Positions 1 to 64,000 of a DNA stretch of 64,000 bases are shown here, piece after piece (position 1 is the stretch's first letter; every line of letters begins with the position of its first letter). Below the pieces are notes generated by a model. That model worked only from the letters and a program-made list of their open reading frames with translations. It made no database searches and was not told the DNA's origin. Location of the stretch: contig JAKZAN010000047.1 in the NCBI GenBank assembly GCA_023053545.1, forward strand, positions 372,001 through 436,000, given 5' to 3'. Source of the stretch: Lepidurus packardi (lineage: Eukaryota > Arthropoda > Branchiopoda > Notostraca > Triopsidae). The translations under genes and the position numbers were made by a program.

Positions 1-582
1 GAAAGGCTGATTAGATTCGGTTTAACAAGAAATGCAGCAGACCTCCGAAACATGGATCCTCCTCGTCATTCCTCATACGCAACTTGCTCATATCAAATCG
101 AACAATTGGTCTCCCAGTTTAACTGTAATCGGGAAACCCAAGAGATCCCAAAAACAGTTAAAAGTATATTCAAACAAAAATGGGTGGAAAATTGGACTAA
201 AAAAACTTCAACATTGTTAAGTTTAGGAATTACTCCTGAATCCTCACCCATTTGCAAATTAAACTTAAACAGACACACAATTTATACAATGATAAAACTT
301 CGCTGTTCACACTATCCTTCCTTGGCTTTTCTCCATCGTATAAAGAAGACTGACAACCCTTTCTGCCCGTGCTACGCTCAAAGTTCTCAAGACCTCAAAC
401 ACATTCTCTACCATTGCAGGTGGCTAAACAAACCAAGAGCAATCCTTCTTCAAAAACTATCGAAAGAAAAAGTTCACTTCAATATGCAAAACATTCTAAC
501 AAACCCGAAGATCTTTGCAGCAGTTGAAAGTTTCATAAACAGCTCCCGCGAAATATACAAACAAGGGAGGGCACTACTCTAG
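1..582 (+). CDS. LINE family A ORF2, C-terminal 193 residues (partial)
   Basis: The reading frame is open from base 1, so the start lies upstream of the window; the in-frame Met at base 52 is internal. It ends at the stop at 580-582. The visible part is the region after the reverse transcriptase. It begins ERLIRFGL, matching ERLVLRHY in family B ORF2 (residues 851-858), and later carries a Cys/His motif of the form C-x-C-x9-H-x4-C (FCPC...H...C). Family B has the same motif with identical spacing (C976, C978, H988, C993). Such a terminal Cys/His domain is usual in R1/Jockey-group ORF2 proteins and is thought to bind nucleic acid. The blocks RWLNKPRAILLQKL and VHFN are also shared. No stop or frameshift interrupts the visible part, so this copy may be young. 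Confidence 0.88.
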   Translation, partial: ERLIRFGLTRNAADLRNMDPPRHSSYATCSYQIEQLVSQFNCNRETQEIPKTVKSIFKQKWVENWTKKTSTLLSLGITPESSPICKLNLNRHTIYTMIKLRCSHYPSLAFLHRIKKTDNPFCPCYAQSSQDLKHILYHCRWLNKPRAILLQKLSKEKVHFNMQNILTNPKIFAAVESFINSSREIYKQGRALL

Positions 583-702
583 TCATTTAGAGGAAAGCCC
601 ATTGGTTTAAAGTTTAAATAGTGATAACATTGTAAAACAGAAAATTGGAAAGAAAGAAAATAAATATCGGCAAAGAGCTTTGCTCACGCTGAGATTAAAT
701 GG
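583..702 (+). other. LINE family A 3'UTR
   Basis: About 120 bp of A-rich non-coding sequence between the ORF2 stop and the poly-A tail. It ends in a stem-loop (668-691) and a short A/T-rich linker. It has no C-rich tract, unlike family B. Confidence 0.8.
668..691 (+). promoter_or_regulatory. 3'-terminal RNA stem-loop of LINE family A
   Basis: An outer 4-bp stem (CGGC 668-671 with GCTG 688-691, one G-U pair) encloses an inner stem (GAGC 675-678 with GCTC 682-685, loop TTT), separated by a small internal loop (AAA/AC). It lies 11 bases before the poly-A tail. A similar two-stem arrangement sits at the same place in family B (58075-58099). In LINEs with stringent 3' recognition, a terminal stem-loop is what the reverse transcriptase binds; that role here is inferred. 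Confidence 0.55.
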
Positions 703-729
703 AAAAAAAAAAAAAAAAAAAAAAAAAAA
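703..729 (+). other. Poly-A tail of LINE family A
   Basis: An uninterrupted run of 27 A, followed at 730 by satellite reading TTCAGTCCGTAAGG. Up to two of the A residues could belong to the satellite monomer (AATTAATT). Confidence 0.9.
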
Positions 730-1195
730 TTCAGTCCGTAAGGAATAACTTCAATTCGTAAGGAAATAATTCAGTCCGTAATGGATTAATTAAGTCCGTA
801 ATGAATTAATTCAGTCCGTAAGGAATTAATAAAATCCGTACGGAATTAATTCAGACCGTAAGGAATTAATTAAGTACGTAAGGAATTAATTAAGTCCGAA
901 AGGAATTAATTAAGTCCGTAAGGAATTAATTCAGTCCGTAAGGATTTAATTCAGTCCGTAAGGTACTAATTCAGTCCGTAAGGAATTAATTCAGTCCGTA
1001 AGGAATTAATTCAGTCCGTAAGGAATTAATTCAGTCCGTAAGGAATTAATTAAGGTATTAATTCAGTCCGTAAGGAATTAATTCAGTCCGTAAGGAATTA
1101 TTTCAGTCCGTAATTAATTAATTCATTCCTTACGGAATTAAATAAGTCCATAACGAATTAATTCAGTCTGTAAGGATTTAATTAAGTCCGTAATG

Positions 1196-1254
1196 AAAAA
1201 AAAAAAAAAATGAAATGATGAAAATGAAATAATGAAAAAAAAAAAAAAAAAAAA
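1196..1254 (+). mobile_element. Poly-A scar in the satellite (probable LINE tail remnant)
   Basis: A 59-bp non-satellite insert: 15 A (1196-1210), a 24-bp A/T/G stretch made of TGAAA/ATG motifs (1211-1234), then 20 A (1235-1254). The satellite resumes with TTCAGTCCGTAAGGAATAAC, the same junction and the same variant monomer that follow the family A tail at 730. Either it is a LINE insertion truncated to almost nothing but tail, or a LINE tail carried along when the downstream satellite block was duplicated by unequal exchange. No coding part remains, and no target duplication can be separated from the satellite. Confidence 0.6.
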
Positions 1255-4083
1255 TTCAGTCCGTAAGGAATAACTTCAATTCGTAAGGAAATAATTCAGT
1301 CCGTAATGGATTAATTAAGTCCGTAATGAATTAATTCAGTCCGTAAGGAATTAATAAAATCCGTAAGGAATTAATTAAGTCCGAAAGGAATTAATTAAGT
1401 CCGTAAGGAATTAATTCAGTCCGTAAGGATTTAATTCAGTCCGTAAGGTATTAATTCAGTCCGTAAGGAATTAATTCAGTCCGTAAGGAATTAATTCAGT
1501 CCGTAAGGAATTAATTCAGTCCGTAAGGAATTAATTCAGTCCGTAAGGAATAAGTTCATTACGTAAGGAATTAATTCAGTCCGTAATCGATTAATTAAGT
1601 CCGAAATGAATTAATTCAGTCCGTATGAAATTAATTCAGTCCGTAAGGAATTAATTAAGGTATTAATTCAGTCCGTAAGGAATTAATTCAGTCCGTAAGG
1701 AATTATTATCAGTCCGTAATTAATTAATTCATTCCTTACGGAATCAATTAAGTCCATAAGGAATTAATTCAGTCTGTAAGGATTTAATTAAGTCCGTAAT
1801 GAATTAATGCAGTCCGTAAGTAATTAATTCAGTCCGTAAGGAATAACTTCAATTCGTAAAGAAATAATTCAGTCCGTAATGGATTAATTAAGTCCGTAAT
1901 GAATTAATTCAGTCCGTAAGGAATTAATAAAATCCGTACGGAATTAATTCAGACCGTAAGGAATTAATTAAGTACGTAAGGAATTAATTAAGTCCGAAAG
2001 GAATTAATTAAGTCCGTAAGGAATTAATTCAGTCCGTAAGGATTTAATTCAGTCCGTAAGGTATTAATTCAGTCCTTAAGGAATTAATTCAGTCCGTAAG
2101 GAATTAATTCAGTCCGTAAGGAATTAATTTAGTCCGTAAGGAATAAGTTCATTACGTAAGGAGTTAATTCAGTCCGTAATCGATTAATTAAGTCCGAAAT
2201 GAATTAATTCAGTCCGTATGAAATTAATTCAGTCCGTAAGGAATTAATTAAGGTATTAATTCAGTCCGTAAGGAATTAATTCAGTCCGTAAGGAATTATT
2301 TCAGTCCGTAATTAATTAATTCATTCCTTACGGAATTAATTAAGTCCATAAGGAATTAATTCAGTCTGTAAGGATTTAATTAAGTCCGTAATGAATTAGT
2401 TCAGTCCGTAAGGAATTAATTCAGTCCGTAAGGAATTAATTCAGTACGTAAGGAATTAATTCAGTCCGTAAGTAATTAATTCAGTCCGTAAGGAATAACT
2501 TCAATTCGTAAGGAAATAATTCAGTCCGTAATGGATTAATTAAGTCCGTAATGAATTAATTCAGTCCGTAAGGAATTAATAAAATCCTTACGGAATTAAT
2601 TCAGACCGTAAGGAATTAATTAAGTACGTAAGGAATTAATTAAGTCCGAAAGGAATTAATTAAGTCCGTAAGGAATTAATTCAGTCCGTAAGGATTTAAT
2701 TCAGTCCGTAATGTATTAATTCAGTCCGTAAGGAATTAATTCAGTCCGTAAGGAATTAATTCAGTCCGTAAGGAATTAATTCAGTCCGTAAGGAATAAGT
2801 TCATTACGTAAGGAATTAATTCAGTCCGTAATCGATTAATTAAGTCCGAAATGAATTAATTCAGTCCGTATGAAATTAATTCAGTCCGTAAGGAATTAAT
2901 TAAGGTATTAATTCAGTCCGTAAGGAATTAATTCAGTCCGTAAGGAATTATTTCAGTCCGTAATGAATTAATTCATTCCTTACAGAAATAATTAAGTCCA
3001 TAAGGAATTAATTCAGTCTGTAAGGATTTAATTAAGTCCGTAATGAATTAATTCAGTCCGTAAGGAATAACTTCAGTACGTAAGGAAATAAATCAGTCCG
3101 TAAGTAATTAATTCAGTCCGTATGAAAATAATTCAGTCCGTAAGGAATTAATTAAGGAATTAATTCAGTCCGTAAGGAATTAATTCAGTCCGTAAGGAAT
3201 TAATTCAGTCCGTAAGGAATTATTTCAGTACGTAAGGAAATAATTTAGTCCGTAAGTAATTAATTCAGTCCGTAAGGAATAACTTCAGTTCGTAAGGAAA
3301 TAATTCAGTCCGTAATGGATTAATTAAGTCCGTAATGAATTAATTCAGTCCGTAAGGAATTAATAAAATCCGTACGGAATTAGTTCAGACCATAAGGAAT
3401 TAATTAAGTACGTAAGGAATTAAGTACGTAAGGAATAAGTCCGAAAGGAATTAATTCAGTCCGTAAGGAATTAATTCAGTCCGTAAGGAACTAATTCAGT
3501 CCGTAAGGAATTAATTCAGTCCGAAAGGATTTAATTCAGTCCGTAAGGTATTAATTCAGTCCGTAAGGAATTAATTCAGTCCGTAAGGAATTAATTCAGT
3601 CCGTAAGGAATTAATTCAGTACGTAACGAATAAGTTCATTACGTAAGGAATTAATTCAGTCCGTAATCGATTAAATCAGTACGTAAGGAATTAATTCAGT
3701 CCGTAAGGAATTATTTCAGTCCTTAATTAATTAATTCATTACTTACGGAATTAATTAAGTCCATAAGGAATTAATTCAGTCCGTAAGGAATTAATTCAGT
3801 TCGTAAGGAATTAATTCTGTCCGTAAGGATTTAATTCAGTCCGTAATGTATTAATTCAGTCCGTAAGGAATTAATTAAGTCCGTAAGGAATTAATTAAGT
3901 CCGTAAGGAATTAATTAAGTCCGTAAGGAATTAATTCAGTCCGTAAGGATTTAATTCAGTCCGTAATATATTAATTCAGTCCGTAAGGAATTAATTCACT
4001 CCGTAAGGAATTAATTCAGTCCGTAAGGAATTAATTCAGCCCGTAAGGAATTAATTCAGTCCGTAATGAATTAATTCAGTCCG

Positions 4084-7000
4084 TAAGGAATTCATTAAGT
4101 CCGTAAGGAATTAATTCAGTCCGTAAGGATTTAATTCAGTCCGTAAGGTATTAATTCAGTCCGTAAGGAATTAATTCAGTCCGTAAGGAATTAATTCAGT
4201 CCGTAAGGAATTAATTCAGTCCGTAAGGAATTAATCCAGTCCGTAAGGAATAAGTTCATTACGTGAGGAATTATTTCAGTCCGTAATCGATTAATTAAGT
4301 CCGAAATGAATTAATTCAGTCCGTGTGAAATTAATTCAGTCCGTATGAAATTAATTCAGTCCGTAAGGAATTAATTAAGGAATTAATTCAGTCCGTAAGG
4401 AATTAATTCAGTCCGTAAGGAATTAATTCAGTCCGTAAGGAATTAATTCAGTCCGTAAGGAATTAATTCAGTCCGTAAGGAATTAATTCAGTCCGTAAGG
4501 AATTAATTTAGTCCGTAAGGAATTAATTAAGTCCGTAAGGAATTAATTAAGTCCGTAAGGAATTAATTCAGTCCGTAAGGATTTAATTCAGTCCGTAAGG
4601 TATTAATTCAGTCCGTAAGGAATAACTTCAGTACGTAAGGAAATAATTCAGTCCGTAAGTAATTAATTCAGTCAGTATGAAATTAATTCAGTCCGTAAGG
4701 AATTAATTAAGGAATTAATTCAGTCCGTAAGGAATTAATTCATTCCGTAAGGAATTAATTCAGTTCGTAAGGAATTAATTCAGAACGTAAGGAATTAATG
4801 CAGTCCGTAAGTAATTAATTCATTCCGTAAGGAATAACTTCAATTCGTAAGGAAATAATTCAGTCCGTAATGGATTAATTAAGTCCGTAATGAATTAATT
4901 CAGTCCGTAAGGAATTAATAAAATCCGTACGGAATTAATTTAGACCGTAAGGAATTAATTAAGTCCGTAATGAATTAACTCAGTCCGTATGAAATTAATT
5001 CAGTCCGTAAAGAATTCATTCAGTCCGTAAGGAATTAATTCCGTAAGAAAGGAATTCAATCAATCCTAAAGAATTAATTCAGTCCGTAAGGAACTAATTC
5101 AGTCCGTAGGGAATTAATTCAGTCCGTAATGAATTAATTCAGTCCGTATGAATTTAATTCAGTCCGTAAGGAATTAATTAAGGAATTAATTAAGTCCGTA
5201 AAGAATTTATTCAGTAAGAAAGGAATTCAATCAATCCTAAAGAATTAATTCAGTCCGTAAGGAAATAATTCAGTCCGTAAGGAATTAATTCAGTCCGTAA
5301 GGAATTAATTCAGTCCGTAAGGAATTAATTCAGTCCGTAAGGAATTAATTCAGTCCGTAAGGAATAATTTCAGTACGTAAGCAATTAATTCAGTCCGTAA
5401 TGGATTAATTAATTCAGTAATGAATTAATTCTGTCCGTATGAAATTAATTCAGTGCGTAATGAATTAATTAAGGAATTAATTCAGTCCGTAAGGAATTAA
5501 TTCAGTCCGTAAGGAATAAGTTCAGTACGTAAGGAATTAATTCAGTCCGTAATGGATTAATTAATTCCGTAATGAATTAATTCAGTCCGTATGAAATTAA
5601 TTCAGCCCGTAAGGAATTAATTAAGGAATTAATTCAGTCCGTAAGGAATTTATTCAGTAAGAAAGGAATTCAATCAATCCTAAAGAATTAATTCAGACCG
5701 TAAGGAACTAATTCAGTCCGTAAGTAATTAATTCAGTCCGTAAGGAATTAATTCAGTCCGTAGGGAATTAATTAAGTCCGTAAGGAATTAATTCAGTCCG
5801 TAATTAATTCATTCATTCCTTACGGAATTAATTAAGTCCATAATGAATTAATTCAGTCCGTAAGGAATTAATTCAGTCCGTAATGAATTAATTCAGTCCG
5901 TAAGGAATTCATTAAGTCCGTAAGGAATTAATTCAGTCCGTAAGGATTTAATTCAGTCCGTAAGGTATTAATTCAGTCCGTAAGGAATTAATTCAGTCCG
6001 TAAGGAATTAATTCAGTCCGTAAGGAATTAATTCAGTCCGTAAGGAATTAATCCAGTCCGTAAGGAATAAGTTCATTACGTGAGGAATTATTTCAGTCCG
6101 TAATCGATTAATTAAGTCCGAAATGAATTAATTCAGTCCGTGTGAAATTAATTCAGTCCGTATGAAATTAATTCAGTCCGTAAGGAATTAATTAAGGAAT
6201 TAATTCAGTCCGTAAGGAATTAATTCAGTCCGTAAGGAATTAATTCAGTCCGTAAGGAATTAATTCAGTCCGTAAGGAATTAATTCAGTCCGTAAGGAAT
6301 TAATTCAGTCCGTAAGGAATTAATTTAGTCCGTAAGGAATTAATTAAGTCCGTAAGGAATTAATTAAGTCCGTAAGGAATTAATTCAGTCCGTAAGGATT
6401 TAATTCAGTCCGTAAGGTATTAATTCAGTCCGTAAGGAATAACTTCAGTACGTAAGGAAATAATTCAGTCCGTAAGTAATTAATTCAGTCAGTATGAAAT
6501 TAATTCAGTCCGTAAGGAATTAATTAAGGAATTAATTCAGTCCGTAAGGAATTAATTCATTCCGTAAGGAATTAATTCAGTTCGTAAGGAATTAATTCAG
6601 AACGTAAGGAATTAATGCAGTCCGTAAGTAATTAATTCATTCCGTAAGGAATAACTTCAATTCGTAAGGAAATAATTCAGTCCGTAATGGATTAATTAAG
6701 TCCGTAATGAATTAATTCAGTCCGTAAGGAATTAATAAAATCCGTACGGAATTAATTTAGACCGTAAGGAATTAATTAAGTCCGTAATGAATTAACTCAG
6801 TCCGTATGAAATTAATTCAGTCCGTAAAGAATTCATTCAGTCCGTAAGGAATTAATTCCGTAAGAAAGGAATTCAATCAATCCTAAAGAATTAATTCAGT
6901 CCGTAAGGAACTAATTCAGTCCGTAGGGAATTAATTCAGTCCGTAATGAATTAATTCAGTCCGTATGAATTTAATTCAGTCCGTAAGGAATTAATTAAGG

Positions 7001-7717
7001 AATTAATTAAGTCCGTAAAGAATTTATTCAGTAAGAAAGGAATTCAATCAATCCTAAAGAATTAATTCAGTCCGTAAGGAAATAATTCAGTCCGTAAGGA
7101 ATTAATTCAGTCCGTAAGGAATTAATTCAGTCCGTAAGGAATTAATTCAGTCCGTAAGGAATTAATTCAGTCCGTAAGGAATAATTTCAGTACGTAAGCA
7201 ATTAATTCAGTCCGTAATGGATTAATTAATTCAGTAATGAATTAATTCTGTCCGTATGAAATTAATTCAGTGCGTAATGAATTAATTAAGGAATTAATTC
7301 AGTCCGTAAGGAATTAATTCAGTCCGTAAGGAATAAGTTCAGTACGTAAGGAATTAATTCAGTCCGTAATGGATTAATTAATTCCGTAATGAATTAATTC
7401 AGTCCGTATGAAATTAATTCAGCCCGTAAGGAATTAATTAAGGAATTAATTCAGTCCGTAAGGAATTTATTCAGTAAGAAAGGAATTCAATCAATCCTAA
7501 AGAATTAATTCAGACCGTAAGGAACTAATTCAGTCCGTAAGTAATTAATTCAGTCCGTAAGGAATTAATTCAGTCCGTAGGGAATTAATTAAGTCCGTAA
7601 GGAATTAATTCAGTCCGTAATTAATTCATTCATTCCTTACGGAATTAATTAAGTCCATAATGAATTAATTCAGTCCGTAAGGAATTAATTCAGTCCGTAA
7701 TGAATTAATTCAGTCCG
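4084..7717 (+). repeat. 1,817-bp higher-order repeat, two tandem copies
   Basis: The marker GGAATTCATTAAGTCCG starts its block at 4084, 5901 and 7718, that is, at intervals of exactly 1,817 bp. The order of variant monomers between markers (GTGAGG, GTGTGAAATT, GTCAGTATG, the EcoRI variant, inverted unit) is the same in both copies. A third copy starts at 7718 and soon diverges (for example CCTGTG in place of CGTGTG). Confidence 0.85.
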
Positions 7718-10700
7718 TAAGGAATTCATTAAGTCCGTAAGGAATTAATTCAGTCCGTAAGGATTTAATTCAGTCCGTAAGGTATTAATTCAGTCCGTAA
7801 GGAATTAATTCAGTCCGTAAGGAATTAATTCAGTCCGTAAGGAATTAATCCAGTCCGTAAGGAATAAGTTCATTACGTGAGGAATTATTTCAGTCCGTAA
7901 TCGATTAATTAAGTCCGAAATGAATTAATTCAGTCCCTGTGAAATTAATTCAGTCTGTATGAAATTAATTCAGTCCGTAAGGACCTAATTAAGGAATTAA
8001 TTCAGTCCGTAAAGAATTAATTCAGTCCGTAAGGAATTAATTCAGTCCGTAAGGAATTAATTCAGTCCGTAAGGAATTAATTCAGTTCGTAAGGAATTAA
8101 TTATGTCCGTAAGGATTTAATTCAGTCCGTAAGGTATTAATTCATTCCGTAAGGAATAACTTCAGTACGTAAGGAAATAATTCAGTCCGTAAGTAATTAA
8201 TGCAGTCCGTATGAAATTAATTCAGTCCGTAAGGAATTAATCAAGGAATTAATTCAGTCCGTAAGGAATTAATTCAGTCCGTAAGGAATTAATTCAGTCC
8301 GTAAGGAATTATTTCAGTACGTAAGGAAATAATTTAGTCCGTAAGTAATTAATTCAGTCCGTAAGGAATAACTTCAGTTCGTAAGGAAATAATTCAGTCC
8401 GTAATGGATTAATTCAGTCCGTATGAAATTAATTCAGTCCGTAAGGAATTAATTAAGGAATTAATTCATTCCGTAAGGAATTTATTAAATAAGCAAGGAA
8501 TTCAATCAATCCTAAAGAATTAATTCAGTCCGTAAGGAACTAATTCAGTCCGTAAGGAATTAATTCAGTCCGTAAGGATTTAATTCAGTCCGTAAGGTAT
8601 TAATTCAGTCCGTAAGGAATTATTCAGTCCGTAAGGAATTAATTCAGTCCGTAAGGAATTAATTCAGTCCGTAAGGAATTAATCCAGTCCGTAAGGAATA
8701 AGTTCATTACGTGAGGAATTATTTCAGTCCGTAATCGATTAATTAAGTCCGAAATGAATTAATTCAGTCCGTGTGAAATTAATTCAGTCCGTATGAAATT
8801 AATTCAGTCCGTAAGGAATTAATTAAGGAATTAATTCAGTCCGTAAGGAATTAATTCAGTCCGTAAGGAATTAATTCAGTCCGTAAGGAATTAATTCAGT
8901 CCGTAGGGAATTAATTAAGTCCGTAAGGAATTAATTCAGTCCGTAATTAATTCATTCATTCCTTACGGAATTAATTAAGTCCATAATGAATTAATTCAGT
9001 CCGTAAGGAATTAATTCAGTCCGTAATGAATTAATTCAGTCCGTAAGGAATTCATTAAGTCCGTAAGGAATTAATTCAGTCCGTAAGGATTTAATTCAGT
9101 CCGTAAGGTATTAATTCAGTCCGTAAGGAATTAATTCAGTCCGTATGAAATTAATTCATTCCGTAAGGAATTAATTAAGGAATTAATTCATTCCGTAAGG
9201 AATTTATTAAATAAGCAAGGAATTCAATCAATCCTAAAGAATTAATTCAGTCCGTAAGGAACTAATTCAGTCCGTAAGGAATTAATTCAGTCCGTAAGGA
9301 TTTAATTCAGTCCGTAAGGTATTAATTCAGTCCGTAAGGAATTATTCAGTCCGTAAGGAATTAATTCAGTCCGTAAGGAATTAATTCAGTCCGTAAGGAA
9401 TTAATCCAGTCCGTAAGGAATAAATTCAGTCCGTAAGGTATTAATTCAGTCCGTAAGGAATTATTCAGTCCGTAAGGAATTAATTCAGTCCGTAAGGAAT
9501 TAATTCAGTCCGTAAGGAATTAATCCAGTCCGTAAGGAATAAGTTCATTACGTGAGGAATTATTTCAGTCCGTAATCGATTAATTAAGTCCGAAATGAAT
9601 TAATTCAGTCCGTGTGAAATTAATTCAGTCCGTATGAAATTAATTCAGTCCGTAAGGAATTAATTAAGGAATTAATTCAGTCCGTAAGGAATTAATTCAG
9701 TCCGTAAGGAATTAATTCAGTCCGTAAGGAATTAATTCAGTCCGTAGGGAATTAATTAAGTCCGTAAGGAATTAATTCAGTCCGTAATTAATTCATTCAT
9801 TCCTTACGGAATTAATTAAGTCCATAATGAATTAATTCAGTCCGTAAGGAATTAATTCAGTCCGTAATGAATTAATTCAGTCCGTAAGGAATTCATTAAG
9901 TCCGTAAGGAATTAATTCAGTCCGTAAGGAATTAATTCAGTCCGTAAGGAATTAATTCAGTCCGTAAGGAATTAATTCAGTCCGTAAGGAATTAATTCAG
10001 TCCGTAAGGAATTAATCCAGTCCGTAAGGAATAAGTTCATTACGTGAGGAATTATTTCAGTCCGTAATCGATTAATTAAGTCCGAAATGAATTAATTCAG
10101 TCCCTGTGAAATTAATTCAGTCTGTATGAAATTAATTCAGTCCGTAAGGACCTAATTAAGGAATTAATTCAGTCCGTAAAGAATTAATTCAGTCCGTAAG
10201 GAATTAATTCAGTCCGTAAGGAATTAATTCAGTCCGTAAGGAATTAATTCAGTTCGTAAGGAATTAATTCTGTCCGTAAGGATTTAATTCAGTCCGTAAG
10301 GTATTAATTCATTCCGTAAGGAATAACTTCAGTACGTAAGGAAATAATTCAGTCCGTAAGTAATTAATGCAGTCCGTATGAAATTAATTCAGTCCGTAAG
10401 GAATTAATCAAGGAATTAATTCAGTCCGTAAGGAATTAATTCAGTCCGTAAGGAATTAATTCAGTCCGTAAGGAATTATTTCAGTACGTAAGGAAATAAT
10501 TTAGTCCGTAAGTAATTAATTCAGTCCGTAAGGAATAACTTCAGTTCGTAAGGAAATAATTCAGTCCGTAATGGATTAATTCAGTCCGTATGAAATTAAT
10601 TCAGTCCGTAAGGAATTAATTAAGGAATTAATTCATTCCGTAAGGAATTTATTAAATAAGCAAGGAATTCAATCAATCCTAAAGAATTAATTCAGTCCGT

Positions 10701-11984
10701 AAGGAACTAATTCAGTCCGTAAGGAATTAATTCAGTCCGTAAGGATTTAATTCAGTCCGTAAGGTATTAATTCAGTCCGTAAGGAATTATTCAGTCCGTA
10801 AGGAATTATTTCAGTCCGAAAGGAATTAATTCAGTCCGTAAGGAATTAATCCAGTCCGTAAGGAATAAGTTCATTACGTGAGGAATTATTTCAGTCCGTA
10901 ATCGATTAATTAAGTCCGAAATGAATTAATTCAGTCCGTGTGAAATTAATTCAGTCCGTATGAAATTAATTCAGTCCGTAAGGAATTAATTAAGGAATTA
11001 ATTCAGTCCGTAAGTAATTAATTCAGTCCGTAAGGAATTAATTCAGTCCGTAAGGAATTAATTAAGTCCGTAAGGAATTAATTCAGTCCGTAATTAATTC
11101 ATTCATTCCTTACGGAATTAATTAAGTCCATAATGAATTAATTCAGTCCGTAAGGAATTAATTCAGTCCGTAAGGAATTAATTAAATCCGTAAGGAATTA
11201 ATTAAGTCCGTAAAGAATTAATTCCGTCCGTAAGGAATTAATTAGGTCCGTAAGGAATTAATTCAGCCCGTAAGGAATGAATTAAGTCCGTAATGAATTA
11301 ATTCAGTCCGTAAGGAATTCATTAAGTCCTTAAGGAATTAATTCAGTCCGTAAGGATTTAATTCAGTCCGTAAGGTATTAATTCAGTCCGTAAGGAATTA
11401 ATTCAGTCCGTAAGGAATTAATTCAGTCCGTAAGGAATTAATCCAGTCCGTAAGGAATAAGTTCATTACGTGAGGAATTATTTCAGTCCATAATCGATTA
11501 ATTAAGTCCGAAATGAATTAATTCAGTCCGTATGAAATTAATTCAGTCCGTAAGGAATTAATTAAGGAATTAATTAAGGAATTAATTCAGTCCGTACGAA
11601 ATTAATTCAGTCCGTAAGGAATTAATTCAGTAAGAAAGGAATTCAATCAATTCTAAAGAATTAATTCAGTCCGTAAGGAACTAATTCAGTCCGTAAGGAA
11701 TTAATTCAGTCCGTAAGGAATTAATTCAGTCCGTAAGGAATTATTTCAGTCCGTATATAATTCATTCATTCCTTACGGAATTAAGTAAGTCCATAATGAA
11801 TTAATTCAGTCAGTAAGGAATTAATTCAGTCCGTAAGGAATTAATTCAGTCCGTAAGGAATTAATTCAGTCCGTAAGGATTTAATTCAGTCCGTAAGGTA
11901 TTAATTCAGTCCGTAAGGAATTAATTCAGTCCGTAAGGAATTAATTCAGTCCGTAAGGAATTAATTCAGTCCGTAAGGAATAAG

Positions 11985-14900
11985 TTCAGTACGTAAGGAA
12001 TTATTTCAGTCCGTAATTAATTAATTAATTCCTTACGGAATTAATTAAGTCCATAAGGAATTAATTCAGTCTGTAAGGATTTAATTAAGGCCGTAATGAA
12101 TTAATTCAGTCCGTAAGGAATTAATTCAGTCCGTAAGGAATTAATTCAGTCCGTAAGGTATTAATTCAGTCCGTAAGGAATTATTTCAGTCCGTAATTAA
12201 TTAATTCATTCCATACGGAATTAATTAAGTCCATAAGGAATTAATTCAGTCTGTAAGGATTTAATTAAGTCCGTAATGAATTAATTCAGTCCGAAATCGA
12301 TTAATTAAGTCCGTAATGAATTAATTCAGTCCGTATGAAATTAATTCAGTCCGTAAGGAATTAATTAAGGAATTAATTCGGTCCGTAAGGAATTATTTCA
12401 GTCCGTAATTAATTAATTCATTCCTTACGGAATTAATTAAGTCCATAAGGAATTAATTCAGTCTGTAAGGATTTAATTAAGTCCGTAATGAATTAATTCA
12501 GTCCGTAAGGAATTAATTCAGTCCGTAAGGAATTAATTCAATCCGTAAGGATTTAATTCAGTCCGTAAGGAATTAATTCAGTTCGTAAGGTATTAATTCA
12601 GTCCGTAAGGAATTAATTCAGTCCGTAAGGAATTAATTTAGTCCGTAAGGAATTAATTCAGTCCGTAAGGAATAAGTTCAGTACGTAAGGAATTAATTCA
12701 GTCCGTAATAAATTAATTAAGTCCGTAATGAATTAATTCAGTCCGTACGAAATTAATTCAGTCCGTAAGGAATTAATTCAGTAAGAATTCAGTAAGAATT
12801 CAGTAGGAATTAATTCAGTCTGTAAGGATTTAATTAAGTCCGTAATGAATTAATTCAATCCGAAATCGATTGATTAAGTCCGTAATGAATTAATTCAGTC
12901 CGTATGAAATTAATTCAGTCCGTAAGGAATTATTTCAGTCCGTAATTAATTAATTCATTCCTTACGGAATTAATTAAGTCCATAAGGAATTAATTCAGCC
13001 TGTAAGGATTTAATTACGTCCGTAATGAATTCATTCAGTCCGAAATCGATTAATTAAGTCCGTAATGAATTAATTCAGTCCGTAAGGAATTAATTCAGTC
13101 CGTAAGGAATTAATTCAGTCCGTAAGGAATTAATTCAGTCCGTAAGGAATTAATTCAGTCCGTAAGGAATTATTTCAGTCCGTAATTAATTAATTCATTC
13201 CTTACGGAATTAATTAAGTCCGTAATGAATTAATTCAGTCCGTAAGGAATTAATTCAGTCCGTATGAAATTAATTCATTCCGTAAGGAATTAATTCAGTA
13301 AGAAAGGAATTCAAACAATCCTAAAGAATTAATTCAGTCCGTAAGGAACTAATTCAGTCCGTAAGGAATTAATTCAGTCCGTAAGGAATTAATTCAGTCC
13401 GTAAGGAATTAATCCAGTCCGTAAGGAATAAGTTCATTACGTGAGGAATTATTTCAGTCCGTAATCGATTAATTAAGTCCGAAATGAATTAGTTCAGTCC
13501 GTGTGAAATTAATTCAGTCCGTATGAAATTAATTAAGGAATTAATTCAGTCCGTAAGGAATTAATTCAGTCCGTAAGGAATTAATTCAGTCCGTAATAAA
13601 TTAATTAAGTCCGTAATGAATTAATTCAGTAAGAAAGGAATTCAATCAATCCTAAAGAATTAATTCAGTCCGTAAGGAACTAATTCAGTCCGTAAGGAAT
13701 TAATTTAGTCCGTAAGGAATTAATTCAGTCCGTAAGGAATTAATTAAGTCCGTATGGAATTAATTCAGTCCGTAAGGAATTAATTCAGTCCGTAAGGAAT
13801 TAATTCAGTCCGTAAGGAATTAATTCAGTCCGTAACGATTTAATTCAGTCCGTAAGGAATTAATTCAGTCCGTAAGGAATTAATTCAGTCCGTAAGGAAT
13901 AAGTTCAGTACGTAAGGAATTATTTCAGTCCGTAATTAATTAATTCATTCCTTACGGAATTAATTAAGTCCATAAGGAATTAATTCAGTCTGTAAGGATT
14001 TAATTAAGTCCGTAATGAATTAATTCAGTCCGTAAGGAATTAATTCAGTCCGTAAGGAATTAATTCAGTCCGTAAGGTATTAATTCAGTCCGTAAGGAAT
14101 TATTTCAGTCCGTAATTAATTAATTCATTCCATACGGAATTAATTAAGTCCATAAGGAATTAATTCAGTCTGTAAGGATTTAATTAAGTCCGTAATGAAT
14201 TAATTCAGTCCGAAATCGATTAATTAAGTCCGTAATGAATTAATTCAGTCCGTATGAAATTAATTCAGTCCGTAAGGAATTAATTAAGGAATTAATTCGG
14301 TCCGTAAGGAATTATTTCAGTCCGTAATTAATTAATTCATTCCTTACGGAATTAATTAAGTCCATAAGGAATTAATTCAGTCTGTAAGGATTTAATTAAG
14401 TCCGTAATGAATTAATTCAGTCCGTAAGGAATTAATTCAGTCCGTAAGGAATTAATTCAATCCGTAAGGATTTAATTCAGTCCGTAAGGAATTAATTCAG
14501 TTCGTAAGGTATTAATTCAGTCCGTAAGGAATTAATTCAGTCCGTAAGGAATTAATTTAGTCCGTAAGGAATTAATTCAGTCCGTAAGGAATAAGTTCAG
14601 TACGTAAGGAATTAATTCAGTCCGTAATAAATTAATTAAGTCCGTAATGAATTAATTCAGTCCGTACGAAATTAATTCAGTCCGTAAGGAATTAATTCAG
14701 TAAGAATTCAGTAAGAATTCAGTAGGAATTAATTCAGTCTGTAAGGATTTAATTAAGTCCGTAATGAATTAATTCAATCCGAAATCGATTAATTAAGTCC
14801 GTAATGAATTAATTCAGTCCGTATGAAATTAATTCAGTCCGTAAGGAATTATTTCAGTCCGTAATTAATTAATTCATTCCTTACGGAATTAATTAAGTCC

Positions 14901-15822
14901 ATAAGGAATTAATTCAGCCTGTAAGGATTTAATTACGTCCGTAATGAATTCATTCAGTCCGAAATCGATTAATTAAGTCCGTAATGAATTAATTCAGTCC
15001 GTAAGGAATTAATTCAGTCCGTAAGGAATTAATTCAGTCCGTAAGGAATTAATTCATTCCGTAAGGAATTAATTCAGTCCGTAAGGAATTATTTCAGTCC
15101 GTAATTAATTAATTCATTCCTTACGGAATTAATTAAGTCCATAAGGAATTAATTCAGCCTGTAAGGATTTAATTACGTCCGTAATGAATTCATTCAGTCC
15201 GAAATCGATTAATTAAGTCCGTAATGAATTAATTCAGTCCGTAAGGAATTAATTCAGTCCGTAAGGAATTAATTCAGTCCGTAAGGAATTAATTCAGTCC
15301 GTAAGGAATTAATTCAGTCCGTAAGGAATTATTTCAGTCCGTAATTAATTAATTCATTCCTTACGGAATTAATTAAGTCCGTAATGAATTAATTCAGTCC
15401 GTAAGGAATTAATTCAGTCCGTATGAAATTAATTCATTCCGTAAGGAATTAATTCAGTAAGAAAGGAATTCAAACAATCCTAAAGAATTAATTCAGTCCG
15501 TAAGGAACTAATTCAGTCCGTAAGGAATTAATTCAGTCCGTAAGGAATTAATTCAGTCCGTAAGGAATTAATCCAGTCCGTAAGGAATAAGTTCATTACG
15601 TGAGGAATTATTTCAGTCCGTAATCGATTAATTAAGTCCGAAATGAATTAATTCAGTCCGTGTGAAATTAATTCAGTCCGTATGAAATTAATTAAGGAAT
15701 TAATTCAGTCCGTAAGGAATTAATTCAGTCCGTAAGGAATTAATTCAGTCCGTAATAAATTAATTAAGTCCGTAATGAATTAATTCAGTAAGAAAGGAAT
15801 TCAATCAATCCTAAAGAATTAA
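11985..15822 (+). repeat. 1,919-bp higher-order repeat, about two tandem copies
   Basis: The rare variant AATTAATTCGGTCCG occurs at 12371 and 14290, spacing 1,919 bp. The surrounding order of variant monomers is shared, including the AGTAAGAATTCAGTAAGAATT cluster near 12779 and 14698. Block ends are approximate because neighbouring monomers are so alike. Confidence 0.7.
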
Positions 15823-17301
15823 TTCAGTCCGTAAGGAACTAATTCAGTCCGTAAGGAATTAATTTAGTCCGTAAGGAATTAATTCAGTCCGTAAGGAATT
15901 AATTAAGTCCGTATGGAATTAATTCAGTCCGTAAGGAATTAATTCAGTCCGTAAGGAATTAATTCAGTCCGTAAGGAATTAATTCAGTCCGTAACGATTT
16001 AATTCAGTCCGTAAGGAATTAATTCAGTAAGAACGGAATTCAATAAATCCTAAAGAATTAATTCAGTCCGTAAGGAAATAATTCAGTCCGTAAGGAATTA
16101 ATTCAGTCCGTAAGGAATTATTTCAATCCGTAATTAATTCATTCATTCCTTACGGAATTAGTTAAGTCCATAATGAATTAATTCAGTCCGTAAGGAATTA
16201 ATTCAGTCCGTAAGGAATTAATTAAATCCGTATGGAATTAATTCAGTCCGTAAGGAATTAATTAAGTACGTAAGGAATTAATTCAGTCCGTAAGGATTTA
16301 ATTCAGTCCGTAAGGTATTAATTCAGTCCGTAAGGAATTAATTCAGTCCGTAAGCAATTAATTCAGTCCGTAAGGAATAACTTCAGTACGTAAGGAAATA
16401 ATTCAGTCCGTAATTTATTAATTAAGTCCGTAATGAATTAATTTAATCCGTAAGGAATTAATAAAATCCGTACGGAATTAATTCATTCCGTAATAAATTA
16501 ATTCAGTCCGTAAGGAATTAATTCAGTCCGTAAGGAATTATTTCAGTCCGTAATTAATTCATTCATTCCTTACGGAATTAATTAAGTCCATAATGAATTA
16601 ATTCAGTCCGTAAGGAATTAATTCAGTCCGTAAGGAATTAATTAAATCCGTAATGAATTAATTCAGTCCGTAAGGAATTAATTTAGTCCGTAAGGAATTA
16701 ATTAAGTCCGTAAGGAATTAATTAAGTCCGTAAGGAATTAATTAAGTCCGTAAGGAATTAATTAAGTCCGTAAGGAATTAATTCAGTCCGTAATGAATTA
16801 ATTCAGTCCGTAAGGAATTAATTTAGTCCGTAAGGAATTAATTAAGTCCGTAAGGAATTAATTAAGTCCGTAAGGAATTAATTAAGTCCGTAAGGAATTA
16901 GTTAAGTCCGTAAGGATTTAATTCAGTCCGTAAGGTATTAATTCAATCCGTAAGGAATTAATTCAGTCCGTAAGGAAATAATTCAGTACGTAAGGAAATA
17001 ATTCAGTCCGTAAGTAATTAATTCAGTCCGTATGAAATTAATTCAGTCCGTAAGGAATTAATTAAGGAAATAATTCAGTCCGTAAGGAATTAATTCAGTC
17101 CGCAAGGAATTAATTCAGTCCGTAAGGAATAACTTCAGTTCGTAAGGAAATAATTCAGTCCGTAATGGATTAATTAAGTCCGTAATGAATTAATTCAGTC
17201 CGCAAGGAATTAATAAAATCACTACGGAATTAATTCAGACCGTAAGGAATTAATTAAGTCCGAAAGGAATAAATTCAGTCCGTAAGGAATTAATTAAGTA
17301 C

Positions 17302-17306
17302 GTAAG
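17302..17306 (+). other. Paralogous empty site of the Gypsy insertion
   Basis: The satellite around 17200-17310 carries the same rare markers (AAAATCACTACGG, TCCGCAAGG) as the left flank of the Gypsy element at 21118-21245. It runs uninterrupted through GTAAG into GAACTAATTCAG, which is the right flank at 25495. It therefore preserves the pre-insertion arrangement with a single GTAAG. Confidence 0.8.
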
Positions 17307-20300
17307 GAACTAATTCAGTCCGTAAGGAATTAATTCAGTCCGTAAGGAATTAATTCAGTCCGTAAGGACATAATTCAGTCCGTAAGGAATAAGTTCATTA
17401 CGTAAGGAATTAATTCAGTCCGTAATCGACTAATTAAGTCCGAAATGAATTAATTCAGTCCGTATGAAATTAATTCAGTCCGTAAGGAATTAATTAAGGA
17501 ATTAATTTAGTCGGTAAGGAATTAATTCAGTCCGTAAGGAATTAATTCAGTCCGTAAGGAATTATTTCTGTCCGTACTTAATTAATTAATTCATTCCTTA
17601 CGGAATTAATTAAGTCCATAAGGAATTAATTCAGTCCGTAAGGAATTAATTCAGTCCGTAAGGAACTAATTAAGTCCGAAAGGAATTAATTCAGTCCGTA
17701 AGGAACTAATTCAGCCCGTAAGGAATTAATTCAGTCCGTAAGTTATTAATTCAGTCCGTAATCGACTAATTAAGTCCGAAATGAATTAATTCAGTCCGTA
17801 TCAAATTAATTCAGTCCGTAAGGAATTAATTAATGAATTAATTCAGTCCGTAAGGAATTAATTAAGGAATTAATTCAGTCCGTAAGGAATTAATTCAGTC
17901 CGTAAGGAATTAATTCAGTCCGTAAGGTATTAATTCAGTCCGTAAGGAATTAATTCAGTCCGTAAGGAATTAATTCAGTCCGTAAGGAATAAGTTCAGTA
18001 CGTAAGGAAATAATTCAGTCCGTAATAAATTAATTCAGTCCGTAATGAATTAATTCAGTCCGTATGAAATTAATTCAGTCCGTAAGGAATTCATTCAGTC
18101 CGTAAGGAATTAATTCAGTCCGTAAGGAATTAATTCAGTCCGTAAGGAATTAATTCAGTCCGTAAGGAATTATTTCAGTCCGTAATTAATTAATTCATTC
18201 CTTACGGAACTAATTAAGTCCATAAGGAATTAATTCAGTCTGTAAGGATTTAATTAAGTCCGTAATGAATTAATTCAGTCCGAAATCGATTAATTAAGTC
18301 CGTAACGAATTAATTCAGTCCGTAAGGAATTAATTCAGTCCGTAAGGAATTAATTCAGTCCGTAAGGAATAAATTCAGTCCGTAAGGAATTAATTCAGTC
18401 CGTAAGGAATTATTTCAATCCGTAATTAATTAATTCATTCCTTACTGAATTAATTAAGTCCATAAGGAATTAACTCAGTCTGTAAGGTTTTAATTACGTC
18501 CGTAATGAATTAATTCAGTCCGAAATCGATTAATTTAGTCCGTAATGAATTAATTCAGTCCGTAAGGAATTAATTCAATCCGTAATGAATTAATTCAGTC
18601 CGTAAGGAATTATTTCAGTCCGTAATTAATTAATTCATTCCTTACGGAATAAATTAAGTCCATAATGAATTAATTCAGTCCGTAAGGAATTAATTCAGTC
18701 CGTAAGGAATTAATTAAATCCGTACGGAATTAATTCAGTCCGTAAGGAATTAATTCAGTCCGTAAGCAATTAATTCAGTCCGTAAGGAATAACTTCAGTA
18801 CGTAAGGAAATAATTCAGTCCGTAATTTATTAATTAAGTCCGTAATGAATTAATTTAATCCGTAAGGAATTAATTAAATCCGTACGGAATTAATTCATTC
18901 CGTAATAAATTAATTCAGTCCGTAAGGAATTAATTCAGTCCGTAAGGAATTATTTCAGTCCGTAATTAATTCATTCATTCCTTACGGAATTAATTAAGTC
19001 CATAATGAATTAATTCAGTCCGTAAGGAATTCATTCAGTCCGTAAGGAATTAATTAAATCCGTAAAGAATTAATTCCGTCCGTAAGGAATTAATTCAATC
19101 CGTAATGAATTAATTCAGTCCGTAAGGAATTAATTAAGGAAATAATTCAGTCCGTAAGGAATTAATTCAGTCCGCAAGGAATTAATTCAGTCCGTAAGGA
19201 ATAACTTCAGTCCGTAAGGAATTAATTCAGTCCGTAAGGAATAAGTTCATTACGTAAGGAATTAATTCAGTCCGTAATCGACTAATTAAGTCCGAAATGA
19301 ATTAATTCAGTCCGTATGAAATTAATTCAGTCCGTAAGGAATTAATTAAGGAATTAATTTAGTCGGTAAGGAATTAATTCAGTCCGTAAGGAATTAATTC
19401 AGTCCGTAAGGAATTAATTCAGTCCGTAAGGAACTAATTCAGTCCGTAAGGAATTAATTCAGTCCGTAAGGATTTAATTCAGTCCGTAAGGTATTAATTC
19501 AGTCCGTAATCGACTAATTAAGTCCGAAATGAATTAATTCAGTCCGTATGAAATTAATTCAGTCCGTAAGGAATTAATTAATGAATTAATTCAGTCCGTA
19601 AGGAATTAATTAAGGAATTAATTCAGTCCGTAAGGTATTAATTCAGTCCGTAAGGTATTAATTCAGTCCGTAAAGAATTAATTCAGTCCGTATGGAATTA
19701 ATTCAGTCCGTAAGGAATAAGTTCAGTACGTAAGGAAATAATTCAGTCCGTAATAAATTAATTAAGTCCGTAATGAATTAATTCAGTCCGTATGAAATTA
19801 ATTCAGTCCGTAAGGAATTCATTCAGTCCGTAAGGAATTAATTCAGTCCGTAAGGAATTAATTCAGTCCGTAAGGAATTATTTCAGTCCGTAATTAATTA
19901 ATTCATTCCTTACGGAATTAATTAAGTCCATAAGGAATTAATTCAGTCTGTAAGGATTTAATTAAGTCCGTAAAGAATTAATTCAGTCCGAAATCGATTA
20001 ATTAAGTCCGTAATGAATTAATTCAGTCCGTAAGGAATTAATTCAGTCCGTAAGGAATTAATTCAGTCCGTAAGGAATAAATTCAGTCCGTAAGGAATTA
20101 ATTCAGTCCGTAAGGAATTATTTCAGTCCGTAATTAATTAATTCATTACTTACTGAATTAATTAAGTCCATAAGGAATTAATTAAGTCTGTAAGGATTTA
20201 ATTACGTCCGTAATGAATTAATTCAGTCCGAAATCGATTAATTAAGTCCGTAATGAATTAATTCAGTCCGTAAGGAATTAATTCAGTCCGAAGGAATTAA

Positions 20301-21240
20301 TTCAATCCGTAAGGAATTAATTCAGTCCGTAAGGAATTAATTCAGTCCGAAATCGATTAATTAAGTCCGTAATGAATTAATTCAGTCCGTAAGGAATTAA
20401 TTCAGTCCGTAAGGAATTAATTCAGTCCGTAAGGAATAAATTCAGTCCGTAAGGAATTAATTCAGTCCGAAATCGATTAATTAAGTCCGTAATGAATTAA
20501 TTCAGTCCGTAAGGAATTAATTCAGTCCGTAAGGAATTAATTCAGTACGTAAGGAATTAATTCAGTCCGTAAGGAATTAATTCAGTCCGAAATCGATTAA
20601 TTAAGTCCGTAATGAATTAATTCAGTCCGTAAGGAATTAATTCAGTCCGTAAGGAATTAATTCAGTCCGTAAGGAATAAATTCAGTCCGTAAGGAATTAA
20701 TTCAGTCCGAAATCGATTAATTAAGTCCGTAATGAATTAATTCAGTCCGTAAGGAATTAATTCAGTCCGTAAGGAATTAATTAAGTCCGTAAGGAATTAA
20801 TTAAGTCCGTAAGGAATTAGTTAAGTCCGTAAGGATTTAATTCAGTCCGTAAGGTATTAATTCAATCCGTAAGGAATTAATTCAGTCCGTAAGGAAATAA
20901 TTCAGTACGTAAGGAAATAATTCAGTCCGTAAGTAATTAATTCAGTCCGTATGAAATTAATTCAGTCCGTAAGGAATTAATTAAGGAAATAATTCAGTCC
21001 GTAAGGAATTAATTCAGTCCGCAAGGAATTAATTCAGTCCGTAAGGAATAACTTCAGTTCGTAAGGAAATAATTCAGTCCGTAATGGATTAATTAAGTCC
21101 GTAATGAATTAATTCAGTCCGCAAGGAATTAATAAAATCACTACGGAATTAATTCAGACCGTAAGGAATTAATTAAATACGTAAGGAATTAATTAAGTCC
21201 GAAAGGAATAAATTCAGTCCGTAAGGAATTAATTAAGTAC

Positions 21241-21245
21241 GTAAG
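21241..21245 (+). repeat. Target-site duplication GTAAG, left
   Basis: GTAAG precedes the left LTR and is repeated at 25495-25499 after the right LTR. The empty site at 17302-17306 has one copy. Confidence 0.85.
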
Positions 21246-21466
21246 TGTTATGAAGCAGAGTCAGTAGTATAGTAGTCGCAAAGTAAAGGGGTAAGCCAAG
21301 TAGAGTGCAGGGAAGTCAATATGAGAGAAAGTGAGGCAAGCAGTAAACTGATAGTACGTAGGTTGAAGGTTCAATGCTGACTGTGTGTATTGACAGGGTG
21401 CACCGGCTCCATACTGTCTAACAGAGCCATCTGTTACAGGGTACAACTTATAATGGAAACATAACA
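21246..21466 (-). repeat. 3' LTR of the Gypsy element
   Basis: A 221-bp terminal repeat starting TGTTATG and ending CATAACA. It is nearly identical to the repeat at 25274-25494 (about two differences, both transitions). It is the 3' LTR because the coding region is on the minus strand. Confidence 0.93.
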
Positions 21467-21480
21467 AATTCCTCCCCCGT
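21467..21480 (-). other. Polypurine tract of the Gypsy element
   Basis: On the minus strand a G/A-rich run (ACGGGGGAGGAATT) lies immediately upstream of the 3' LTR, where plus-strand DNA synthesis is primed in LTR elements. Confidence 0.7.
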
Positions 21481-21535
21481 AACTGAAAAACCCCCAAATG
21501 ATACACCCACGACCGTTTACAAAACAACACATCAT

Positions 21536-24500
21536 TTAAGTGTAATCTAGCTTCTTCGAGCTGTTCTTCAATCGTTCCGAACGTCTGGGTTCCACCGGAT
21601 TGTTAGGCAACCGGATGCGGGGAACGGGCGCCTCTGGTGACTTCTGCTGCGACTGAGGCTCAACTGGAACCGCAGGCGGACCATCAAACACCTTCTCAGG
21701 GGCCGCCACCTGGTCTGCTTGAGGAGCAACCTGTTCAAACAAAGGCTTATTAGTATGCGGAGCTGAAGGCTGGACGGCTTGGGGAAATGGTGGACGGAAC
21801 ACTTCGACGACCGCTTCGTCCAGCTCGTTTCCTTCGTCGCTTCTTCTTATCTGGTCCCAATGGCGCTTCACAAGCGAGTCTCCTACTCGGACTTCGTAAA
21901 GGTACTTTCCGAGACGCCGGGCAATCATGGCCTGTTGCCACTTGGGGTAACCTTTGCGGAAATCCCGAACCATGACCGGGTCTCCTTGGGAATATTCGGC
22001 GCTAGACGTAGGAGACGGAACGTCGAAAGCAGTGGGTTTGCTTGGCAGAAGTAGGTCCAGCTTGGTTCTGGGGGAATAGCCCAACAAAACTTCTGCTGGA
22101 CATTTCCCCGTGGAAGCGTGCTGTGTTGTGCGATAACCGAAGAGAAATCTTGACAGTTTCGCTTGTAGTGACAAGGAATCTTGGCTAGCTTTGCGTAGGC
22201 TGGTTTTTAGGGATTGGACGAAACGTTCGGCTAGCCCATTCGTCTGGGGATGGTAAGGCGCCCCCATCAAATGGCTAATCCCATTCTGCTTGACAAAAAC
22301 CGCCATTTCCTCTGACGTAAACTGAGGCCCGTTATCGGTCACGAGCTCGGAAGGCAGCCCAAAACGCGCAAAAATGGAGCGCAAGATTTCAATCGTCGCT
22401 TCCGTTGTAGTAGTGTGGACCAGAAAGGCTTCTGGCCATTTGGTGTAAGCGTCCATGAGCAAAAATATCATTTTTCCCTCTATAGGGCCCGCAAAGTCTG
22501 CGTGTAAACGTTGCCATGGTCCTTTGGGAGTTGGCCAAGCAGCATTTTTGAGTTGGTTTGGGGATCGCACTGCTACCTTGCATTGAGGACATTTTCCAAC
22601 CAACCTAGTTATCTCTTGATCCATTGCAGGCCACCAAAATTTACTCCGTGCCATGGATTTGGTGCGTGCAATACCAGTATGTCCTTCGTGCAATAAGGTA
22701 AGGACATCGTTACGTAACGTTGAAGGAACTACGACACGACGTCCCCAGAGGATGGCGTCGTTTTCCAGCGACAACTCAAAACGCCACATGTGAAACGGTT
22801 TTAATTCAACAGGAATCTTACCGGTCTTCCAACCACTCTTAACGAAACCTTGAACTTGGCCGAGTAGTGGATCCTGCTTTTGTTCTCGCAATAATTTTTC
22901 GAACGTAAGGGGTAAGCCCTCCAAAATTCCTAGGTTACAACAACTGGCAGCCATGGCCGCATAATCCACGGAGGTGTAGGGTAATGGTGATCTTGAGAGG
23001 GTATCCGCATTTGCGTTCTCTTCCGACCGACGAAATTCCATTTCGTACGTGTAGGCCGTCAGTTTTAAAGCCCAACGTTGCATACGTGCTGCAGCAATTG
23101 CGGAAACTCCAGATTTGGGACCCAAGATCGAGAGCAACGGTTTATGGTCCGTGACCAGTGTAAAACTCCTCCCGAACAAATAGTCGTGGAATCGCGAAAC
23201 CCCAAAAATGATGGCAAGAGCTTCGCGCTCGATTTGGGAGTAGTTTCTCTCAGCTTTCGACAGTGTTTTGGAGGCATACGCAACAGGACGCTCGTCTCCA
23301 TTTGGGAACCGATGTGACAAGACAGCAGCGACTCCTACGGACGACGCGTCACACTCTAAGCGAATCGGCAAAGTCGGGTCATAGTGACACAGAACCTGCT
23401 GGGAGCTGAGATTTTGCTTCAGTCTTTTCCAAGCTTCTTCTTGAGGATGTCCCCAATGAAAACTACAACCTTGTCGGGTCAGTGCGGTCAATGGTTCCGC
23501 CAGTGTGGCTAAGTTTTTTATAAACTTCCCATAATACTGAACCAAGCCCAGGAAGGATTTGATGTCTTTTGCATTCTTGGGCTTGGGCGCTTCTGAAACG
23601 GCACGTACTTTCGACGGGTCTGTTTTCAATCCGTCTGCAGAAACAATGATCCCCAGATATGGTACTTCAGTCCGTCCGAAAAAGCATTTGGACAAATCTA
23701 ATCTAACATTGGCCTCTTGCAGCCGTTTAAGAACTTCCTCTGCCCGTTTTTTGTGTTCTTCCTTCGTAGTCCCGGATACAAGTATGTCATCCAGGTAGCA
23801 TTTAACAAAGGGCAGGTCACGAAGTAATTCATCCATGAATTTTTGGAACTTCGCTGGAGCAGAAGCAATTCCGAATGGTAATCTGCAGTATTGATATAAA
23901 CCCCACTGGGTGTTGATTGTTGTCAACGGTTGGGATTCAGTGGCAAGGGAAAGCTGTAAATAAGCTTGCGAAAGATCCAACTTACTAAAGAAGGCTCCGC
24001 CTTCTAAAGTAGCGAAAAGATCCGCTGGTTTTGGTAGAGGATACTGGTCGATTAAGAGTTCGGGGTTTACGGACATTTTGTAATCTCCGCAGATACGAAA
24101 ATGACCATTAGGTTCTGAGTGGCCCATTTTGGATAAAAAAACAGAGCGGAGAGACTCAAGCCTTTCGCTATAATCTTCATTGTCCGATTCTTCTTGAAGA
24201 TAATGAGATTTAGCCCTGTTATCGTTTTGACTCTTCTGATTACCAGGGAAACTAATCCTTGATTCTGATGGCAACGTTGACCGACTGCGACAGACCGCCG
24301 CAAAATGTCCCTTCTTATGGCAGGCTTTGCAGACTTGGTTTAAGGCAGGACAGTTCTTGCTGTTAGCTTTATGAGCACTGTTGCCACACCGGAAACAAGA
24401 TCCCGGGGATCCAGGCCTACTCTTCTGTAGAGCGTTAACTGCGCCCGCTAAAGACATTTGCTGGGCTTTCGACTTAGCGTTTTCAAGAGACGCAGCCAAT

Positions 24501-25048
24501 TGAAATGCCCTGTTCAACGTTAAATCCGATTCTGAGAGAAGCTTGCCTTGGACATTTACGTCATGAAGGCCTACAACGAAAGCATCTCGCAACGCGGACT
24601 CCAGGAAACTGCCAAAATTGCAGTCGCGAGACAACATGCGTAGCTCGGCAAGAAAATCCTTGAGCGATTCCCCTTGCTTCTGAGTTCTCTTATAAAAATT
24701 GAAACGTTCTGCTATTTCTATTGTCGATTCGACGAAATGTGAATTTAAGATATCGCAAATCTCTTCGAAAGATTTCGAGGTTGGCTCAGCAGGTGAACAT
24801 AACTTCCAAAGCGTTTGACAAGCGAAGTCGCCAACCAATGGAAAAAAACAAGCCCTCTTTTGCTCAGGGTCAACAATGCCGTTGGCGATATAAAACTGGC
24901 AGAGTCTGCTTAAGTATATACGCCAGTTGCTATCTTGTACATAAGGCTCGATACTTCCCAAAACCCGACCAGCAGAAACCGCAGACGAAGCTGGGTTGGT
25001 TTTTGCAGCTGCGACGGATGTAGCCATGACGTCAACAGGTAACGGCAA
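21536..25048 (-). pseudogene. Gypsy gag-pol region (fossil)
   Basis: An 1170-codon region on the minus strand. Its N-terminal part resembles a mag-type Gag, followed by two nucleocapsid zinc knuckles (starting CFRCG and CKACHKKGH). Then come a reverse transcriptase with YLDD, RNase H (LECDASS, VTDHKPLLSIL), and an integrase with an HHCC-type N-terminus (HEGHTG...CPQC) and a core containing LVTDNGPQF and HPQTNGLAERF. The C-terminus is proline-rich and basic. In the family this is made as one polyprotein that packages and integrates the element's own RNA/DNA. The region is shorter than usual for mag-like elements and the element is treated as broken. Family placement is sure; the exact clade is probable. 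Confidence 0.88.
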
Positions 25049-25247
25049 GTCGCGAAAACGAAAAGGGAATGGAACAAAACAAAAAGAACGAGCTCACCCG
25101 AGATGAACTGGCACGGTGAACGGCGCAGTTGAAGTTGCCTCCGGCAAGGTAGGGCAAGGAACTCAGGTGACTGCGTAGTTCGATCAGCCTCGTCAAAGCA
25201 AATCCACATGCAAAAGTCCCCAGATGACAACCGACACTGTCAAGAAA

Positions 25248-25266
25248 AATCCCATCCTCGTCGCCA
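25248..25266 (-). other. Primer binding site (tRNA-Ser)
   Basis: Seven bases inside the 5' LTR, the minus strand begins TGGCGACGAGG and continues for about 19 bases complementary to the 3' end of arthropod tRNA-Ser (GCT), including the CCA. The match is from memory of that tRNA. The tRNA-Ser primer is known for mag-type elements. Confidence 0.75.
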
Positions 25267-25273
25267 AAATACT

Positions 25274-25494
25274 TGTTATGAAGCAGAGTCAGCAGTATAG
25301 TAGTCGCAAAGTAAAGGGGTAAGCCAAGTAGAGTGCAGGGAAGTCAATATGAGAGAAAGTGAGGCAAGCAGTAAACTGATAGTACGTAAGTTGAAGGTTC
25401 AATGCTGACTGTGTGTATTGACAGGGTGCACCGGCTCCATACTGTCTAACAGAGCCATCTGTTACAGGGTACAACTTATAATGGAAACATAACA
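25274..25494 (-). repeat. 5' LTR of the Gypsy element
   Basis: A 221-bp repeat pairing with 21246-21466. Its small open frames are shadows of the LTR and do not look coding. Confidence 0.93.
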
Positions 25495-25499
25495 GTAAG
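25495..25499 (+). repeat. Target-site duplication GTAAG, right
   Basis: The right copy of the 5-bp duplication; the satellite continues as GAACTAATTCAGTCCG. Confidence 0.85.
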
Positions 25500-27931
25500 G
25501 AACTAATTCAGTCCGTAAGGAATTAATTCAGTCCGTAAGGAATTAATTCAGTCCGTAAGGAATTATTTCAGTCCGTAAGGAATAAGTTCATTACGTAAGG
25601 AATTAATTCAGTCCGTAATCGACTAATTAAGTCCGAAATGAATTAATTCAGTCCGTATGAAATTAATTCAGTCCGTAAGGAATTAATTAAGGAATTAATT
25701 TAGTCGGTAAGGAATTAATTCAGTCCGTAAGGAATTAATTCAGTCCGTAAGGAATTAATTCAGTCCGTAAGGAACTAATTCAGTCCGTAAGGAATTAATT
25801 CAGTCCGTAAGGAATTAATTCAGTCCGTAAGGAATTAATTCAGTCCGTAAGGAATAAGTTCATTACGTAAGGAATTAATTCAGTCCGTAATCGACTAATT
25901 AAGTCCGAAATGAATTAATTCAGTCCGTAATCGACTAATTAAGTCCGAAATGAATTAATTCAGTCCGTATGAAATTAATTCAGTCCGTAAGGAATTAATT
26001 AAGGAATTAATTTAGTCGGTAAGGAATTAATTCAGTCCGTAAGGAATTAATTCAGTCCGTAAGGAATTAATTCAGTCCGTAAGGAACTATTTAAGTCCGA
26101 AAGGAATTAATTCAGTCCGTAAGGAACTAATTCAGTCCGTAAGGAATTAATTCAGTCCGTAAGGATTTAATTCAGTCCGTAAGGTATTAATTCAGTCCGT
26201 AATCGACTAATTAAGTCCGAAATGAATTAATTCAGTCCGTATGAAATTAATTCAGTCCGTAAGGAATTAATTAATGAATTAATTCAGTCCGTAAGGAATT
26301 AATTAAGGAATTAATTCAGTCCGTAAGGAATTAATTCAGTCCGTAAGGAATTAATTCAGTCCGTAAGGTATTAATTCAGTCCGTAAGGTATTAATTCAGT
26401 CCGTAAGGAATTAATTCAGTCCGTATGGAATTAATTCAGTCGTAAGGAATAAGTTCAGTACGTAAGGAAATAATTCAGTCCGTAATAAATTAATTAAGTC
26501 CGTAATGAATTAATTCAGTCCGTATGAAATTAATTCAGTCCGTAAGGAATTCATTCAGTCCGTAAGGAATTAATTCAGTCCGTAAGGAATTAATTCAGTC
26601 CGTAAGGAATTATTTCAGTCCGTAATTAATTAATTCATTCCTTACGGAATTAATTAAGTCCATAAGGAATTAATTCAGTCTGTAAGGTATTAATTCAGTC
26701 CGTAAGGAATTAATTCAGTCCGTATGGAATTAATTCAGTCGTAAGGAATAAGTTCAGTACGTAAGGAAATAATTCAGTCCGTAATAAATTAATTAAGTCC
26801 GTAATGAATTAATTCAGTCCGTATGAAATTAATTCAGTCCGTAAGGAATTAATTCAGTCCGAAGGAATTAATTCAATCCGTATGGAATTAATTCAGTCCG
26901 TAAGGAATTAATTCAGTCCGAAATCGATTAATTAAGTCCGTAATGAATAAATTCAGTCCGTAAGGAATTAATTCAGTCCGTAAGGAATTAATTCAGTCCG
27001 TAAGGAATAAATTCTGTCCGTAAGGAATTAATTCAGTCCGTAAGGAATTATTTCAGTCCGTAATTAATTAATTCATTCCTTACTGAATTAATTAAGTCCA
27101 TAAGGAATTAATTCAGTCTGTAAGGATTTAATTACGTCCGTAATGAATTAATTCAGTCCGAAATCGATTAATTAAGTCCGTAATGAATTAATTCAGTCCG
27201 TAAGGAATTAATTCAGTCCGAAGGAATTAATTCAATCCGTAAGGAATTAATTCAGTCCGTAAGGAATTAATTCAGTTCGTAAGGTATTAATTCAGTCCGT
27301 AAGGAATTAATTCAGTCCGTAAGGAATTAATTCAGTCCGTAAGGAATTAATTCAGTCCGTAAGGAATAAGTTCAGTACGTAAGGAATTAATTCAGTCCGT
27401 AATAAATTAATTAAGTCCGTAATGAATTAATTCAGTCCGTATAAAATTAATTCAGTCCGTAAGGAATTAATTCAGTAAGAAAGGAATTCAATCAATTCTA
27501 AAGAATTAATTCAGTCCGTAAGGAACTAATTCAGTCCGTAAGGAATTAATTCAGTCCGTAAGGAATTAATTCAGTCCGTAAGGAATTAATTAAGTCCGTA
27601 AGGAATTAATTCAGTCCGTAAGGAATTATTTCAGTCCGTAATTAATTCATTCATTCCTTACGGAACTAATTCAGTCCGTAAGGAATTAATTCAGTCCGTA
27701 AGGAATTAATTCAGTCCGTAAGGAATTAATTCAGTCAGTAAGGAATTACTTCAGTCCGTAAGGAATTAATTCAGTCCGTAAGGAATTAATTCAGTCCGTA
27801 AGGATTTAATTCAGTCCGTAAGGTATTAATTCAGTCTGTAAGGAATTAATTCAGTCCGTAAGGAATTAATTCAGTCCGTAAGGAATTAATTCAGTCCGTA
27901 AGGAATAAGTTCAGTACGTAAGGAATTAATT

Positions 27932-30900
27932 CAGTCCGTAATAAATTAATTAAGTCCGTAATGAATTAATTCAGTCCGTATGAAATTAATTCAGTCCGTA
28001 AGGAATTAATTAAGGAATTAATTCAGTCCGTAAGGAATTTATTCAGTAAGAAAGGAATTCAATCAATCCTAAAGAATTAATTCAGTCCGTAAGGAAATAA
28101 TTCAGTCCGTAAGGAATTAATTCAGTCCGTAAGGATTTAATTCAGTCCGTAAGGTATTAATTCAGTCTGTAAGGAATTAATTCAGTCCGTAAGGAATTAA
28201 TTCAGTCCGTAAGGAATTAATTCAGTCCGTAAGGAATAAGTTCAGTACGTAAGGAATTAATTCAGTCCGTAATAAATTAATTAAGTCCGTAATGAATTAA
28301 TTCAGTCCGTATGAAATTAATTCAGTCCGTAAGGAATTCATTCAGTGCGTAAGGAATTAATTCCGTAAGAAAGGAATTCAATCAATCCTAAAGAATTAAT
28401 TCAGTCCATAAGGAACTAATTCAGTCCGTAAGGAATTAATTAAGTCCGTAAGGAATTAATTCAGTCCGTAAGGAATTATTTCAGTCCGTAATTAATTAAT
28501 TCATTCCTTACTGAATTAATTAAGTCCATAAGGAATTAATTCAGTCTGTAAGGATTTAATTACGTCCGTAATGAATTAATTCAGTCCGAAATCGATTAAT
28601 TAAGTCCGTAATGAATTAATTCAGTCCGTAAGGAATTAATTCAGTCCGAAGGAATTAATTCAATCCGTAAGGAATTAATTCAGTCCGTAAGGAATTAATT
28701 CAGTTCGTAAGGTATTAATTCAGTCCGTAAGGAATTAATTCAGTCCGTAAGGAATTAATTCAGTCCGTAAGGAATTAATTCAGTCCGTAAGGAATAAGTT
28801 CAGAACGTAAGGAATTAATTCAGTCCGTAATAAATTAATTAAGTCCGTAATGAATTAATTCAGTCCGTATAAAATTAATTCAGTCCGTAAGGAATTAATT
28901 CAGTAAGAAAGGAATTCAATCAATTCTAAAGAATTAATTCAGTCCGTAAGGAACTAATTCAGTCCGTAAGGAATTAATTCAGTCCGTAAGGAATTAATTC
29001 AGTCCGTAAGGAATTAATTAAGTCCGTAAGGAATTAATTCAGTCCGTAAGGAATTATTTCAGTCCGTAATTAATTCATTCATTCCTTACGGAACTAATTC
29101 AGTCCGTAAGGAATTAATTCAGTCCGTAAGGAATTAATTCAGTCCGTAAGGAATTAATTCAGTCAGTAAGGAATTACTTCAGTCCGTAAGGAATTAATTC
29201 AGTCCGTAAGGAATTAATTCAGTCCGTAAGGAATAAGTTCAGTACGTAAGGAATTAATTCAGTCCGTAATAAATTAATTAAGTCCGTAATGAATTAATTC
29301 AGTCCGTATGAAATTAATTCAGTCCGTAAGGAATTAATTAAGGAATTAATTCAGTCCGTAAGGAATTTATTCAGTAAGAAAGGAATTCAATCAATCCTAA
29401 AGAATTAATTCAGTCCGTAAGGAAATAATTCAGTCCGTAAGGAATTAATTCAGTCCGTAAGGATTTAATTCAGTCCGTAAGGTATTAATTCAGTCTGTAA
29501 GGAATTAATTCAGTCCGTAAGGAATTAATTCAGTCCGTAAGGAATTAATTCAGTCCGTAAGGAATAAGTTCAGTACGTAAGGAATTAATTCAGTCTGTAA
29601 TAAATTAATTAAGTCCGTAATGAATTAATTCAGTCCGTATGAAATTAATTCAGTCCGTAAGGAATTCATTCAGTGCGTAAGGAATTAATTCCGTAAGAAA
29701 GGAATTCAATCAATCCTAAAGAATTAATTCAGTCCGTAAGGAACTAATTCAGTCCGTAAGGAATTAATTAAGTCCGTAAGGAATTAATTCAGTCCGTAAG
29801 GAATTAATTCAGTCCGTAAGGAATTAATTCAGTCCGTAAGGAATTAATTCAGTCCGTAAGGAATAAGTTCAGTACGTAAGGAATTAATTAAGTCCGTAAT
29901 GGATTAATTAATTCCGTAATGAATTAATTCAGTCCGTATGCATTTAATTCAGTCCGTAAGGAATTAATTAAGGAATTAATTCAGTCCGTAAGGAATTTAT
30001 TCAGTAAGAAAGGAATTCAATCAATCCTAAAGAATTAATTCAGTCCGTAAGGAAATAATTCAGTCTGTAAGGAATTAATTCAGTCCGTAAGGAATTAATT
30101 CAGTCCGTAAGGAATTAATTCAGTCCGTAAGGAATTAATTCAATCCGTAAGGAATTAATTCAGCCCGTAAGGAATTAATTCAGTCCGTAAGGAATTAATA
30201 AAATCGGTACGGAATTAATTCAGACCGTAAGGAAATAATTCAGTCTGTAAGGAATTAATTCAGTCCGTAAGGAATTAATTCAGTCCGTAAGGAATTAATT
30301 CAGTCCGTAAGGAATTAATTCAATCCGTAAGGAATTAATTCAGCCCGTAAGGAATTAATTCAGTCCGTAAGGAATTAATAAAATCGGTACGGAATTAATT
30401 CAGACCGTAATAGTCCGTAAGGAATTAATTCAGTCCGTAAGGAATTAATTCAGTCCGTAAGGAATTAATTCAGTCCGTAAGGTATTATTTCAGTCCGTAA
30501 TTAATTAATTCATTCCTTACGGAATTAATTCAGTCCATAAGGAATTAATTCAGTCTTTAAGGATTTAATTAAGTCCGTAATGAATTAATTCAGTCCGAAA
30601 TCGATTAATTAAGTCCGTAATGAATTAATTCAGTCCGTATGAAATTAATTCAGTCCGTAAGGAAATAATTAAGGAATTAATTCAGTCCGTAAGGAATTAA
30701 TTCAGTCCGTAAGGAATTATTTCAGTCCGTAATTAATTAATTCATTCCTTACGGAATAATTAAGTCCATAAGGAATTAACTCAGTCTGTAAGGATTTAAT
30801 TAAGTCCGTAATGAATTAATTCAGTCCGTAAGGAATTAATTCAGTCAGTAAGGAATTAATTCAACCCGTAAGGAATTAATTCAGTCCGTAAGGAATTAAT

Positions 30901-33900
30901 TCAGTTCGTAAGTTATTAATTCAGTCCGTAAGGAATTAATTCAGTCCGTAAGGAATTAATTCAGTCCGTAAGGAATTAATTCAGTCCGTAAGGAATAAGT
31001 TCAGTACGTAAGGAATTAATTCAGTCCGTAATAAATTAATTAAGTCCGTAATGAATTAATTCAGTCCGTATGAAATTAATTCAGTCCGTAAGGAATTAAT
31101 TAAGGAATTAATTCAGTCCGTAAGGAATTTATTCAGTAAGAAAGGAATTCAATCAATCCTAAAGAATTAATTCAGTCCGTAAGGAAATAATTCAGTCCGT
31201 AAGGAATTAATTCAGTCCGTAAGGATTTAATTCAGTCCGTAAGGTATTAATTCAGTCTGTAAGGAATTAATTCAGTCCGTAAGGAATTAATTCAGTCCGT
31301 AAGGAATTAATTCAGTCCGTAAGGAATAAGTTCAGTACGTAAGGAATTAATTCAGTCCGTAATAAATTAATTAAGTCCGTAATGAATTAATTCAGTCCGT
31401 ATGAAATTAATTCAGTCCGTAAGGAATTCATTCAGTGCGTAAGGAATTAATTCCGTAAGAAAGGAATTCAATCAATCCTAAAGAATTAATTCAGTCCATA
31501 AGGAACTAATTCAGTCCGTAAGGAATTAATTAAGTCCGTAAGGAATTAATTCAGTCCGTAAGGAATTATTTCAGTCCGTAATTAATTAATTCATTCCTTA
31601 CTGAATTAATTAAGTCCATAAGGAATTAATTCAGTCTGTAAGGATTTAATTACGTCCGTAATGAATTAATTCAGTCCGAAATCGATTAATTAAGTCCGTA
31701 ATGAATTAATTCAGTCCGTAAGGAATTAATTCAGTCCGAAGGAATTAATTCAATCCGTAAGGAATTAATTCAGTCCGTAAGGAATTAATTCAGTTCGTAA
31801 GGTATTAATTCAGTCCGTAAGGAATTAATTCAGTCCGTAAGGAATTAATTCAGTCCGTAAGGAATTAATTCAGTCCGTAAGGAATAAGTTCAGAACGTAA
31901 GGAATTAATTCAGTCCGTAATAAATTAATTAAGTCCGTAATGAATTAATTCAGTCCGTATAAAATTAATTCAGTCCGTAAGGAATTAATTCAGTAAGAAA
32001 GGAATTCAATCAATTCTAAAGAATTAATTCAGTCCGTAAGGAACTAATTCAGTCCGTAAGGAATTAATTCAGTCCGTAAGGAATTAATTCAGTCCGTAAG
32101 GAATTAATTAAGTCCGTAAGGAATTAATTCAGTCCGTAAGGAATTATTTCAGTCCGTAATTAATTCATTCATTCCTTACGGAACTAATTCAGTCCGTAAG
32201 GAATTAATTCAGTCCGTAAGGAATTAATTCAGTCCGTAAGGAATTAATTCAGTCAGTAAGGAATTACTTCAGTCCGTAAGGAATTAATTCAGTCCGTAAG
32301 GAATTAATTCAGTCCGTAAGGAATAAGTTCAGTACGTAAGGAATTAATTCAGTCCGTAATAAATTAATTAAGTCCGTAATGAATTAATTCAGTCCGTATG
32401 AAATTAATTCAGTCCGTAAGGAATTAATTAAGGAATTAATTCAGTCCGTAAGGAATTTATTCAGTAAGAAAGGAATTCAATCAATCCTAAAGAATTAATT
32501 CAGTCCGTAAGGAAATAATTCAGTCCGTAAGGAATTAATTCAGTCCGTAAGGATTTAATTCAGTCCGTAAGGTATTAATTCAGTCTGTAAGGAATTAATT
32601 CAGTCCGTAAGGAATTAATTCAGTCCGTAAGGAATTAATTCAGTCCGTAAGGAATAAGTTCAGTACGTAAGGAATTAATTCAGTCTGTAATAAATTAATT
32701 AAGTCCGTAATGAATTAATTCAGTCCGTATGAAATTAATTCAGTCCGTAAGGAATTCATTCAGTGCGTAAGGAATTAATTCCGTAAGAAAGGAATTCAAT
32801 CAATCCTAAAGAATTAATTCAGTCCGTAAGGAACTAATTCAGTCCGTAAGGAATTAATTAAGTCCGTAAGGAATTAATTCAGTCCGTAAGGAATTAATTC
32901 AGTCCGTAAGGAATTAATTCAGTCCGTAAGGAATTAATTCAGTCCGTAAGGAATAAGTTCAGTACGTAAGGAATTAATTAAGTCCGTAATGGATTAATTA
33001 ATTCCGTAATGAATTAATTCAGTCCGTATGCATTTAATTCAGTCCGTAAGGAATTAATTAAGGAATTAATTCAGTCCGTAAGGAATTTATTCAGTAAGAA
33101 AGGAATTCAATCAATCCTAAAGAATTAATTCAGTCCGTAAGGAAATAATTCAGTCTGTAAGGAATTAATTCAGTCCGTAAGGAATTAATTCAGTCCGTAA
33201 GGAATTAATTCAGTCCGTAAGGAATTAATTCAATCCGTAAGGAATTAATTCAGCCCGTAAGGAATTAATTCAGTCCGTAAGGAATTAATAAAATCGGTAC
33301 GGAATTAATTCAGACCGTAAGGAAATAATTCAGTCTGTAAGGAATTAATTCAGTCCGTAAGGAATTAATTCAGTCCGTAAGGAATTAATTCAGTCCGTAA
33401 GGAATTAATTCAATCCGTAAGGAATTAATTCAGCCCGTAAGGAATTAATTCAGTCCGTAAGGAATTAATAAAATCGGTACGGAATTAATTCAGACCGTAA
33501 TAGTCCGTAAGGAATTAATTCAGTCCGTAAGGAATTAATTCAGTCCGTAAGGAATTAATTCAGTCCGTAAGGTATTATTTCAGTCCGTAATTAATTAATT
33601 CATTCCTTACGGAATTAATTCAGTCCATAAGGAATTAATTCAGTCTTTAAGGATTTAATTAAGTCCGTAATGAATTAATTCAGTCCGAAATCGATTAATT
33701 AAGTCCGTAATGAATTAATTCAGTCCGTATGAAATTAATTCAGTCCGTAAGGAAATAATTAAGGAATTAATTCAGTCCGTAAGGAATTAATTCAGTCCGT
33801 AAGGAATTATTTCAGTCCGTAATTAATTAATTCATTCCTTACGGAATAATTAAGTCCATAAGGAATTAACTCAGTCTGTAAGGATTTAATTAAGTCCGTA

Positions 33901-34111
33901 ATGAATTAATTCAGTCCGTAAGGAATTAATTCAGTCAGTAAGGAATTAATTCAACCCGTAAGGAATTAATTCAGTCCGTAAGGAATTAATTCAGTTCGTA
34001 AGTTATTAATTCAGTCCGTAAGGAATTAATTCAGTCCGTAAGGAATTAATTCAGTCCGTAAGGAATTAATTCAGTCCATAAGGAATAAGTTCAGTACGTA
34101 AGGAATTAATT
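27932..34111 (+). repeat. 3,090-bp tandem duplication of satellite
   Basis: Marker variants recur exactly 3,090 bp apart: CAGAACGTAAGG at 28801 and 31891, and ACCGTAATAGTCCG with its TAGTCCGTAA at 30411 and 33501. The match holds from about 27932/31022 until it breaks near 34112. Only scattered single-base differences were noticed, so the event is recent. Each copy also contains an internal duplication of about 1.3 kb. Confidence 0.8.
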
Positions 34112-34220
34112 CAGTCCGTAAGGAATTAATTCAGTCCGTAATGAATTAATTCAGTCCGTATGAAATTAATTCAGTCCGTAAGGAATTCATTCAGTCCGTA
34201 AGGAATTAATTCCGTAAGAA

Positions 34221-37200
34221 AGGAATTCAATCAATCCTAAAGAATTAATTCAGTCCGTAAGGAACTAATTCAGTCCGTAAGGAATTAATTAAGTCCGTAA
34301 GGAATTAATTCAGTCCGTAAGGAATTAATTCAGTCCGTAAGGAATTAATTCAGTCCGTAAGGAATTAATTCAGTCCGTAAGGAATAAGTTCAGTACGTAA
34401 GGAATTAATTAAGTCCGTAATGGATTAATTAATTCCGTAATTAATTAATTCAGTCCGTATGAATTTAATTCAGTCCGTAAGGAATTAATTAAGGAATTAA
34501 TTCAGTCCGTAAGGAATTTATTCAGTAAGAAAGGAATTCAATCAATCCTAAAGAATTAATTCAGTCCGTAAGGAAATAATTCAGTCCGTAAGGAATTAAT
34601 TCAGTCCGTAAGGAATTAATTCAGTCCGTAAGGAATTAATTCAGTCCGTAAGGAATTAATTCAATCCGTAAGGAATTAATTCAGTCCGTAAGGAATTAAT
34701 TCAGTCCGTAAGGAATTATTTCAGTCCGTAATTAATTCATTAATTCCTTACGGAATTAATTAAGTCCATAATGAATTAATTCAGTCCGTAAGGAATTAAT
34801 AAAATCGGTACGGAATTAATTCAGACCGTAATAGTCCGTAAGGAATTAATTCAGTCCGTAAGGAATTAATTCAGTCCGTAAGGAATTAATTCAGTCCGTA
34901 AGGTATTATTTCAGTCCGTAATTAATTAATTCATTCCTTACGGAATTAATTCAGTCCATAAGGAATTAATTCAGTCTTTAAGGATTTAATTAAGTCCGTA
35001 ATGAATTAATTCAGTCCGAAATCGATTAATTAAGTCCGTAATGAATTAATTCAGTCCGTATGAAATTAATTCAGTCCGTAAGGAAATAATTAAGGAATTA
35101 ATTCAGTCCGTAAGGAATTAATTCAGTCCGTAAGGAATTATTTCAGTCCGTAATTAATTAATTCATTCCTTACGGAATAATTAAGTCCATAAGGAATTAA
35201 CTCAGTCTGTAAGGATTTAATTAAGTCCGTAATGAATTAATTCAGTCCGTAAGGAATTAATTCAGTCAGTAAGGAATTAATTCAACCCGTAAGGAATTAA
35301 TTCAGTCCGTAAGGAATTAATTCAGTTCGTAAGTTATTAATTCAGTCCGTAAGGAATTAATTCAGTCCGTAAGGAATTAATTCAGTCCGTAAGGAATTAA
35401 TTCATTCCATAAGGAATAAGTTCAGTACGTAAGGAATTAATTCAGTCCGTAAGGAATTAATTCAGTCCGTAATGAATTAATTCAGTCCGTATGAAATTAA
35501 TTCAGTCCGTAAGGAATTCATTCAGTCCGTAAGGAATTAATTCCGTAAGAAAGGAATTCAATCAATCCTAAAGAATTAATTCAGTCCGTAAGGAACTAAT
35601 TCAGTCCGTAAGGAATTAATTAAGTCCGTAAGGAATTAATTCAGTCCGTAAGGAATTAATTCAGTCCGTAAGGAATTAATTCAGTCCGTAAGGAATTAAT
35701 TCAGTCCGTAAGGAATAAGTTCAGTACGTAAGGAATTAATTAAGTCCGTAATGGATTAATTAATTCCGTAATTAATTAATTCAGTCCGTATGAATTTAAT
35801 TCAGTCCGTAAGGAATTAATTAAGGAATTAATTCAGTCCGTAAGGAATTTATTCAGTAAGAAAGGAATTCAATCAATCCTAAAGAATTAATTCAGTCCGT
35901 AAGGAAATAATTCAGTCCGTAAGGAATTAATTCAGTCCGTAAGGAATTAATTCAGTCCGTAAGGAATTAATTCAGTCCGTAAGGAATTAATTCAATCCGT
36001 AAGGAATTAATTCAGTCCGTAAGGAATTAATTCAGTCCGTAAGGAATTATTTCAGTCCGTAATTAATTCATTAATTCCTTACGGAATTAATTAAGTCCAT
36101 AATGAATTAATTCAGTCCGTAAGGAATTAATAAAATCGGTACGGAATTAATTCAGACCGTAATAGTCCGTAAGGAATTAATTCAGTCCGTAAGGAATTAA
36201 TTCAGTCCGTAAGGAATTAATTCAGTCCGTAAGGTATTATTTCAGTCCGTAATTAATTAATTCATTCCTTACGGAATTAATTCAGTCCATAAGGAATTAA
36301 TTCAGTCTTTAAGGATTTAATTAAGTCCGTAATGAATTAATTCAGTCCGAAATCGATTAATTAAGTCCGTAATGAATTAATTCAGTCCGTATGAAATTAA
36401 TTCAGTCCGTAAGGAAATAATTAAGGAATTAATTCAGTCCGTAAGGAATTAATTCAGTCCGTAAGGAATTATTTCAGTCCGTAATTAATTAATTCATTCC
36501 TTACGGAATTCATTCAGTCCGTAAGGAATTAATTCCGTAAGAAAGGAATTCAATCAATCCTAAAGAATTAATTCAGTCCGTAAGGAACTAATTCAGTCCG
36601 TAAGGAATTAATTAAGTCCGTAAGGAATTAATTCAGTCCGTAAGGAATTAATTCAGTCCGTAAGGAATTAATTCAGTCCGTAAGGAATTAATTCAGTCCG
36701 TAAGGAATAAGTTCAGTACGTAAGGAATTAATTAAGTCCGTAATGGATTAATTAATTCCGTAATGAATTAATTCAGTCCGTATGAATTTAATTCAGTCCG
36801 TAAGGAATTAATTAAGGAATTAATTCAATCCGTAAGGAATTAATTCAGTCCGTAAGGAATTAATTCAGTCCGTAAGGAATTATTTCAGTCCGTAATTAAT
36901 TCATTAATTCCTTACGGAATTAATTAAGTCCATAATGAATTAATTCAGTCCGTAAGGAATTAATAAAATCGGTACGGAATTAATTCAGACCGTAATAGTC
37001 CGTAAGGAATTAATTCAGTCCGTAAGGAATTAATTCAGTCCGTAAGGAATTAATTCAGTCCGTAAGGTATTATTTCAGTCCGTAATTAATTAATTCATTC
37101 CTTACGGAATTAATTCAGTCCATAAGGAATTAATTCAGTCTTTAAGGATTTAATTAAGTCCGTAATGAATTAATTCAGTCCGAAATCGATTAATTAAGTC

Positions 37201-40200
37201 CGTAATGAATTAATTCAGTCCGTATGAAATTAATTCAGTCCGTAAGGAAATAATTAAGGAATTAATTCAGTCCGTAAGGAATTAATTCAGTCCGTAAGGA
37301 ATTATTTCAGTCCGTAATTAATTAATTCATTCCTTACGGAATTAATTAAGTCCATAAGGAATTAACTCAGTCTGTAAGGATTTAATTAAGTCCGTAATGA
37401 ATTAATTCAGTCCGTAAGGAATTAATTCAGTCAGTAAGGAATTAATTCAATCCGTAAGGAATTAATTCAGTCCGTAAGGAATTAATTCAGTTCGTAAGTT
37501 ATTAATTCAGTCCGTAAGGAATTAATTCAGTCCGTAAGGAATTAATTCAGTCCGTAAGGAATTAATTCAGTCCGTAAGGAATAAGTTCAGTACGTAAGGA
37601 ATTAATTCAGTCCGGAATAAATTAATTAAGTCTGTAATGAATTAATTCAGTCCGTATGAAATTAATTCAGTCCGTAAGGAATTCATTCAGTCCGTAAGGA
37701 ATTAATTCCGTAAGAAAGGAATTCAATCAATCCTAAAGAATTAATTCAGTCCGTAAGGAACTAATTCAGTCCGTAAGGAATTAATTAAGTCCGTAAGGAA
37801 TTAATTCAGTCCGTAAGGAATTAATTCAGTCCGTAAGGAATTAATTCAGTCCGTAAGGAATTAATTCAGTCCGTAAGGAATAAGTTCAGTACGTAAGGAA
37901 TTAATTAAGTCCGTAATGGATTAATTAATTCCGTAATGAATTAATTCAGTCCGTATGAATTTAATTCAGTCCGTAAGGAATTAATTAAGGAATTAATTCA
38001 GTCCGTAAGGAATTTATTCAGTAAGAAAGGAATTCAATCAATCCTAAAGAATTAATTCAGTCCGTAAGGAAATAATTCAGTCCGTAAGGAATTAATTCAG
38101 TCCGTAAGGAATTAATTCAGTCCGTAAGGAATTAATTCAGTCCGTAAGGAATTAATTCAATCCGTAAGGAATTAATTCAGTCCGTAAGGAATTAATTCAG
38201 TCCGTAAGGAATTATTTCAGTCCGTAATTAATTCATTAATTCCTTACGGAATTAATTAAGTCCATAATGAATTAATTCAGTCCGTAAGGAATTAATAAAA
38301 TCGGTACGGAATTAATTCAGACCGTAATAGTCCGTAAGGAATTAATTCAGTCCGTAAGGAATTAATTCAGTCCGTAAGGAATTAATTCAGTCCGTAAGGT
38401 ATTATTTCAGTCCGTAATTAATTAATTCATTCCTTACGGAATTAATTCAGTCCATAAGGAATTAATTCAGTCTTTAAGGATTTAATTAAGTCCGTAATGA
38501 ATTAATTCAGTCCGAAATCGATTAATTAAGTCCGTAATGAATTAATTCAGTCCGTATGAAATTAATTCAGTCCGTAAGGAAATAATTAAGGAATTAATTC
38601 AGTCCGTAAGGAATTAATTCAGTCCGTAAGGAATTATTTCAGTCCGTAATTAATTAATTCATTCCTTACGGAATTAATTAAGTCCATAAGGAATTAACTC
38701 AGTCTGTAAGGATTTAATTAAGTCCGTAATGAATTAATTCAGTCCGTAAGGAATTAATTCAGTCAGTAAGGAATTAATTCAATCCGTAAGGAATTAATTC
38801 AGTCCGTAAGGAATTAATTCAGTTCGTAAGTTATTAATTCAGTCCGTAAGGAATTAATTCAGTCCGTAAGGAATTAATTCAGTCCGTAAGGAATTAATTC
38901 AGTCCGTAAGGAATAAGTTCAGTACGTAAGGAATTAATTCAGTCCGGAATAAATTAATTAAGTCTGTAATGAATTAATTCAGTCCGTATGAAATTAATTC
39001 AGTCCGTAAGGAATTCATTCAGTCCGTAAGGAATTAATTCCGTAAGAAAGGAATTCAATCAATCCTAAAGAATTAATTCAGTCCGTAAGGAACTAATTCA
39101 GTCCGTAAGGAATTAATTAAGTCCGTAAGGAATTAATTCAGTCCGTAAGGAATTAATTCAGTCCGTAAGGAATTAATTCAGTCCGTAAGGAATTAATTCA
39201 GTCCGTAAGGAATAAGTTCAGTACGTAAGGAATTAATTAAGTCCGTAATGGATTAATTAATTCCGTAATGAATTAATTCAGTCCGTATGAATTTAATTCA
39301 GTCCGTAAGGAATTAATTAAGGAATTAATTCAGTCCGTAAGGAATTTATTCAGTAAGAAAGGAATTCAATCAATCCTAAAGAATTAATTCAGTCCGTAAG
39401 GAAATAATTCAGTCCGTAAGGAATTAATTCAGTCCGTAAGGAATTAATTCAGTCCGTAAGGAATTAATTCAGTCCGTAAGGAATTAATTCAATCCGTAAG
39501 GAATTAATTCAGTCCGTAAGGAATTAATTCAGTCCGTAAGGAATTATTTCAGTCCGTAATTAATTCATTAATTCCTTACGGAATTAATTAAGTCCATAAT
39601 GAATTAATTCAGTCCGTAAGGAATTAATAAAATCGGTACGGAATTAATTCAGACCGTAATAGTCCGTAAGGAATTAATTCAGTCCGTAAGGAATTAATTC
39701 AGTCCGTAAGGAATTAATTCAGTCCGTAAGGTATTATTTCAGTCCGTAATTAATTAATTCATTCCTTACGGAATTAATTCAGTCCATAAGGAATTAATTC
39801 AGTCTTTAAGGATTTAATTAAGTCCGTAATGAATTAATTCAGTCCGAAATCGATTAATTAAGTCCGTAATGAATTAATTCAGTCCGTATGAAATTAATTC
39901 AGTCCGTAAGGAAATAATTAAGGAATTAATTCAGTCCGTAAGGAATTAATTCAGTCCGTAAGGAATTATTTCAGTCCGTAATTAATTAATTCATTCCTTA
40001 CGGAATTAATTAAGTCCATAAGGAATTAACTCAGTCTGTAAGGATTTAATTAAGTCCGTAATGAATTAATTCAGTCCGTAAGGAATTAATTCAGTCAGTA
40101 AGGAATTAATTCAATCCGTAAGGAATTAATTCAGTCCGTAAGGAATTAATTCAGTTCGTAAGTTATTAATTCAGTCCGTAAGGAATTAATTCAGTCCGTA

Positions 40201-43200
40201 AGGAATTAATTCAGTCCGTAAGGAATTAATTCAGTCCGTAAGGAATAAGTTCAGTACGTAAGGAATTAATTCAGTCCGGAATAAATTAATTAAGTCTGTA
40301 ATGAATTAATTCAGTCCGTATGAAATTAATTCAGTCCGTAAGGAATTCATTCAGTCCGTAAGGAATTAATTCCGTAAGAAAGGAATTCAATCAATCCTAA
40401 AGAATTAATTCAGTCCGTAAGGAACTAATTCAGTCCGTAAGGAATTAATTAAGTCCGTAAGGAATTAATTCAGTCCGTAAGGAATTAATTCAGTCCGTAA
40501 GGAATAAGTTCAGTACGTAAGGAATTAATTCAGTCCGTAATGGATTAATTAATTCCGTAATGAATTAATTCAGTCCGTATGAATTTAATTCAGTCCGTAA
40601 GGAATTAATTAAGGAATTAATTCAGTCCGTAAGGAATTTATTCAGTAAGAAAGGAATTCAATCAATCCTAAAGAATTAATTCAGTCCGTAAGGAAATAAT
40701 TCAGTCCGTAAGGAATTAATTCAGTCCGTAAGGAATTAATTCAGTCCGTAAGGAATTAATTCAGTCCGTAAGGAATTAATTCAATCCGTAAGGAATTAAT
40801 TCAGTCCGTAAGGAATTAATTCAGTCCGTAAGGAATTATTTCAGTCCGTAATTAATTCATTAATTCCTTACGGAATTAATTAAGTCCATAATGAATTAAT
40901 TCAGTCCGTAAGGAATTAATAAAATCGGTACGGAATTAATTCAGACCGTAATAGTCCGTAAGGAATTAATTCAGTCCGTAAGGAATTAATTCAGTCCGTA
41001 AGGAATTAATTCAGTCCGTAAGGAATTATTTCAGTCCGTAATTAATTAATTCATTCCTTACGGAATTAATTCAGTCCATAAGGAATTAATTCAGTCTTTA
41101 AGGATTTAATTAAGTCCGTAATGAATTAATTCAGTCCGAAATCGATTAACTAAGTCCGTAATGAATTAATTCAGTCCGTATGAAATTAATTTAGTCCGTA
41201 AGGAATTAATTAAGGAATTAATTCAGTCCGTAAGGAATTAATTCAGTCCGTAAGGAATTATTTCAGTCCGTAATTAATTAATTCATTCCTTACGTAATTA
41301 ATTAAGTCCATAAGGAATTAATTCAGTCTGTAAGGATTTAATTAAGTCCGTAATGAACTAATTCAGTCCGTAAGGAATTAATTCAGTCCGTAAGGAATTA
41401 ATTCAGTCCGTAAGGAATAAGTTCAGTACGTAAGGAATTAATTCAGTCCGGAATAAATTAATTAAGTCTGTAATGAATTAATTCAGTCCGTATGAAATTA
41501 ATTCAGTCCGTAAGGAATTCATTCAGTCCGTAAGGAATTAATTCCGTAAGAAAGGAATTCAATCAATCCTAAAGAATTAATTCAGTCCGTAAGGAACTAA
41601 TTCAGTCCGTAAGGAATTAATTAAGTCCGTAAGGAATTAATTCAGTCCGTAAGGAATTAATTCAGTCCGTAAGGAATTAATTCAGTCCGTAAGGAATTAA
41701 TTCAGTCCGTAAGGAATAAGTTCAGTACGTAAGGAATTAATTAAGTCCGTAATGGATTAATTAATTCCGTAATGAATTAATTCAGTCCGTATGAATTTAA
41801 TTCAGTCCGTAAGGAATTAATTAAGGAATTAATTCAGTCCGTAAGGAATTTATTCAGTAAGAAAGGAATTCAATCAATCCTAAAGAATTAATTCAGTCCG
41901 TAAGGAAATAATTCAGTCCGTAAGGAATTAATTCAGTCCGTAAGGAATTAATTCAGTCCGTAAGGAATTAATTCAGTCCGTAAGGAATTAATTCAATCCG
42001 TAAGGAATTAATTCAGTCCGTAAGGAATTAATTCAGTCCGTAAGGAATTATTTCAGTCCGTAATTAATTCATTAATTCCTTACGGAATTAATTAAGTCCA
42101 TAATGAATTAATTCAGTCCGTAAGGAATTAATAAAATCGGTACGGAATTAATTCAGACCGTAATAGTCCGTAAGGAATTAATTCAGTCCGTAAGGAATTA
42201 ATTCAGTCCGTAAGGAATTAATTCAGTCCGTAAGGTATTATTTCAGTCCGTAATTAATTAATTCATTCCTTACGGAATTAATTCAGTCCATAAGGAATTA
42301 ATTCAGTCTTTAAGGATTTAATTAAGTCCGTAATGAATTAATTCAGTCCGAAATCGATTAATTAAGTCCGTAATGAATTAATTCAGTCCGTATGAAATTA
42401 ATTCAGTCCGTAAGGAAATAATTAAGGAATTAATTCAGTCCGTAAGGAATTAATTCAGTCCGTAAGGAATTATTTCAGTCCGTAATTAATTAATTCATTC
42501 CTTACGGAATTAATTAAGTCCATAAGGAATTAACTCAGTCTGTAAGGATTTAATTAAGTCCGTAATGAATTAATTCAGTCCGTAAGGAATTAATTCAGTC
42601 AGTAAGGAATTAATTCAATCCGTAAGGAATTAATTCAGTCCGTAAGGAATTAATTCAGTTCGTAAGTTATTAATTCAGTCCGTAAGGAATTAATTCAGTC
42701 CGTAAGGAATTAATTCAGTCCGTAAGGAATTAATTCAGTCCGTAAGGAATAAGTTCAGTACGTAAGGAATTAATTAAGTCCGTAATGGATTAATTAATTC
42801 CGTAATGAATTAATTCAGTCCGTATGCATTTAATTCAGTCCGTAAGGAATTAATTAAGGAATTAATTCATTCCGTAAGGAATTTATTCAGTAAGAAAGGA
42901 ATTCAATCAATCCTAAAGAATTAATTCAGTCCGTAAGGAAATAATTCAGTCCGTAAGGAATTAATTCAGTCCGTAAGGAATTAATTCAGTCCGTAAGGAA
43001 TTAATTCAGTCCGTAAGGAATTAATTCAATCCGTAAGGAATTAATTCAGTCCGTAAGGAATTAATTCAGTCCGTAAGGAATTATTTCAGCCCGTAAGGAA
43101 TTAATTCAGTCAGTAAGGAATTAATTCAATCTGTAAGGAATTAATTCAGTCCGTAAGGAATTAATTCAGTTCGTAAGTTATTAATTCAGTCCGTAAGGAA

Positions 43201-43395
43201 TTAATTCAGTCCGTAAGGAATTAATTCAGTCCGTAAGGAATTAATTCAGTCCGTAAGGAATAAGTTCAGTACGTAAGGAATTAATTCAGTCCGGAATAAA
43301 TTAATTAAGTCCGTAATGAATTAATTCAGTCCGTATGAAATTAATTCAGTCCGTAAGGAATTCATTCAGTCCGTAAGGAATTAATTCCGTAAGAA
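34221..43395 (+). repeat. 1.33-kb higher-order repeat family
   Basis: The EcoRI-variant marker preceded by TTCCGTAAGAA begins at 34221, 35552, 36544, 37717, 39049, 40381, 41553 and 43396. The spacings are 1,331, 992, 1,173, 1,332, 1,332, 1,172 and 1,843 bp. The full unit contains the ACCGTAATAGTCCG joint, three inverted monomers, CAGTCTTTAAGG, TCAGTCAGTAAGG and CAGTTCGTAAGTTATT in fixed order. The shorter and longer spacings are deletion or duplication derivatives. Confidence 0.82.
36490..36530 (+). other. Recombinant joint between two higher-order repeats
   Basis: In the normal unit CCTTACGGAATT is followed by AATTAAGTCCATAAGG. Here it runs directly into CATTCAGTCCGTAAGG, which normally lies some 340 bp further on. 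This explains the short 992-bp spacing and looks like an unequal-exchange or slippage deletion joint. Confidence 0.65.
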
Positions 43396-46300
43396 AGGAA
43401 TTCAATCAATCCTAAAGAATTAATTCAGTCCGTAAGGAACTAATTCAGTCCGTAAGGAATTAATTAAGTCCGTAAGGAATTAATTCAGTCCGTAAGGAAT
43501 TAATTCAGTCCGTAAGGAATTAATTCAGTCCGTAAGGAATTAATTCAGTCCGTAAGGAATAAGTTCAGTACGTAAGGAATTAATTAAGTCCGTAATGGAT
43601 TAATTAATTCCGTAATGAATTAATTCAGTCCGTATGAATTTAATTCAGTCCGTAAGGAATTAATTAAGGAATTAATTCAGTCCGTAAGGAATTTATTCAG
43701 TAAGAAAGGAATTCAATCAATCCTAAAGAATTAATTCAGTCCGTAAGGAAATAATTCAGTCCGTAAGGAATTAATTCAGTCCGTAAGGAATTAATTCAGT
43801 CCGTAAGGAATTAATTCAGTCCGTAAGGAATTAATTCAATCCGTAAGGAATTAATTCAGTCCGTAAGGAATTAATTCAGTCCGTAAGGAATTATTTCAGT
43901 CCGTAATTAATTCATTAATTCCTTACGGAATTAATTAAGTCCATAATGAATTAATTCAGTCCGTAAGGAATTAATAAAATCGGTACGGAATTAATTCAGA
44001 CCGTAATAGTCCGTAAGGAATTAATTCAGTCCGTAAGGAATTAATTCAGTCCGTAAGGAATTAATTCAGTCCGTAAGGAATTAATTCAGTCCGTAAGGAA
44101 TTATTTCAGTCCGTAATTAATTAATTCATTCCTTACGGAATTAATTCAGTCCATAAGGAATTAATTCAGTCTTTAAGGATTTAATTAAGTCCGTAATGAA
44201 TTAATTCAGTCCGAAATCGATTAACTAAGTCCGTAATGAATTAATTCAGTCCGTATGAAATTAATTTAGTCCGTAAGGAATTAATTAAGGAATTAATTCA
44301 GTCCGTAAGGAATTAATTCAGTCCGTAAGGAATTAATTCAGTCCGTAAGGAATTAATTCAGTCCGTAAGGAATTATTTCAGTCCGTAATTAATTAATTCA
44401 TTCCTTACGTAATTAATTAAGTCCATAAGGAATTAATTCAGTCTGTAAGGATTTAATTAAGTCCGTAATGAATTAATTCAGTCCGTAAGGAATTAATTCA
44501 GTCCGTAAGGAATTAATTCAGTCCGTAAGGAATTAATTCAGTCCGTAAGGAATAAGTTCAGTACGTAAGGAATTAATTAAGTCCGTAATGGATTAATTAA
44601 TTCCGTAATGAATTAATTCAGTCCGTATGCATTTAATTCAGTCCGTAAGGAATTAATTAAGGAATTAATTCATTCCGTAAGGAATTTATTCAGTAAGAAA
44701 GGAATTCAATCAATCCTAAAGAATTAATTCAGTCCGTAAGGAAATAATTCAGTCCGTAAGGAATTAATTCAGTCCGTAAGGAATTAATTCAGTCCGTAAG
44801 GAATTAATTCAGTCCGTAAGGAATTAATTCAATCCGTAAGGAATTAATTCAGTCCGTAAGGAATTAATTCAGTCCGTAAGGAATTATTTCAGTCCGTAAT
44901 TAATTCATTCATTCCTTACGGAATTAATTAAGTCCATAATGAATTAATTCAGTCCGTAAGGAATTAATAAAATCGGTACGGAATTAATTCAGACCGTAAT
45001 ATTCCGTAAGGAATTAATTCAGTCCGTAAGGAATTAATTCAGTCCGTAAGGAATTAATTCAGTCCGTAAGGTATTATTTCAGTCCGTAATTAATTAATTC
45101 ATTCCTTACGGAATTAATTCAGTCCATAAGGAATTAATTCAGTCTTTAAGGATTTAATTAAGTTCGTAATGAATTAATTCAGTCCGAAATCGATTAATTA
45201 AGTCCGTAATGAATTAATTCAGTCCGTATGAAATTAATTCAGTCCGTAAGGAATTAATTAAGGAATTAATTCAGTCCGTAAGGAATTAATTCAGTCCGTA
45301 AGGAATTAATTCAGTCCGTAAGGAATTATTTCAGTCCGTAATTAATTAATTCATTCCTTACGGAATTAATTAAGTCCATAAGGAATTAACTCAGTCTGTA
45401 AGGATTTAATTAAGTCCGTAATGAATTAATTCAGCCCGTAAGGAATTAATTCAGTCAGTAAGGAATTAATTCAATCTGTAAGGAATTAATTCAGTCCGTA
45501 AGGAATTAATTCAGTTCGTAAGGTATTAATTCAGTCCGTAAGGAATTAATTCAGTCCGTAAGGAATTAATTCAGTCCGTAAGGAATTATTTCAGTCCGTA
45601 ATTAATTAATTCATTCCTTACGTAATTAATTAAGTCCATAAGGAATTAATTCAGTCTGTAAGGATTTAATTAAGTCCGTAATGAATTAATTCAGTCCGTA
45701 AGGAATTAATTCAGTCCGTAAGGAATTAATTCAGTCCGTAAGGAATTAATTCAGTCCGTAAGGAATAAGTTCAGTACGTAAGGAATTAATTAAGTCCGTA
45801 ATGGATTAATTAATTCCGTAATGAATTAATTCAGTCCGTATGCATTTAATTCAGTCCGTAAGGAATTAATTAAGGAATTAATTCATTCCGTAAGGAATTT
45901 ATTCAGTAAGAAAGGAATTCAATCAATCCTAAAGAATTAATTCAGTCCGTAAGGAAATAATTCAGTCCGTAAGGAATTAATTCAGTCCGTAAGGAATTAA
46001 TTCAGTCCGTAAGGAATTAATTCAGTCCGTAAGGAATTAATTCAATCCGTAAGGAATTAATTCAGTCCGTAAGGAATTAATTCAGTCCGTAAGGAATTAT
46101 TTCAGTCCGTAATTAATTCATTCATTCCTTACGGAATTAATTAAGTCCATAATGAATTAATTCAGTCCGTAAGGAATTAATAAAATCGGTACGGAATTAA
46201 TTCAGACCGTAATATTCCGTAAGGAATTAATTCAGTCCGTAAGGAATTAATTCAGTCCGTAAGGAATTAATTCAGTCCGTAAGGTATTATTTCAGTCCGT

Positions 46301-49300
46301 AATTAATTAATTCATTCCTTACGGAATTAATTCAGTCCATAAGGAATTAATTCAGTCTTTAAGGATTTAATTAAGTTCGTAATGAATTAATTCAGTCCGA
46401 AATCGATTAATTAAGTCCGTAATGAATTAATTCAGTCCGTATGAAATTAATTCAGTCCGTAAGGAATTAATTAAGGAATTAATTCAGTCCGTAAGGAATT
46501 AATTCAGTCCGTAAGGAATTAATTCAGTCCGTAAGGAATTATTTCAGTCCGTAATTAATTAATTCATTCCTTACGGAATTAATTAAGTCCATAAGGAATT
46601 AACTCAGTCTGTAAGGATTTAATTAAGTCCGTAATGAATTAATTCAGCCCGTAAGGAATTAATTCAGTCAGTAAGGAATTAATTCAATCTGTAAGGAATT
46701 AATTCAGTCCGTAAGGAATTAATTCAGTTCGTAAGGTATTAATTCAGTCCGTAAGGAATTAATTCAGTCCGTAAGGAATTAATTCAGTCCGTAAGGAATT
46801 AATTCAGTCCGTAAGGAATAAGTTCAGTACGTAAGGAATTAATTCAGTCCGTAATAAATTAATTAAGTCCGTAATGAATTAATTCAGTCCGTATGAAATT
46901 AATTCAGTCCGTAAGGAATTCATTCAGTCCGTAAGGAATTAATTCCGTAAGAAAGGAATTCAATCAATCCTAAAGAATTAATTCAGTCCGTAAGGAACTA
47001 ATTCAGTCCGTAAGGAATTAATTAAGTCCGTAAGGAATTAATTCAGCCCGTAAGGAATTAATTCAGTCCGTAAGGAATTAATTCAGTCCGTAAGGAATTA
47101 ATTCAGTCCGTAAGGAATAAGTTCAGTACGTAAGGAATTAATTAAGTCCGTAATGGATTAATTAATTCCGTAGTGAATTAATTCAGTCCGTATGAATTTA
47201 ATTCAGTCCGTAAGGAATTAATTAAGGAATTAATTCAGTCCGTAAGGAATTAATTCAGTCCGTAATAAATTAATTAAGTCCGTAATGAATTAATTCAGTC
47301 CGTATGAAATTAATTCAGTCCGTAAGGAATTCATTCAGTCCGTAAGGAATTAATTCAGTAAGAAAGGAATTCAATCAATCCTAAAGAATTAATTCAGTCC
47401 GTAAGGAAATAATTCAGTCCGTAAGGAATTAATTCAGTCCGTAAGGAATTAATTCAGTCCGTAAGGAATTAATTCAGTCCGTAAGGAATTAATTCAATCC
47501 GTAAGGAATTAATTCAGTCCGTAAGGAATTAATTCAGTCCGTAAGGAATTATTTCAGTCCGTAATTAATTCATTCATTCCTTACGGAATTAATTAAGTCC
47601 ATAATGAATTAATTCAGTCCGTAAGGAATTAATAAAATCGGTACGGAATTAATTCAGACCGTAATAGTCCGTAAGGAATTAATTCCGTCCGTAAGGAATT
47701 AATTCAGTAAGAAAGGAATTCAATCAATTCTAAAGAATTAATTCAGTCCGTAAGGAACTAATTCAGTCCGTAAGGAATTAATTCAGTCCGTAAGGAATTA
47801 ATTCAGTCCGTAAGGAATAAATTCAGTCCGTAAGGAATTAATTCAGTCCGTAAGGAATTATTTCAGTCCGTAATTAATTAATTCATTACTTACTGAATTA
47901 ATTAAGTCCATAAGGAATTAATTCAGTCCGTAAGGAATTAATAAAATCGGTACGGAATTAATTCAGACCGTAAGGAATTAATTCAGTCCGTAAGGAATTA
48001 ATTCAGTCCGTAAGGATTTAATTCAGTCCGTATGAAATTAATTCAGTCCGTAAGGAATTCATTCAGTCCGTAAGGAATTAATTCAGTCCGTAAGGAATTA
48101 ATTCAGTCCATAAGGAATTATTTCAGTCCGTAATTAATTAATTCATTCCTTACGGAATTAATTAAGTCCATAAGGAATTAATTCAGTCTCTAAGGATTTA
48201 ATTAAGTCCGTAATGAATTAATTCAGTCCGAAATCGATTAATTAAGTCCGTAAGGAATTAATTCAGTCCGTATGAAATTAATTCAGTCCGTAAGGAATTA
48301 ATTAAGGAATTAATTCAGTCCGTAAGGAATTAATTCAGTCCGTAAGGAATTAATTCAGTCCGTAAGGAATTATTTCAGTCCGTAATTAATTAATTCATTC
48401 CTTACTTAATTAATTAAGTCCATAAGGAATTAATTCAGTCTGTAAGGATTTAATTAAGTCCGTAATGAATTAATTCAGTCCGTAAAGAATTAATTCAGTC
48501 CGTAAGGAATTAATTCAGTCCGTAAGGAATTAATTCAGTCCGTAAGGAATTAGTTCAGTCCGTAAGGAATTAATTCAGTCCGTAAGGAATTATATCTGTC
48601 CGTAATTAATTAATTCATTCCTTACGGAATTAATTAAGTCCATAAGGAATTAATTCAGTCTGTAAGGATTCAATTACGTCCGTAATGAATTAATTCAGTC
48701 CGAAATCGATTAATTAAGTCCGTAATGAATTAATTCAGTCCGTATGAAATTAATTCAGTCCGTAAGGAATTATTTCAGTCCGTAATTAATTAATTCATTC
48801 CTTACGGAATTAATTAAGTCCATAAGGAATTAATTCAGTCTGTAAGGATTTAATTAAGTCCGTAATGAATTAATTCAGTCCGTAAGGAATTAATTCAGTC
48901 CGTAAGGAATTAATTCAGTCCGTAAGGAATTAATTCAGTCCGTAAGGAATTAATTCAGTCCGTAAGGAATTATTTCTGTCCGTAATTAATTAATTAATTC
49001 CTTACGGAATTAATTAAGTCCATAAGGAATTAATTCAGTCTGTAAGGATTTAATTACGTCCGTAATGAATTAATTCAGTCCGTATGAAATTAATTCAGTC
49101 CGTAAGGAATTAATTAAGGAATTAATTCAGTCCGTAAGGAATTATTTCAGTCCGTAATTAATTAATTCATTCCTTACGGAATTAATTAAGTCCATAAGGA
49201 ATTAGCTCAGTCTGTAAGGATTTAATTAAGTCCGTAATGAATTAATTCAGTCTGTAAGGAATTAATTCAGTCCGTAAGGAATTAATTCAATCCGTAAGGA

Positions 49301-50116
49301 ATTAATTCAGTCCGTAAGGAATTAATTCAGTTCGTAAGGTATTAATTCAGTCCGTAAGTAATTAATTCAGTCCGTAAGGAATTAATTCAGTCCGTAAGGA
49401 ATTAATTAAGTCCGTAAGGAATAAGTTCAGTACGTAAGGAATTAATTCAGTCCGTAATAAATTAATTAAGTCCGTAATGAATTAATTCAGTCCGTAAGGA
49501 ATTAATTCAGTAAGAAAGGAATTCAATCAATTCTAAAGAATTAATTCAGTCCGTAAGGACCTAATTCAGTCCGTAAGGAATTAATTCAGTCCGTAAGGAA
49601 TTAATTCAGTCCGTAAGGAATTAATTAAGTCCGTAAGGAATTAATTCAGTCCGTAAGGAATTATTTCAGTCCGTAATTAATTCATTCATTCCTTACGGAA
49701 TTAATTAAGTCCATAATGAATTAATTCAGTCCGTAAGGAATTAATAAAATCGGTACGGAATTAATTCAGACCGTAATAGTCCGTAAGGAATTAATTCAGT
49801 CCGTAAGGAATTAATGCAGTCCGTAAGGAATTAATTCAGTCCGTAAGGAATTATTTCAGTCAGTAAGGAATTAATTCAGTCCGTAAGGAATTAATTCAGT
49901 CCGTAAGGAATTAATTCAGTCCGTAAGGATTTAATTCAGTCCGTAAGGTATTAATTCAGTCCGTAAGGAATTAATTCAGTCCGTAAGGAATTAATTCAGT
50001 CCGTAGGGAATTAATTCAGTCCGTAAGGAATAAGTACAGTACGTAAGGAATTAATTCAGTCCGTAATAAATTAATTAAGTCCGTAATGAATTAATTCAGT
50101 CCGTATGAAATTAATT

Positions 50117-50140
50117 AAGTACGTAAGGAACTAATTCAGT
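50117..50140 (+). other. Paralogous site resembling the pre-insertion site of LINE family B
   Basis: The satellite from about 49.3 to 50.1 kb carries the same ordered variants as the block left of the LINE (52.4-53.2 kb), including GTATGAAATTAATTAAGTACGT. Here it continues AAGGAACTAATTCAGTCCGTAAGG without interruption. The LINE interrupts the corresponding AAGGAATTAATTAAGTCCGT. Two substitutions separate the two, so this is a related empty site, not an exact one. Confidence 0.5.
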
Positions 50141-53100
50141 CCGTAAGGAATTAATTCAGTCCGTAAGGAATTAATTCAGTCCGTAATAAATTAATTAAGT
50201 CCGTAATGAATTAATTCAGTCCGTAATGAATTAATTCAGTCCGTATGAAATTAATTCAGTCCGTAAGGAATTATTTCAGTCCGTAATTAATTAATTCATT
50301 CCTTACGGAATTAATTAAGTCCATAAGGAATTAATTCAGTCTGTAAGGATTTAATTAAGTCCGTAATGAATTAATTCAGTCCGTAAGGAATTAATTCAGT
50401 CCGTAAGGAATTAATTCAGTCCGTAAGGAATTAATTCAGTCCGTAAGGAATTAATTCAGTCCGTAAGGAATTAATTCAGTCCGTAAGGAATTATTTCTGT
50501 CCGTAATTAATTAATTCATTCCTTACGGAATTAATTAAGTCCATAAGGAATTAATTCAGTCTGTAAGGATTTAATTACGTCCGTAATGAATTAATTCAGT
50601 CCGAAATCGATTAATTAAGTCCGTAATGAATTAATTCAGTCCGTATGAAATTAATTCAGTCCGTAAGGAATTAATTAAGGAATTAATTCAGTCCGTAAGG
50701 AATTAATTTAGTCCGTAAGGAATTATTTCAGTCCGTAATTAATTAATTCATTCCTTACGGAATTAATTAAGTCCATAAGGAATTAACTCAGTCTGTAAGG
50801 ATTTAATTAAGTCCGTAATGAATTAATTCAGTCTGTAAGGAATTAATTCAGTCCGTAAGGAATTAATTCAATCCGTAATTTCAGTCCGTAAGGAATTAAT
50901 TCCGTTCGTAAGGTATTAATTCAGTCCGTAAGAAATTAATTCAGTCCGTAAGGAATTAATTCAGTCTGTAAGGAATTAATTAAGTCCGTAAGAAATAAGT
51001 TCAGTACGTAAGGAATTAATTCAGTCCGTAAGGAATAAGTTCAATACGTAAGGAATTAATTCAGTCCGTAATAAATTAATTAAGTCCGTAATGAATTAAT
51101 TCAGTCCGTATGAAATTAATTCAGTCCGTAAGGAATTCATTCAGTCCGTAAGGAATTAATTCAGTCCATAAGGAATTATTTCAGTCCGTAATTAATTAAT
51201 TCATTCCTTACGGAATTAATTAAGTCCATAAGGAATTAATTCAGTCTTTAAGGATTTAATCAAGTCCGTAATGAATTAATTCAGTCCGAAATCGATTAAT
51301 TAAGTCCGTAAGGAATTAATTCAGTCCGTATGAAATTAATTCAGTCCGTAAGGAATTAATTAAGGAATTAATTCAGTCCGTAAGGAATTAATTCAGTCCG
51401 TAAGGAATTAATTCAGTCCGTAAGGAATTATTTCAGTCCGTAATTAATTAATTCATTCCTTACGGAATTAATTAAGTCCATAAGGAATTAATTCAGTCTG
51501 TAAGGATTTAATTAAGTCCGTAATGAATTAATTCAGTCCGTAAGGAATTAATTCAGTCCGTAAGGAATTAATTCAGTCCGTAAGGAATTAATTCAGTCCG
51601 TAAGGAATTAATTCAGTCCGTAAGGAATTAATTCAGTCCGTAAGGAATTATTTCTGTCCGTAATTAATTAATTCATTCCTTACGGAATTAATTAAGTCCA
51701 TAAGGAATTAATTCAGTCTGTAAGGATTTAATTACGTCCGTAATGAATTAATTCAGTCCGAAATCGATTAATTAAGTCCGTAATTAATTAATTCAGTCCG
51801 TATGAAATTAATTCAGTCCGTAAGGAATTATTTCAGTTCGTAATTAATTAATTCATTCCTTACGGAATTAATTAAGTCCATAAGGAATTAATTCAGTCTG
51901 TAAGGATTTAATTACGCCCGTAATGAATTAATTCAGTCCGAAATCGATTAATTAAGTCCGTAATGAATTAATTCAGTCCGTATGAAATTAATTCAGTCCG
52001 TAAGGAATTAATTAAGGAATTAATTCAGTCCGTAAGGAATTATTTCTGTCCGTAATTAATTAATTCATTCCTTACGGAATTAATTAAGTCCATAAGGAAT
52101 TAATTCAGTCTGTAAGGATTTAATTACGTCCGTAATGAATTAATTCAGTCCGAAATCGATTAATTAAGTCCGTAATGAATTAATTCAGTCCGTATGAAAT
52201 TAATTCAGTCCGTAAGGTATTAATTAAGGAATTAATTCAGTCCGTAAGGAATTAATTCAGTCCGTAAGGAATTATTTCAGTCCGTAATTAATTAATTCAT
52301 TCCTTACGGAATTAATTAAGTCCATAAGGAATTAACTCAGTCTGTAAGGATTTAATTAAGTCCGTAATGAATTAATTCAGTCTGTAAGGAATTAATTCAG
52401 TCCGTAAGGAATTAATTCAATCCGTAAGGAATTAATTCAGTCCGTAAGGAATTAATTCAGTTCGTAAGGTATTAATTCAGTCCGTAAGGAATTAATTCAG
52501 TCCGTAAGGAATTAATTCAGTCCGTAAGGAATTAATTAAGTCCGTAAGGAATAAGTTCAGTACGTAAGGAATTAATTCAGTCCGTAATAAATTAATTAAG
52601 TCCGTAATGAATTAATTCAGTCCGTAAGGAATTAATTCAGTAAGAAAGGAATTCAATCAATTCTAAAGAATTAATTCAGTCCGTAAGGAACTAATTCAGT
52701 CCGTAAGGAATTAATTCAGTCCGTAAGGAATTAATTCAGTCCGTAAGGAATTAATTAAGTCCGTAAGGAATTAATTCAGTCCGTAAGGAATTATTTCAGT
52801 CCGTAATTAATTCATTCATTCCTTACGGAATTAATTAAGTCCATAATGAATTAATTCAGTCCGTAAGGAATTAATAAAATCGGTACGGAATTAATTCAGA
52901 CCGTAATAGTCCGTAAGGAATTAATTCAGTCCGTAAGGAATTAATGCAGTCAGTAAGGAATTAATTCAGTCCGTAAGGAATTAATTCAGTCCGTAAGGAA
53001 TTAATTCAGTCCGTAAGGATTTAATTCAGTCCGTAAGGTATTAATTCAGTCCGTAAGGAATTAATTCAGTCCGTAAGGAATTAATTCAGTCCGTAGGGAA

Positions 53101-53224
53101 TTAATTCAGTCCGTAAGGAATAAGTTCAGTACGTAAGGAATTAATTCAGTCCGTAATAAATTAATTAAGTCCGTAATGAATTAATTCAGTCCGTATGAAA
53201 TTAATTAAGTACGTAAGGAATTAA

Positions 53225-53234
53225 TTAAGTCCGT
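53225..53234 (+). repeat. Target-site duplication of LINE family B, left
   Basis: TTAAGTCCGT occurs here and again at 58138-58147 after the poly-A tail. It may extend by two A at the tail side. Confidence 0.8.
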
Positions 53235-53363
53235 TGATTTTGTTCCCAAGTGTAGTTCGGTGCTTTACGCACCTTTGTTGACTGTTTTCATAACGTTTAG
53301 TTACCGCTGTGTGTATGAACGAGGACCTTTAAGTGACTGTTTAGGGCCTAGCCCTGTGACGAA
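53235..53363 (+). promoter_or_regulatory. LINE family B 5'UTR with two hairpins
   Basis: A 129-bp leader, probably holding the internal promoter as in other full-length LINEs (inference). Two perfect 5-bp hairpins are visible: GGTGC/GCACC with loop TTTAC (53259-53273), and AGGGC/GCCCT with loop CTA (53343-53355), the latter ending 8 bases before the ORF1 start codon. The whole leader is repeated at 61960-62088. Confidence 0.7.
53315..53332 (+). CDS. Upstream mini-ORF, 5 codons
   Basis: ATG AAC GAG GAC CTT TAA (MNEDL) lies in the leader, 31 bases before the ORF1 start and in another frame. Such a uORF could lower or time ORF1 translation. This is only a possibility. Confidence 0.3.
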   Translation: MNEDL

Positions 53364-54734
53364 ATGTTAAGGACTCCGGAAAACTCGCCCGTAAAAGGGG
53401 GAATCCGTTTTCCTCAAGCCGGCCCGTCCCGCGCTCTCGAAGAAATAGAAATAGACTCGCCCAATCCAACCGTCACACTTCAACCTCAGGTGAAATGTCA
53501 ATCGTGTGGAGACCTCTTTCAAAAAGACAAGCCTGCGGCTAAAAACTGCAAACCGTGTCGGGAAAAAAAACTAAACCCAGTTCAAGCGCAGAAACGTCCT
53601 ATGCTATCCCCTTCAGACGACCTAGCGTTTCGAAAAAGGTCCTTTTCAATCGATGACCCTACGCAAACGTCTACGTTGGATTACATCGTATCAACGCTTA
53701 GGTCATTGAAAGATAGTAACGACCTTCTGAATCAGGAAATTTTGGCACTTAAAGCGGAAGTTATTGGACTTCGCAAAGACCTTGAAGAAGAACGCGGGAA
53801 ACCTTCCTTGAAGCCTACTGTTAGAGATAATCAACCAAATCAATGCCAAGCCCCCTCGTCCTCTGCTCAAACAAGCACTTGGACACAAGTTGTGAGGAGG
53901 AGAGCTAGACCACCACCCAAGGTGTCAACTACCTCAATTGCCACCCCTGCCATGCAAGAATCAGGTGAGCAAGACGAAGATGGCTTAACGCTATTTATCC
54001 AACAGGAAGATGAGACCAAACGAAACGCGGTCATTCCGAGGAAAGATCTCCTGAAGGTAATCGAGGACGACTTATCTAAAGCGTACCCAACAGCACCGAA
54101 ACCTGTCCTTGTCGGGAAAACCCGAACGAACAGACTCGCCCTCACGTACAAAAGCCAAGAGGAGAAAACCACTTCCGAATCCATCCTCGAATCGGCGGTT
54201 TTGCCAAGTTTGGGACCTGTTAAAATGGTTAAGAGACAACCAAACTTGGTGGTGGTTATCCACCAGCTTCCAAAGGACCAAAGCCTGCCCGAAATTTGTG
54301 AACACATCTCGGACAAAAACTCAAACTTGGGAATCATCTTTCAAGCGGATCAGGCAAAGTGGCTAAACCCCGATTTAAAAAAAGCGTATGGGTCTATCAA
54401 GTTCACCTGTAATTCAGCCGAGGAGAAGAAAAGTTTGTTGGAAGTTGGGGCCATCTTTGCGTTTAACCGCATAGTCCAAGTGGAAAACGTAAAACACCCT
54501 CAAATCCTTCAATGCTTCAACTGCCAGGCCTATGGCCATATGTCAGCGTCTTGCCGTGAAAAGACACCAACCTGCGGGAAATGTTCAAAGAATCACGACA
54601 CAAGGCAATGCACGGAGGTAACGAAGAAATGTGCGAACTGCAAAGACAAACACTACGCATTTGACCCCGCTTGTCCCACTCGATTGAAGGAGATAGACGC
54701 AAAGGGCAAGAAGTCCGCGTCAAGGAGCAAATAG
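53364..54734 (+). CDS. LINE family B ORF1, Gag-like RNA-binding protein
   Basis: A 456-residue protein, expected to coat the element RNA and form the ribonucleoprotein. The start is the first in-frame Met after a stop at 53349-53351. Near the N-terminus, residues 45-65 hold a C-x2-C...C-x2-C pair (C45, C48, C62, C65) like a small zinc ribbon, which is unusual for this protein type. Residues about 105-145 look like a coiled coil (leucine-rich, charged). Residues about 210-380 resemble the RRM-like Gag domain of Jockey-group ORF1. The C-terminus has three zinc knuckles: C384-C387-H392-C397, C404-C407-H411-C416, C423-C426-H430-C437, then a basic tail. ORF1 ends in TAG three bases before ORF2, in the same frame. 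Confidence 0.92.
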   Translation: MLRTPENSPVKGGIRFPQAGPSRALEEIEIDSPNPTVTLQPQVKCQSCGDLFQKDKPAAKNCKPCREKKLNPVQAQKRPMLSPSDDLAFRKRSFSIDDPTQTSTLDYIVSTLRSLKDSNDLLNQEILALKAEVIGLRKDLEEERGKPSLKPTVRDNQPNQCQAPSSSAQTSTWTQVVRRRARPPPKVSTTSIATPAMQESGEQDEDGLTLFIQQEDETKRNAVIPRKDLLKVIEDDLSKAYPTAPKPVLVGKTRTNRLALTYKSQEEKTTSESILESAVLPSLGPVKMVKRQPNLVVVIHQLPKDQSLPEICEHISDKNSNLGIIFQADQAKWLNPDLKKAYGSIKFTCNSAEEKKSLLEVGAIFAFNRIVQVENVKHPQILQCFNCQAYGHMSASCREKTPTCGKCSKNHDTRQCTEVTKKCANCKDKHYAFDPACPTRLKEIDAKGKKSASRSK

Positions 54735-54740
54735 ACAATG
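54732..54740 (+). promoter_or_regulatory. In-frame ORF1/ORF2 junction TAG-ACA-ATG
   Basis: ORF1 and ORF2 share one reading frame, separated only by TAG and one ACA codon before the ORF2 ATG. Downstream translation could use termination-reinitiation, as shown for the SART1 LINE, or stop read-through. The sequence alone cannot tell which. The same junction is at 63457-63465. Confidence 0.7.
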
Positions 54741-57700
54741 GGATTGGTACGATTGATTGTGCAGAACATTCGTAAAAGCACATCTCAACTTACTGAAGTT
54801 GCTAGAGAGGCAAACAGTGAAGATGTAACCTTGGTTATTTTATTGGAGCCGCCACAGAACTACACTCAATCACGTATCATGGGATTTGACGTTATTACTC
54901 CGTCTCTTGCTTATGAAGGAGTGATGCTGCTCCGTAAGCCAGACAGCCGTTTCTATGTCCTTGAAATAAAGGAACTATACGCGAAAATCAGGTTGACAAA
55001 CCCAGGAGGACGAGCGATATCCATACTTGCAATATATAGAAGGCACACAGCTAACACCGCGTCGCTTCTTGAAGAAGCCTGGGGAAATTACAACCAACAC
55101 GACCCTGTGATAGTAACAGGAGATTTCAATGCCCATCACTGGCGGTGGGAGGATAAAGCTTCAGATATACCGGGAATACAACTGTACGACTTTGCCACAG
55201 AACATCACTTGGACTTGATTAATGAATGGAATGTCCCAACATTTCACAACGAGCGTGGGCACAAATCGACTTTAGACCTCACGTGGTGTTCCCCGCAATT
55301 AATCAAGACCACAGATTGGCACGTCCTGGATGAAGCAGAGTATTACAATGAATCAGATCACAAAGCCATAGTAATTTCCCTTAATCTTTTGCAAACCCAC
55401 ACGGCAAGGACAACATGGTGCTACAGCAGGGTCAATTGGAAAGAACTCGCCTCTAACGTACGGGGTGAGGTACTGAAGGCATCACCTAAGTTCGCAGATC
55501 TTTCGAGCCCTATCGCTTTGGACATAGCCGTTGACAGGCTTACAACAATCATCCAGACGGAAATGACGAAAAGTATCCCCAAAAAATCCGCAAATAACAG
55601 GAACAATCCTTGGTGGAATAGGGAGCTCCAAATCCTTCGTAAACAAATAGCGGCTGTGCTCAGACAGTACCGTACACACGGGGGCTCTGAGAGGGAAAAG
55701 TTATGGAAAGAAACCAGGAATGCCTATAGAGCGAAAACCAGGGAATTCAGGAATACGTATTGGTCTGAACAACTTAATACACCAGACAGCAGGGTTATTT
55801 GGAACCTAGACCGGCAAATGAGGGTCTACAATAATAACAAGCTCGAATTCCTGAGACGAAATGATGGAACGCCTTTCCCAGATGCGATTAAGAAATTAAA
55901 TTTTGTGGCGACACACCTGCTGGACGGGGCCCCGGTAAATTCGCAAGAAGATTCCCTACGACGCCGTTCTTCCCTGTACAAAGCTCGGAAAACCAGAGGT
56001 TCTTTTTATGAAGCCCCTTTCACCAGGGAGGAAATTTCTGAGATAATCGAGGGACTCCAACCACGTAAAGCTGCTGGAGTGGATGAAATCCAAGCAATCA
56101 TCATTAAATCCCTATGGAGTGTTATTGGCCCAACAGTGGTTAGCTTGTATAATGCCTCTCTGGCCCTGGAATATCACCCCAAAGCATGGAAGACTGCTAA
56201 AGTTATTACGCTCCCTAAGCCGGGGAAGCAGAGCTACACGTCAATCAAGAGTTTTCGACCAATCTCCCTGCTACCGGTATTGGGGAAAATACTAGAAAAG
56301 GCAATAGCAAATCGGTTAAAGCTGTTTCTAGAAGATAACGATAAGTTGTCGGATATGCAATGGGGTTTTAGACCAGGGCGATCAACAGTGGATGCCATGG
56401 TGAATTTCAGCGATGCGATTTTGGATAGCTTCGATAAAGGAAAAGTCCTTTCAGCCTTACTGTTGGACATTTCCGGAGCATTTGACAATGTAAACCACGA
56501 AGTGTTAGTTGAAGAGCTTTGGGCGCTGAAAGTTCCATCACAAGTGACCAGATGGATTAAGAGTTTTCTCGAGAAACGGAGAGCATATGTGGTTTTTGGT
56601 GAAGAAAAAAGCGATGTCGTCTCGATTATTAAGGGAGTTCCGCAAGGCTCTCCCCTATCACCGATATTATTCTTGATGTACATTGATGGAGCGTTGGGAT
56701 GCATAAAACGGAAGAAGATCGACATGCAAGCTTTCGCGGATGACCTGTTGATTTTTACATCGAGCACCTCCAGCGAGAAAAATGTCAAGCTTCTGAGCAA
56801 CAACTTGGCTGCGCTCGAAAAATGGGCTAAGAAGCACCGACTACAGTTTGCGAAAGAAAAGACGGAATTAATTCACTTTTCCAAAAAGCACCAACCAGAA
56901 GCCACACCCCTCGTTTGGGACGGTACGATAGTCCATTCTAAGGATGCGGTCAGGTACCTCGGTCTAGTTTATGACAATAGTCTCACATGGACACACCATG
57001 TTAACCGTCTGGTAGTCCAATGCAATTTAACCCTGCAAAGGATACACAAAGTGATGAGATTTTCAAGAGCTGTCACTTGCCGTCAGGTCCGTACTCTTTT
57101 TCAGACGACGGTCCTCTCAAAACTAAGCTACGCTTTCCCAGCCTGGTTCAACATCTCTTTGGCTAAGCTACGACCCATTATCCAACTGTATAGAAAGGGC
57201 CTGTTAGCAATAACAGGAGCCCTCAAAACAACCCCAACCGTTGCTTTGGAAATAGAATCGGGCCTACCACCATTCGATTTGTACCTCGAGAGATTAGTGC
57301 TCCGCCACTACGCTTCAAGATACTGGGACAAATGGCCCGTTTCCGAAGAGGTACCCAGGCACAGACGATACACGTCCTGTTTGGAGAGGGCAAGAGTACT
57401 TGCAGCCGTCGTCTGGAAGTCAAGCCCAGATTCCATAAAGGTAGCTCGTGGTTGGATAGAAGAAGCAACGATGAGTCAATGGAAGGAACGTTGGAATAAT
57501 TCTCAGAGCCCGTTACAGGATCTGACCCATGGACCATCTCGTCAAGGAATAGTGCACGTCCACCTTCCCAGGACAATCATCTCAAAGATGATTCAAGTGA
57601 GAACCACACACTTCCCAACCAGGAGCTACCTCCAACGAATCCAAAAATCCGACTCGGACCTATGTCCATGCCAGGATAGAACTAGACATTACCTACCGCA

Positions 57701-57872
57701 TCTACTGTTCCACTGTCGTCGACTCAACAAGCAACGTGCCCAACTACTCCAGAAGCTAAACAAGTTAAAAATCCATTTTAACGCAAAAGAATTGCTAACC
57801 AGCCCTAAAGCTTTCAACACACTTACTATTTTTCTACACGAAGCGAATCAAAGTTGCATAAGCGAGTTCTAG
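54738..57872 (+). CDS. LINE family B ORF2, APE endonuclease and reverse transcriptase
   Basis: A 1044-residue protein that would nick the target and copy the element RNA into the nick. Endonuclease (about 1-215): N10, E37 in LLEPP, TGDFNAHH with D129 and N131, and SDH (206-208), the usual APE-type catalytic set. Reverse transcriptase (about 480-750): LLLDISGAFD with D577, GVPQGS at 633-638, and FADD at 666-669 with the catalytic D668-D669. Residues 820-850 (LLAITGALKTTPTVALEIE) match the thumb/connection region of R1/I/Tad-group elements. No RNase H follows. A C-x-C-x9-H-x4-C motif closes the protein (C976, C978, H988, C993). The start ATG has A at -3 and G at +4. All key residues seen are present, so this copy may be active. 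Confidence 0.95.
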   Translation: MGLVRLIVQNIRKSTSQLTEVAREANSEDVTLVILLEPPQNYTQSRIMGFDVITPSLAYEGVMLLRKPDSRFYVLEIKELYAKIRLTNPGGRAISILAIYRRHTANTASLLEEAWGNYNQHDPVIVTGDFNAHHWRWEDKASDIPGIQLYDFATEHHLDLINEWNVPTFHNERGHKSTLDLTWCSPQLIKTTDWHVLDEAEYYNESDHKAIVISLNLLQTHTARTTWCYSRVNWKELASNVRGEVLKASPKFADLSSPIALDIAVDRLTTIIQTEMTKSIPKKSANNRNNPWWNRELQILRKQIAAVLRQYRTHGGSEREKLWKETRNAYRAKTREFRNTYWSEQLNTPDSRVIWNLDRQMRVYNNNKLEFLRRNDGTPFPDAIKKLNFVATHLLDGAPVNSQEDSLRRRSSLYKARKTRGSFYEAPFTREEISEIIEGLQPRKAAGVDEIQAIIIKSLWSVIGPTVVSLYNASLALEYHPKAWKTAKVITLPKPGKQSYTSIKSFRPISLLPVLGKILEKAIANRLKLFLEDNDKLSDMQWGFRPGRSTVDAMVNFSDAILDSFDKGKVLSALLLDISGAFDNVNHEVLVEELWALKVPSQVTRWIKSFLEKRRAYVVFGEEKSDVVSIIKGVPQGSPLSPILFLMYIDGALGCIKRKKIDMQAFADDLLIFTSSTSSEKNVKLLSNNLAALEKWAKKHRLQFAKEKTELIHFSKKHQPEATPLVWDGTIVHSKDAVRYLGLVYDNSLTWTHHVNRLVVQCNLTLQRIHKVMRFSRAVTCRQVRTLFQTTVLSKLSYAFPAWFNISLAKLRPIIQLYRKGLLAITGALKTTPTVALEIESGLPPFDLYLERLVLRHYASRYWDKWPVSEEVPRHRRYTSCLERARVLAAVVWKSSPDSIKVARGWIEEATMSQWKERWNNSQSPLQDLTHGPSRQGIVHVHLPRTIISKMIQVRTTHFPTRSYLQRIQKSDSDLCPCQDRTRHYLPHLLFHCRRLNKQRAQLLQKLNKLKIHFNAKELLTSPKAFNTLTIFLHEANQSCISEF

Positions 57873-57893
57873 TTAGCAGAGTTTTTGCCCTGC

Positions 57894-57972
57894 TGTCTCC
57901 CCCCCTCCACCCTCCTTGTCATGTGTCCCCCCCTCCACCCCCCTTTGTGTCCTATCCCCCTCTCCACCCTTT
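57894..57972 (+). repeat. Pyrimidine-rich tract in the 3'UTR
   Basis: Runs of C broken by TCCACC and short T/G spacers, with three imperfect tandem units of CCCCTCCACC. Strong strand asymmetry of this kind can form triplex or i-motif structures. Its role is unknown, and it is absent from family A. Confidence 0.6.
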
Positions 57973-57987
57973 TGTTCTATGTGCTAT

Positions 57988-58022
57988 GTTAAAGGGTAAT
58001 GCAGAAGCATCACCCCTTTAAC
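57988..58022 (+). promoter_or_regulatory. 3'UTR hairpin of LINE family B
   Basis: The arms 57988-58002 and 58007-58022 pair (GTTAAAGGG with CCCTTTAAC as the outer nine pairs), with one bulged C, one mismatch and an AGAA loop. About 14 base pairs in all, the strongest hairpin in the 3'UTR. Confidence 0.6.
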
Positions 58023-58074
58023 AATTTTTTTAAAATTATTGACAATGTACAGAAGGCATATTTAAAAAAGCTTG

Positions 58075-58099
58075 AGGCAATAGGCGCGAGCCTACGCCT
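58075..58099 (+). promoter_or_regulatory. 3'-terminal RNA stem-loop of LINE family B
   Basis: An outer stem AGGC (58075-58078) with GCCT (58096-58099) encloses an inner stem TAGGC (58081-58085) with GCCTA (58090-58094), capped by GCGA, a GNRA-type tetraloop. A small internal loop (AA/C) separates the stems. It lies nine bases before the poly-A tail. The layout matches 668-691 in family A. A role in template recognition by the reverse transcriptase is inferred. Confidence 0.6.
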
Positions 58100-58103
58100 G
58101 TTA

Positions 58104-58108
<5 letters not shown>

Positions 58109-58137
<29 letters not shown>
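58109..58137 (+). other. Poly-A tail of LINE family B
   Basis: 29 uninterrupted A, followed by TTAAGTCCGTAAGG, the duplicated target and satellite. Confidence 0.92.
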
Positions 58138-58139
<2 letters not shown>

Positions 58140-58147
58140 AAGTCCGT
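58138..58147 (+). repeat. Target-site duplication of LINE family B, right
   Basis: TTAAGTCCGT, the second copy of the left-side duplication at 53225-53234. Confidence 0.8.
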
Positions 58148-60018
58148 AAGGAATTAATTCAGTCCGTAAGGAATTAATTCAGTCCGTAAGGAATTAATTC
58201 AGTCCGTAAGGAATTAATTCAGTCCGTAAGGATTTAATTCAGTCCGTAAGGTATTAATTCAGTCCGTAAGGAATTAATTCAGTCCGTAAGGAATTAATTC
58301 AGTCCGTAAGGAATTAATTCAGTCCGTAAGGAATAAGTTCAGTACATAAGGAATTAATTCAGTCCGTAATAAATTAATTAAGTCCGTAATGAATTAATTC
58401 AGTCCGTAATGAATTAATTCAGTCCGTATGAAATTAATTCAGTCCGTAAGGAATAACTTCAATACGTGAGGAAATAATTCAGTAAATAATGGATTAATTA
58501 AGTGCGTAATGAATTAATTCAGTCCGGATGAAATTAATTCAGTCCGTAAGGAATTAATTAAGGAATTAATTCAGTCCGTAAGGAATTAATTCAGTCCGTA
58601 AGGAATTAATTCAGTCAGTAAGGAATTAATTCAGATCGTAAGGAATTAATTCAGTCCGTAAGGAATTAATAAAATCCGTACGGAATTAATTCAGACCGTA
58701 AGGAATTAATTAAGTACGTAAGTAATTAATTAATTCCGTAAGGAATTAATTCAGTCCGTAAGGAATTCATTCAGTCCGTAAGTAGTTAATTCAGTAAGAA
58801 AGGAATTCAATAAATCCTAAAGAATTAATTCAGTCCGTAAGGAATTAATTCAGTCCGTAAGGAATAACTTCAATACGTAAGGAAATAATTTAGTCCGTAA
58901 TGGATTAATTAAGTGCGTAATGAATTAATTCAGGCCGGATGAAATTAATTCAGTCCGTAAGGAATTAATTAAGGAATTAATTCAGTCCGTAAGGAATTAA
59001 TTCAGTCCGTAAGGAATTCATTCAGTCCATAAGGAATTAATTCAGTCAGTAAGGAATTAATTCAGTTCGTAAGGAATTAATTCAGTCCGTAAGGAATTAA
59101 TTAATTCCGTAAGGAATTAATTCAGTCCGTAAGGAATTCATTCAGTCCGTAAGTAGTTAATTCAGTAAGAAAGGAATTCAATAAATCCTAAAGAATTAAT
59201 TCAGTCAGTAAGGAACTAATTCAGTCCGTAAGGAATTAATTCAGTCCGTAAGGAATTAATTCAGTCCGTAAGGAATTAATTCAGTTCCTAAGGAATTAAT
59301 TCAGTCCGTAAGGAATTATTTCAGTCCGTAATTAATTCATTAATTCCTTACGGAATTAATTAAGTCCATAATGAATTAATTCAGTCCGTAAGGAATTAAT
59401 TCAGTCCGTAAGGAATTAATTCAGTCAGTAAGGAATTAATTCAGTTCGTAAGGAATTAATTCAGTCCGTAAGGAATTAATTAATTCCGTAAGGAATTAAT
59501 TCAGTCCGTAAGGAATTCATTCAGTCCGTAAGTAGTTAATTCAGTAAGAAAGGAATTCAATAAATCCTAAAGAATTAATTCAGTCCGTAAGGAACTAATT
59601 CAGTCCCTAAGGAATTAATTCAGTCCGTAAGGAATTAATTCAGTCCGTAAGGAATTAATTCAGTGCGTAAGGAATTAATTCAGTCCGTAAGGAATTATTT
59701 CAGTCCGTAATTAATTCATTCATTCCTTACGGAATTAATTAAGTCCATAATGAATTAATTCAGTCCGTAAGGAATTAATTCAATCCGTAAGGAATTAATT
59801 AAATCCGTACGGAATTAATTCAGACCGTAAGGAATTAATTAAGTACGTAAGGAATTAATTAAGTCCGTAAGGAATTAATTAAGTCCGTAAAGAATTAATT
59901 CAGTCCGTAAGGAATTAATTAAGTCCGTAAGGTATTAATTCAGTCCGTAAGGAATTAATTCAGTCCGTAAGGAATTAATTCAGTCCGTAAGGAATTAATT
60001 CAGTCCGTAAGGAATTAA

Positions 60019-60080
60019 TTAAGGAATTAAGGAATTAATTAAGGAATTAAGGAATTAATTAAGGAATTAAGGAATTAATT
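60019..60080 (+). repeat. Derived 20-bp monomer lacking the CAGTCCGT core
   Basis: Three tandem copies of AAGGAATTAAGGAATTAATT (60021-60080). The 20-bp period is kept although the usual CAGTCCGT core is replaced. Confidence 0.8.
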
Positions 60081-62088
60081 CAGTCCGTAAGGAATTAATT
60101 CAGTCCGTAAGGAATTAATTCAGTCCGTAAGGAATTAATTCAGTCAGTAAGGAATTAATTCAGTCCGTAAGGAATTAATAAAATCCGAACGGAATTAATT
60201 CAGACCGTAAGGAATTAATTAAGTACGTAAGGAATTAATTAAGTCCGTAATGAATTAATTCAGTCCGTAATGAATTAATTCAGTCCGTATGAAATTAATT
60301 CAGTCCGTAAGGAATAACTTCAATACGTGAGGAAATAATTCAGTCCGTAAGGAATAACTTCAATACGTGAGGAAATAATTCAGTCCGTAATGGATTAATT
60401 AAGTGCGTAATGAATTAATTCAGTCCGGATGAAATTAATTCAGTCCGTAAGGAATTAATTAAGGAATTAATTCAGTCCGTAAGGAATTAATTCAGTCCGT
60501 AAGGAATTCATTCAGTCCGTAAGGAATTAATTCAGTCAGTAAGGAATTAATTCAGATCGTAAGGAATTAATTCAGTCCGTAAGGAATTAATAAAATCCGT
60601 ACGGAATTAATTCAGACCGTAAGGAATTAATTAAGTACGTAAGGAATTCATTCAGTCCGTAAGTAGTTAATTCAGTAAGAAAGGAATTCAATAAATCCTA
60701 AAGAATTAATTCAGTCCGTAATGAATTAATTCAGTCCGTATGAAATTAATTCAGTCCGTAAGGAATAACTTCAATACGTGAGGAAATAATTCAGTCCGTA
60801 AGGAATAACTTCAATACGTGAGGAAATAATTCAGTCCGTAATGGATTAATTAAGTGCGTAATGAATTAATTCAGTCCGGATGAAATTAATTCAGTCCGTA
60901 AGGAATTAATTAAGGAATTAATTCAGTCCGTAAGGAATTAATTCAGTCCGTAAGGAATTCATTCAGTCCGTAAGGAATTAATTCAGTCAGTAAGGAATTA
61001 ATTCAGATCGTAAGGAATTAATTCAGTCCGTAAGGAATTAATAAAATCCGTACGGAATTAATTCAGACCGTAAGGAATTAATTAAGTACGTAAGGAATTC
61101 ATTCAGTCCGTAAGTAGTTAATTCAGTAAGAAAGGAATTCAATAAATCCTAAAGAATTAATTCAGTCCGTAAGGAATTAATTCAGTTCGTAAGGTATTAA
61201 TTCAGTCCGTAAGGAATTAATTCAGTCCGTAAGGAATTAATTCAGTCCGTAAGGAATTAATTAAGTCCGTAAGGAATAAGTTCAGTACGTAAGGAATTAA
61301 TTCAGTCCGTAATAAATTAATTAAGTCCGTAATGAATTAATTCAGTCCATAAGGAATTAATTCAGTAAGAAAGGAATTCAATCAATTCTAAAGAATTAAT
61401 TCAGTCCGTAAGGAACTAATTCAGTCCGTAAGGAATTAATTCAGTCCGTAAGGAATTAATTCAGTCCGTAAGGAATTAATTAAGTCCGTAAGGAATTAAT
61501 TCAGTCCGTAAGGAATTATTTCAGTCCGTAATTAATTCATTCATTCCTTACGGAATTAATTAAGTCCATAATGAATTAATTCAGTCCGTAAGGAATTAAT
61601 AAAATCGGTACGGAATTAATTCAGACCGTAATAGTCCGTAAGGAATTAATTCAGTCCGTAAGGAATTAATGCAGTCAGTAAGGAATTAATTCAGTCCGTA
61701 AGGAATTAATTCAGTCCGTAAGGAATTAATTCAGTCCGTAAGGATTTAATTCAGTCCGTAAGGTATTAATTCAGTCCGTAAGGAATTAATTCAGTCCGTA
61801 AGGAATTAATTCAGTCCGTAGGGAATTAATTCAGTCCGTAAGGAATAAGTTCAGTACGTAAGGAATTAATTCAGTCCGTAATAAATTAATTAAGTCCGTA
61901 ATGAATTAATTCAGTCCGTATGAAATTAATTAAGTACGTAAGGAATTAATTAAGTCCGTTGATTTTGTTCCCAAGTGTAGTTCGGTGCTTTACGCACCTT
62001 TGTTGACTGTTTTCATAACGTTTAGTTACCGCTGTGTGTATGAACGAGGACCTTTAAGTGACTGTTTAGGGCCTAGCCCTGTGACGAA

Positions 62089-63459
62089 ATGTTAAGGACT
62101 CCGGAAAACTCGCCCGTAAAAGGGGGAATCCGTTTTCCTCAAGCCGGCCCGTCCCGCGCTCTCGAAGAAATAGAAATAGACTCGCCCAATCCAACCGTCA
62201 CACTTCAACCTCAGGTGAAATGTCAATCGTGTGGAGACCTCTTTCAAAAAGACAAGCCTGCGGCTAAAAACTGCAAACCGTGTCGGGAAAAAAAACTAAA
62301 CCCAGTTCAAGCGCAGAAACGTCCTATGCTATCCCCTTCAGACGACCTAGCGTTTCGAAAAAGGTCCTTTTCAATCGATGACCCTACGCAAACGTCTACG
62401 TTGGATTACATCGTATCAACGCTTAGGTCATTGAAAGATAGTAACGACCTTCTGAATCAGGAAATTTTGGCACTTAAAGCGGAAGTTATTGGACTTCGCA
62501 AAGACCTTGAAGAAGAACGCGGGAAACCTTCCTTGAAGCCTACTGTTAGAGATAATCAACCAAATCAATGCCAAGCCCCCTCGTCCTCTGCTCAAACAAG
62601 CACTTGGACACAAGTTGTGAGGAGGAGAGCTAGACCACCACCCAAGGTGTCAACTACCTCAATTGCCACCCCTGCCATGCAAGAATCAGGTGAGCAAGAC
62701 GAAGATGGCTTAACGCTATTTATCCAACAGGAAGATGAGACCAAACGAAACGCGGTCATTCCGAGGAAAGATCTCCTGAAGGTAATCGAGGACGACTTAT
62801 CTAAAGCGTACCCAACAGCACCGAAACCTGTCCTTGTCGGGAAAACCCGAACGAACAGACTCGCCCTCACGTACAAAAGCCAAGAGGAGAAAACCACTTC
62901 CGAATCCATCCTCGAATCGGCGGTTTTGCCAAGTTTGGGACCTGTTAAAATGGTTAAGAGACAACCAAACTTGGTGGTGGTTATCCACCAGCTTCCAAAG
63001 GACCAAAGCCTGCCCGAAATTTGTGAACACATCTCGGACAAAAACTCAAACTTGGGAATCATCTTTCAAGCGGATCAGGCAAAGTGGCTAAACCCCGATT
63101 TAAAAAAAGCGTATGGGTCTATCAAGTTCACCTGTAATTCAGCCGAGGAGAAGAAAAGTTTGTTGGAAGTTGGGGCCATCTTTGCGTTTAACCGCATAGT
63201 CCAAGTGGAAAACGTAAAACACCCTCAAATCCTTCAATGCTTCAACTGCCAGGCCTATGGCCATATGTCAGCGTCTTGCCGTGAAAAGACACCAACCTGC
63301 GGGAAATGTTCAAAGAATCACGACACAAGGCAATGCACGGAGGTAACGAAGAAATGTGCGAACTGCAAAGACAAACACTACGCATTTGACCCCGCTTGTC
63401 CCACTCGATTGAAGGAGATAGACGCAAAGGGCAAGAAGTCCGCGTCAAGGAGCAAATAG
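62089..63459 (+). CDS. LINE family B ORF1, second copy
   Basis: 456 residues, identical in translation to the ORF1 at 53364-54734, including the N-terminal C-x2-C...C-x2-C pair, the coiled coil and the three C-terminal zinc knuckles. The same 5-codon uORF (62040-62057) and hairpins lie upstream. Complete identity over 1.37 kb supports a very recent duplication, recent gene conversion, or an assembly artefact. Confidence 0.92.
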   Translation: MLRTPENSPVKGGIRFPQAGPSRALEEIEIDSPNPTVTLQPQVKCQSCGDLFQKDKPAAKNCKPCREKKLNPVQAQKRPMLSPSDDLAFRKRSFSIDDPTQTSTLDYIVSTLRSLKDSNDLLNQEILALKAEVIGLRKDLEEERGKPSLKPTVRDNQPNQCQAPSSSAQTSTWTQVVRRRARPPPKVSTTSIATPAMQESGEQDEDGLTLFIQQEDETKRNAVIPRKDLLKVIEDDLSKAYPTAPKPVLVGKTRTNRLALTYKSQEEKTTSESILESAVLPSLGPVKMVKRQPNLVVVIHQLPKDQSLPEICEHISDKNSNLGIIFQADQAKWLNPDLKKAYGSIKFTCNSAEEKKSLLEVGAIFAFNRIVQVENVKHPQILQCFNCQAYGHMSASCREKTPTCGKCSKNHDTRQCTEVTKKCANCKDKHYAFDPACPTRLKEIDAKGKKSASRSK

Positions 63460-63462
63460 ACA

Positions 63463-64000
63463 ATGGGATTGGTACGATTGATTGTGCAGAACATTCGTAA
63501 AAGCACATCTCAACTTACTGAAGTTGCTAGAGAGGCAAACAGTGAAGATGTAACCTTGGTTATTTTATTGGAGCCGCCACAGAACTACACTCAATCACGT
63601 ATCATGGGATTTGACGTTATTACTCCGTCTCTTGCTTATGAAGGAGTGATGCTGCTCCGTAAGCCAGACAGCCGTTTCTATGTCCTTGAAATAAAGGAAC
63701 TATACGCGAAAATCAGGTTGACAAACCCAGGAGGACGAGCGATATCCATACTTGCAATATATAGAAGGCACACAGCTAACACCGCGTCGCTTCTTGAAGA
63801 AGCCTGGGGAAATTACAACCAACACGACCCTGTGATAGTAACAGGAGATTTCAATGCCCATCACTGGCGGTGGGAGGATAAAGCTTCAGATATACCGGGA
63901 ATACAACTGTACGACTTTGCCACAGAACATCACTTGGACTTGATTAATGAATGGAATGTCCCAACATTTCACAACGAGCGTGGGCACAAATCGACTTTAG
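63463..64000 (+). CDS. LINE family B ORF2, second copy, N-terminal part (partial)
   Basis: The first 179 codons of ORF2, the APE-type endonuclease up to about HKSTL, including N10, E37 and TGDFNAHH. It is interrupted only by the window end. It starts three bases after the ORF1 stop, in the same frame. I saw no difference from the first copy over this stretch. Confidence 0.92.
   Translation, partial: MGLVRLIVQNIRKSTSQLTEVAREANSEDVTLVILLEPPQNYTQSRIMGFDVITPSLAYEGVMLLRKPDSRFYVLEIKELYAKIRLTNPGGRAISILAIYRRHTANTASLLEEAWGNYNQHDPVIVTGDFNAHHWRWEDKASDIPGIQLYDFATEHHLDLINEWNVPTFHNERGHKSTL

Follow-up and report, generated by a model that had tools for sequence, protein, structure and literature searches.

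Shared junction phase of LINE families in a 20-bp satellite of Lepidurus packardi, probably set by a generic TT/AA nick site

Two LINE families, A and B, join a 20-bp satellite at the same base of its monomer and in the same orientation, which a sequence-only reading had taken to suggest a lineage specialised on that satellite. Our analysis points elsewhere. A and B belong with other poly-A LINEs in a larger group, nine or more further related families (C to K, at least eleven in all) also enter the satellite, and a nick that prefers TT/AA, together with one such site in each monomer, very probably explains the common phase, rather than a satellite-only lifestyle. LINE junctions in a fixed phase of a satellite are easily mistaken for target specificity; when each monomer has a single palindromic TT/AA site, an unspecialised LINE leaves almost the same pattern, and the number of junctions is raised further as the satellite amplifies.

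The window (the whole stretch of DNA analysed, 64,000 nucleotides) contains the following features.

1–702, plus strand: 3′ end of LINE family A, with the end of ORF2 (1–582, from the open reading frame) and the 3′ UTR; the rest of the element lies before position 1
668–691, plus strand: conserved 3′ hairpin of family A, from covariation in the alignment of families A to K
703–729, plus strand: family A poly-A tail
730–740, plus strand: family A target-site duplication, 3′ copy, TTCAGTCCGTA, with its 5′ counterpart beyond the window
730–21245, plus strand: 20-bp satellite (AATTCAGTCCGTAAGGAATT), first stretch, with higher-order structure
1196–1254, plus strand: poly-A scar, matching the family A junction in its position within the higher-order repeat
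25495–53234, plus strand: 20-bp satellite, second stretch
53225–53234, plus strand: family B target-site duplication, 5′ copy, TTAAGTCCGT
53235–58108, plus strand: LINE family B, 5′-truncated inside its 5′ UTR, judging by a longer common 5′ stretch in three copies at other loci
53364–54734, plus strand: family B ORF1, with a single sub-threshold CCHC zinc knuckle match
54738–57872, plus strand: family B ORF2, endonuclease and reverse transcriptase
58075–58099, plus strand: conserved 3′ hairpin of family B
58109–58137, plus strand: family B poly-A tail
58138–58147, plus strand: family B target-site duplication, 3′ copy, TTAAGTCCGT
58138–61959, plus strand: 20-bp satellite, third stretch
61960–64000, plus strand: second family B copy, duplicated from the first along with the adjoining satellite (52625–55275 identical at an offset of 8725)

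The full family A element is 4882 bases long (C36:367848-372729), has ORFs of 463 and 1053 amino acids and is preceded by the 5′ flank AATTAATTCAGTCCGTA, from which the target-site duplication was read. The sequence AATTAATT is contained in the 20-bp satellite. The junctions first described were seen again in the sequence: the family A poly-A ends at 729 and the scar at 1254, each followed by TTCAGTCCGT, and the family B poly-A ends at 58137, followed by TTAAGTCCGT, all three entering TT(C/A)AGTCCGT in one orientation. The scar had been named alongside the two tails, but the 111 bases after 729 and after 1254 are identical, and the pair of scar and A junction recurs on contig C40 (spacing 526 versus 525 bases). 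Since scar and A junction coincide in their place in the higher-order repeat, the scar adds no independent evidence and was rejected as a counted junction. The two family B copies are one insertion, duplicated, and the window therefore holds two independent junctions.

Genome-wide, families A and B amount to 25 insertion events, of which 19 lie outside the 20-bp satellite, 10 of those in non-tandem DNA. Counting each junction as one insertion was rejected, since most are duplicates with common 5′ junctions or 3′ flanks. The 13 family A events (18 rows, with L026 excluded at 81% identity in the search and no common 3′ end) comprise two in the 20-bp satellite and 11 outside it: four in a 10-bp satellite (ACTGGTTTAA), two at (TA)n and five in non-tandem DNA. 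Family B has 12 events (40 rows, with 21 divergent rows beyond L045 excluded), four in the 20-bp satellite and eight outside it: two at a second 20-bp satellite, one at (TA)n and five in non-tandem DNA. Many copies outside the satellite, which the sequence-only reading had itself named as evidence against its proposal, are what we found for A and B. A site-specific LINE would have nearly all its copies in one target, and here 6 of 25 events are in the 20-bp satellite. This is an enrichment of about fourfold over the satellite’s estimated 6.2% of the assembly (p = 0.004); without L023 and L044, whose neighbouring repeats are not poly-A junctions because both copies lack the element’s 3′ end, the share is 6 of 23 (p = 0.002).

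Within the 20-bp satellite all six A and B events agree in phase and orientation, so these two families do not show the scatter over phases and orientations that had been named as the other contrary pattern, although sister families occur both ways. Across all families we found 18 forward and 5 reversed events, and 13 of the forward ones, in families A, B, C, D, F and I, fall on the common base (p ~8e-14 for a named phase under uniform phases). The agreement is beyond chance, as had been proposed, though we rejected the uniform-phase null, which ignores site chemistry; the earlier estimate of 1 in 40 for chance agreement fails in that, over both strands, a consensus monomer offers no more than five primer sites ending in TT, and one palindromic TT/AA centre. 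Concentration of forward events on one of three TT sites still differs from one third (p = 0.0009), and the rule must therefore include the AA side. The phase-sharing forward junctions occur in several monomer variants (TTCAG, TTAAG, TTCCG, TGCAG), and the reverse junctions of families G and K lie on the mirror TT/AA site, A followed by TTCCTTACGG.

The group as a whole does not keep to one orientation: forward and reversed insertions are both seen in families F, G, H and J. Over all events the imbalance of 18 forward to 5 reverse has a two-sided p of 0.011, and it becomes 17 to 5 (p = 0.017) without L043, which was found by DNA search only; A and B alone give 6 to 0 (p = 0.031), and the rest without them 12 to 5 (p = 0.14). 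By coordinates, copies adjacent to the satellite make up 5 of the 17 closest rows in family D, 2 of 8 in H and 2 of 26 in G, and two further family G flanks that were read showed no satellite.

These events derive from pattern searches. The forward search gave 38 junction places, two of which were dropped by eye (C1:2842432, a related satellite, and C3:4940846, a single core) and two were scars, the other 34 forming 17 events; the 18th is L043, from the family B DNA search and not from the junction pattern. The reverse search gave 12 places, four of them non-satellite matches dropped by eye (two on C4, one each on C5 and C6), and the remaining eight form five events. One or a few places per junction group were read and the others were grouped by pattern text. 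Families C to K were assigned by eye from their tails; in tblastn, A or B ORF2 matches each C to K stretch except L101, which is family D by DNA. Family I was entered as two events (L107, L110) that are possibly one.

The target-site duplications, about 10–15 bases long, had been suggested as a guide to the nick, and they do put the initial cut at GAATT/AATT, a TT/AA site of the L1 type within an 8-bp palindrome and the position used in those 13 forward events. Positions are ambiguous by a few bases because As adjoin the poly-A. All five non-satellite copies with a readable duplication (L015, L024, L025, L031 and L036) allow a primer ending in TT; the bases after the nick are AA in two, and GT, GG and AC in one each, so nicks outside the satellite are not always TT/AA. 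The L031 duplication is imperfect, with one extra C. The stretches read at L010, L014, L017, L021 and L022 stop short of the element’s 5′ end and so of its duplication. At L105 and L109 (families G and H) the presumed original monomer was a variant at the usual centre, and the junction is at another T-ending position. Family J at L117 duplicates GAATTCATTGAGTC, with a nick not after TT, and L104, with its junction between A and TAAGTCC, is likewise off the TT/AA rule. No clear duplication was seen at L112, and none in the flanks read at L045 and L009.

We propose that families A to K integrate through target-primed reverse transcription and use an AP-type endonuclease that would prefer to cut between TT and AA. 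In the consensus, every monomer has one such centre, the palindrome GAATT/AATTC, where a bottom-strand nick would leave a primer ending in TT and able to pair with the poly-A tail, and top-strand cleavage 10–13 bases off would give the duplication (AA)TT(C/A)AGTCCGT(A). With one centre per monomer, most insertions would fall in one phase, and as the site used is the generic TT/AA first-nick site, no recognition of the satellite would be needed. The 20-bp satellite is one of several AT-rich tandem repeats where elements accumulate, perhaps owing to weak selection there, and its amplification then multiplies insertions together with their junctions. The idea that the site preference is older than the split of A and B survives insofar as the preference is common to well-diverged families, but the satellite-specialised niche attached to it does not. 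Left over are the orientation bias, an excess of junctions at TTAAG monomers, the modest satellite enrichment and the covarying 3′ hairpin; a palindromic site alone does not predict bias, and the orientations are unbalanced. With one satellite and at least eleven related families entering it, the genome is a natural test of the interplay between LINE endonuclease preference and satellite turnover.

It is possible, and we hold this tentatively, that TT/AA nicking is accompanied by a mild extra preference, either for T/A-richer flanks (TTAATT/AATT) or for one satellite strand, which would refine the generic explanation and overlap with it in probability. TTAAG monomers stand at 5 of 8 (or 9) exact junctions, whereas across the genome they form 14.9% of the two exact classes (p = 0.003–0.005, post hoc), and the overall orientation bias points the same way, but numbers are small, the tests were picked after the data were seen, and the bias weakens once A and B are removed. 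Rather unlikely is a stage between a free-ranging LINE and a specialist, in which the A to K group would have a mild but real satellite and strand bias beyond TT/AA while the satellite amplifies LINE-bearing units; the orientation imbalance, the TTAAG excess and the family B share of 4 in 12 are compatible with it. Recognition of the 20-bp monomer by the endonuclease, with insertion directed there in a single orientation in the manner of TRAS and SART at telomeric repeats, would account for the uniform A and B events, the common phase of the other families and the fourfold enrichment, yet we consider it improbable, as it is largely refuted by the A and B copies elsewhere, and sister families in both orientations and the scarcity of satellite-adjacent family G copies also speak against it. 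Least probable of all is that the phase was inherited, with a single old insertion or a handful of them spread through gene conversion and amplification of the satellite before diverging: copying is evident in the common 5′ junction of L027–L030, the common 3′ flank of L037–L040 and the recurrence of families D (C79) and I (C102) at 4–7 kb spacing, but one insertion cannot give equal phase in different LINE families, the 13 forward events remain after copies are collapsed, in six families with different tails and monomer variants, and A1, A2, B1 and B3 differ in their 5′ ends, with matching duplications.

Several known systems are comparable. Mammalian L1 makes its first nick at TT/AA, primes on poly-A, uses variable targets and leaves target-site duplications, and A and B probably resemble it in all four respects. 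Waldo has been described as a LINE of the R1 clade that occupies a simple tandem (AC) repeat. LINE entry into a complex satellite at a preferred site is already known, the precedent being the L1-CS elements of Cuscuta europaea, a heterogeneous set from one plant L1 lineage that reportedly enter the satellite CUS-TR24 at preferred positions similar to the L1 target TTTTAA, often facing the same way and with later segmental duplication (PMC8091179). Families A to K are similar in that the preferred monomer site, here GAATT/AATT, resembles the L1 nick site, whereas 91% of L1-CS is described as satellite-associated and the CUS-TR24 monomer is 389 bp (PMC8091179), against a minority of A and B events and a monomer of 20 bp here; most A and B copies are not satellite-associated. 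TRAS1, with an AP endonuclease, targets a single base within a short tandem repeat, SART1 has a poly-A tail, and both are described as sequence-specific (PMC2868851, PMC7265360). Family B shares the AP endonuclease, TRAS1 being the sole PDB match of its endonuclease region at E up to 1 (E = 5e-8) and the one pointer towards the R1 clade, but A and B differ from TRAS and SART in their many target sequences. A literature search of open-licence papers found nothing on the 20-bp satellite or on LINE families A to K.

At the protein level A and B share 40% identity in ORF2 (1044 positions) and 39% in ORF1 (452 positions); for the ORF2 C-terminus, where 46% had been reported, we found 34% over 166 residues. 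Family B ORF2 matches Pfam PF14529, PF03372 and PF00078 (AP endonuclease and reverse transcriptase domains) and, with its poly-A tail and target-site duplication, family B has the features of a LINE using an AP endonuclease and target-primed reverse transcription. The best PDB matches of the whole ORF2 include L1 ORF2 proteins, over the reverse transcriptase part (E = 1.7e-21). Pfam searches at E 0.001 found no RNase H family in ORF2 and no L1 ORF1 family in ORF1, where zf-CCHC scores 19.7 bits, under the cutoff of 20.8. An ORF2 without RNase H and an ORF1 with zinc knuckles are also true of Jockey-type elements, not only of the R1 clade. Unlike mammalian L1, families A to K have in common a conserved 3′ hairpin before the poly-A, with 94.9% of alignment cells paired and with covariation, which may be a recognition signal of the reverse transcriptase.

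The sequence-only reading described two LINE families (A and B) and a poly-A scar meeting the 20-bp satellite at one base of its monomer and in one orientation, and this geometry stands: the poly-A ends at 729 (A), 58137 (B) and 1254 (scar), and TT(C/A)AGTCCGT can be read directly after each. Family B has a clean target-site duplication, TTAAGTCCGT at 53225-53234 and again at 58138-58147, and the family A flanks, read from the surrounding contig, are AATTCAGTCCGTA ahead of the 5′ end and TTCAGTCCGTA behind the tail. What had to be given up was the scar as an independent junction. The 111 bases downstream of 729 and 1254 are all identical, and three copies of the first 100 are present in the window, so the A junction and the scar lie on one higher-order repeat position; contig C40 has a matching A junction/scar pair, and its A copy has an identical 5′ junction. 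The stretch 52625-55275 reappears unchanged 8725 bases further on, up to the window end, so the second B copy (from 61960) duplicates the first, and one 5′ junction is common to four B copies (two on contig C36, one each on C40 and C4). This leaves two independent junctions in the window. Identity between A and B is 40% over ORF2 and 39% over ORF1; at the ORF2 C-terminus, earlier put at 46%, we measured 34% over 166 residues.

To locate insertions genome-wide, the assembly was searched with the element 3′ ends; that of A matched 18 times and that of B 40 times. One A match and 21 divergent B matches were left out before counting and copies with common flanks were collapsed, leaving 13 A and 12 B insertion events.

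Insertion events of families A and B by target
20-bp satellite: A, 2 events; B, 4 events
10-bp satellite (ACTGGTTTAA): A, 4 events, one at the border with another satellite
(TA)n: A, 2 events; B, 1 event
Second 20-bp satellite: B, 2 events
Non-tandem DNA: A, 5 events; B, 5 events

Two of the events at other tandem repeats (L023 and L044) are without the element 3′ end. At the ten non-tandem events, Tandem Repeats Finder marked 0 to 80 bases of each 600-base 3′ flank as repeat; for the eight satellite flanks scanned, the figure was 570 to 600 of 600. A simple AT-rich stretch does lie 5′ of one non-tandem copy (L036). Scaling from the density of TTCAGTCCGT in the window, we estimate the satellite at ~6.7 Mb of the 108.6 Mb assembled, a share of 6.2%. 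The 6 of 25 events in it thus represent an approximately fourfold enrichment (p 0.004), uncorrected for purifying selection elsewhere and for satellite missing from the assembly; by family, the enrichment is 4/12 for B (p 0.005) and 2/13 for A (p 0.19). Such enrichment is not specialisation, and with the remaining events in other repeats and non-tandem DNA, A and B are not a satellite-specific lineage.

The second 20-bp satellite (AATTCATGAATTACTGACTT), found at L033, L035, L044 and C1:2842432, resembles the first over AATTAAGTC(C/A)GTAA, and by sequence the two may be related. Towards one end of contig C1 (C1:13957344-14003443 of 14048370) there are many copies of the first, a position that suggests a chromosome end or a site beside a centromere. 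Three B copies at different loci (L090, L098, L099) have common sequence upstream of where the window copies start, so the window copy falls short of the full B element. On the two sides of a family A copy on C132 (L009/L121) the 10-bp satellite runs in opposite directions, and no duplication is clear; an inversion or a rearranged insertion may be the cause.

Judged from the satellite duplications, ~10-13 bases long, the first nick falls at GAATT/AATT. Outside the satellite, duplications could be read in five copies, four of them in non-tandem DNA (L015, L025, L031, L036) and one at the edge of a satellite (L024), and every one is compatible with a TT-ending primer; the flanks of L045 and L009 gave no clear duplication. 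In target-primed reverse transcription, an L1-like TT/AA nick would be followed by pairing of the poly-A with the primer, and both sets of observations fit this. Each consensus monomer offers five TT-ending primers, three of them bottom-strand and two top-strand, and its only TT/AA is the palindromic centre; with a single such centre per monomer, the phase is therefore expected without recognition of the satellite.

Anchored pattern searches (poly-A then satellite core, each orientation) and 18 stretches, 321 to 871 bases long, taken at the poly-A/satellite junctions brought to light no fewer than nine more related families (C to K). Best tblastn identity to A or B ORF2 was 41-55% in 16 of the 18; L101 had no such match and belongs to family D by DNA, and L104 is a more distant LINE (25% identity to A over 76 residues). 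After collapsing, 18 events are forward: 13 share the phase of A and B (A 2, B 4, C 1, D 3, F 1, I 2), whereas five are off-phase (E, G, H, J, L104); the monomer at the off-phase G and H junctions seems to lack the usual centre. Five events are reverse (F, G, H, J, K), those of G and K lying at the mirror site A|TTCCTTACGG, and four families (F, G, H and J) are found both ways round. The shared phase preference is real. By coordinates, satellite-adjacent copies make up 5 of the best 17 of 33 D matches, 2 of the best 8 of 15 for H and 2 of the best 26 of 40 for G, all lower bounds given that the patterns require ten As and an intact core. Of the ten B copies in the satellite, the pattern search overlooked one, L043, and two additional G flanks that were read directly proved to be non-satellite DNA.

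TT/AA nicking leaves two things unexplained: the orientation imbalance (18 forward vs 5 reverse, p 0.011, a test chosen post hoc; 12 vs 5 without A and B, p 0.14) and the excess of TTAAG monomers at junctions (5 of 8 or 9 vs 14.9% genome-wide, also post hoc). A similar case is reported in Cuscuta europaea, where 91% of L1-CS LINEs are described as associated with the satellite CUS-TR24, often sharing one orientation and entering at two preferred monomer sites that resemble TTTTAA (PMC8091179). This is the same kind of event as A and B in the 20-bp satellite, and stronger in Cuscuta. TRAS1 and SART1 are reported specialists of telomeric repeats (PMC2868851, PMC7265360). Searched against PDB, the endonuclease region of family B matches TRAS1 alone, while the whole B ORF2 matches L1 ORF2 best, over the reverse transcriptase part; both are matches rather than tree placements and can only hint at the clade of A-K.

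The best new lead is a covarying 3′ hairpin, a two-part stem formed by the final bases ahead of the poly-A in all eleven families (one sequence each).

Hairpin positions, just upstream of the poly-A
Window 668-691: family A
Window 58075-58099: family B
Junction stretches L100-L117: families C-K

The alignment was built by sequence and the structure drawn by eye, with RNAalifold afterwards returning an identical one. Of 99 cells 94.9% are paired, as opposed to only 20-44% in slid versions, and the outermost pair is disrupted in 4 of 11 families. Seven of nine pairs changed on both sides (equalled in 2/500 shuffles), double-change cells number 18 vs 5.5 in shuffles and the covariation score is 0.59 vs 0.28 (0/500 as high for either); the number of further pair types was not above shuffles (174/500). 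We infer that the hairpin is perhaps a candidate recognition signal for the reverse transcriptase. Recognition of the 3′ UTR is described for SART1Bm in an account that mentions a stem-loop there (PMC7265360).

The satellite in the window also contains an LTR retrotransposon (21246-25494, minus strand) flanked by a 5-bp duplication, GTAAG. Its LTRs share 99.1% identity over 221 bases, and it has one ORF in which gag, RT, RNase H and integrase families are recognised. On C79, C102, C81 and C137, some LINE junctions repeat every ~3-9 kb inside the satellite, as if the LINE were part of an amplified higher-order unit.
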